Below, piece after piece: positions 1 to 64,000 of a DNA stretch of 64,000 nt. A program made the position numbers and the translations under genes. Numbering within the stretch: position 1 is the first letter of the stretch; every line of letters begins with the position of its first letter. The notes under the pieces were generated by a model. That model had not been told where the DNA came from. It saw nothing but the letters and a program-made list of their open reading frames with translations, and searched no databases. The stretch is taken from NCBI GenBank assembly GCA_947650365.1, contig CANTAL010000024.1, positions 372,001 through 436,000 on the forward strand. Direction: 5' to 3'. The stretch is from Chamaelirium japonicum (lineage: Eukaryota > Streptophyta > Magnoliopsida > Liliales > Melanthiaceae).

Positions 1-15
1 ATGGATCGTACGAAG

Positions 16-67
16 GAATTAGAATGGATCGTACGAATGAATTCATTCGTACGATCCATTCTAATTC
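16..67. repeat. 52-bp perfect palindrome at a - to + switch
   Basis: The - block and the + block meet exactly at GAATTC (39-44), so 26 bases on each side pair perfectly. The centre lies between 41 and 42, and the symmetry ends where 15 is G and 68 is A. This is the cleanest junction in the window, since most other switches have a few unpaired bases at the centre. It could extrude as a hairpin or cruciform. Confidence 0.95.
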
Positions 68-2022
68 ATTCGTATGATCCATTCTTACTCATTCGTACGA
101 TCTATTCTAATTCATTCGTAGGATCCATTCTTACTCATTCGTACGATCGATTCTAATTCATTCATACGATCCATTCTAATTCATTCGTACGATCTAGTCT
201 AATTCATGCGCACAATCTATTCTAATTCATTCGCACGATCCATTCTAATTCTTTTGCACGAATGTATCCATTCTAATTCAATCGTACGATCCATTCTAAT
301 TCATTCGTACGATCCATTCTAATTCATTCGCACGATCCATTCTAATTCATTCATACAATCTATTCTAATTCATTCGTATGATCCATTCTAATTCATTCGT
401 GCGATCCATTCCAATTCATTCGTATGATCCATTCTTACTCATTCGTACGATCCAATCTAATTCATTCATACGATCCATTCTACGATCCATTCTAATTCAT
501 TCGTACGTTCCATTCTAATTCATTCGTACAATTCATTCTAATTCAATCCATTCTAATTCATTCGTACGATCCATTCTTACTCATTCGTATGATCCATTCT
601 AATTCATTCGCACGATGCATTCTAATTCATTAATACGATCCATTCTAATTCATTCGCACGATCCATTCTAATTCATTCACACAATCCATTCTATTTCATT
701 CGTACGATCCATTCTAATTCATTCGCATGAAGGTATCCATTCTAATTCATACAATCCATTCGCACGATCCATTGAATTAGAATGGATACATTCGTGTGAA
801 TCCATTCTATTTCGTTCGTACGATCCATTCTAATTCATTCGCGCGATCCATTCTAATTCATTCGTACGATCCATTCTAATTCATTCATACGATCCATTCT
901 AATTTATTCGCACGATCCATTCTAATTCATTCATACAATCCATTCTAATTCATTCATATGATCCATTCTATTTCATTCGTACGATCCATTCTATTTCATT
1001 CGTACGATCCATTCTAATTCATTCATATGATCCATTCGTATCCATTCTAATTCATTTGTACGATCAATTCTAATTCATTCGTACGATCCATTCTAATTCC
1101 TTCGTATGATCCATTCTAATTCATTCATACGATCCATTCTAATTCATTCGTACGATCCATTCTAATTCATTCGCACGATCCATTCTAATTCATTCGTACG
1201 ATTCATTCTAATTCAATCCATTCTAATTCATTCGTACGATCCATTCTTACTCATTCGTACGATTCATTCTAATTCATTCGCACGATCCATTCTAATTCAT
1301 TAATACGATCCATTCTAATTCATTCGCACGATCCATTCTAATTCATTCACACCATCCATTCTATTTCATTCGTAAGATCCAGTCTAATTCATTCGCACGA
1401 AGGTATCCATTATAATTCATACAATCCATTCTAATTCATTCATACGATCCAATCTAATTCATTCATACGATCCATTCTAATTCATTCGCATGAATGTATC
1501 CATTCTAATTCATTCGTACGATCCATTCTAATCCATTTGTATGAATGTATCCACTCTAATTCATTCATAGGATCCATTCTAATTCATTCGCACGAATGTA
1601 TCCATTCAAATTCATTCATACGATCCATTCTAATTCATTCATACGATCCATTCTATTTCATTCGTACGATCCATTCTTACTCATTCGTACGATCCATCGT
1701 AATTTATTTGCACGATGGTATCCATTCTAATTCATTCGCACGAATGTATCCTTTCTAATTCATTCGTACGATCCATTCTAATTCATTCATACGATCCATT
1801 CTATTTCATTCGTACGATCCATTCTTACTCATTCGTACGATCCATTCTAATTCATTTGCACGAAGATATCCATTCTAATTCAATCGTACTATCCATTCTA
1901 ATTCATTCGTACGATCCATTCTATTTCATTCGTACGATCCATTCTATTTCATTCATATGATCCATTCTAATTCATTCGTACGATCCATTCTTACTCATTC
2001 GTACGATCCATTCTAATTCATT
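42..2022 (+). repeat. + block with one 36-bp flip
   Basis: The monomers are + from 42 to 773 and from 810 to 2022. Between them, 774-809 is a single reversed unit (GAATTAGAATGGATACATTC). TTACTC variants are frequent (82, 129, 428, 571). Long monomers with GAATGTATCC occur at about 259, 1494, 1543, 1603 and 1742. Short 15-bp monomers (TAATTCAATCCATTC) occur at about 540 and 1210. Frames that stay open for 73-81 codons at 1537-1960 are repeat by-products. Confidence 0.9.
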
Positions 2023-3280
2023 TAGAAGGGATACATTCGTGCGAATGAATTAGAATGGATCGTATGAATGAATTAGAATCGATCGTACGAATGAATTAGA
2101 ATGGATCATGCGAATGAATTAGAATGGATCGTACGAATGAATTAGAATGGATCATGCGAATGAATTAGAATGGGTCGTACGAATGAATTAGAATGGATAC
2201 ACGATCCAGATCCATTCTAATTCATTCGCACAATCTATTCTAATTCATTCGTAGGATCCATTCTAATTCATTACTACGATCCATTCTAATTCATTCGCAC
2301 GATCCATTCTAATTCATTCGCATGATCCATTCTAATTCATTCGTACGATCGATTCTAATTCATTCATACGATCCATTTTAATTCATTCGCACGAATGTAT
2401 CCATTCTAAATGAATTAGAATGGATCGTACGAATGAGTAAGAATGGATCGTGCGAATGAATTAGAATGGATCATATGAATGAATTAGAACGGATCATATG
2501 AATGAATTAGAATGGATCGTGCGAATAAGTTAGAATGGATCGTATGAATGAATTAGAATCGATCGTATGAATGAATTAGAATGGATCGTGCGAATGAATT
2601 AGAATGGATCGTGCGAATGAATTAGAATGGATCGTACGAATGAAATAGAATGGATTGTACGAATGAGATAGAATGGATCGTACGAATGACTTAGAATGGA
2701 TAATTCATGCGAATGAATTAGAATGGATCATACGAATGAATTAGAATGGATTCATTCGTGCGAATGAATTAGAATGGATCGTACGAATGAGTAAGAATGG
2801 ATCGTACGAATGAATTAGAATGGATTGAATTAGAATGAATCGTACGAATGAAGTTGAATGGATCGTACGAATGAATTAGAATGGATCGTACGAATGAATT
2901 AGAATGGATTGAATTAGAATGAATCGTACGAATGAATTAGAATGAATCATACCGTACGAATGAATTAGAATGGATCATACGAAGGAATTAGAATGGATCG
3001 TGCGAATAAATTAGAATGGATCGTATGAATGAATTAGAATAGATCGTACGAATGAATTAGAATGGATCGTACGAATGAATTAGAATTGATACATTCGTGC
3101 GAATGAATTAGAATGGATCGTATGAATGAATTAGATTGGATCGTATGCATGAATTAGAATGGATCGTGCGAATGAATTAGAATGGATCGTACGAATGAAT
3201 TAGAATGGATCGAACGAATGAATTAGAATGGATACATTCGTGCAAAAGAATTAGAATGGATTGTATGAATGAATTAGATT
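1985..3280 (+). repeat. 2.29-kb-spaced direct repeat, member D1
   Basis: It contains a + to - switch (CATTTAGAAGG, 2020), a - to + switch with ACACGATCCAGATCC (2200), a + to - switch (CTAAATGAATTAG, 2406) and a long - run ending near TGCAAAAG (3241). The same series follows at 4278-5573 with a constant offset of 2,293 bp: 2041 matches 4334, 2201 matches 4494, and 3241 matches 5534. The stable offset means there has been almost no net indel since the duplication. Confidence 0.9.
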
Positions 3281-4070
3281 GGATCGTATGAATGAATTAG
3301 AATGGATTGTATGAATTAGAATGGATACCTTCGTGCGAATGAATTAGAATGGATCGTACGAATGAAATAGAATAGATTGTGTGAATGAATTAGAATGGAT
3401 CGTGCGAATGAATTAGAATGGATCGTATTAATGAATTAGAATGGATCGTGCGAATGAATTAGAATGGATCGTTCGAATGAGTAAGAATGGATCGTACGAA
3501 TGAATTAGAATGGATTGAATTAGAATGAATCGTACGAATGAATTAGAATGGATCGTGCGAATAAATTAGAATGGATCGTACGAATGAATTAGAATGGATC
3601 GTACGAATGAGTAAGAATGGATCGTACGAATGAATTAGAATGGATTGTACGAATGAAATAGAATAGATCGTACGAATGAATTAGAATGGATCATGCTAAT
3701 GAATTAGAATTGATCGTACGAATGAATAGAATGGATCGTACGAATGAATTAGAATGGATCGTACGAATGAATTAGAATGGATTGAATTAGAATGAATCGT
3801 ACGAATGAATTAGAACGAATCATACCGTACGAATGAATTATAATGGATCATACGAAGGAATTAGAATGGATCGTACGAATGAATTAGAATGGATCGTACG
3901 AAGGAATTAGAATGGATCGTACGAAGGAATTAGAATGGATAGTACGAATGAATTAGAATGGATACCTTCGTGCAAATGAATTAGAATGGATCGTACGAAT
4001 AAGTAAGAATGGATCGTACGAATGAAATAGAATGGATCGTATGAATGAATTAGAATGGATACATTCGTGC
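2023..4070 (-). repeat. Mostly - block with a 200-bp + insert
   Basis: Orientation is - at 2023-2207, + at 2208-2409 and - at 2410-4070. GAGTAAGAATGG (the TTACTC variant) and short monomers with GGATTGAATTAGAATG recur at about 2825, 2907, 3510 and 3780. The composite marker CATACCGTACG is at 2948 and 3830. Confidence 0.88.
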
Positions 4071-4277
4071 GAATCCATTCTATTTCATTCGTACGGTATG
4101 GATCTGGATCATGTACCCGTTCTAATTCATTCGTACGACCCATTCTAATTCATTCACACGATCCATTCTAATTCATTCGTACGATCAATTCTAATTCATT
4201 AGTATGATCCATTATAATTCATTCGTACGATCTATTCTATTTCATTCGTACAATCCATTCTAATTCTTTCGCACGAT

Positions 4278-5573
4278 CCATTCTTACTCATTCATACGAT
4301 CCATTCTAATTCATTTAGAATGGATACATTCGTGCGAATGAATTAGAATGGATCGTATGAATGAATTAGAATCGATCGTACGAATAAATTAGAATGGATC
4401 ATGCGAATGAATTAGAATGGATCGTACGAATGAATTAGAATGGATCGTGCGAATGAATTAGAATGGGTCGTACGAATGAATTAGAATGGATACACGATCC
4501 AGATCCATTCTAATTCATTCGCACAATCTATTCTAATTCATTCGTAGGATCCATTCTAATTCATTACTACGATCCATTCTAATTCATTCGCACGATCCAT
4601 TCTAATTCATTCGCATGATCCATTCTAATTCATTCGTACGATCGATTCTAATTCATTCATACGATCCATTCTAATTCATTCGCACGAATGTATCCATTCT
4701 AAATGAATTAGAATGGATCGTACGAATGAGTAAGAATGGATCGTGCGAATAAATTAGAATGGATCATATGAATGAATTAGAATGGATCGTATGAATGAAT
4801 TAGAATGGATCGTGCGAATAAATTAGAATGGATCGTATGAATGAATTAGAATCGATCGTACGAATGAATTAGAATGGATCATGCGAATGAATTAGAATGG
4901 ATCGTGCGAATGAATTAGAATGGATCGTACGAATGAAATAGAATGGATTGTACGAATGAGATAGAAGGGATCGTACGAATGACTTAGAATGGATAATTCA
5001 TGCGAATGAATTAGAATGGATCATACGAATGAATTAGAATGGATTCATTCGTGCGAATGAATTAGAATGGATCGTACGAATGAGTAAGAATGGATCGTAC
5101 GAATGAATTAGAATGGATTGAATTAGAATGAATCGTACGAATGAATTAGAATGGATCGTACGAATGAATTAGAATGGATCGTACGAATGAATTAGAATGG
5201 ATTGAATTAGAATGAATCATACGAATGAATTAGAATGAATCATACCGTACGAATGAATTAGAATGGATCATACGAAGGAATTAGAATGGATCGTGCGAAT
5301 AAATTAGAATGGATCGTATGAATAAATTAGAATAGATCGTATAAATGAATTAGAATGGATCGTACGAATGAATTAGAATGGATACATTCGTGCGAATGAA
5401 TTAGAATGGATCATATGAATGAATTAGATTGGATCGTATGCATGAATTAGAATGGATCGTGCGAATTAATTAGAATGGATCGTACGAATGAATTAGAATG
5501 GATCGAACGAATGAATTAGAATGGATACATTCGTGCAAAAGAATTAGAATGGATTGTATGAATGAATTAGAAT
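4278..5573 (+). repeat. 2.29-kb-spaced direct repeat, member D2
   Basis: This is the partner of 1985-3280 with the same order of switches: CATTTAGAATGG at 4313, ACACGATCC at 4494, CTAAATGAATTAG at 4698. It ends near TGCAAAAG (5534), after which the two members diverge. Immediately downstream, a piece of this member, marked by TATGCATGAATTAG at 5447, is repeated at 5687, which gives a 240-bp local tandem duplication. Confidence 0.9.
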
Positions 5574-5770
5574 GGATCGTGCGAATGAATTAGAATGGAT
5601 CGTACGAATGAATTAGAATGGATACATTCGCGCGAATGAATTAGAATGGATCGTATGAATGAATTAGATTGGATGTTATGCATGAATTAGAATGGATCGT
5701 GCGAATGAATTAGAATGGATCGTACGAATGAATTAGAATGGATCGAACGAATGAATTAGAATGGATCGTA
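5386..5770 (-). repeat. 240-bp local tandem duplication
   Basis: Two adjacent runs share the order GATACATTCG, GATTGGAT, TATGCATG, GATCGAACG. The TATGCATG marker is at 5447 and 5687. The second run has CGCGCGAATG where the first has CGTGCGAATG. The same pair is present in copy B at about 34200-34580, so it predates the A/B duplication. Confidence 0.75.
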
Positions 5771-6541
5771 CGAATGAGTAAGAATGGATCGTACGAATGA
5801 ATTAGAATGGATCGTGCGAATGAATTAGAATATTGATCGTACGAATGATTTAGAATGGATCGTATGAATAAATTAGAATGGATCGTGCGAATGAGTTAGA
5901 ATGGATCGTACGAATGAATTAGAATGGATCGTGCGAATGAATTAGAATGGATCGTACGAATGAATTAGAATGGATTGAATTAGAATGAATCGTAGGAATG
6001 AATTAGAATAGATCGTATGAATGAATTAGAATGGATCGTACGAATGAATTAGAATGGATCGTGCTAATGAATTTGAATGGATCGTGCGAATGAATTAAAA
6101 TGGATCGTATGAATGAAATAGAATGGATCGTATGAATTAGAATGGATCGTACGATTGAGAAAGAATGGATCGTACGAATAAAATAGAATGGATCGTATGA
6201 ATGAATTAGAATGGATCGTGCGAATGAATTAGAATGGATCATGCGAATGAATTAGAATGGATCGTGCGAATGAATTAGAATGGATCATACGAATGAATTA
6301 GAATGGATTGTACGAATGAATTAGAATGGATTGAATTAAAATGGATCGTACGATAAGAATGGATCGTACGGAGGAATTAGAATGGATCGTACAAAGGAAT
6401 TAGAATGCATAGTACGAATGAATTAGAATGGATACATTCGTGCAAATGAATTAGAATTGATCGTACGAATGAGTAAGAATAGATCGTACGAATGAATTAG
6501 AATGGATCGTACGAATGAATTAGAATGGATACATTCGTGCG

Positions 6542-9328
6542 AATCCATTCTATTTCATTCGTACGATCCATTCTAATTCATTCGCACGATCCATTCTAAT
6601 TCATTCATACGATCCATTCTTATCGTACGATCCATTCTAACTCAATCCATTCTAATTCATTCGTACGATCCATTCTAATTCATTCGTACGATCCATTCTA
6701 ATTCCTTCGTACGATCCATTCTAATTCCTTCGTACGATCCATTCTTATCGTACGATCCATTCTTATCGTACGATCCATTCTAATTCAATCCATTCTAATT
6801 CATTCGTACGATCCATTCTAATTCATTCGTACGATCCATTCTAATTCATTCGCACGATCCATTCTAATTCATTCGCACGATCCATTCTAATTCATTCATA
6901 CGATCCATTCTATTTCATTCGTACGATCCATTCTTACTCAATCGTACGATCCATTCTAATTCATTTGCACGAAGGTATCCATTCTAATTCATTCGTACTA
7001 TCCATTCTAATTCCTTCGTACGATCCATTCTAATTCCTTCGTACGATCCATTCTAATTCATTCGTACGATCCATTCTAATTCATTCGTACGATCCATTCT
7101 AATTCCTTCGTATGATCCATTCAAATTCATTCGCACGAATCTATCCATTCTAATTCATTCGTACGATCCATTCTAATTCATTCGCACGATCCATTCTAAT
7201 TCATTAATTCGATCCAATCTAATTCATTCATACGATCCATTCTAATTCATTCGCACGAATGTATCTATTCCAATTCATTCGTACGATCCATTCTAATTCA
7301 TTCGTACGATCCATTCTAATTCGAATGGATACGAAGGAATTAGAATGGATCGTACGAATGAATTAGAATGGATTGAATTAGAATGAATCGTACGAATGAA
7401 TTAGAATGGATCGTACGAATGAATTAGAATGGATCGTATCAATGAAATAGAATGGATCGTATGAATGAATTAGAATGGATCGTGCGAATGAATTAGAATG
7501 GATCGTACGAATGAATTAGAATGGATCGTATGAATGAATTAGAATGGATCGTGCGAATAAATTAGAATGGATCGTATGAATGAATTAGAATGGATCGCAC
7601 GAATTAGAATGGATCGTACGAATGAAATAGAATGGATCGTACGAATGAATTAGAATAGATTGTGCGAATGGATTAGAATGGATCATACGATTGAGTAAGA
7701 ATGGATTGTACGAATGAAATAGAATAGATCGTACGAATGAATTAGAATGGATCATGCTAATGAATTAGAATTGATCGTACGAATGAATTAGAATAGATTG
7801 TGCGAATGAATTAGAATGGATAGTACGAATGAATTGGAATGGATACATTCGTGCGAATCCATTCTATTTCATTCGTACGATCCATTCTAATTCATTACTA
7901 CGATCCATTCTAATTCACTCGTACGATCCATTCTAATTCATTCGTACGATCCATTCTAATTCATTCGCACGATCAATTCTAATTCATTCATACGATCCAT
8001 TCTAATTCATTCATACGATCCATTCTAATTCATTCGTACTATCCATTCTAATTCCTTCGTACGATCCATTCTAATTCATTCGTACGATCTATTCCAATTC
8101 ATTCGTACGATCCATTCTTACTCATTCGTACGATCCATTCTAATTCATTTGCACGAAGGTATCCATTCTAATTCATTCGTACTATCCATTCTAATTCCTT
8201 CGTACGATCCATTCTTATCGTACGATCCATTCTAATTCAATCCATTCTAATTCATTCGTACGATCCATTCTAATTCATTCGTACGATCCATTCTAATTCA
8301 TTTGCACGATCCATTCTAATTCATTCGCATGATCCATTCTAATTCATTCGCACGATCCATTCTAATTCATTCATACGGTCCATTCTATTTCATTCGTACG
8401 ATCCATTCTAACTCAATCGTACGATCCATTCTAATTCATTTGCACGAAGGTATCCATTCTAATTCATTCGTACTATCCATTCTAATTCCTTCGTACGATC
8501 CATTCTAATTCCTTCGAACGATCCATTCTAATTCATTCATACGATCCATTCTAATCCATTTGTACGAATGTATCCACTCTAATTCATTCATACGATCCAT
8601 TCTAATTCATTCGTACGATCCATTCTAATTCATTCGTACGATCCATCCTAATTCATTCGCACAATCTATTCTAATTCATTCGTACGATCCATTCTAATTC
8701 ATTCGCACGATCCATTCGCATTCACTTAAACGATCCATTCTAATTCATTCATATGATCCATTCTAATTCATTCGCACGAATGTATCCATTCAATCCATTC
8801 TAATTCATTCGTACGATCCATTCTAATTCATTCGTACGGTATGATTCATTCTAATTCATTCGTACGATTCATTCTAATTCAATCCATTCTAATTCATTCA
8901 TATGATCTGGATCGTGTATCCATTCTAATTCATTCGTACGATCAATTCTAATTCATTCGCACATATCCATTCTAATTCATTCATACGATCCATTCTATTT
9001 CATTCGTACGATCCATTCTTACTTATTCGTACGATCCATTCTAATTCATTCGTACGATCCATTCTAATTCATTCGTACGTTCCATTCTAATTCATTCGTA
9101 CGATCCATTCAAATTCTTTAATACGATCCATTCTAATTCATTCGCATGATCCATTCTAATTAATTCATATGATCCATTCTAATTCATTCGTACGATCCAT
9201 TCTAATTCATTCGTACGATCCATTCTAATTCATTCGCATGAATGAATCCATTCTAATTCATTTGTACGATCGATTCTAATTCATTCATACGATCCATTCT
9301 AATTCATTCGCACGAATGTATCCATTCT
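6542..9328 (+). repeat. + / - / + blocks
   Basis: Orientation is + at 6542-7322, - at 7323-7856 and + at 7857-9328. The first + block has three CTTATCGTACGATCC shortened monomers (6619, 6743, 6763). Monomers with CATTTGCACGAAGGTATCC occur at 6961, 8148 and 8441. The RC composite marker CGTACGGTATGATTC is at about 8834. ATCTGGATCGTGTATCC at about 8906 lies here inside a + block and is not at a switch. Confidence 0.88.
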
Positions 9329-11816
9329 AAATGAATTAGAATGGATCGTGCGAATGAATTAGAATGGATCATATAAATGAATTAGAATGGATCGTATGAA
9401 TGAATTAGAATGGATCGTGCGAATAAATTAGAACGGATCGTACGAATGAATTAGAATGGATCATGCGAATGAATTAGAATGGATCATATGAATGAATTAG
9501 AATGGATCGTGTGAATGAATTAGAATAGATCATACGAACGAATTAGAATGGATCGTACGAATGAATTAGAATGGATTGAATTAGAATGGATCGTACGAAT
9601 GAATTCCAATGTATCCATTCTAATTCATTCATATGATCTATTCTATCTCATTCGTAAAATCCATTCTAATTCATTCGTACGATCCATTCTAATTCATGCG
9701 CACGATCCATTCTAATTCATTCGTTCGAATGTATCGTGCGAATGAGATAGAATGGATCATACGATTGAATTAGAATGTATACATTCGAATTCATTCGTAC
9801 GATCCATTCTAATTCAATCCATTCTAATTCATTCGTACGATCCATTCTAATTCATTCGTATGATCTATTCTAATTCATTCGCACGATCCATTCTAATTCA
9901 TTCGTACGATCCATTCTAATTCATTCGCATGATCCATTCTAATTCATTCGTACGATCCATTCTAATTCATTCGCACGATCCATTCTAATTCATTCATACG
10001 ATCCATTCTAATTCCTTCGTACGATCCATTCTAATTCATTTGTACGATCGATTCTAATTCATTCGCACGATCCATTCTAATTCATTCATACGAACCATTC
10101 TAATTCATTCGTACGATCCATTCTAATTCATTTGCACGAAGGTATCCATTCTAATTCATTCGTACTATCCATTCTAATCCATTCGCACGAATGAATTAGA
10201 ATGGATTGTACGAATGAATTAGAATGGATCGTACGAATGAATTAGAATGGATCGTACGAAGGAATTAGAATGGATCGTACGAATGAATTAGAATGGATTG
10301 AATTAGAATGAATCGTACGAATGAATTAGAATGAATCATACCATACGAATGAATTAGAATGGATCATACGAATGAAATAGAATGGATCGTATGAATGAAT
10401 TAGAATGGATCATGCGAATGAATTAGAATGGATCGTACGAATGAAATAGAATGGATTCGCACGAATGTATCCATTCTAATTCATTCGCACGATCCATTCT
10501 TACTCATTCGTACGATCCATTCTAATTCATTCGTGCGATCCATTCTAATTCATTCGTACGATCCATTCTAATTCAATCCATGCGAATGAATACGAATGGA
10601 TTAGAATGGATCATACGAATGAATTAGATTGGATCAAATTAATGAATTAGAATGGATCGTACGAATGAATTAGAATGGATACATTCATGCGAATGAATTA
10701 GAATGGATCATACGAATGAATTAGAATGGATTCATTCGTGCGAATGAATTAGAATGGATCGTACGAATGAGTAAGAATGGATCGTACGAATGAATTAGAA
10801 TGGATCGTATGAATGAATTAGAATGAATACATTCGTGCGATCCATTCTAATTCATTCGCATGATCCATTCTAATTCATTCGTACGATCCATTCTAATTCA
10901 TTCGTACGATCCTTTCTAATTCATTCGCACAATCTATACGTTCCATTCGAATTCATTCGTACGATCCATTCTAATTCATTCGTACGATCCATTCTTACTC
11001 ATTCGTACGATCCATTCTAATTCATTTGCACGAAGGTATCCATTCTACTTTTTTCGTACTATCCATTCTAATTCCTTCGTACGATCCATTCTAATTCCTT
11101 CGTGCGAATGTATCCATTCTAATTCCTTCGTATGATCCATTCTAATTCATTCGTACGGTATGATTCATTCTAATTCATTCGTACGATTCATTCTAATTCA
11201 ATCCATTCTAATTCATTCGTACGATCCATTCTAATTCATTCGTACGATCTATTCTAATTCATTCGTACGATCCATTCTAATTCATTTGTACGAATGTATC
11301 CACTCTAATTCATTCGTACGATCCATTCTAATTCATTTGTACGAATGTATCCTTTCTAATTCATTCGTACGATCCATTCTAATTCATTCGTACGATCCAT
11401 TCTAATTCATTCGTACGATCCATTCTAACTCATTCGCACGATCCATTCTAATTCATTCGCATGATCCTACGAATGAGTTAGAATAGATTGTATGAATGAA
11501 TTAGAATGGATCGTACGAATGAATTAGAATGGATCGTATGAATGAATTAGAATGGATTGTATGAATGAATTAGAATGGATCGTTTGAGTGAATACGAATG
11601 GATCGTGCGAATGAATTAGAATGGAATGAATTAGAATGGATTGAATTAGAATGAATCGTACGAATGAATTAGAATGGATCGTGCGAATGAATTAGAATGG
11701 ATCGTACGAATGAATTAGAATGGATCGTACGAAGGAATTAGAATGGATCGTATGAATGAATTAGAATGGATCGTGCGAATGAATTAGAATGGATCGTACG
11801 AATGAAATAGAATGGA
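9329..11816. repeat. Short-block mosaic
   Basis: The switches, by my reading, are: - 9329-9607, + 9608-9734, - 9735-9785, + 9786-10189, - 10190-10455, + 10456-10578, - 10579-10845, + 10846-11467, - 11468-11816. The junctions include GAATTCCAATGTATCC, ATTCGAATTCATTCG, GGATTCGCACGAATG, CCATGCGAATGAATACG and GATCCTACGAATG. Each recurs elsewhere in the window. The TCTATACGTTCCATTCG at about 10931 is a local irregularity shared with 39380 and 44572. Confidence 0.85.
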
Positions 11817-14800
11817 TTCGCACGAATGTATCCATTCTAATTCATTCATACGATCCATTCTATTTCATTCATACGATCCATTCTATTTCATTCATACGAT
11901 CCATTCTAATTCATTCGTACGATCCATTCTAATTCATTCGTACGATTCATTCTAATTCAATCCATTCTAATTCATTCCATTCTAATTCATTCGCACGATC
12001 CATTCGCATTCACTCAAACGATCCATTCTAATTCATTCATACAATCCATTCTAAGTCTTTTGCACGAATGTATCCATTCTAATTCATTCGTACGATCCAT
12101 TCTAATTCATTCGTATGATCTATTCTTATTCATTCGCATGATCCATTCTAATTCCTTCGTACGATCCATTCTAATTCAATCGTACGATCCGTTCTAATTC
12201 ATTCGCACAATCCATTCTAATTCATTCGTATGATCCATTCTAATTCATTCGCATGATCTATTCTAATTCATTCATACGATCCATTCTAATTTATTCGCAT
12301 GATCCATTCTAATTCATTCATACAATCCATTCTAATTCTTTTGCACGAATGTATCCATTCTAATTCATTCGTACGATCCATTCTAATTCATTCGTACGAT
12401 CCATTCTAATTCATTCGCACAATCCATTCTAATTCATTCACACTCATACGATCCATTCTAATTCATTCGCACGAATGTATCCTTTCTAATTCATTCGTAC
12501 GATCCATTCTAATTCATTCGCACAATCTATTCTAATTCATTCGAATGATCCATTCTAAGTCATTCGTACGATCCATTCTAATTCATTCGTACGATCCATT
12601 CTAATTCATTCGCACGATCCATTCTATTCCATTCGTACGATCCATTCTAATTCATTCGCACAATCCATTCTATTTCATTCGTACGATCCATTCTAATTCC
12701 TTCGTACGATCCATACGAATGAATTAGAAAGGATATATTCGTGCGAATGAATTAGAATGGATCGTACGAATGAATTAGAAAGGATATATTCGTGCGAATG
12801 AATTAGAATAGATCGTATGAATGAATTAGATTGGATCGTATTAATGAATTAGAATGGATCATACGAATGAATTAGAATAGATCGTACGAATGAATTAGAA
12901 TGGATACGAATGGATCGTATGAATGAATTAGAATGGATCGTACGAATGTATTAGAATGGATCGTACGAATGAATTAGAATGGATTGAATTAGAATGAATC
13001 GTACGAATGAATTAGAATGAATCATACCGTACGAATGAATTAGAATGGATCGTATGAATGAATTAGAATGGATCCTACGAATGAATTAGAATGGATTGAA
13101 TTAGAATGAATCGTATGAATGAATTAGAATGGATCGTGCGAATAAATTAGAATGGATCGTACGAATGAAATAGAATGGATCGTGCGAATGAATTAGAATG
13201 GATCGTACGAATGAATTACAATGGATCGTACGAATGACTTAGAATGGATCGTTCGAATGAATTAGAATAGATTGTGCGAATGAATTAGAATGGATCGTAC
13301 GAATGAATTAGAATGGATCGTACGAATGAATTAGAATGGATCGTACGAATAAATTAGATTGGATACGATGAATGAATTAGAATGGATCGTATGAATGAAT
13401 TAGAATAGATTGTGCGAATGAATTAGAATGGATCGTACGAATGAATTAGAATGGATCGTATGAATGAATTAGAATGGATCGTGCGAATGAATTAGAATGG
13501 ATCGTACGAATGAAATAGAATGGATTCGCACGAATGTATCCATTCTAATTCATTCGTATGATCCATTCTATCTCATTCGTACAATCCATTCTATTTTATT
13601 CGTACGATCCATTCTAATTCATTCATACGATCCATTCTAATTTTTTCGCACGATCCATTCTAATTCATTCATACGATCCATTCTAATTCATTCATATGAT
13701 CCATTCTAATTCATTCGCACGATCCATTCTAATTCATTCGTACGATCCATTCTAATTTATTCGCACGATCCAGTCTAATTCATTCGCACGATCCATTCTA
13801 ATTCATTCATACGATCCATTCTGATTCATTCGTATCCATTCTAATTCGTTCGTACGATCCATTCTAATTCATTCGCACGATTCATTCTAATTCAATCCAT
13901 TCTAATTCATTCGTACGATCCATTCTTACTCATTCGTACGATCCATTCTAATTCATTCGCACAATCCATTCTAATTCAATCCATTTTAATTCATTCGTAC
14001 GATCCATTCTTACTCATTCGTACGATCCATTCTAATTCATTCGCACAATCCATTCTAATTTATTTGCACGAAGGTATCCATTCTAATTCATTCGTACTAT
14101 CCATTCTAATTCCTTCGTACGATCCATTATGAATGAATTAGAATGGATCATGCGAATGAATTAGAATGGATCGTGCGAATGAATTAGAATGGATCGTACG
14201 AATGAAATCGAATGGATTGTACGAATGAGATAGAATGGATCGTACGAATGAATTAGAATCGATTGTGCGAATGAATTAGAATGGATCGTACGAAGGAATT
14301 AGAATGTATCGTACGAATGAATTAGAATGGATCGTACGAAGGAATTAGAATGGATCGTACGAATGAATTAAAATGGATCGTACGAATGAATTAGATTGGA
14401 TCGTATTAATGAATTAGAATGGATTGTACGAATGAATTAGAATAGATCGTACGAATGAATTAGAATGGATACGAATGGATCGTACGAATGAGTAAGAATG
14501 GATCTATTTTAATTCATTCATACGATCCATTCTAATTCATTCGTACGATCCATTCTAATTCATTCGCACGCTATTCTAATTCATTCGTAGGATCCATTCT
14601 AATTCATTCGTACGATCCATTCTAATTCATAAGTACGATCCATTCTAATTCATTCGCACGATCCATTCTAATTCATTCATACGAATCCATTCTATTTCAT
14701 TCGTACGATCTATTCTATTTCATTCGTACAATCTATTCTAATTCATTCATACGATCCATTCTAATTCATTCGTACGATCCATTCTAATTCATTCGCACGC

Positions 14801-14887
14801 TATTCTAATTCATTCGTAGGATCCATTCTAATTCATTACTACGATCCATTCTAATTCATTCGCACGATCCATTCTAATTCATTCGCA
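11817..14887. repeat. Alternating blocks of 0.4-0.9 kb
   Basis: Orientation is + 11817-12713, - 12714-13529, + 13530-14130, - 14131-14513 and + 14514-14887. The first + block contains CGCATTCACTCAAACGATCC (12008), a monomer variant that also occurs at 8716, 53550 and 61090. The last + block has GCACGCTATTC twice (14568, 14797), a monomer short by several bases. Confidence 0.87.
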
Positions 14888-17800
14888 TGAATTAGAATGG
14901 ATCTTGCGAATGAATTAGAATGGATCGTACGAATGAAAAAGAATGGATTGTATGAATGAATTAGAATAGATCATGCGAATGAATTAGAACGGATCGTACG
15001 AATGAATTAGAATGGATCATATGAATGAATTAGAATGGATCGTACGTATGAATTAGAATGGATCGTGCGAATGAATTAGAATAGATCGTATGAATGAATT
15101 AGAGTAGATACATTCGTACGAAGGAATTAGAATGGATCGTACGAATGAATTAGAATGGATTATATGAATGAATTAGAATGGATCGTACGAATGAATTAGA
15201 ATGGATACATTCGTGCGAAAGAATTAGAATGGATTGTACGAATAAATTAGAATGGATCTTACGAATGAATTAGAATAGATTGTACGAATGAATTAGAATG
15301 GATCGTACGTCTAATTCATTCGTACGATCCATTCTAATTCATTCATACAATCCATTCTACTTCTTTTGCACGAATGTATCCATTCTAATTCATTCGTACG
15401 ATCCATTCTAATTCCTTCGTACGATCCATTCTAATTCCTTCGTACGATCCATTCTAATTCATTCCCATGAATGTATCCATTCTAATTGATACGTACGATC
15501 CATTCTATTTCATTCGTATGATCCATTCTTACTCATTCGTACGATCCAATCTAATTCATTCATACGATCCATTCTACGATCCATTCTAATTCATTCGTAC
15601 ATTCCATTCTAATTCATTAGCACGATCAATGCTAATTCATTCGTACGATCCATTCTATTTCATTCGCACGATCCATTCTAATTCATTTGCACGATCCATT
15701 CTAATTCATTCATACAATCCATTCTAATTCTTTTTCACGAATGTATCCATTCTAATTCATTACGAATGAGTAAGAATGGATTGTACGAATGAATTAGAAT
15801 GGATACATTCGTTCGAATGAATTAGAATGGATCATACGAATGAGTAAGAATGGATCGTACGAATGAAATAGAATGGATTGTACGAATGAATTAGAATGGA
15901 TCGTACGAATGAATTAGCATTGATCGTGCTAATGAACTAGAATGGAACGTACGAATGAATTAGAATGGATCGTAGAATGGATCGTATGAATGAATTAGAA
16001 TGGATCGTACGAATGAGTAAAAATGGATCATACGAATGAAATAGAATGGATCGTACGTATCAATTAGAATGGATACATTCATGGGAATGAATTAGAATGG
16101 ATCGTACGAAGGAATTAGAATGGATCGTACGAAGGAATTAGAATGGATCGTACGAATGAATTAGAATGGATACATTCGTGCAAAAGAAGTAGAATGGATT
16201 GTATGAATGAATTAGAATGGATCGTACGAATGAATTAGACGTACGATCCATTCTAATTCATTCGTACAATCTATTCTAATTCATTTGTACGATCCATTCT
16301 AATTTATTCGTACAATCCATTCTAATTCATTCGCATAAATGTATCCATTCTAATTCATTCGTATGATCCATTCTAATTCATTCGTACGATCCATTCTAAT
16401 TCATTCATATGATCCATTTTAATTCATTCGTACGATCCATTCTAATTCATTCGTACGATCCATTCTAATTCATTCGTACGATCCATTCTAATTCATTCGT
16501 ATGATCCATTCTAATTCATTCGTACGATCTATTCTAATTTATTCGTACGATCCATTCTAATTTATTCGTACGATCCATTCTAATTCATTCGTACGATCCA
16601 TTCTTACTCATTCGTACGATCCATTCTAATTCATTCGTACAATCTATTCTAATTCATTCGTACGATCCATTCTAATATATTCGTACAATCCATTCTAATT
16701 CATTTGTACAATCCTTTCTTACTCAATCGTATGATCCATTCTAATCCATTCGCAAAATCTATTCTAAATCATTCGTACGATTCATTCTAATTCAATCTAT
16801 TTTAATTCATTCGTACGATCCATTCTAATTCATTTGTACGAATGTATCCACTCTAATTCATTCATACGATCCATTCTAATTCATTCGCACGAATGTATCC
16901 ATTCCAATTCATTCGTATGATCCATTCTAATTCATTCGCACAATCTATTCTAATTCATTCGTACGATCAATTCTAATTCATTAGCATGATCCATTCTAAT
17001 TCATTCGTACGATCTATTCTATTTCATTCGTACAATCCATTCTTACTCAATCGTATGATCCATTCTAATCCATTCGCACAATCTATTCATACGATCCTTT
17101 CTAATTCATTCGTACGATCCATTCTAATTCCTTCGTACGATCCATTCTAATTCATTTGTACGATCTATTCTAATTCATTCGCACGATCCATTCTAATTCA
17201 TGCATACGATCCATTCTAATTCATTCGTACGATCCATTCTAATTCATTCGTACGATCCATTCTAATTCATTCGCACGATCCATTCTAATTCATTCATACG
17301 ATCCATTCTATTTCATTCGTACGATCCATTCTTACTCATTCGTACGATCCATTCTAATTCATTTGCACGAAGGTATCCATTCTAATTCATTCGTACTATC
17401 CATTCTAATTCCTTCATACGATCCATTCTAATTCCTTCGTACGATCCATTCTAATTCATTCGCACGATCCATTCTAATTCATTAATACGATCCAATCTAA
17501 TTCATTCATACGATCTATTCTAATTCATTCGCACGAATATATCCTTTCTAATTCATTCGTACGATCCATTCTAATTCATTCACACAATCTATTCTAATTC
17601 ATTAGTACGATCCATTCTAATTCATTCGTACGGTATGATTCATTCTAATTCATTCGTACGATTCATTCTAATTCAATCCATTCTAATTCATTCGTACGAT
17701 CCATTCTAATTCATTCGTACGATCCATTCTAATTCATTCGTACGATTCATTCTAATTCAATCCATTCTAATTCATTCATACGATCCATTCTTACTCATTC

Positions 17801-18367
17801 GTACGATCCATTCTAATTCATTCGCACGAATAAATCCATTCTAATTCATTTGTATGATCCATTCTAATTCATTAGCATGAATATATCCATTCTAATTCAT
17901 TCGTACGATCCATTCTATCTCATTCGTACAATCCATTCTATTTCATTCGCACAATCTATTCTAATTCATTCATACGATCCATTCTAATTGATTCGCACGA
18001 TCCATTCTAATTCATTCATACGATCCATTCTAATTCATTCATATAATCCATTCTAATTCATTCGCACGATCCATTCTTACTCATTCGTACGATTCATTCT
18101 AATTCATTCGCACGATCCATTCTATCTCATTCGTACGATCTATTCTAATTCATTCGCACGAATATATCCTTTCTAATTCATTCGCACAATCTATTCTAAT
18201 TCATTCATACGATCCATTCTAATTTATTCGCACGATCCATTCTAATTCATTCGTACGATCCATTCTAATTCATTCGTACGATCCATTCTAATTCATTCGC
18301 ACAATCTATTCTAATTCATTAGTACGATCCATTCTAATTCATTCGCACAATCTATTCTAATTCTAAT
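14888..18367. repeat. - / + / - blocks, then a 2.1-kb + block
   Basis: Orientation is - 14888-15309, + 15310-15759, - 15760-16238 and + 16239-18367. The first two have nearly equal length and opposite sense, so the single strand could fold back on itself. The + block is one of the longest uninterrupted runs. It holds the CGTACGGTATGATTC marker at about 17627 and many CGCACAATCTATTC monomers. Confidence 0.88.
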
Positions 18368-20867
18368 ACATTCGTACAAATGGATTAGAATGGATCGTAC
18401 GAATGAATTAGAATGGATACATTCGTGCGAATGAATTAGAATAGATCGTATGAATGAATTAGATTGGATCGTACGAATGAATTAGAATGGATTGTATGAA
18501 TTAGAATGGATACCTTCGTGCAAATGAAATAGAATGGATCATACGAATGAATTAGAGTAGATTGTGCGAATGGATTAGAATGGATCGTACGAAGGAATTA
18601 GAATGGATAGTACGAATGAATTAGAATGGATACTTTCGTGCAAATGAATTAGAATGGATCGTACGATTGAGTAAGAATGGATCGTACGAATGAAATAGAA
18701 TGGATCGTACGAATGAATTAGAATAGATTGTGCGAATGGATTAGAATGGATCATACGATTGAGTAAGAATGGATTGTACGAATGAAATAGAATAGATCGT
18801 ACGAATGACTTAGAATGGATCGTATGAATGAATTAGAATGGATTGAATTAGAATGAATCGTACGAATGAATTAGAATGGATCGTACGAATGAATTAGAAT
18901 GGATCGTACGAATGAATTAGAATGGATTGAATTAGAATGAATCGTACGAATGAATTAGAATGAATCATACCGTACGAATGAATTAGAATGGATCATACGA
19001 AGGAATTAGAATGGATCGTGCGAATAAATTAGAATGGATCGTATGAATGAATTAGATTAGAATGGATCGTACGAATGAGTAAGAATGGATCGTACGAATG
19101 AAATAGAATGGATCGTACGAATGAATTAGAATAGATTGTGCGAATGGATTAGAATGGATCATACGATTGAGTAAGAATGGATTGTACGAATGAAATAGAA
19201 TAGATCGTACGAATGAATTAGAATGGATCGTATGAATGAATTAGAATGGATTGTACGAATGAAATAGAATGGATCGTATGAATGAATTAGAATAGATCGT
19301 TTGAGTGAATGAGAATGGATCGTGCGAATGAATTAGAATGGATTGTACGAATGAAATAGAATGGATCGTATGAATGAATTAGAATGGATTGAATTAGAAT
19401 GAATCGTACGAATGAATTAGAATGAATCATACCGTACGAATGAATTAGAATGGATCGTACGAATGAATTAGAATGGATCGTACGAATGAATTAGAATGGA
19501 TCGTACGAATGAATTAGAATGGATCGTGCGAATGAATTAGAATGGATCGTACGAATGAATTAGAATAGATTGTGCGAATGAATAAGAATAGATCATACGA
19601 AGAAATTAGAATGGATCGTACGAATGAATTAGAATGGATCGTATGAATGAATTAGAATGGATACATTCGTGCGAATCCATTCTATTTCATTCGTACGATC
19701 CATTCTAATTCATTCACACGATCCATTCTTACTCATTCGTACGATCCAGTCTAATTCATTCGTACGATCCATTCTAATTCATTCGTACGATCCATTCTAA
19801 TTCAATCCATGCGAATGAATACGAATGGATTAGAATGAATCGTACGAATGAATTAGATTGGATCCTACGAATGAATTAGAATAGATTGTGCGAATGAATT
19901 AGAATGGATCTGGATCGTGTATCCATTCTAATTCATTCGTACGACCCATTCTAATTCATTCGTACGATCCATTCTAATTCATTCGCACGATCCATTCTAA
20001 TTCATTCATACGATCCATTCTAATTCATTCATACAATCCATTCTAATGGATCGTGCGAATGAATTAGAATGGATCGTACGAATGAATTGGAATGGATACA
20101 TTCGTGCGAATGAATTATAATGGATCGTGCGAATGAATTAGAATGGATCGTACGAATGAATTAGAATAGATTGTGCGAATGAATTAGAATGGATCGTACG
20201 AATGAATTAGAATGGATCGTACGAATGAAATAGAATGGATCGTATGAATGAATTAGAATGGATCGTGCGAATGAATTAGAATGGATCGTACGAATGAAAT
20301 TGAATGGATTCGCACGAATGTATCCATTCTAATTCAATGGATCGTGCGAATGAATTAGAATGGATCGTACGAATGAATTACAATGGATCGTACGAAGGAA
20401 TTAGAATGGATCGTACGAATGAATTAGAATGGATCGAACGAATGAATTAGAATGGATACATTCGTGCAAAAGAATTAGAATGGATTGAATGAATGAATTA
20501 GAATGGATCGTGCGAATGAATTAGAATGGATCGTACGAATGAATTAGAATGGATTGTGCGAATGAATTAGAATGGATCGTACGAATGAATTAGAAAGGAT
20601 ATATTCGTGCGAATGAATTAGAATAGATCGTATGAATGAATTAGAATGAATCATACCGTACTAATGAATTAGAATGGATCATACGAAGGAATTAGAATGG
20701 ATCATATGAATGAATTATAATGGATCTTACGAATGAATTAGAATGGATCGTATAAATTAGAATGGATCGTACGAAGGAATTAGAATGGATCGTATGAATG
20801 AATTAGATTGGATCGTATTAATGAATTTGAATGGATCGTATGAATGAATTAGATTGGATTGTATGAA
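18368..20867 (-). repeat. 1.3-kb - block, then a short mosaic
   Basis: Orientation is - 18368-19674, + 19675-19809, - 19810-19915, + 19916-20046, - 20047-20320, + 20321-20337 and - 20338-20867. CATACCGTACG markers are at about 18967 and 19429. The GGATCTGGATCGTGTATCC junction is at about 19909. The tiny + insert at 20321 is less than one monomer long. Confidence 0.86.
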
Positions 20868-23800
20868 TGAATTAGAATGGATCTTGCGAATGAATTAGAA
20901 TGGATCGTACGAATGAAAAAGAATGGATTGTATGAATGAATTAGAATAGATCATGCGAATGAATTAGAACGGATCGTACGAATGAATTAGAATGGATCAT
21001 ATGAATGAATTAGAATGGATCGTACGTATGAATTAGAATGGATCGTGCGAATGAATTAGAATAGATCGTATGAATGAATTAGAGTAGATACATTCGTACG
21101 AAGGAATTAGAATGGATCGTATGAATGAATTAGAATGGATTATATGAATGAATTAGAATGGATCGTACGAATGAATTAGAATGGATACATTCGTGCGAAA
21201 GAATTAGAATGGATTGTACGAATAAATTAGAATGGATCTTACGAATGAATTAGAATAGATTGTACGAATGAATTAGAATGGATCGTACGTCTAATTCATT
21301 CGTACGATCCATTCTAATTCATTCATACAATCCATTCTACTTCTTTTGCACGAATGTATCCATTCTAATTCATTCGTACGATCCATTCTAATTCCTTCGT
21401 ACGATCCATTCTAATTCCTTCGAACGATCCATTCTAATTCATTCCCATGAATGTATCCATTCTAATTGATACGTACGATCCATTCTATTTCATTCGTATG
21501 ATCCATTCTTACTCATTCGTACGATTCAATCTAATTCATTCATACGATCCATTCTAATTCATTCGTACGTTCCATTCTAATTCATTAGCACGATCAATGC
21601 TAATTCATTCGTACGATCCATTCTATTTCATTCACACGATCCATTCTAATTCATTTGCACGATCCATTCTAATTCATTCATACAATCCATTCTAATTCTT
21701 TTTCACGAATGTATCCATTCTAATTCATTACGAATGAGTAAGAATGGATTGTACGAATGAATTAGAATGGATACATTCGTGCGAATGAATTAGAATGGAT
21801 CATACGAATGAGTAAGAATGGATCGTACGAATGAAATAGAATGGATTGTACGAATGAATTAGAATGGATCGTACGAATGAATTAGCATTGATCGTGCTAA
21901 TGAATTAGAATGGAACATACGAATGAATTAGAATGGATCGTAGAATGGATCGTATGAATGAATTAGATTGGATCGTACGAATGAGTAAAAATGGATCATA
22001 CGAATGAAATAGAATGGATCGTACGTATCAATTAGAATGGATACATTCATGGGAATGAATTAGAATGGATCGTACGAAGGAATTAGAATGGATCGTACGA
22101 AGGAATTAGAATGGATCGTACGAATGAATTAGAATGGATACATTCGTGCAAAAGAAGTAGAATGGATTGTATGAATGAATTAGAATGGATCGTACGAATC
22201 AATTAGACGTACGATCCATTCTAATTCATTCGTACAATTTATTCTAATTCATTCGTACGATCCATTCTAATTTAATCGTACAATCCATTCTAATTCATTC
22301 GCATGAATGTATCTATTCTAATTCATTCGTACGATCCATTCTAATTCATTCGTACGATCCATTCTAATTCATTCATATGATCCATTCTAATTCATTCATA
22401 CGATCCATTCTAATTCATTCGTACGATCCATTCTAATTCATTCGTACAATCTATTCTAATTTATTCGTACGATCCATTTTAATTTATTCGTACGATCCAT
22501 TCTAATTCATTCGTACGATCCATTCTTACTCATTCGTATGATCCATTCTAATTCATTCGTACAATCTATTCTAATTCATTCGTACGATCCATTCTAATTC
22601 ATTCCCACGAATGTATCCATTCTAATTCATTTGTACAATCCTTTCTTACTCAATCGTATGATCCATTCTAATCCATTCGCACAATCTATTCTAATTCATT
22701 CGTACGATTCATTCTAATTCAATCTATTCTAATTCATTCGTACGATCCATTCTAATTCATTTGTACGAATGTTTCCACTCTAATTCATTCATACGATCCA
22801 TTCTAATTCATTCGCACGAATGTATCCATTCCAATTCATTCGTATGATCCATTCTAATTCATTCGCACAATCTATTCTAATTCATTCGTACGATCAATTC
22901 TAATTCATTAGCATGATCCATTCTAATTCATTCGTACGATCTATTCTATTTCATTCGTACAATCCATTCTTACTCAATCGTATGATCCATTCTAATCCAT
23001 TCGCACAATCTATTCATACGATCCTTTCTAATTCATTCGTACGATCCATTCTAATTCCTTCGTACGATCCATTCTAATTCAATTGTACGATCCATTCTAA
23101 TTCATTCGCACGATCCATTCTAATTCATGCATACGATCCATTCTAATTCATTCGTACGATCCATTCTAATTCATTCGTACGATCCATTCTAATTCATTCG
23201 CACGATCCATTCTAATTCATTCATACGATCCATTCTATTTCATTCGTACGATCCATTCTTACTCATTCGTACGATCCATTCTAATTCATTTGCACGAAGG
23301 TATCCATTCTAATTCATTCGTACTATCCATTCTAATTCCTTCATACGATCCATTCTAATTCCTTCGTACGATCCATTCTAATTCATTCGCTCGATCCATT
23401 CTAATTCATTAATACGATCTAATCTAATTCATTCATACGATCTATTCTAATTCATTCGCACGAATATATCCTTTCTAATTCATTCGTACGATCCATTCTA
23501 ATTCATTCACACAATCTATTCTAATTCATTAGTACGATCCATTCTAATTCATTCGTACGGTATGATTCATTCTAATTCATTCGTACGATTCATTCTAATT
23601 CAATCCATTCTAATTCATTCGTACGATCCATTCTAATTCATTCGTACGATCCATTCTAATTCATTCGTACGATTCATTCTAATTCAATCCATTCTAATTC
23701 ATTCGTACGATCCATTCTTACTCATTCGTACGATCCATTCTAATTCATTCGCACGAATAAATCCATTCTAATTCATTCGTATGATCCATTCTAATTCATT

Positions 23801-24316
23801 AGCATGAATATATCCATTCTAATTCATTCGTACGATCCATTCTATCTCATTCGTACAATCCATTCTATTTCATTCGCACAATCTATTCTAATTCATTCAT
23901 ACGATCCATTCTAATTGATTCGCACGATCCATTCTAATTCATTCATACGATCCATTCTAATTCATTCATATGATCCATTCTAATTCATTCGCACGATCCA
24001 TTCTTACTCATTCGTACGATTCATTCTAATTCATTCCCACGATCCATTCTATCTCATTCGTACGATCTATTCTAATTCATTCGCACGAATATATCCTTTC
24101 TAATTCATTCGCACAATCTATTCTAATTCATTCATACGATCCATTCTAATTTATTCGCACGATCCATTCTAATTCATTCATACGATCCATTCTAATTCAT
24201 TTGTACGATCCATTCTAATTCATTCGTACGATCCATTCTAATTCATTCGCACAATCTATTCTAATTCATTAGTACGATCCATTCTAATTCATTCGCACAA
24301 TCTATTCTAATTCTAA
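20868..24316. repeat. Repeat of the 14.9-18.4 kb block order
   Basis: Orientation is - up to 21290, + 21291-21730, - 21731-22207 and + 22208-24316, mirroring 14888-18367. Differences from unit 1 include CCTTCGAACG at 21420 and AATTGTACG at 23083. The CGTACGGTATGATTC marker is at about 23556. Confidence 0.87.
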
Positions 24317-26110
24317 TACATTCGTACAAATGGATTAGAATGGATCGTACGAATGAATTAGAATGGATACATTCGTGCGAATGAATTAGAATAGATCGTA
24401 TGAATGAATTAGATTGGATCGTATGAATGAGTTAGAATGGATTGTATGAATTAGAATAGATACCTTCGTGCAAATTAAATTGAATGGATCATACGAATGA
24501 ATTAGAGTAGATTGTGCGAATGGATTAGAATGGATCGTACGAAGGAATTAGAATGGATAGTACGAATGAATTAGAATGGATACCTTCGTGCAAATGAATT
24601 AGAATGGATCGTACGAATGAGTAAGAATGGATCGTACGAATGAAATAGAATGGATCGTACGAATGAATTAGAATGGATTCATTCGTGCGAATGAATTAGA
24701 ATGGATCGTACGAATGAGTAAGAATGGATCGTACGAATGAATTAGAATGGATCGTATGAATGAATTAGAATGGATTGAATTAGAATGAATCGTACGAATG
24801 AATAAGAATGGATCGTACGAATGAATTAGAATGGATCGTACGAATGAATTAGAATGGATTGAATTAGAATGAATCGTACGAATGAATTAGAATGAATCAT
24901 ACCGTACGAATGAATTAGAATGGATCATACGAAGGAATTAGAATGGATCGTGCGAATAAATTAGAATGGATCGTATGAATGAATTAGATTAGAATGGATC
25001 GTACGAATGTGTAAGAATGGATCGTACGAATGAAATAGAATGGATCGTACGAATGAATTAGAATAGATTGTGCGAATGGATTAGAATGGATCATACGATT
25101 GAGTAAGAATGGATTGTACGAATGAAATAGAATAGATCGTACGAATGAATTAGAATGGTTCGTATGAATGAATTAGAATGGATTGTACGAATGAAATAGA
25201 ATGGATCGTTTGAATGAATTAGAATGGATCGTTTGAGTGAATGCGATTGGATCGTGCGAATGAATTAGAATGGATTGTACGAATGAAATAGAATGGATCG
25301 TATGAATGAATTAGAATGGATTGAATTAGAATGAATCGTACGAATGAATTAGAATGAATCATACCGTACGAATGAATTAGAATGGATCGTACGAATGAAT
25401 TAGAATGGATCGTGCGAATGAATTAGAATGGATCGTACGAATGAATTAGAATGGATCGTACGAATGAATTAGAATGGATCGTGCGAATGAATTAGAATGG
25501 ATCGTACGAATGAATTAGAATAGATTGTGCGAATGAATAAGAATAGATCATACGAAGAAATTAGAATGGATTGTACGAATGAATTAGAATGGATCGTATG
25601 AATGAATTAGAATGGATACATTCGTACGAATCCATTCTATTTCATTTGTACGATCCATTCTAATTCATTCGCACGATCCATTCTTACTCATTTGTACGAT
25701 CCATTCTAATTCATTCGTACGATCCATTCTAATTCATTCGTACGATCCATTCTAATTCAATCCATGCGAATGAATACGAATGGATTAGAATGAATCATAC
25801 GAATGAATTAGATTGGATCCTACGAATGAATTAGAATAGATTGTGCGAATGAATTAGAATGGATCTGGATCGTGTATCCATTCTAATTCATTCGTACGAC
25901 CCATTCTAATTCATTCGTACGATCCATTCTAATTCATTCGCACGATCCATTCTAATTCATTCATACGATCCATTCTAATCCATTCATACAATCCATTCTA
26001 ATGGATCGTGCGAATGAATTAGAATGGATCGTACGAATGAATTGGAATGGATACATTCGTGCGAATGAATTATAATGGATCGTGCGAATGAATTAGAATG
26101 GATCATACGA
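20868..26110 (+). repeat. 5.98-kb tandem duplication, unit 2 (shorter at its right end)
   Basis: This is the second unit of the direct tandem pair that starts at 14888. Alignment begins at about 20868, inside a - region, whereas the equivalent edge of unit 1 is a +/- switch. The units agree through the marker GAATTATAATGGATCG at about 20107 and 26063. They part at about 26110, where unit 2 reads GGGTCGTACGAATGATGG, a local slip out of the 23-bp period. By eye the divergence is similar to that between copies A and B, about one or two differences per 100 bases. This block is not present in copy B. Confidence 0.92.
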
Positions 26111-28725
26111 ATGAATTAGAATGGGTCGTACGAATGATGGATCGTACGAATGAGTAAGAATGGATCGCACGAATGAATTAGAATGGATCGTACGAATGAA
26201 TTAGAATGGATAGTACGAATGAATTAGAATGGATACCTTCGTGCAAATGAATTAGAATGGATCGTACGAATGAGTAAGAATGGATCGTACGAATGAATTA
26301 GAATGGATCGTACGAATGAAATAGAATGGATTCGCACGAATGAAATAGAATGGATTCGCACGAATGTATCCATTCTAATTCATTCATACGATCCATTCTA
26401 ATTCATTCGTACGATCCATTCTAATGATTCGTACGAATGAATTAGAATGGATCGTACGAATGAATTAGAATGGATCGTACGAAGGAATTAGAATGGATCG
26501 TACGAAGGAATTAGAATAGATAGTACGAATGAATTAGATTAGATCGTACGAATGAATTAGAATGGATCGTGCGAATGAATTAGAATGGATCGTACGAATG
26601 AATTAGAATGGATCGTACGAAGGAATTAGAATGGATCGTACGAATGAATTAGAAAGGATACATTCGAATTCATTCGTACGATCCATTCTAATTCCTTCGT
26701 ACGATCCATATTCTAATTCATTCGCACGATCCATTCTAATTCATTCATACGGTCCATTCTAATTTATTCGCACGATCCATTCTAATTCATTCGTACGATC
26801 CATTCTAATTCATTCGCACAATCTATTCTAATTCATTCGAACGATTCATTCTAATTCATTCGCACGATCCATTCTAATTCATTCATACGATCCATTCTAT
26901 TTCATTCGTACGAAGGAATTAGAAAGGATCGTACGAATGAATTAGAATGGATCGTGCGAATGAATTAGAATATAGATCGTACGAATGAATTAGAATGGAT
27001 CGTACGAATGAATTCGAATGTATCCTTTCTAATTCTTTCGTACGATCCATTCTAATTCATTCGTACGATCCTTTCTAATTCCTTCGTACGAATGAAATAG
27101 AATGGATCATATGAATGAATTAGAATGGATCGTGTGAATGAATTAGAATGGATCGTTCGAATGAATTAGAATAGATTGTGCGAATGAATTCGAATGGATC
27201 GTACGAATGAATTAGAATGGATCGTGCGAATAAATTAGAATGGATCGTATGAATGAATTAGAATGGATCGTGCGAATGAATTAGAATATGGATCGTACGA
27301 AGGAATTAGAATGGATCGTACGAATGAATTCGAATGTATCCTTTCTAATTCATTCGTACAATCCATTCTAATTTCTTCGTACGATCCATTCTAATTCATT
27401 CGTACGATCCTTTCTAATTCATTCGCACGATCCATTCTAATTCATTCGTACGATCCATTCTAATTCATTCGTACGATCCATTCTAATTCCTTCATACGAT
27501 CCATTCTAATTCATTCGTACGATCCATTCTAATTCATTCGTACGATCCATTCTAACTCATTCGCACGATCCATTCTAATTCATTCATACGATCCATTCTA
27601 ATTCATTCGTACGATCCATTCGTATGAATTAGAATGGATCGTACGAATGAATTAGAATGGATCGTACGAAGGAATTAGAATGGATCATATGAATGAATTA
27701 GAATGGATCGTGCGAATGAATTAGAATGGATCGTACGAATGAAATAGAATGGATCGTATGAATTAGAATGGATCGTATGAATGAAATAGAATGGATCGTA
27801 TGAATTAGAATGGATCGTACGAATGAAATAGAATGGATCGTACGAATGAATTAGAATAGATTGTGCGAATGGATTAGAATGGATCATACGATTGAGTAAG
27901 AAAGGATTGTACGAATGAATTAGAATGGATTGTACGAATAAATTAGAATGGATCGTACGAATGAATTAGAATAGACTGTACGAATGAATTAGAATGGATT
28001 GAATTAGAATGGATTGTACGAATAAATTAGAATGGATCGTACGAATGAATTAGAATAGATCGTACGAAAGAATTAGAATGGATCGTACGAATGAATTAGA
28101 ATGGATTGAATTAGAATGGATTGTACGAATAAATTAGAATGGATCGTACGAATGAATTAGAATAGATCGTACGAAAGAATTAGAATGGATCGTACGAATG
28201 AATTAGAATGGATCGTACGAAGGAATTAGAATGGATCGTACGAAGGAATTAGAATGGATAGTACGAATGAATTAGAATGGATACCTTCATGCAAATGAAT
28301 TAGAATGGATCGTACAAATGAGTAAGAAAGGATCGTACGAATGAAATAGAATGGATCGTGCGAATGAATTAGAATGGATCGTACGAATGAATTAGAATAG
28401 ATTGTGCGAATGAATTAGAATGGATCGTACGAATGAATTAGAATGGATCATACGAATGAATTAGAATGGATCGTATGAATGAATTAGAATGGATCGTGCG
28501 AGTGAATTAGAATGGATCGTACGAATGAAATAGAATGGATTCGCACGAATGAATTAGAATGGATCTGGGTCGTGTATCCATTCTAATTCAATGGATCGTA
28601 CGAAGGAATTAGAATGGATCGTGCGAATAAATTAGAATGGATCGTATGAATGAATTAGAATGGATCGTGCGAATGAATTAGAATATGGATCGTACGAAGG
28701 AATTAGAATGGATCGTACGAATGAA
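24317..28725. repeat. 1.3-kb - block, then a fine mosaic between the duplications
   Basis: Orientation is - 24317-25628, + 25629-25763, - 25764-25868, + 25869-26001, - 26002-26350, + 26351-26429, - 26430-26663, + 26664-26913, - 26914-27013, + 27014-27091, - 27092-27337, + 27338-27622, - 27623-28569, + 28570-28591 and - 28592-28725. From 26110 on it belongs to neither large duplication. ATATGGATCG (26968, 27287 and 28683) marks a slip of one or two bases from the normal period. A 70-codon frame on the minus strand at 27675-27887 is repeat-derived. Confidence 0.84.
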
Positions 28726-28751
28726 TTCATTCGTACGATCCATTCTAATTC
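28700..28751. repeat. 52-bp perfect palindrome, copy B
   Basis: This is the same palindrome as 16-67, displaced by 28,684 bp, with GAATTC at 28723-28728 as its centre. Its survival unchanged in both copies shows that it predates the duplication. Confidence 0.93.
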
Positions 28752-30760
28752 ATTCGTACGATCCATTCTTACTCATTCGTACGATCTATTCTAATTCATT
28801 CGTACGATCCATTCTTACTCATTCGTACGATCGATTCTAATTCATTCATACGATCCATTCTAATTCATTCGTACGATCTAGTCTAATTCATGCGCACAAT
28901 CTATTCTAATTCATTCGCACGATCCATTCTAATTCTTTTGCACGAATGTATCCATTCTAATTCAATCGTACGATCCATTCTAATTCATTCGTACGATCCA
29001 TTCTAATTCATTCGCACGATCCATTCTAATTCATTCATACAATCTATTCTAATTCATTCGTAAGATCCATTCTAATTCATTCGTGCGATCCATTCTAATT
29101 CATTCATATGATCCATTCTTACTCATTCGTACGATCCAATCTAATTCATTCATACGATCCATTCTACGATCCATTCTAATTCATTCGTACGTTCCATTCT
29201 AATTCATTCGTACAATTCATTCTAATTCAATCCATTCTAATTCATTCGTACGATCGATTCTTACTCATTCGTATGATCCATTCTAATTCATTCGCACGAT
29301 CCATTCTAATTCATTAATACGATCCATTCTAATTCATTCGCACGATCCATTCTAATTCATTCACACAATCCATTCTATTTCATTCGTACGATCCATTCTA
29401 ATTCATTCGCATGAAGGTATCCATTCTAATTCATACAATCCATTCGCACGATCCATTGAATTAGAATGGATACATTCGTGTGAATCCATTCTATTTCATT
29501 CGTACGATCCATTCTAATTCATTCGCGCGATCCATTCTAATTCATTCGTACGATCCATTCTAATTCATTCATACGATCCATTCTAATTTATTCGCACGAT
29601 CCATTCTAATTCATTCATACGATCCATTCTAATTCATTCATATGATCCATTCTAATTCCATCGTACGATCCATTCTATTTCATTCGTACGATCCATTCTA
29701 ATTCATTCATACGATCCATTCGTATCCATTCTAATTCATTTGTACGATCAATTCTAATTCATTCGTACGATCCATTCTAATTCCTTCGTATGATCCATTC
29801 TAATTCATTCATACGATCCATTCTAATTCATTCGTACGATCCATTCTAATTCATTCGCACGATCCATTCTAATTCATTCGTACGATTCATTCTAATTCAA
29901 TCCATTCTAATTCATTCGTACGATCCATTCTTACTCATTCGTACGATCCATTCTAATTCATTCGCACGATCCATTCTAATTCATTAATACGATCCATTCT
30001 AATTCATTCGCACGATCCATTCTAATTCATTCACACAATCCATTCTATTTCATTCGTAAGATCCAGTCTAATTCATTCGCACGAAGGTATCCATTATAAT
30101 TCATACAATCCATTCTAATTCATTCATACGATCCAATCTAATTCATTCATACGATCCATTCTAATTCATTCGCATGAATGTATCCATTCTAATTCATTCG
30201 TACGATCCATTCTAATCCATTTGTACGAATGTATCCACTCTAATTCATTCATAGGATCCATTCTAATTCATTCGCACGAATGTATCCATTCCAATTCATT
30301 CGTACGATCCATTCTAATTCATTCATACGATCCATTCTATTTCATTCGTACGATCCATTCTTACTCATTCGTACGATCCATCCTAATTTATTTGCACGAA
30401 GGTATCCATTCTAATTCATTCGCACGAATGTATCCTTTCTAATTCATTCGTACGATCCATTCTAATTCATTCGTACGATCCATTCTAATTCATTCGCACA
30501 ATCTATTCTAATTCATTCGTACGATCCATTCTAATTCATTCGCACGATCCATTCTAATTCATTCATACGATCCATTCTATTTCATTCGTACGATCCATTC
30601 TTACTCATTCGTACGATCCATTCTAATTCATTTGCACGAAGATATCCATTCTAATTCAATCGTACTATCCATTCTAATTCATTCGTACGATCCATTCTAT
30701 TTCATTCGTACGATCCATTCTATTTCATTCATATGATCCATTCTAATTCATTCGTACGAT

Positions 30761-32054
30761 CCATTCTTACTCATTCGTACGATCCATTCTAATTCATTTA
30801 GAACGGATAGATTCGTGCGAATGAATTAGAATGGATCGTATGAATAAATTAGAATCGATCGTACGAATGAATTAGAATGGATCATGCGAATGAATTAGAA
30901 TGGATCGTACGAATGAATTAGAATGGATCATGCGAATGAATTAGAATGGGTCGTACGAATGAATTAGAATGGATACACGATCCAGATCCATTCTAATTCA
31001 TTCGCACAATCTATTCTAATTCATTCGTAGGATCCATTCTAATTCATTACTACGATCCATTCTAATTCATTCGCACGATCCATTCTAATTCATTCGCATG
31101 ATCCATTCTAATTCATTCGTACGATCGATTCTAATTCATTCATACGATCCATTTTAATTCATTCGCACGAATGTATCCATTCTAAATGAATTAGAATGGA
31201 TCGTACGAATGAGTAAGAATGGATCGTGCGAATGAATTAGAATGGATCATATGAATGAATTAGAACGGATTGTATGAATGAATTAGAATGGATCGTGCGA
31301 ATAAGTTAGAATGGATCGTATGAATGAATTAGAATCGATCGTATGAATGAATTAGAATGGATCGTGTGAATGAATTAGAATGGATCGTGCGAATGAATTA
31401 GAATGGATCGTACGAATGAAATAGAATGGATTGTACGAATGAGATAGAATGGATCGTACGAATGACTTAGAATGGATTTCATGCGAATGAATTAGAATGG
31501 ATCATACGAATGAATTAGAATGGATTCATTCGTGCGAATGAATTAGAATGGATCGTACGAATGAGTAAGAATGGATCGTACGAATGAATTAGAATGGATT
31601 GAATTAGAATGAATCGTACGAATGAAGTAGAATGGATCGTACGAATGAATTAGAATGGATCGTACGAATGAATTAGAATGGATTGAATTAGAATGAATCG
31701 TACGAATGAATTAGAATGAATCATACCGTACGAATGAATTAGAATGGATCATACGAAGGAATTAGAATGGATCGTGCGAATAAATTAGAATGGATCGTAT
31801 GAATGAATTAGAATAGATCGTACGAATGAATTAGAATGGATCGTACGAATAAATTAGAATGGATACATTCGTGCGAATGAATTAGAATGGATCGTATGAA
31901 TGAATTAGATTGGATCGTATGCATGAATTAGAATGGATCGTGCGAATGAATTAGAATGGATCGTACGAATGAATTAGAATGGATCGAACGAATGAATTAG
32001 AATGGATACATTCGTGCAAAAGAATTAGAATGGATTGTATGAATGAATTAGATT
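30761..32054 (+). repeat. Direct repeat member D3 (copy B equivalent of D1)
   Basis: It carries the D1 series in copy B: CATTTAGAACGG at about 30795, ACACGATCC at 30977, CTAAATGAATTAG at about 31184 and TGCAAAAG at 32015. It lacks two bases near 31478 that D1 and D2 both have, so that loss happened in B. Confidence 0.88.
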
Positions 32055-33098
32055 GGATCGTATGAATGAATTAGAATGGATTGTATGAATTAGAAAGGAT
32101 ACCTTCGTGCGAATGAATTAGAATGGATCGTACGAATGAAATAGAATAGATTGTGTGAATGAATTAGAATGGATCGTGCGAATGAATTAGAATGGATCGT
32201 ATTAATGAATTAGAATGGATCGTGTGAATGAATTAGAATGGACCGTACGAATGAGTAAGAATGGGTCGTACGAATGAATTAGAATGGATTGAATTAGAAT
32301 GAATCGTACGAATGAATTAGAATGGATCGTGCAAATGAATTAGAATGGATCGTACGAATGAATTAGAATGGATCGTACGAATGAGTAAGAATGGATCGTA
32401 CGAATGAATTAGAATGGATTGTACGAATGAAATAGAATAGATCGTACGAATGAATTAGAATGGATCATGCTAATGAATTAGAATTGATCGTACGAATGAA
32501 TAGAATGGATCGTACGAATGAATTAGAATGGATCGTACGAATGAATTAGAATGGATTGAATTAGAATGAATCGTACGAATGAATTAGAATGAATCATACC
32601 GTACGAATGAATTATAATGGATCATACGAAGGAATTGGAATGGATCGTACGAATGAATTAGAATGGATCGTACGAATAAATTAGAATGGATAGTACGAAG
32701 GAATTAGAATGGATCGTACGAAGGAATTAGAATGGATAGTACGAATGAATTAGAATGGATACCTTCGTGCAAATGAATTAGAATGGATCGTACGAATAAG
32801 TAAGAATGGATCGTACGAATGAAATAGAATGGATCGTATGAATGAATTAGAATGGATCGTATGAATGAATTAGAATGGATACATTCGTGCGAATCCATTC
32901 TATTTCATTCGTACGGTATGGATCTGGATCGTGTGCCCGTTCTAATTCATTCGTACGACCCATTCTAATTCATTCGCACGATCCATTCTAATTCATTCGT
33001 ACGATCAATTCTAATTCATTAGCATTATCCATTATAATTCATTCGTACGATCTATTCTATTTCATTCATACAATCCATTCTAATTCTTTCGCACGATC

Positions 33099-34389
33099 CA
33101 TTCTTACTCATTCATACGATCCATTCTAATTCATTTAGAATGGATACATTCGTGCGAATGAATTAGAATGGATCGTATGAATGAATTAGAATCGATCGTA
33201 CGAATAAATTAGAATGGATCATGCGAATGAATTAGAATGGATCGTACGAATGAATTAGAATGGATCGTGCGAATGAATTAGAATGGGTCGTACGAATGAA
33301 TTAGAATGGATACACGATCCAGATCCATTCTAATTTATTCGCACAATCTATTGTAATTCATTCGTAGGATCCATTCTAATTCATTACTACGATCCATTCT
33401 AATTCATTCGCACGATCCATTCTAATTCATTCGCATGATCCACTCTAATTCATTCGTACGATCGATTCTAATTCATTCATACGGTCCATTCTAATTCATT
33501 CGCACGAATGTATCCATTCTAAATGAATTAGAATGGATCGTACGAATGAGTAAGAATGGATCGTGCGAATGAATTAGAATGGATCATATGAATGAATTAG
33601 AATGGATCGTATGAATGAATTAGAATGGATCGTGTGAATAAATTAGAATGGATCATATGAATGAATTAGAATCGATCGTACGAATGAATTAGAATAGATC
33701 ATGCGAATGAATTAGAATGGATCGTGCGAATGAATTAGAATGGATCGTACGAATGAAATAGAATGGATTGTACGAATGAGATAGAATGGATCGTACGAAT
33801 GACTTAGAATGGATAATTCATGCGAATGAATTAGAATGGATCATACGAATGAATTAGAATGGATTCATTCGTGCGAATGAATTAGAATGGATCGTACGAA
33901 TAAGAATGGATCGTACGAATGAATTAGAATGGATTGAATTAGAATGAATCGTACGAATGAATTAGAATGGATCGTACGAATGAATTAGAATGGATCGTAC
34001 GAATGAATTAGAATGGCTTGAATTAGAATGAATCGTACGAATGAATTAGAATGAATCATACCGTACGAATGAATTAGAATGGATCATACGAAGGAATTAG
34101 AATGGATCGTGCGAATAAATTAGAATGGATCGTATGAATGAATTAGAATAGATCGTATAAATGAATTAGAATGGATCGTACGAATGAATTAGAATGGATA
34201 CATTCGTGCGAATGAATTAGAATGGATCATATGAATGAATTAGATTGGATCGTATGCATGAATTAGAATGGATCGTGCGAATTAATTAGAATGGATCGTA
34301 CGAATGAATTAGAATGGATCGAACGAATGAATTAGAATGGATACATTCGTGCAAAAGAATTAGAATGGATTGTATGAATGAATTAGAAT
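33099..34389 (+). repeat. Direct repeat member D4 (copy B equivalent of D2)
   Basis: It shows the D2 series in copy B: TTCTTACTC at 33101, ACACGATCC at 33314, CTAAATGAATTAG at about 33518 and TGCAAAAG at 34350. The spacing from D3 is 2,337 bp at the ACACGATCC marker, about two monomers more than in A, because of indels between the members. Confidence 0.88.
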
Positions 34390-35358
34390 GGATCGTGCGA
34401 ATGAATTAGAATGGATCGTACGAATGAATTAGAATGGATACATTCGCGCGAATGAATTAGAATGGATCGTATGAATGAATTAGATTGGATCTTATGCATG
34501 AATTAGAATGGATCGTGCGAATGAATTAGAATGGATCGTACGAATGAATTAGAATGGATCGAACGAATGAATTAGAATGGATCGTATGAATGAGAAAGAA
34601 TGGATCGTACGAATAAATTAGAATGGATCGTGCGAATGAATTAGAATATTGATCGTACGAATGAATTAGAATGGATCGTATGAATAAATTAGAATGGATC
34701 GTGCGAATGAGTTAGAATGGATCGTACGAATGAATTAGAATGGATCGTGCGAATGAATTAGAATGGATCGTACGAATGAATTAGAATGGATTGAATTAGA
34801 ATGAATCGTACGAATGAATAAGAATAGATCGTATGAATGAATTAGAATGGATCGTACGAATGAATTACAATGGATCGTGCTAATGAATTTGAATGGATCG
34901 TGCGAATGAATTAAAATGGATCGTATGAATGAAATAGAATGGATCGTATGAATTAGAATGGATCGTACGATTGAGAAAGAATGGATCGTACGGATAAAAT
35001 AGAATGGATCGTATGAATGAATTAGAATGGATCGTGCGAATGAATTAGAATGGATCATGCGAATGAATTAGAATGGATCGTGCGAATGAATTAGAATGGA
35101 TCGTACGAACGAATTAGAATGGATTGTACAAATGAATTAGAATGGATTGAATTAAAATGGATCGTACGATAAGAATGGATCGTACGAAGGAATTAGAATG
35201 GATCGTACGAAGGAATTAGAATGCATAGTACGAATGAATTAGAATGGATACCTTCGTGCAAATAAATTAGAATGGATCGTACGAATGAGTAAGAATGGAT
35301 CGTACGAATGAATTAGAATGGATCGTACGAATGAATTAGAATGGATACATTCGTGCGA

Positions 35359-38300
35359 ATCCATTCTATTTCATTCGTACGATCCATTCTAATTCATTCG
35401 CACGATCCATTCTAATTCATTCATACGATCCATTCTTATCGTACAATCCATTCTAATTCATTCGTACGATCCATTCTAATTCATTCGTACGATCCATTCT
35501 AATTCCTTCGTACGATCCATTCTAATTCCTTCGTACGATCCATTCTTATCGTACGATCCATTCTTATCGTACGATCCATTCTAATTCATTCGTACGATCC
35601 ATTCTAATTCATTCGTACGATCCATTCTAATTCATTCGCACGATCCATTCTAATTCATTCGCATGATCCATTCTAATTCATTCGCACGATCCATTCTAAT
35701 TCATTCATACGATCCATTCTATTTCATTCGTACGATCCATTCTTACTCAATCGTACGATCCATTCTAATTCATTTGCACGAAGGTATCCATTCTAATTCA
35801 TTCGTACTATCCATTCTAATTCCTTCGTACGATCCATTCTAATTCCTTCGTACGATCCATTCTAATTCATTCGTACGATCCATTCTAATTCATTCGTACG
35901 ATCCATTCTAATTCCTTCGTATGATCCATTCAAATTCATTCGCACGAATCTATCCATTCTAATTCATTCGTACGATCCATTCTAATTCATTCGCACGATC
36001 CATTCTAATTCATTAATTCGATCCAATCTAATTCATTCATACGATCCATTCTAATTCATTCGCACGAATGTATCTATTCCAATTCATTCGTACGATCCAT
36101 TCTAATTCATTCGTACGATCCATTCTAATTCGAATGGATACGAAGGAATTAGAATGGATCGTACGAATGAATTAGAATGGATTGAATTAGAATGAATCAT
36201 ACGAATGAATTAGAATGGATCGTACGAATGAATTAGAATGGATCGTATGAATGAATTAGAATGGATCGTGCGAATGAATTAGAATGGATCGTACGAATGA
36301 ATTCTAATGGATCGTATGAATGAATTAGAATGGATCGTGCGAATAAATTAGAATGGATCGTATGAATGAATTAGAATGGATCGCACGAATTAGAATGGAT
36401 CGTACGAATGAAATAGAATGGATCGTACGAATGAATTAGAATAGATTGTGCGAATGGATTAGAATGGATCATACGATTGAGTAAGAATGGATTGTACGAA
36501 TGAAATAGAATAGATCGTACGAATAAATTAGAATGGATCATGCTAATGAATTAGAATTGATCGTACGAATGAATTAGAATAGATTGTGCGAATGAATTAG
36601 AATGGATAGTACGAATGAATTGGAATGGATACATTCGTGCGAATCCATTCTATTTCATTCGTACGATCCATTCTAATTCATTACTATGATCCATTCTAAT
36701 TCACTCGTACGATCCATTCTAATTCATTCGTGCGATCCATTCTAATTCATTCGCACGATCCATTCTAATTCATTCATACGATCCATTCTAATTCATTCAT
36801 ACGATCCATTCTAATTCATTCGTACTATCCATTCTAATTCCTTCGTACGATCCATTCTAATTCATTCGTACGATCTATTCTAATTCATTCGTACGATCCA
36901 TTCTTACTCATTCGTACGATCCATTCTAATTCATTTGCACGAAGGTATCCATTCTAATTCATTCGTACTATCTATTCTAATTCCTTCGTACGATCCATTC
37001 TTATCGTATGATCCATTCTAATTCAATCCATTCTAATTCATTCGTACGATCCATTCTAATTCATTCGTACGATCCATTCTAATTCATTGGCACGATCCAT
37101 TCTAATTCATTCGCATGATCCATTCTAATTCATTCGCACAATCCATTCTAATTCATTCATACGGTCCATTCTATTTCATTCGTACGATCCATTCTAACTC
37201 AATCGTACGATCCATTCTAATTCATTTGCACGAAGGTATCCATTCTAATTCATTCGTACTATCCATTCTAATTCCTTTGTACGATCCATTCTAATTCCTT
37301 CGTACGATCCATTCTAATTCATTCGTACGGTCCATTCTAATCCATTTGTACGAATGTATCCACTCTAATTCATTCATACGATCCATTCTAATTCATTCGT
37401 ACGATCCATTCTAATTCATTCGTACGATCCATGCTAATTCATTCGTACGATCCATTCTAATTCATTTGCACGATCCATTCTAATTCATTCGCATGATCCA
37501 TTCTAATTCATTCGCACAATCCATTCTAATTCATTCATACGGTCCATTCTATTTCATTCGTACGATCCATTCTAACTCAATCGTACAATCCATTCTAATT
37601 CATTTGCACGAAGGTATCCATTCTAATTCATTCGTACTATCCATTCTAATTCCTTTGTACGATCCATTCTAATTCCTTCGTACGATCCATTCTAATTCAT
37701 TCATACGATCCATTCTAATCCATTTGTACGAATGTATCCACTCTAATTCATTCATACGATCCATTCTAATTCATTCGTACGATCCATTCTAATTCATTCG
37801 TACGATCCATGCTAATTCATTCGCACAATCTAGAATGGATCGTATGAATGAATTAGAATGGATCGTGCGAATGAATTAGAATGGATCGTACGAATGAATT
37901 AGAATGGATCATGCGAATGAATTAGAATGGATCGTACGAATGAATTAGAATGGATCGTGCGAATGAATTAGAATAGATCATACGAATGAATTAGAATGGA
38001 TCGTACGAATGAATTAGAATGGATTGAATTAGAATGGATCGTACGAATGAATTCCAATGTATCCATTCTAATTCATTCATATGATCCATTCTATCTCATT
38101 CGTAAAATCCATTCTAATTCATTCGTACGATCCATTCTAATTCATTCGCACGATCCATTCTAATTCATTCGTACGAATGTATCGTGCGAATGAGATAGAA
38201 TGGATCATACGATTGAATTAGAATGTATACATTCGAATTCATTCGTACGATCCATTCTAATTCAATCCATTCTAATTCATTCATACGATCCATTCTAATT

Positions 38301-41300
38301 CATTCGTATGATCTATTCTAATTCATTCGCACGATCCATTCTAATTCATTCGTACGATCCATTCTAATTCATTCGCATGATCCATTCTAATTCATTCGTA
38401 CGATCCATTCTAATTTATTCGCACGATCCATTCTAATTCATTCATACGATCCATTCTAATTCCTTCGTACGATCCATTCTAATTCATTTGTACGATCGAT
38501 TCTAATTCATTCGCACGATCCATTCTAATTCATTCATACGATCCATTCTAATTCATTCGTACGATCCATTCTAATTCATTTGCACGAAGGTATCCATTCT
38601 AATTCATTCATACTATCCATTCTAATCCATTCGCACGAATGAATTAGAATGGATTGTACGAATGAATTAGAATGGATCGTACGAATGAATTAGAATGGAT
38701 CGTACGAAGGAATTAGAATGGATCGTACGAATGAATTAGAATGGATTGAATTAGAATGAATCGTACGAATGAATTAGAATGAATCATACCATACGAATGA
38801 ATTAGAATGGATCATACGAATGAAATAGAATGGATCATATGAATGAATTAGAATGGATCATGCGAATGAATTAGAATGGATCGTACGAATGAAATAGAAT
38901 GGATTCGCACGAATGTATCCATTCTAATTCATTCGCACGATCCATTCTTACTCATTCGTACGATCCATTCTAATTCATTCGTGCGATCCATTCTAATTCA
39001 TTCGTACGATCCATTCTAATTCAATCCATGCGAATGAATACGAATGGATTAGAATGGATCGTACGAATGAATTAGATTGGATCGTATTAATGAAATAGAA
39101 TGGATCGTACGAATGAATTAGAATGGATACATTCATGCGAATGAATTAGAATGGATCATACGAATGAATTAGAATGGATTCATTCGTGCGAATGAATTAG
39201 AATGGATCGTACGAATGAGTAAGAATGGATCGTACGAATGAATTAGAATGGATCGTATGAATGAATTAGAATGAATACATTCGTGCGATCCATTCCAATT
39301 CATTCGCATGATCCATTCTAATTCATTCGTACGATCCATTCTAATTCATTCGTACGATCCTTTCTAATTCATTCGCACAATCTATACGTTCCATTCGAAT
39401 TCATTCGTACGATCCATTCTAATTCATTCGTACGATCCATTCTTACTCATTCGTACGATCCATTCTAATTCATTTGCACGAAGGTATCCATTCTACTTTT
39501 TTCGTACTATCCATTCTAATTCCTTCGTACGATCCATTCTAATTCCTTCGTGCGAATGTATCCATTCTAATTCCTTCGTATGATCCATTCTAATTCATTT
39601 GTACGGTATGATTCATTCTAATTCATTCGTACGATTCATTCTAATTCAATCCATTCTAATTCATTCGTACGATCCATTCTAATTCATTCGTACGATCTAT
39701 TCTAATTCATTCGTACGATCCATTCTAATTCATTTGTACGAATGTATCCACTCTAATTCATTCGTACGATCCATTCTAATTCATTTGTACGAATGTATCC
39801 TTTCTAATTCATTCGTACGATCCATTCTAATTCATTCGTACGATCCATTCTAATTCATTCGTACGATCCATTCTAACACTTTTGCACGATCCATTCTAAT
39901 TCATTCGCACGATCCTACGAATGAGTTAGAATAGATTGTATGAATGAATTAGAATGGATCGTACGAATGAATTAGAATGGATCGTATGAATGAATTAGAA
40001 TGGATTGTATGAATGAATTAGAATGGATCATTTGAGTGAATACGAATGGATCGTGCGAATGAATTAGAATGGAATGAATTAGAATGGATTGAATTAGAAT
40101 GAATCGTACGAATGAATTAGAATGGATCGTGCGAATGAATTAGAATGGATCGTACGAATGAATTAGAATGGATCGTACGAAGGAATTAGAATGGATCGTA
40201 TGAATGAATTAGAATGGATCGTGCGAATGAATTAGAATGGATCGTACGGATGAAATAGAATGGATTCGCACGAATGTATCCATTCTAATTCATTCATACG
40301 ATCCATTCTATTTCATTCATACGATCCATTCTATTTCATTCGTACGATCCATTCTAATTCATTCGTACGATCCATTCTAATTCATTCGTACGATTCATTC
40401 TAATTCATTCCATTCTAATTCATTCGCACGATCCATTCACATTCACTCAAACGATCCATTCTAATTCATTCATACAATCCATTCTAATTCTTTTGCACGA
40501 ATGTATCCATTCTAATTCATTCGTACGATCCATTCTAATTCATTCGTATGATCTATTCTAATTCATTCGCATGATCCATTCTAATTCCTTCGTACGATCC
40601 ATTCTAATTCAATCGTACGATCCATTCTAATTCATTCGCACAATCCATTCTAATTCATTCGTATGATCCATTCTAATTCATTCGCATGATCTATTCTAAT
40701 TCATTCATACGATCCATTCTAATTTATTCGCACAATCCATTCTAATTCATACAATCCATTCTAATTCTTTTGCACGAATGTATCCATTCTAATTCATTCG
40801 TACGATCCATTCTAATTCATTCGTACGATCCATTCTAATTCATTCGCACAATCCATTCTAATTCATTCACACTCATACGATCCATTCTAATTCATTCGCA
40901 CGAATGTATCCTTTCTAATTCATTCGTACGATCCATTCTAATTCATTCGCACAATCTATTCTAATTCATTCGAATGATCAATTCTAAGTCATTCGTACGA
41001 TCCATTCTAATTCATTCGTACGATCCATTCTAATTCATTCGCACGAACCATTCTATTTCATTCGTACGATCCATTCTAATTCATTCGCACAATCCATTCT
41101 ATTTCATTCGTACGATCCATTCTAATTCCTTCGTACGATCCATACGAATGAATTAGAAAGGATATATTCGTGCGAATGAATTAGAATGGATCGTACGAAT
41201 GAATTAGAAAGGATATATTCGTGCGAATGAATTAGAATAGATCGTATGAATGAATTAGATTGGATCGTATTAATGAATTAGAATGGATCATACGAATGAA

Positions 41301-43341
41301 TTAGAATAGATCGTACGAATGAATTAGAATGGATACGAATGGATCGTATGAATGAATTAGAATGGATCGTACGAATGTATTAGAATGGATCGTATGAATG
41401 AATTAGAATGGATTGAATTAGAATGAATCGTACGAATGAATTAGAATGAATCATACCGTACGAATGAATTAGAATGGATCGTATGAATGAATTAGAATGG
41501 ATCGTACGAATGAATTAGAATGGATTGAATTAGAATGAATCGTATGAATGAATTAGAATAGATCGTGCGAATAAATTAGAATGGATCGTACGAATGAAAT
41601 AGAATGGATCGTGCGAATGAATTAGAATGGATCGTACGAATGAATTAGAATGGATCGTACGAATGACTTAGAATGGATCGTTCGAATGAATTAGAATAGA
41701 TTGTGCGAATGAATTAGAATGGATCGTACGAATGAATTAGAATGGATCGTACGAATGAATTAGAATGGATACATTCGTGCAAAAGAATTAGAATGGATAT
41801 GATGAATGAATTAGAATGGATCGTATGAATGAATTAGATTGGATACGATGAATGAATTAGAATGGATCGTATGAATGAATTAGAATAGATTGTGCGAATG
41901 AATTAGAATGGATCGTACGAATGAATTAGAATCGATCGTATGAATGAATTAGAATGGATCGTGCGAATGAATTAGAATGGATCGTACGAATGAAATAGAA
42001 TGGATTCGCACGAATGTATCCATTCTAATTCATTCGTATGATCCATTCTATCTCATTCGTACAATCCATTCTATTTTATTCGTACGATCCATTCTAATTC
42101 ATTCATACGATCCATTCTAATTTTTTCGCACGATCCATTCTAATTCATTCATACGATCCATTCTAATTCATTCATATGATCCATTCTAATTCATTCGCAC
42201 GATCCATTCTAATTCATTCGTACGATCCATTCTAATTTATTCGCACGATCCAGTCTAATTCATTCGCACGATCCATTCTAATTCATTCATACGATCTATT
42301 CTGATTCATTCGTATCTATTCTAATTCATTCGTATGATCCATTCTAATTCATTCGCACGATTCATTCTAATTCAATCCATTCTAATTCATTCGTACGATC
42401 CCTTCTTACTCATTCGTACGATCCATTCTAATTCATTCGCACAATCCATTCTAATTCAATCCATTCTAATTCATTCGTACGATCCATTCTTACTCATTCG
42501 TACGATCCATTCTAATTCATTCGCACAATCCATTCTAATTTATTTGCACGAAGGTATCCATTCTAATTCATTCGTACTATCCATTCTAATTCCTTCGTAC
42601 GATCCATTATGAATGAATTAGAATGGATCGTGCGAATGAATTAGAATGGATCGTGCGAATGAATTAGAATGGATCGTACGAATGAAATAGAATGAATTTG
42701 TACGAATGAGATAGAATGGATCGTACGAATGAATTAGAATCGATTGTGCGAATGAATTAGAATGGATCGTACGAAGGAATTAGAATGTATCGTACGAATG
42801 AATTAGAATGGATCGTACGAAGGAATTAGAATGGATCGTACGAATGAATTAAAATGGATCGTACGAATGAATTAGATTGGATCATATTAATGAATTAGAA
42901 TGGATTGTACGAATGAATTAGAATAGATCGTACGAATGAATTAGAATGGATACGAATGGATCGTACGAATGAGTAAGAATGGATCTATTCTAATTCATTC
43001 ATACGATCCATTCTAATTCATTCGTACGATCCATTCTAATTCATTCGCACGCTATTCTAATTCATTCGTAGGATCCATTCTAATTCATTCGTACGATCCA
43101 TTCTAATTCATAAGTACGATCCATTCTAATTCATTCGCACGATCCATTCTAATTCATTCATACGAATCCATTCTATTTCATTCGTACGATCTATTCTATT
43201 TCATTCGTACAATCTATTCTAATTCATTCATACGATCCATTCTAATTCATTCGTACGATCCATTCTAATTCATTCGCACGCTATTCTAATTCATTCGTAG
43301 GATCCATTCTAATTCATTACTACGATCCATTCTAATTCATT
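35359..43341. repeat. Copy B, second half: orientation blocks
   Basis: Orientation is + 35359-36130, - 36131-36642, + 36643-37830, - 37831-38053, + 38054-38180, - 38181-38232, + 38233-38635, - 38636-38905, + 38906-39024, - 39025-39282, + 39283-39913, - 39914-40264, + 40265-41141, - 41142-42004, + 42005-42608, - 42609-42985 and + from 42986. The + to - switch at 37830 is specific to B and marks the 716-bp deletion. Compared with A, B has an extra TGCAAAAG-containing stretch at about 41770. Confidence 0.86.
37070..37826 (+). repeat. 378-bp tandem duplication found only in copy B
   Basis: Two consecutive runs share the marker ACGGTCCATTC (37161 and 37539) and CATTTGCACGAAGG (37223 and 37601), both 378 bp apart. 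Copy A has one such unit, at about 8290-8660. The two B units are nearly identical, sharing for example CCTTTGTACG where A reads CCTTCGTACG, so the duplication followed the A/B split. 378 is not a multiple of 23, because each unit contains monomers of other lengths. Confidence 0.9.
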
Positions 43342-46230
43342 CATACGATCCATTCTAATTCATTCGTACGATCCATTCTAATTCATTCGTACGATCCATG
43401 CTAATTCATTCATACGATCCATTCTAATTCATGCGCACAATCCATTCTAATTCATTCGCACAATCTATTCTAATTCATTCGTACGATCCATTCTAATTCA
43501 TTCGTACGATCCATTCTAATTCATTCGCACGCTATTCTAATTCATTCGTAGGATCCATTCTAATTCATTCATGCAAAAGAATTAGAATGGATCGTACGAA
43601 TGAATTAGAATGGATCGTATGCATGAATTAGAATGGATCGTACGAATGAATTAGAATGGATCATGCGAATGAATTAGAATGGATCATATGAATGAATTAG
43701 AATGAATTGTATGAATGAATTAGAATGGATCGTGCGAATAAATTAAAATGGATCGTATGAATGAATTAGAATGGATCGTGCGAACGAATTAGAATGGATC
43801 GTACGAAGGAATTAGAATGGATCGCACGAATGAATTAGAATGGATTGTACGAATGAATTAGAATGGATCGTACAAATGAATTAGAATGGATCGTACGAAG
43901 GAATTAGAATGGATCGTACGAATGAATTAGAATGGATCGTACGAATGAATTAGAATGGATTGAATTAGAATGAATCGTACGAATGAATTAGAATGAATCA
44001 TACCGTACGAATGAATTAGAATTGATCATACGAATGAAGTAGAATGGATCGTATGAATGAACTAGAATGGATCGTGCGAATGAATTAGAATGGATCGTAC
44101 GAATGAAATAGAATGGATTCGCACGAATGTATCCATTCTAATTCATTCGCACGATCCATTCTTACTCATTCGTACGATCCATTCTAATTCATTCGTACAA
44201 TCCATTCTAATTCAATCCATGCGAATGAATACGAATGGATTAGAATGGATCATACGAATGAATTAGATTGGATCGTATTAATGAATTAGAATGGATTGTA
44301 CGAATGAATTAGAATGGATACATTCATGCGAATGAATTAGAATGGATCATACGAATGAATTAGAATGGATTCATTCGTGTGAATGAATTAGAATGGATCG
44401 TACGAATGAGTAAGAATGGATCGTACGAATGAATTAGAATGGATCGTATAAATGAATTAGAATTGATATATTCGTGTGATCCATTCTAATTCATTCGCAT
44501 GATCCATTCTAATTCATTCGTACGATCCATTCTAATTCATTCGTACGATCCATTCTAATTCATTCGCACAATCTATATGTTCCATTCTAATTCATTCGTA
44601 AGATCCATTCTAATTCATTCGTACAATCCATTCTAATTCATTCGTACGATCCATTCTTACTCATTTGTACGATCCATTCTAATTCATTTGCACGAAGGTA
44701 TCCATTCTACTTCATTCGTACTATCCATTCTAATTCCTTCGTACGATCCATTCTAATTCCTTCGTGCGAATGTATCCATTCTAATTCCTTCGTATGATCC
44801 ATTCTAATTCATTTGTACGGTATGATTCATTCTAATTCATTCGTACGATTCATTCTAATTCAATCCATTCAAATTCATTCGTACGATCCATTCTAATTCA
44901 TTCGTACGATCCATTCTAATTCATTCGTACGTTCCATTCTAATTCATTTGTACGAATGTATCCACTCTAATTCATTCGTACGATCCATTCTAATTCATTT
45001 GTACGAATGTATCCTTTCTAATTCATTCGTACGATCCATTCTAATTCATTCGTACGATCCATTCTAATTCATTCGTACGATCCATTCTAACTCATTCGCA
45101 CGATCCATTCTAATTCATTCGCACGATCCTACGAATGAGTTAGAATAGATTGTATGAATGAATTAGAATGGATCGTACGAATGTATTAGAATGGATCGTA
45201 TGAATGAATTAGAATGGATTGAATGAATGAATTAGAATGGATCGTTTGAGTGAATGCGAATGGATTCTGTGAATGAATTAGAATGGAATGAATTAGAATG
45301 GATTGAATTAGAATGGATCGTGCGAATGAATTAGACTGGATCGTGCGAATGAATTAGAATGGATCGTACGAATGAATTAGAATGGATCGTGCGAATGAAT
45401 TAGAATGGATCATATGAATGAATTAGAATGGATCGTATGAATGAATTAGAATGGATCGTGCGAATAAATTAGAATGGATCGTATGAATGAATTAGAATGG
45501 ATCGTACGAATGAAATAGAATGGATTGTACGAATGAGATAGAATGGATCGTACGAATGAATTAGAATGGATACATTCGTGCGAATCCATTCTATTTCATT
45601 CGCACGATCCATTCTAATTCATTCACACGATCCATTCTAATTCATTCATAATGGATCGTACGAAGGAATTAGAATGGTTAGTACGAATAAATTAGAATGG
45701 ATACCTTCGTGCAAATGAATTAGAATGGATTGTGCGAACGAATTAGAATGGATTGTACGAATGAGTAAGAATGGATCGTACGAATGAATTAGAATGGATA
45801 GAATTAGAATGGATTGTGCGAATGAATTAGAATGGATCGTACGAATGAGTAAGAATGGATCGTACGAATGAATTAGAATGGATTTAATTAGAATGAATCG
45901 TGCGAATGAATTAGAATGGATCGTACGAGTGAATTAGAATGGATACGAATGGATCGAACGAATGAATTAGAATGGATCGTACGAATGAATAAGAATGGAT
46001 CGTACGAATGAATTAGAATGGATCGTACGAATGAATTAGAACGGATCGTACGAATGAATTCGAATGTATCCATTCTAATTCATTCATACGATCCATTCTA
46101 TCTCATTCGTACAATCCATTCTAATTCATTCGTACGATCCATTCTAATTCATTCGCACGAATGAATCCATTCTAATTCATTCGTACGATCCATTCTAATT
46201 CATTCGTACAATCCATTCTAATTCATTCGC
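43342..46230. repeat. Mosaic after copy B
   Basis: Orientation is + to 43570, - 43571-44120, + 44121-44218, - 44219-44473, + 44474-45128, - 45129-45580, + 45581-45650, - 45651-46062 and + 46063-46230. The junction at 43570 (CATTCATGCAAAAG) is unusual, because the TGCAAAAG monomer normally lies inside - blocks. From 43840 to 45340 this repeats 10200-11680. The CGTACGGTATGATTC marker is at about 44814. Confidence 0.84.
43840..45340 (+). repeat. Third copy of the 10.2-11.7 kb segment
   Basis: This segment follows 10200-11680 of copy A, and its B equivalent from about 38650, block by block. Shared markers include CATACC at 10337 and 43989, the odd TCTATACGTTCC or TCTATATGTTCC at 10931 and 44572, and GATCCTACGAATG at 11463 and 45125. 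The offset is 33,652 to 33,662. It has its own differences, such as GATATATTCGTGTG at 44464, so it is an older or separate copy and not part of the A/B event. Confidence 0.85.
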
Positions 46231-48465
46231 ATGAATGAGTAAGAATGGATCGTACGAATGAAATAGAATGGATTGAATTAGAATGAATCGTACGAATGAA
46301 TTAGAATGAATCATACCGTACGAATGAATTAGAATGGATCATACGAAGGAATTAGAATGGATCGTACGAATGAATTAGAATGGATCGTACGAATGAATTA
46401 GAATGGATCGTACGAAGGAATTAGAATGGATAGTACGATTGAGTAAGAATAGATTGTACGAATGAAATAGAATAGATCGTACGAATGAATTAGTATGGAT
46501 CGTATGAATGAATTAGAATGGATCGTGCGAATGAATTAGAATGGATCGTACGAATGAATTAGAATAGATTGTGCGAATGAATTAGAATTGATCGTACTTA
46601 TGAATTAGAATGGATCATATGAATGAATTAGAATGGATCGTATGAATGAATTAGAATGGATCGTGCGAATAAATTAGAATGGATCGTATGAATGAATTAG
46701 AATCGATCGTACGAATGAATTAGAATGGATCATGTGAATGAATTAGAATGGATCGTGCGAATGAATTAGAATGGATCGTACGAATGAAATAGAATGGATT
46801 GTACGAATGAGATAGAATGGATCGTACGAATGACTTAGAATGAATTAGAATGGATCATACGAATGAATTAGAATGGATTCATTCGTGCGAATGAATTAGA
46901 ATGGATCGTACGAATGAGTAAGAATGGATCGTACGAATGAATTAGAATGGATTGAATTAGAATGAATCGTACGAATGAATTAGAATGGATCGTACGAATG
47001 AATTAGAATGGATCGTACGAATGAATTAGAATGGATTGAATTAGAATGAATCGTACGAATGAATTAGAATGAATCATACCGTACGAATGAATTAGAATGG
47101 ATCATATGAAGGAATTAGAATGGATCGTCCGAATAAATTAGAATGGATCGTATGAATGAATTAGAATAGATCGTACGAATGAATTAGAATGGATCATACG
47201 AATGAATTAGAATGGATACATTCGTGCGAATGAATTAGAATGGATCGTATGAATGAATTAGATTGGATCGTATGCATGAATTAGAATGGATCGTGCGAAT
47301 GAATTAGAATGGATCGTACGAATGAATTAGAATGGATCGAACGAATGAATTAGAATGGATACATTCGTGCAAAAGAATTAGAATGGATTGTTTGAATGAA
47401 TTAGAATGGATCGTGCGAATGAATTAGAATGGATCGTACGAATGAATTTGAATGGATCGAACGAATGAATTAGAATGGATCGTACGAATGAGTAAGAATG
47501 GATCGTACGAATGAATTAGAATGGATCGTACGAATGAATTAGAATGGATCGTACGAATGAATTCAATTGTATCCATTCTAATTCATTCATACGATCCATT
47601 CTATCTCATTCGTACAATCCATTCTAATTCATTCGTACGATCCATTCTAATTCATTCGCACGATCCATTCTATCTCATTCGTACAATCCATTCTAATTCA
47701 ATCCATTCTAATTCATACGTACGATCCATTCTAATTCATTCGTACGATCCATTCTTACTCATTCGTACGATCCATTCTAATTTATTCGCACGAATGAATC
47801 TATTCTAATTCATTCATATGATCCATTCTAATTCATTCGCATGAATGTCTCCATTCTAATTCATTCGTACGATCCATTCTATCTCATTCGTACAATCCAT
47901 TCTATTTCATTCGTACGATCCATTCTAATTCATTCGCACGATCCATTTTACTCATTCGTACGATCCATTCTAATTCATTCGCACGAATGAATCCATTCTA
48001 ATTCATTCGTATGATCCATTCTAATTCATTCGTACAATCTATTCTATTTCATTCGTACGATCCATTCTTACTCATTCGTACGATCCATTCGTATCCATTC
48101 TAATTCATTCGTACGATCCATTCTAATTCATTCGCACGAATGAGCAAGAATGGATCGTACGAATGAAATAGAATGGATTGAATTAGAATGAATCGTACGA
48201 ATGAATTAGAATGAATCATACCGTACGAATGAATTAGAATGGATCATACGAAGGAATTAGAATGGATCGTACAAATGAATTAGAATGGATCATACGATGG
48301 AATTAGAATGGATCGTACGAAGGAATTAGAATGGATAGTACGATTGAGTAAGAATGGATTGTACGAATGAAATAGAACAGATCGTACGAATGAATTAGAA
48401 TGGATCGTATGAATGAATTAGAATGGATCGTGCAAATGAATTAGAATGGATCGTACGAATGAATT
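46180..48465 (+). repeat. Direct repeat spaced 1,905 bp, with the DNA between
   Basis: The + to - switch with GAATGAGTAAG (46237) or GAATGAGCAAG (48142), the following CATACCGTACG and the TAGTACGATTGAGTAAG marker (46431 and 48336) occur twice, 1,905 bp apart. Between them lie a - block (46231-47560, containing D5) and a + block (47561-48140). The pair runs for roughly 380 bp (46180-46560 and 48085-48465). A 95-codon frame at 47521-47808 crosses the - to + switch and is repeat-derived. Confidence 0.8.
46600..47400 (-). repeat. Direct repeat member D5 (isolated partial copy)
   Basis: This - run repeats the second half of the D family: GATCATATG, GAATCGATCG, GAATGACTTAG (46830), GGATTCATTCGTGCG, TATGCATG and TGCAAAAG (47368). 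The offset from D2 falls from 41,851 to 41,834 across it because 17 bases are missing just after GAATGACTTAG. The first half of the family, with the two switches, is absent. Confidence 0.82.
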
Positions 48466-49437
48466 AGAATAGATTGTGCGAATGAATTAGAATGGATCGT
48501 ATGAATGAATTAGAATGGATCGTACGAATGAATTAGAATGGATCGTATGAATGAATTAGAATGGATCGTGCGAATGAAATAGAATGGATTGTACGAAAGA
48601 ATTAGAATGGATCGTGCGAATGAATTAGAATGGATCGTACGAATGAATTAGAATAGATCGTACGAATGAATTAGAATGGATCATGCTAATGAATAAGAAT
48701 TGATCGTACGAATGAATTAGAATAGATTGTGCGAATGAATTAGAATGGATCGTACGAATGAATTGGAATGGATACATTCGTGCGAATGAATTAGAATGGA
48801 TCGTATGATTCAATTAGAGTGGATACATTCGTACAAATGAATTAGGATGGATCGTATGAATGAATTAGAGTGGATACATTCGTACGAATGAATTAGAATA
48901 GATTGTGCGAATGAATTAGAATGGATCGTACAAATGAATTAGAATGGATCGTACGAATGAATTAGAATGGATCGTATGAATGAATTAGAATGGATCGTGC
49001 GAATAAATTAGAATGGATCGTACGAATGAAATAGAATGGATCGTACGAATGAATTAGAATGGATCGTACGAATGAATCAGAATAGATTGTGCGATTGAAT
49101 TAGAAAGGATCGTACGAATGAAATAGAATGGATCGTACGAATGAATTAGAATGGATCGTACGAATGAATTACAATAGATTGTGCGAATGAATTAGAATGG
49201 ATCGTACGAATGAATTAGAATGGATTAGAATGAATTAGAATGGATTGTATGAATGAATTAGAATGGATCGAACGAATGAATTAGAATGGATACATTCGTG
49301 CAAAAGAATTAGAATGGATTGTATGAATGGATTAGAATGGATCGTATGAATGAATTAGAATGGATCGTGCGAATGAATTAGAATGGATCGTACGAATGAA
49401 TTAGAATGGGTAGTACGAATGAATTAGAATGGATACA
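48141..49437 (-). repeat. 1.3-kb - block
   Basis: This is an uninterrupted - run from the GAATGAGCAAG switch to ACACGATCCAGATCC (49436). Long monomers with GAGTGGATACATTCGTAC appear at about 48810 and 48865, a form that is otherwise concentrated after 57 kb. It ends with GGGTAGTACG, a variant of the GGGTCGTACG that usually precedes this junction. Confidence 0.86.
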
Positions 49438-50173
49438 CGATCCAGATCCATTCTAATTCATTCGCACAATCTATTCTAATTCATTCGTAGGATCCATTCT
49501 AATTCATTACTACGATCCATTCTAATTCATTCATACGATCCATTCTAATTCATTCGTACGATCCATTCTAATTCATTCGCATGATCCATTCTAATTCATT
49601 CATACAATCCATTCTAATTCTTTTGCACGAATGTATCCATTCTAATTCATTCATACGATCCATTCTAATTCATTCGTACGATGCATTCTAATTCATTAGC
49701 ACGATGCATTCTAATTCATTCGTACGATCCATTCTAATTCATTCGTACGATTCATTCTAATTCAATCCATTCTAATTCATTCGTACGATCCATTCTAATT
49801 CATTCATACGATCCATTCTAATTCGTTCGTAGGATCCATTCTAATTCATTACTACGATCCATTCTAATTCATTCATACGATCCATTCTAATTCATTCGTA
49901 CGATCCATTCTAATTCATTCACACGATCCATTCTAATTCATTCATACAATCCATTCTAATTCTTTTGCACGAATGTATCCATTCTAATTCATTAATACGA
50001 TCCATTCTAATTCATTCGTACGATCCATTCTAATTCATTAGCACGATCCATTCTAATTCATTTGTACGATCCATTCTAATTCATTCGTACGATTCATTCT
50101 AATTCAATCCATTCTAATTCATTCGTACGATCCATACTTACACATTCGTACGATCCATTCTAATTCATTCATA
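49438..50173 (+). repeat. + block with a 342-bp tandem duplication
   Basis: The series GTAGGATCC, CATTACTACGATCC, CATACGATCC, CATACAATCC, CTTTTGCACGAATG runs from 49487 and again from 49829, a 342-bp spacing. After the second copy the block ends at CATTCATACCTGTACG (50165), a junction I do not see elsewhere. Confidence 0.85.
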
Positions 50174-53043
50174 CCTGTACGAATGAATTAGAATGGACAC
50201 ATTCGTGCGAATGAATTAGAATGGATCGTATGAATGAATTAGATTGGATCGAATGCATGAAGTAGAATGGATCGTGCGAATGAATTAGAATGGATCGTAC
50301 GAATGAATTAGAATGGATCGAACGAATGAATTAGAATGGATCGTACGAATGAGTAAGAATGGATCGTACGAATGAATTAGAATGGATCATTCTAATGAAT
50401 TAGAATGGATCTTGCGAATGAATTAGAATGTATCATGCGAATGAATTAGAATGGATCGTACGAATGAATTACAATGGATCGTACGAATGAATTAGAATGG
50501 ATCGTTCGAATGAATTAGAATAGATTGTGCGAATGAATTAGAATGGATCGTACGAAGGAATTAGAGTAGATTGTGCGAATGAATTAGAATGGATCGTACG
50601 AATGAATTAGAATGGATTAGAATGAATTAGAATGGATCGTATGTATAAATTAGAATGGATCGTACGAATGAATTAGAATGGATACATTCGTGCAAAAGAA
50701 GTAGAATGGATTGTATTAATGAATTAGAATGGATCGTACGAATGAATTAGAATGGATTGTGCGCATGAATTAGAATGGATCATACGAATGAATTCGGATG
50801 TATCCTTTCTAATTCATTCATACGATCCATTCTAATTCATTCATACGATCCATTCTAATTCATTCGCACGAATGTATCCATTCTAATTCATTCGTACGAT
50901 CCATTCTAATTCATTTGTACGAATGTATCCACTCTAATTCATTCATAAGATTGAGTAAGAATGAATTAGAATGGATCGTGCGAATAAATTAGAATGGATC
51001 GTATGAATGAATTAGAATGGATCGTACGAATGAATTAGAATGGATCGTACGAATGAATTAGAATGGATCGTACGAAGGAATTAGAATGGATAATACGAAT
51101 GAATTAGAATGGATACCTTCGTGCAAATGAATTAGAATGGATCGTACAAATGAGTAAGAATTGATTGTGCGAATGAATTAGAATGGATCGTACGAATGAA
51201 TTAGAATGTATCGTGCGAATGAATTAGAATGGATCGTGCGAATGAATTAGAATGGATCGTGCGAATGAGTTAGAATGGATCGTACGAATGAATTAGAATG
51301 GATCGTACGAATGAATTAGAATGGATCGTGCGAATGAATTAGAATGGATCTGGATCGTGTATCCATTCTAATTCCTTCGTACGATCCATTCTAATTCATT
51401 CGTACGATCCATTCTAATTCATTCGCACGATCCATTCTAATTCATTCGCACGAATGTATCCATTCTAATTCATACGAACGATCTATTCTAATTCATTCGT
51501 ACGATCCATTCTAATTCATTCGCACAATCCATTCTAATTCATTTACACGATCCATTCTAATTCATTCATACAATCCATTCTAATTCTTTTGCACGAATGT
51601 ATCCATTCTAATTCATTACGAATGAGTAAGAATGGATTGTACGAATGAATTAGAATGGATATATTCGTGCGAATGAATTAGAATGGATCGTACGAATGAA
51701 TTAGAATGGATCGTACGAATGAATTAGAATGGATCGTGCGAATAAATTAGAATGGATCATACGAAGGAATTAGAAAGGATCGTACGAATGAATTAGAATG
51801 GATCGTAGTAATGAATTAGAATGGATCGTATGCATGAATTAGAATGGATCGTGCGAATGAATTAGAATGGATCGTACGAATGAATTAGAATGGATCGTAC
51901 GAAGGAATTAGAATGGATCGTATGAATGAATTAGAATGGATCATGCAAATGAATTAGAATGGATCATACGAATGAGTAAGAATGGATCGTACGAATGAAA
52001 TAGAATGGATCGTATGAATGAATTAGAATGGATCGTATGAATGAATTAGAATGGATACATTCGTGCGAATCCATTCTATTTCATTCGTACGATCCATTCT
52101 AATTCATTCGCACGATCCATTCTAATTCATTCATACGATCCATTCTAATTCCTTCGTACGATCCATTCTAATTCATTCGTACGATCCATTCTAATTCATT
52201 CGCACGATCCATTCTAATTCATGCATACGATCCATTCTAATTCATTCATACGATCCATTCTAATTCATTCGTACGATCCATTCTAATTCATTCACACAAT
52301 CGATTCTAATTCATTCGTACGATCCATTCTAATTCATTCGCACGATCCATTCTAATTCATTCGTACGATCCATTCTAATTCATTCGCACAATCTATTCTA
52401 ATTCATTCGTACGATCCTTTCTAATTCATTCGTACGATCCATTCTAATTCATTCGCACAATCTATTCTAATTCATTCGTACGATCCATTCTAATTCATTC
52501 ATACGATCCATTCTAATTTATTCGCACGATCCATTCTAATTCATTCGTACGATCCATTCTAATTCATTCGCACAATCTATTCTAATTCATTCGAACGATC
52601 CATTCTAATTCATTCGCACGATCCATTCTAATTCATTCATACGATCCATTCTATTTCATTCGTACGATCCATTCTAATTCATTCATACGATCCATTCTAA
52701 TTCCTTCGTATGATCCATTCTAATTCATTCGTACGGTATGATTCATTCTAATTCATTTGTACGATTCATTCTAATTCAATCCATGCTAATTAATTCGTAC
52801 GATCCATTCTAATTCATTAATACGATCCAATCTAATTCATTCATACGATCCATTCTAATTCATTTGTACGATCCATTCTAATTCATTCGTACGATCCATT
52901 CTAATTCATTCGCACGATCCATTCTAATTCATGCATACGATCCATTCTAATTCATTCGTACGATCCATTCTAATTCATTCGTACGATCCATTCTAATTCA
53001 TTCATACGATCCATTCTAATTCATTCATATGATCCATTCTAAT
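50174..53043. repeat. Alternating blocks of 0.15-1.0 kb
   Basis: Orientation is - 50174-50790, + 50791-50946, - 50947-51350, + 51351-51617, - 51618-52065 and + 52066-53043. The GGATCTGGATCGTGTATCC junction is at about 51347 and GTGCGAATCCATTC at about 52065. The CGTACGGTATGATTC marker is at about 52733. Two stretches with GGATTAGAATGAATTAG (50605 and, upstream, 49222) are shortened monomers. Confidence 0.84.
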
Positions 53044-54176
53044 GAATCATACCGTACGAATGAATTAGAATGGATCGTACGAATGAATTAGAATAGATTG
53101 TGCGAATGAATTAGAATGGATCGTAGTAATGAATTAGAATGGATTGTACGAATTAGAATAGATTGTGCGAATGAATTAGAATGGATCATACGAATGAAAT
53201 AGAATGGATTCGCACGAATGTATCCATTCTAATTCAATGGATCGTGCGAATGAATTAGAATGGATCGTACGAATGAATTAGAATGGATCGTACGAAGGAA
53301 TTAGAATGGATCGTACGAATGAATTAGAATGGATCGTACGAATGAATTAGAATGGATCGTATGAATGAATTAGAATGGATCGTGCGAATGAATTAGAATG
53401 GATCGTACGAATGAAATAGAATGGATTCGCACGAATGTATCCATTCTAATTCATTCGTACGATCCATTCTAATTCATTCGTACGATCCATTCGTACGATC
53501 AATTCTATTTCATTCGTACGATCCATTCTAATTCATTCGCACGATCCATTCGCATTCACTCAAACGATCCATTCTAATTCATTCATATGATCCATTCTAA
53601 TTCATTCGCACGAATGTATCCATTCTATTTCATTCGTACGATCCATTATAATTCATTCGCACGATCCATTCTAATTCATTCATACGATCCATTCTAATTC
53701 ATTCGTACGATCCATTCTAATTCATTCGTACGATCCATTCTAATTCATTCATACGATCCATTCTATTTCATTCGTACGATCCATTCTTACTCATTCGTAC
53801 GATCCATTCTAATTCATTTGCACGAAGGTATCCATTCTAATTCATTCGTACTATCCATTCTAATTCCTTCGTACGATCCATTCTAATTCCTTCGTACGAT
53901 CCATTCTAATTCATTCGCACAATCTATTCTAATTAATTCGTACGATCCATTCTAATTCATTCATATGATCCATTCTAATGAATCATACCGTACGAATGAA
54001 TTAGAATGGATCGTACGAATGAATTAGAATAGATTGTGCGAATGAATTAGAATGGATCGTAGTAATGAATTAGAATGGATTGTACGAATTAGAATAGATT
54101 GTGCGAATGAATTAGAATGGATCATACGAATGAAATAGAATGGATTCGCACGAATGTATCCATTCCAATTCAATGG
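53041..54176 (+). repeat. Direct repeat spaced 936 bp, about 190 bp each
   Basis: The - run from AATGAATCATACCGTACG (53041) to GGATTCGCACGAATG is repeated from about 53977. It includes the rare GATCGTAGTAATG and GGATTGTACGAATTAG. Each copy is about 190 bp and both are bounded by + blocks, so the pair looks like one small inverted cassette placed twice in a + field (53426-53983 between them). Confidence 0.83.
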
Positions 54177-55879
54177 ATCATGCGAATGAATTAGAATGGA
54201 TCGTACGAATTAATTACAATGGATCGTACGAAGGAATTAGAATGGATCGTACGAATGTATCCATTCTAATTCATTCGTACGATCCATTCTAATTCATTCG
54301 TACGAACGTATCCATTCTAATTCATTTGTACGAATGTATCCACTCTAATTCATTCGTACGATCCATTATAATTCATTAGCACGATCCATTCTAATTCATT
54401 CGTACGATCCATTCTAATTCATTTATACGATCCAATCTAATTCATTCATACGATCCATTCTAATTCATTCGTACGATCCATTCTAATTCATTCGTACGAT
54501 CCATTCTAATTCTTGCGAATGTATCCATTCTAATTCATTCCTACGATCCATTCTAATTCATTCGTACAATCCATTCTAATTCATTCGCACGATCCATTCT
54601 AATTCATTCGCATGATCCATTCTAATTCATTCGTACGATCGATTCTAATTCATCCATTCTAATTCATTCGTACTATCCATTCTAATTCCTTCGTACGATC
54701 CATTCTAATTGATTCGCACGAATGTATCCATTCTAATTCATTCGTACGAATGGATCGTATGAATGAATTAGAATGGATCGTACGAATGAATTAGAATGGA
54801 TCGTGCTAATGAATTAGAATGGATCGTACGAATGAATTAGAATAGATTGTGCGAATGAATTAGAATGGATCGTACGAATGAATTAGAATAGATCGTACGA
54901 ATGAATTAGACTAGATTGTGCGAATGGATTAGAATGGATCATACGATTGAGTAAGAATGGTTTGTACGAATAAAATAGAATAGATCGTACGAATGAATTA
55001 GAATGGATCGTATGAATGAATTAGAATCGATCGTACGAATGAGTAAGAATGGATCGTACGAATGAATTAGAATGGATTGAATTAGAATGATTCGTACGAA
55101 TGAATTAGAATGGATCGTGCGAATGAATTAGAATGGGTCGTACGTACGAATTAGAATGGATACACGATCCAGATCCATTCTAATTCATTCGCACAATCTA
55201 TTCTCATACGATCCATTCTAATTCATTCGCACGAATGTATCCATTGTAATTCATTCGTACGATCCATTCTAATCCATTTGTAGGAATGTATCCACTCTAA
55301 TTCATTCCTACGATCCATTCTAATTCATTCGCACAATCTATTCTAATTCATTCGTACGATCAATTCTAATTCATTAGCATGATCCATTCTAATTCATTCG
55401 TACGATCTATTCTAATTCATTCGTACGATCCATTCTAATTCATTCGTACGATCCATTCTAATTCCTTCGCACAATCCATTCTAATTCATTCGTACGATTC
55501 ATTCTAATTCAATCCATTCTAATTCATTCGTACGATCCATTCTAATTCATTCGTACGATCCATTCTAATTCATTAGTACGGTCCATTCTAATTAGAATAG
55601 ATTGTATGAATTAGAATGGATCGTATGAATGAATTAGAATAGATCGTACGAATGAATTAAATGGATTGAATTAGAATGAATCTTACGAATGAATTAGAAT
55701 GGATCGTGCGAATGAATTAGACTATGGATCGTACGAAGGAATTAGAATGGATCGTACGAATGAATTCGGATGTATCCTTTCTAATTCATTCGTACGATCC
55801 ATTCTAATTCATTCGTACGATCCATTCTAATTCATTCGTATAATCCATTCTAACTCATTCGCACGATCCATTCTAATTC

Positions 55880-56460
55880 ATTCGCACGATCCTACGAATG
55901 AATTAGAATAGATTGTACGAATGAATTAGAATGGATCTGGATCGTGTATCCATTCTAATTCATTCGTACGACCCATTCTAATTCATTCGTACGATCCATT
56001 CTAATTCATTCATACGATCCATTCTATTTCATTCATACGACCCTTTCTTACTCATTCGTACGATCCATTCTATTTCATTCGCACGATCCATTCTAATTCA
56101 TTCATATGATCCATTCTAATTCATTCGCACGAATGTATCCATTCTAATTCATTCGTACGATCCATTCTAATTCATTTGTACGAATCTATCCACTCTAATT
56201 CATTCGTATGATCCATTCTAATTCATTTGTACGAAAGTATCCTTTCTAATTCATTCGTACGATCCATTCTAATTCATTCGTACGATCCATTCTAATTCAT
56301 TCGTACGATCCATTCTAACTCATTCGCACGATCCATTCTAATTCATTCGCACGATCCTACGAATGAATTAGAATAGATTGTGCGAATGAATTAGAATGGA
56401 TCTGGATCGTGTATTCATTCAAATTCATTCGTACGACCCATTCTAATTCATTCGTACGAT
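55880..56460 (+). repeat. 465-bp-spaced duplication of a - cassette
   Basis: GATCCTACGAATG opens a short - run that ends at GGATCTGGATCGTGTATCC, followed by GTACGACCC. The run lies at 55891 and again at 56356, and both markers differ by exactly 465 bp. Each - cassette is only about 45-50 bp and sits in + DNA. Confidence 0.85.
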
Positions 56461-57139
56461 CCATTCTAAGTCATTCGCACGATCCATTCTAATTCATTCG
56501 CACGATCCATTCTAATTCATTCACACGATCCATTCTAATTCATTCATATGATCCACTCTAATTCATTCATACGATCCATTCTAATCCATTCGCACAATCT
56601 ATTCTAATTCATTCGTACGATCCATTCTATTTCATTCGTACGATCCATTCTATTTCATTCGTACGATCCATTCTAATTCATTCGTACAATCCATTCTAAT
56701 TCATTCGTACGATCCATTCTATTTCATTCGTACAATCCATTCTATTTCATTCGTACGAATGAATTAGAATGGATACCTTCGTGCAAATGAATTAGGATGG
56801 ATCGTACGAATGAGTAAGAATGGATCGTACGAATTAAATAGAATGGATCGTATGAATGAATTAGAATGGATCGTACGAATGAATTAGAATGGATTGTACG
56901 AATGAATTAGAATGGATCGTACGAATGAAATAGAATGGATCGTACGAATGAAATAGAATGGATCGTACGAATGAATTGGAATAGATTGTGCGAATGGATT
57001 AGAATGGATCGTATGAATGAATTAGAGTGGATCATATGAATGAATTAGAATGGATCGTATGAATGAATTAGAATGGATCGTGCGAATGAATTAGAATGGA
57101 TCGTGCGAATGAATTAGAATGGATCGTACGAATGAATTA

Positions 57140-57760
57140 GAATGGGTCGTACGAATGAATTAGAATGGATACACGATCCAGATCCATTCTAATTCATTCG
57201 CACAATCTATTCTAATTCATTCGTAGGATCGTGCGAATGAATTAGAATGGATCGTGCGAATGAGTTAGAATAGATCGTACGAATGAATTAGAATGGATCG
57301 TACGAATGAATTAGAATGGATCGTACGAATGAATTAGAAAGGATACATTCGTACAAATGAATTAGAATGGATTGTACGAATGAATTAGAGTGGATACATT
57401 CGTACAAATGAATTAGAATGGATCATACGAATGAATTAGAATGGATACATTCGTACGAATGAATTAGAATGGATCATATGAATGAATTAGAATGGATCGT
57501 GCGAATGAATTAGAATGGATCGTACGAATGAGTAAGAATGGATCGTACGAATGAAATAGAATGGATCATATGAATGAATAAGAATGGATCGTACGAATGA
57601 ATTAGAATGGGTCGTACGAATGAATTAGAATGGATACACGATCCAGATCCATTCTAATTCATTCGCACAATCTATTCTAATTCATTCGTAGGATCGTGCG
57701 AATGAATTAGAATGGATCGTGCGAATGAGTTAGAATGGATCGTACGAATGAATTAGAATG
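57140..57760 (+). repeat. 465-bp-spaced duplication of a + cassette
   Basis: GGGTCGTACG, then ACACGATCCAGATCC, then a + run of about 54 bp ending CGTAGGATCGTGCG, occurs at about 57146-57235 and about 57611-57700. The offset is 465 bp at two markers (57181 and 57646; 57231 and 57696). The DNA between is - and contains three TACATTCGTAC long monomers. Confidence 0.85.
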
Positions 57761-58066
57761 GATCATACGAGTTAATTAGAATGGATCGTACGAATGAATT
57801 AGAAAGGATACATCCGAATTCATTCGTACGATCCATTCTAATTCCTTCGTACGATCCATAGTCTAATTCATTCACACGATCCATTCTAATTCATTCGTAC
57901 GATTGATTCTAATTCAATCCATTCTAATTCATTCGTACGATCTATTCTAATTTATTCACACGATCCATTCTAATTCATTCGTACGATTGATTCTAATTCA
58001 ATCCATTCTAATTCATTCGTACGATCTATTCTAATTCATTCGTACGATCTATTCTAATTCATTCGT

Positions 58067-60672
58067 ACGAATGAATTAGAATGGATACATTCGCACGAAT
58101 TAGAATGGATCGTACGAATGAATTAGAATGGATCGTACGAATGAATTAGAATGGATCATATGAATGAATTAGATTGGATCGTATAAATGAATTAGAATGG
58201 ATCGTACGAATGAATTAGAATGGATCGTGCTAGTGAATTAGAATGGATCGTACGAATGAATTAGAGTGGATACATTCGTACAAATGAATTAGAATGGATA
58301 CATTCGTACGAATGAATTAGAATGGATCGTACGAATGAATTAGAATGGATACATTCGCACGAATTAGAATGGATCGTACGAATGAATTAGAATGGATCGT
58401 ATGAATAAATTAGATTGGATCGTATAAATGAATTAGAATGGATCGTACGAATGAATTAGAATGGATCGTGCTAATGAATTAGAATGGATCGTACGAATGA
58501 ATTAGAGTGGATACATTCGTACAAATGAATTAGAATGGATACATTCGTGCGAATGAATTAGAATGGATCGTGCGAATGAATTAGAATGGATCGTACGAAT
58601 GAATTAGAATGGATCGTATGAATGAATTAGATTGGATCATATTAATGAATTAGAATGGATCGTACGAATGAATTAAAATAGATCGTACGAATGAATTAGA
58701 ATGGATACGAATGGATCGTACGAATGAGTAAGAATGGATCGTACGAATGAAATAGAATGGATTGTACGAATGAATTAGAATGGATACTTTCGTGCGAATG
58801 AATTAGGATGGATCGTATGAATGAATTAGAATGGATCGTACGAATGAATTAGAATGGATACATTCGTGCGAATGAATTAGAATGGATCGTATGAATGAAT
58901 TAGAATCGATCGTACGAATGAATTAGAATGGATCATGCGAATGAATTAGAATGGATCGTGCGAATGAATTAGAATGGATCGTATGAATGAATTAGAATGG
59001 ATCGTATGAATGAAAAAGAATGGATCGTACGAATGAACAAGAATGGATCGTGCGAATGAATTAGAATGGATCGTACGAATGAATTAGAATGGATCGTACG
59101 AAGGAATTAGAATGGATCGTATGAATGAATTAGAATGGATCGTGCGAATGAATTAGAATGGATCGTACGAATGAATTAGAATGGATACATTCGTGTGAAT
59201 GAATTAGAATGGATCATACGAAGGAATTAGAATGGATCGTACGAATGAATTAGAATGGATCGTACGAATGAATTAGAATGGATACATTCGTGCGAATGAA
59301 TTAGAATGGATCATACGAATGAGTAAGAATGGATCGTGCGAATGTATTAGAATGGATCATATGAATGAATTAGAATGGATCGTATGAATGAATTAGAATG
59401 GATCGTGCGAATAAATTAGAATGGATCGTATGAATGAATTAGAATAGATTGTGCGAATGAATTAGAATGGATCGTACGAATGAATTAGAATGGATACATT
59501 CGTGCGAATGAATTAGAATGGATCATATGAATGAATTAGAATCGATCGTACGAATGAATTAGAATGGATCATGAGAATGAATTAGAATGGATCATACGAT
59601 TGAGTAAGAATGGATTGTACGAATGAAATAGAATAGATCGTACGAATGAATTAGAATGGATCGTGTGAATAAATTAGAATGGATCGTATGAATGAATTAG
59701 AATGGATCGTACGAATGAATTAGAATGGATTCATTCGTGCGAATGAATTAGAATGGATCGTGCGAATGAATTAGAATTGATCGTGCGAATAAATTAGAAT
59801 GGATCGTACGAATGAATTAGAATGGATCGTATGAATGAATTAGAATAGATCGTACGAATGAATTAGAATGGATTAGAATGAATTAGAATGGATCGTGCGA
59901 ATGAATTAGAATGGATCGTACGAAGGAATTAGAATGGATCGTATGAATGAATTAGAATGGATCGTGCGAATGAATTAGATTGGATCATATGAATGAATTA
60001 GAATAGATCGTGCGAATGAAATAGAATGGATCGTACGAATGAATTAGAATGGATCGTACGAATGAATTAGAATGGATCGTACGAATGAATTAGAATGGAT
60101 ACATTCGTGCGAATGAATTAGAATGGATCATACGAAAGAGTAAGAATGGATCGTGCGAATGAATTAGAATGGATCATATGAATGAATTAGAATGGATCGT
60201 ATGAATGAATTAGAATAGATCATGCGAATGAATTAGAATGAATTAGAGTGGATACATTCATACAAATGAATTAGAATGGATACATTCGTACGAATGAATT
60301 AGAATGGATCGTACGAATGAATTAAAATGGATACATTCGCACGAATTAGAATGGATCGTATGAATGAATTAGAATAGATCGTACGAATGAATTAGAATGG
60401 ATCGTATGAATGAATTAGATTGGATCGTATAAACAAATTAGAATGGATCGTATGAATGAATTAGAATGGATCGTGCTAATGAATTAGAATAGATCGTACG
60501 AATGAATTAGAGTGGATACATTCGTACAAATGAATTAGAATGGATACATTCGTGCGAATGAATTAGAATGGATCGTGCGAATGAATTAGAATGGATCGTA
60601 CGAATGAATTAGAATAGATTGTGCTAATGAATTAGAATGGATCGTATGAATGAATTAGAATGGATACATTCG
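58067..60672 (-). repeat. Longest single-orientation block (2.6 kb, -)
   Basis: This is an uninterrupted - run between switches at 58067 and 60672. It holds a local duplication marked by ACATTCGCACGAATTAG at 58087 and about 58351 (264 bp apart) and GAGTGGATACATTCG at 58264 and 58505 (241 bp apart). The 23-bp difference is one monomer lost from the second copy. A third copy of the same series is at about 60240-60560. Confidence 0.88.
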
Positions 60673-61488
60673 TGCGAATCCATTCTATTTCATTCGTACG
60701 ATCCATTCTTATTCATTCGCACGATCCATTCTAATTCATTCGCACGATCCATTCTAATTCCTTCGTACGATCTATTCTAATTCATTCGTACGATCCATTC
60801 TAATTCCTTCGTATGATCCATTCTAATTCATTCGTACGGTATGATTCATTCTAATTCATTCGTACGATTCATTCTAATTCAATCCATTCTAATTCATTCG
60901 TACGATCCATTCTAATTTCTTCGTATGATCTATTCTAATTCGTTCGTACGATCCATTCTATTTCATTCGTACGATTCTAATTCATTCGTACGATCCATTC
61001 TAATTCATTCATACGATCCATTCTAGTTCATTCGTATGATTCATTCTAATTCAATCCATTCTAATTCATTCCATTCTAATTCATTCGCACGATCCATTCG
61101 CATTCACTCAAACGATCCATTCTAATTCATTCATACAATCCATTCATTCGTACGATACATTCTAATTCATTCGTATGATCCATTCTAATTCATTCGTACG
61201 ATCCATTCTAATTCATTTGTACGGTATGATTCATTCTAATTCATTCGTACGATTCATTCTAATTCAATCCATGCTAATTCATTCGTACGGTATGATTCAT
61301 TCTAATTCATTCGTACGATTCATTCTAATGCAATCCATTCTAATTCATTTGTACGATCCATTCTAATTCATTCATATGATCCATTCTAATTCATTCGCAC
61401 GAATGTATCCATTCTATTTCATTCGTACGATCCATTCTAATTCATTCGCACGATCCATTCTAATTCATTCATACGATCTATTCTAATT
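60673..61488 (+). repeat. + block with clustered composite markers
   Basis: CGTACGGTATGATTC occurs three times here (about 60835, 61220 and 61285), the last two about 65 bp apart, each followed by a short 15-bp monomer. CGCATTCACTCAAACG is at about 61090. A 63-codon frame at 61175-61366 is repeat-derived and contains this marker in frame. Confidence 0.86.
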
Positions 61489-64000
61489 TGAATGGATCGC
61501 ACGAATGAATTAGAATGGATCGTACGAATGAGTAAGAATGGATCGTACGAATGAATTAGAATGGATTGAATTAGAATGAATCGTACGAATGAATTAGAAT
61601 GGATCTTACGAATGAATTAGAATGGATTGAATTAGAATGAATCGTACGAATGAATTAGAATGAATCATACCGTACAAATGAATTAGAATGGATCATACGA
61701 ATGAATTAGAATAGATCATACGAAGAAATTAGAATGGATCGTACGAATGAATTAGAATGGATTGAATTAGAATGAATCGTACGAATGAATTAGAATGAAT
61801 CATACCGTACGAATGAATTAGAATGGATCATACGAAGGAATTAGAATGGATCGTACGAACGAATTAGAATGGATCGTACGAATGAATTAGAATGGATCGT
61901 ACGATTCATACGATCCATTCTAATTCATTCGTACGATCCATTCTAATTCATTCGCACAATCTATTCTAATTCATTCTAATTCATTCGTACGATCTATTCT
62001 AATTCCTTCGTATGATCCATTCTAATTCATTCGTACGGTATGATTCATTCTAATTCATTCGTACGATTCATTCTAATTCAATCCATTCTAATTCATTCGT
62101 AAGATCCATTCTAATTCATTCGTACGATTCATTCTAATTCAATCCATTCTAATTCATTCGTACGATCCATTCTTACTCATTCGTACGATCCATTCTAATT
62201 CATTCGTGCGAATGAATTAGAATGGATCATACGAAGGAATTAGAATGGATCGTACGAATGAATTAGAATGGATCGTACGAATGAATTAGAATGGATACAT
62301 TCGTGCGAATGAATTAGAATGGATCGTATGAATGAATTAGAATCGATCGTACGAATGAATTAGAATGGATCATGCGAATGAATTAGAATGGATCGTGCGA
62401 ATGAATTAGAATCGATCGTACGAATGAAATAGAATGGATTGTACGAATGAGATAGAATGGATCGTACGTACGAATGAATTAGAATGGATCGTACGAATGA
62501 ATTAGAATGGATTGAATTAGAATGAATCGTATGAATGAATTAGAATGAATCATACCGTACGAATGAATTATAATGGATCATACGAAGGAATTAGAATGGA
62601 TCGTACGAATGAATTAGAATGGATCGTACGAATGAATTAGAATGGATCATACGAAGGAATTAGAATGGATCGTACGAAGGAATTAGAATGGATAGTACGA
62701 ATGAATTAGAATGGATACCTTCGTGCAAATGAATTAGAATGGATCGTACAGAATGAGTAAGAATGGATCGTACGAATGAAATAGAATGGATCATATGAAT
62801 GAATTAGAATGGATCGTATGAATGAATTAGATTGGATACATTCGTGCGAATCCATTCTATTTCATTCGTACGATCCATTCTAATTCATTCGCACGATCCA
62901 TTCTAATTCATTCATACAATCCATTCTAATTCCTTCGTACGATCCATTCTAATTCATTCGTACGATCCATTCTAATTCATGCATACGATCCATTCTGATT
63001 CATTCGTACGATCCATTCTAATTCATTCGTACGATCCATTCAAATTCATTCGCACCATCTATTCTAATTCATTCGTACGATCCATTCTAATTCATTCGCA
63101 CGATCCATTCTAATTCATTCATACGATCCATTCTATTTCATTCGTACGATCTATTCTTACTCATTGTACGATCCATTCTAATTCATTTGCACGAAGGTAT
63201 CCAATCTAATTCATTCGTACTATCCATTCTAATTCCTTCGTACAATCCATTCTAATTCCTTCGTACGATCCATTCGGATACATTCGTGCGAATCCATTCT
63301 ATTTCATTCGTACGATCCATTCTAATTCATTCGCACGATCCATTCTAATTCATTCATACGATCCATTCTATTTCATTCGTACGATCCATTCTAATTCATT
63401 CACACGAATGTATCAATTCCAATTCATTCGTACGATCCATTCTAATTCATTCGCACGATCCATTAGAATGGATTTTATGAATGAATTAGAATGTATCGTA
63501 TGAATGAATTAGAATGGATACATTCGTGCGAATGAATTAGAATGGATCGTATGAATGAATTAGAGTGGATACATTCGTACAAATGAATTAGAATGGATCG
63601 TCCGAATGAATTAGAATGGATACATTCGTGCGAATGAATTAGAATGGATCATATGAATGAATTAGAATGGATCGTTTGAGTGAATGCGAATGGATCGTGC
63701 GAATGAATTAGAATGGATTGTACGAATGAATTAGAATGGATCGTACGAATGAATTAGAATGGATCGTATGAATGAATTAGAATGGATCGTACGAATGAAT
63801 TAGAATGGATTGTACGAATGAATTAGAATGGATTGAATTAGAATGAATCGTACGAATGTATTAGAATGGATCGTATGAATGAATTAGAATGGATCGTGCG
63901 AATGAATTAGAATGGATCGTGCGAATGAATTAGAATGGATCGTACGAATGAATTAGAATGGATCGTATGAATGAATTAGATTGGATCGTATTAATGAATT
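61489..64000. repeat. Alternating blocks to the window end
   Basis: Orientation is - 61489-61901, + 61902-62208, - 62209-62845, + 62846-63272, a reversed scrap of about 16 bp, + 63290-63463 and - 63464-64000. The stretch 62520-62845 repeats the series at about 3800-4085, including GAATTATAATGG and TACCTTCGTGC. It carries a one-base slip at 62748 (GTACAGAATGAG). The array runs off the end in - orientation. Confidence 0.86.

What the first reader, a model, noticed from the sequence alone, without database searches (positions are those of the whole stretch)
1..64000. A satellite of 23-bp units that flips orientation about 140 times in 64 kb
Satellite arrays are usually head-to-tail over long distances, with inversions rare. 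Here blocks of both orientations alternate at 20 bp to 2.6 kb, with no unique DNA at any switch. That suggests a mechanism that repeatedly copies the opposite strand, such as template switching at stalled forks, or repeated inversion followed by amplification. The count is mine by eye and may be off by about 10%.
Basis: seen in the sequence. Interest (0 to 1): 0.75.

Follow-up and report, generated by a model that had tools for sequence, protein, structure and literature searches.

The report
Holocentromere satellite with inherited strand flips
The stretch is centromere-type repeat DNA of a flowering plant whose 23-base units really do switch strand about 136 times in 64,000 bases; such mixed orientation is already published for what is almost certainly this plant, and most of the switches look like old ones copied along with longer DNA blocks.

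Summary
In detail: an HMM strand call finds 136 orientation flips (142-160 with looser settings), blocks of 10-2,598 bp, and no non-satellite DNA at the flips; single-orientation simulations give 2. The window is G000:C36:372001-436000 of a 1.52-Gb plant genome, almost certainly Chionographis (Chamaelirium) japonica. The repeat matches its CENH3-enriched satellites Chio1 (23 bp) and Chio2 (28 bp), whose mixed orientation Kuo et al. 2023 (PMC10264360) already report.

The flips are mostly inherited. They fall into 34-56 junction sequences; one occurs 27 times here, and its 31-mer 11,862 times genome-wide. Window 1-30000 shares all 63 of its flips with a 99.3%-identical stretch of another contig. 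A ~28.7-kb block carries 60 flips, and 10-kb parts of it recur at 98-99% identity on several chromosome scaffolds.

Some founder flips look like fold-back inverted duplications: three distinct flips are centres of imperfect palindromes, a C4 locus has an extra 2.1-kb inverted duplication, and junctions favour short microhomology. Arrays on scaffold C1 use a mostly different junction set, so flipping arose more than once. Frequent fresh switching is not supported.

The parts
1..64000 (.). Uninterrupted array of the 23-bp satellite (Chio1-type, forward unit ATCCATTCTAATTCATTCGTACG) with some 28-bp units (Chio2-type, ...CGCACGAATGTATCC...), 136 orientation flips, 137 blocks
   Evidence: HMM strand call; exact Chio2-type 28-mer counted 15 + 23 times
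1..28686 (.). One ~28.7-kb block carrying 60 flips; its start recurs at 28687 here and 28,771 bp further on contig C14
28687..43342 (.). Second, partial copy of the block (98.6% identical to 1-14861; 28 of 31 flips found, 3 in alignment gaps, none absent)
14888..20149 (.). First copy of a ~5.97-kb tandem duplication that doubles most of its flips
   Evidence: 96.4% identity; 8 of 11 flips matched, 2 absent, 1 in a gap
20868..26104 (.). Second copy of the ~5.97-kb tandem duplication
6516..6547 (+). Example of junction J1 (reverse-to-forward, TGAATTAGAATGGATACATTCGTGCGAATCCA): 27 copies in the window, both strands; its 31-mer 11,862 times in the genome
2183..2214 (+). Example of junction J2 (reverse-to-forward, ATGAATTAGAATGGATACACGATCCAGATCCA): 15 copies in the window, both strands
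55400..58207 (.). Imperfect palindrome A centred on the forward-to-reverse flip at 56756; arms aligned over 1,354 bp at 95.5% (up to the limit searched), spacer 66 bp; five pairs of flips mirror each other; the flip itself lies at the 8-bp dyad
14907..16637 (.). Imperfect palindrome B centred on the forward-to-reverse flip at 15761; arms 850 bp at 93.9%, spacer 26 bp; its copy in the 5.97-kb duplication is centred on 21729
26504..27493 (.). Imperfect palindrome C around the reverse-to-forward flip 27020; arms 467 bp at 97.0%

Best explanation
This is part of a centromere-type array of the Chio1/Chio2 satellite of the holocentric plant Chionographis japonica. Its dense strand flips were built in two stages. 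First (inferred, supported for a few flips), single strand switches arose rarely as inverted duplications: a broken or stalled end folds back, primes on a short self-complementary stretch such as the 8-bp dyad TCGTACGA of the monomer, and copies the opposite strand. Second (shown), blocks that already contained flips were duplicated at distances of about 0.5 to 29 kb, and blocks of at least 10 kb stand in other arrays too, so most flips are copies of older ones. Inversion by recombination between oppositely facing blocks (inferred) would explain why the two commonest junctions are found about equally on both strands. Any role of the flips in centromere function is untested.
For: Identity: the paper gives units of 23 and 28 bp differing by a 5-bp deletion and one substitution, an 8-bp dyad, both orientations, a 1.526-Gb assembly and 16.11% of the genome; here a 1.519-Gb genome, the same two unit lengths with exactly that difference, and roughly 19% of the genome by extrapolation. 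Copying: 63 of 63 flips shared with C14 over 29,701 aligned bp at 99.28%; in 7 of the 16 loci no aligned flip is missing (one of the 7, L012, is part of that C14 stretch); 429 of 448 flips in 24 fetched loci use a junction already in the window, against 179 of 800 random splices; J1 31-mer 5,941 forward and 5,921 reverse, 0 in the reversed-pattern control. Origin: flips 56756, 15761 and 27020 (and 21729, the copy of 15761) have mirrored arms whose score is reached by at most 0.07% of 3,000 control arm pairs from different flips of the same type; 17 of 136 flips exceed the control's 95% level and 9 its 99% level, where about 7 and 1.4 are expected; a 2.1-kb inverted duplication on C4, arms 96.5%; microhomology of 4 bp or more in 8 of 47 window junction classes and 6 of 17 forward-to-reverse classes on C1, against 3.6% expected. 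Junction strand: J1 15 against 13 and J2 8 against 7 by phase.
Against: Most of the 136 junctions are not above the mirrored-arm controls (20 above the 95% level, 17), so a fold-back origin is not shown for most founders. Flip 61904 beat the first, weaker control but its score is reached by 0.47% of the second, not convincing among 136 tests; flip 11828 failed. J1 itself has no microhomology. C1 reverse-to-forward classes show no clear excess (1 of 10). The third junction type by phase has 9 copies in one direction and 2 in the other, against equal strands. C1 arrays have mostly different junctions (14 of 48 in the window's set, chance about 22%), so the flips are not one frozen accident. Six of 16 loci, chosen by similarity to the window's first 600 bases, share only part of the pattern, and L015 and L019 each show one unmatched extra flip; window copy 2 against C14 gives 27 of 29 flips, 1 absent, 1 in a gap. 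The published monomer letters were not seen.
Confidence: 0.77

Rival explanations
1. Frequent, ongoing strand switching: replication forks stall at the palindromic monomers and the polymerase repeatedly copies the opposite strand, so most flips are separate recent events.
For: Flips occur at broadly similar density in the satellite loci sampled, including C1 loci with a mostly different junction set; the monomer holds an 8-bp palindrome; microhomology excess; some palindromes with 93.5-97.0% arms.
Against: 63 of 63 flips conserved against about 214 substitutions; near-identical junctions recur up to 27 times in the window and J1 11,862 times in the genome; the seamless palindromic reverse-to-forward junction that such switching might favour occurs 0 times in the window, although at 3,509 sites in the genome.
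Confidence: 0.12
2. Assembly artefact: the assembler or missed adapters created the orientation mosaic.
For: Satellite arrays are hard to assemble; no raw reads were available here.
Against: The same 63 flips stand in two contigs that differ at 0.7% of aligned bases, and most of those of the first 10 kb on scaffolds C2, C3, C11 and C12. Missed-adapter palindromes should have near-identical arms; here they are 93.5-97.0%. The published assembly used HiFi reads and reports mixed orientation.
Confidence: 0.03
3. Conserved structural scaffold: flips are kept by selection because inverted arms form hairpins or cruciforms that help CENH3 chromatin form, as proposed for Tribolium macro-dyads.
For: Junction J1 is nearly invariant (19 of 27 copies identical over 32 bp); T. 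madens inversion sites are also highly conserved; Chio arrays are CENH3-enriched.
Against: Copying explains the invariance without selection; similarity around 18 J1 copies falls to background after about one monomer on one side and about four on the other; exact J1 is absent from the 4 C1 loci read.
Confidence: 0.08

Closest known systems
Chio1/Chio2 satellites of Chionographis japonica (Kuo et al. 2023, PMC10264360; abstract, sections 8 and 14 and search passages read)
Macro-dyad arrays of TmSat1/TmSat2 in Tribolium madens (PMC13081366; abstract, section 7 and passages read)
   Same: Satellite subarrays change orientation at a few highly conserved inversion-site sequences found thousands of times, shared across contigs
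   Different: Beetle, ~110-bp-derived monomers, predominantly two subarrays per array; here blocks have a median of 344 bp and there are about 60 flips per 28.7-kb block
Template-switch inverted duplications such as ODIRA (PMC10766183; search listing with the start of the abstract only)
   Same: Inverted copies made by template switching during replication
   Different: Here the arms are diverged satellite, the events look old, and the link to any one model is my inference

Membership tests
Chio1/Chio2 satellite (C. japonica CL1) | 23-bp and 28-bp monomers differing by a 5-bp deletion and a 1-bp substitution | tested here: met
   ATTCGTACGA-TCCATTCTAATTC versus ATTCGCACGA-ATGTA-TCCATTCTAATTC, read from the window; rule
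Chio1/Chio2 satellite (C. japonica CL1) | Same monomer letters as the published consensus | not testable with these tools
   The letters are in a figure that is not held; a full-text search for CGTACGATCCATTC found 0 papers
Chio1/Chio2 satellite (C. japonica CL1) | 8-bp dyad symmetry in the monomer | tested here: met
   TCGTACGA is its own reverse complement and occurs 1,004 times in the window; that it is the paper's 8 bp is inferred
Chio1/Chio2 satellite (C. japonica CL1) | Mixture of forward and reverse arrays | tested here: met
   136 flips
Chio1/Chio2 satellite (C. japonica CL1) | About 16% of the genome | tested here: met
   2,162,270 exact consensus 24-mers; scaled by this one window's density about 290 Mb, 19% of 1.519 Gb; a rough figure
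Chio1/Chio2 satellite (C. japonica CL1) | CENH3 enrichment | not testable with these tools
   Published; no ChIP data here
Macro-dyad satellite arrays (Tribolium type) | Opposed subarrays meeting at a conserved inversion-site sequence | tested here: met
   J1 27 and J2 15 copies in the window; J1 31-mer 11,862 in the genome
Macro-dyad satellite arrays (Tribolium type) | Predominantly two long subarrays per array | tested here: not met
   137 blocks in 64 kb, median 344 bp
Fold-back inverted duplication at each flip | Arms on either side of the flip are mirror copies of each other | tested here: inconclusive
   17 of 136 above the control's 95% level, 9 above its 99% level (20 above 95%); three distinct clear palindromes; arms of older flips may have diverged

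The most novel reading that the evidence does not exclude
Flip patterns act as heritable barcodes showing that blocks of at least 10 kb (about 30 kb in the one pair tested at full length) move between centromere units of different chromosomes, in either orientation and recently. Then the ~100 centromere units of this holocentric plant are kept alike by long block transfer (circular DNA or break repair between clustered centromeres), not only by short gene conversion, and the self-complementary monomer supplies both the flips and the joining sites.
Probability: 0.35. Interest if true: 0.65.

Novelty: already known. Interest (0 to 1): 0.4.

Why it matters
The satellite and its mixed orientation are published, but how such satellites spread among the many centromere units of this plant is discussed there as open (interlocus gene conversion, inversions or circular DNA). 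A fixed order of about 60 flips per 28.7 kb is a far sharper marker than 23-bp monomers. It would make that question testable: comparing flip patterns across units could give the size, orientation and recency of each transfer. It also warns that a nearly invariant inversion site, as reported in Tribolium, can come from copying alone and need not mean function.

Tried and rejected
Ideas rejected. (1) Assembly artefact: see rivals. (2) A prokaryote, viral or contaminant source: 0 exact matches of one 24-mer in viral contigs and genome contigs; the window's own genome has 1.52 Gb. (3) A subtelomeric repeat: my first reading of the scaffold-end positions; dropped because other matches lie inside scaffolds and the paper places Chio arrays in units along the chromosomes. 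(4) All flips from seamless switching at the palindrome: 0 such reverse-to-forward junctions in the window, although 3,509 sites in the genome. (5) One founder set for the whole genome: C1 loci differ. (6) One-sided spacers as proof of fold-back: dropped by reasoning, because a mirrored satellite alignment tends to run to the flip on one side. (7) Flips tied to Chio2-type units: 44 of 136 flips lie within 25 bp of such a motif, against 14.4 expected, but the J1 class contains the motif and I did not test without it; no independent support. (8) A large tandem array of the 28.7-kb unit: its 56-base start marker occurs only 9 times exactly, on C6, C14, C36, C41 and C99, so it looks like a low-copy block.

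Literature that led nowhere: '23-bp satellite' 0 papers; inverted arrays in plants 0 papers; Altemose et al. 2022 not held; PMC4022460 searched for passages only. PMC10264360 was first listed in the tenth and last search.

Limits: 16 of the 20 loci went into the flip comparison (L010 and L011 hold a retroelement; L013 and L014 were used). One search used 24 loci, 16 chosen by similarity to window 1-600 and 8 neighbours on C36 and C14, so shared junctions are biased upward and not independent; flips near locus ends or with poor satellite fit were dropped there, and L001-L008 and L032 were not counted. C1 loci were chosen for holding a seamless junction. Controls include pairs of copied flips, which makes them stricter. 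Junction J2 and two forward-to-reverse patterns were never counted genome-wide, because those searches did not complete.
Full report
WHAT IS THERE. The whole 64-kb window is one 23-bp satellite. A cyclic HMM with 23 phases on each strand gives 136 orientation flips at flip priors of 0.0003 or lower, 146-160 at 0.001-0.002, and over-segments at looser priors. Blocks run from 10 to 2,598 bp with median 344 and a spread close to exponential (CV 1.03). Simulated single-orientation arrays give 2 flips each in three runs. There are 68 reverse-to-forward and 68 forward-to-reverse junctions, and the 40 bp around each fits the satellite model about as well as the rest (mean log emission -0.26 against -0.25, worst -0.57).

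WHERE IT COMES FROM. The window is C36:372001-436000 of a 1,518,659,071-base genome in 3,253 contigs. A retroelement with Pfam reverse transcriptase, integrase and Retrotrans_gag domains interrupts the array elsewhere on C36. The exact consensus 24-mer occurs 1,074,372 times forward and 1,087,898 times reverse, with 0 in the reversed-pattern control. At this window's density that is about 290 Mb, 19% of the genome, a rough figure. Kuo et al. 2023 (PMC10264360; abstract, sections 8 and 14 and passages read) describe Chionographis japonica: 2n = 24, a primary assembly of 1,526,137,861 bp, and a CENH3-enriched satellite cluster of 16.11% of the genome with 23-bp (Chio1) and 28-bp (Chio2) monomers that differ by a 5-bp deletion and one substitution. 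[quoted passage not shown] The window shows the same two unit lengths with exactly that difference, and TCGTACGA as an 8-bp palindrome. I could not see the printed monomer letters. The taxonomy lists the species as Chamaelirium japonicum, Melanthiaceae. The excess of C-to-T and G-to-A changes in CGTACG agrees with the mCpG enrichment that the paper reports for these arrays.

THE FLIPS ARE COPIED. Direct self-comparison shows 1-14861 repeated at 28687-43342, 14888-20149 repeated at 20868-26104, and a 2.3-kb duplication. The flips fall into 34 to 56 junction classes depending on the threshold. Reverse-to-forward junctions are fewer in kind than forward-to-reverse ones at all five settings (for example 13 against 21). 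J1, TGAATTAGAATGGATACATTCGTGCGAATCCA, makes up 27 of 68 reverse-to-forward flips, 19 of them identical over 32 bp; its 31-mer occurs 5,941 + 5,921 times in the genome. Eighteen J1 copies outside the obvious duplications share above-background sequence for about four monomers on one side and about one on the other, as expected for one founder whose surroundings were later exchanged.

The strongest test is between contigs. Window 1-30000 aligned to C14:1695165-1725164 gives 99.28% identity over 29,701 bases, and all 63 flips are at the same place, 63 in each. The block start recurs after 28,771 bp on C14, as after 28,684 here. Window copy 2 against the same C14 stretch gives 27 of 29 flips, 1 absent and 1 in a gap. 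Among the 16 loci of 10 kb, seven (L009, L012, L015, L019, L020, L021, L028; 97.7-99.2% identical; L012 is part of the C14 stretch) lack none of the aligned flips (19, 21, 21, 20, 18, 18 and 21 found; 2, 0, 0, 1, 3, 3 and 0 unaligned); L015 and L019 each show one unmatched extra flip. Three more lack one or two (L016 18 found, 1 absent, 2 unaligned; L017 20, 1, 0; L027 16, 2, 3). Six (L018, L022-L026) share only part of the pattern, 6 to 14 flips found. L028 lies on scaffold C2, L020 on C11, L017 on C12 and L027 on C3, so the pattern is on different chromosome scaffolds if the scaffolding is right. Over 24 loci near or similar to the window, 429 of 448 flips use a junction already present in the window, against 179 of 800 random splices. 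The block itself looks low-copy: its 56-base start marker occurs 9 times exactly.

FLIPPING AROSE MORE THAN ONCE. Four C1 loci (29 kb) were picked because they hold a seamless reverse-to-forward junction found at 3,509 sites in the genome and never in the window. They have 48 counted flips in 27 classes; only 14 of the 48 match the window's set, near the chance level, and exact J1 is absent. They too repeat their own junctions: one stands twice 5,550 bp apart on L036 and again on L037, more than 47 Mb away. So at least two array lineages acquired most of their flips separately, and each then copied its own.

HOW FLIPS START. A mirrored-arm test asks whether the sequence after a flip is the mirror copy of that before it. 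Most junctions do not exceed the controls: 20 of 136 are above the 95% level, and 17 above the 95% and 9 above the 99% level, where about 7 and 1.4 are expected. Three distinct flips clearly do: 56756 (arms 1,354 bp, 95.5%), 15761 (850 bp, 93.9%; its copy 21729 at 93.5%) and 27020 (467 bp, 97.0%); their scores are reached by at most 0.07% of 3,000 control pairs. A fourth, 61904, beat the first control but is reached by 0.47% of the second, and 11828 failed the first. Around 56756 five pairs of flips mirror each other exactly, so one event doubled several. On C4 an inverted duplication with arms of about 2.1 kb at 96.5%, lacking in the window's version, adds flips at one place. Microhomology of 4 bp or more is found in 8 of 47 window classes (binomial p 2.5e-4 against 3.6%) and in 6 of 17 forward-to-reverse classes on C1, but in only 1 of 10 C1 reverse-to-forward classes. 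These facts fit fold-back inverted duplication at short palindromes for part of the founders; for the rest the origin is inferred. By phase J1 is found 15 times in one direction and 13 in the other, J2 8 and 7, which fits later inversion between oppositely facing blocks; the third type is 9 and 2, which does not.

KNOWN OR NEW. The satellite and its mixed orientation are known. A similar layout with conserved inversion sites is known in Tribolium madens (PMC13081366). In what I searched and read I did not see flips counted or used as markers of block transfer for this plant, but I read only parts of its paper and no supplements, so I make no claim that this is unpublished.

VERDICT. True observation, already known in kind.

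Noticed in passing
L010 (C36:125218-135217) from about base 970 into L011 to about base 4800: A ~14-kb stretch with retrotransposon gag, reverse transcriptase and integrase reading frames and a 43-bp tandem repeat interrupts the satellite array.
   Followed up: partly
L036 (C1:2354001-2362000): A repeat of about 5.55 kb with its own set of flips; one of its junctions recurs on L037, more than 47 Mb away on the same scaffold.
   Followed up: partly
window 1-64000, monomer core CGTACG: The CpG positions of the monomer carry more C-to-T or G-to-A changes (5-19%) than the other cytosines (about 1-8%), as expected for methylated DNA.
   Followed up: no
L023 (C4:92907492-92917491), about 5000-9200: An inverted duplication with ~2.1-kb arms (96.5% identical) centred on a flip at 6991 that the window's version of the block lacks.
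   Followed up: partly
window 49445-50170: A 342-bp unit repeated 2.1 times at 95% match, a young local expansion.
   Followed up: no
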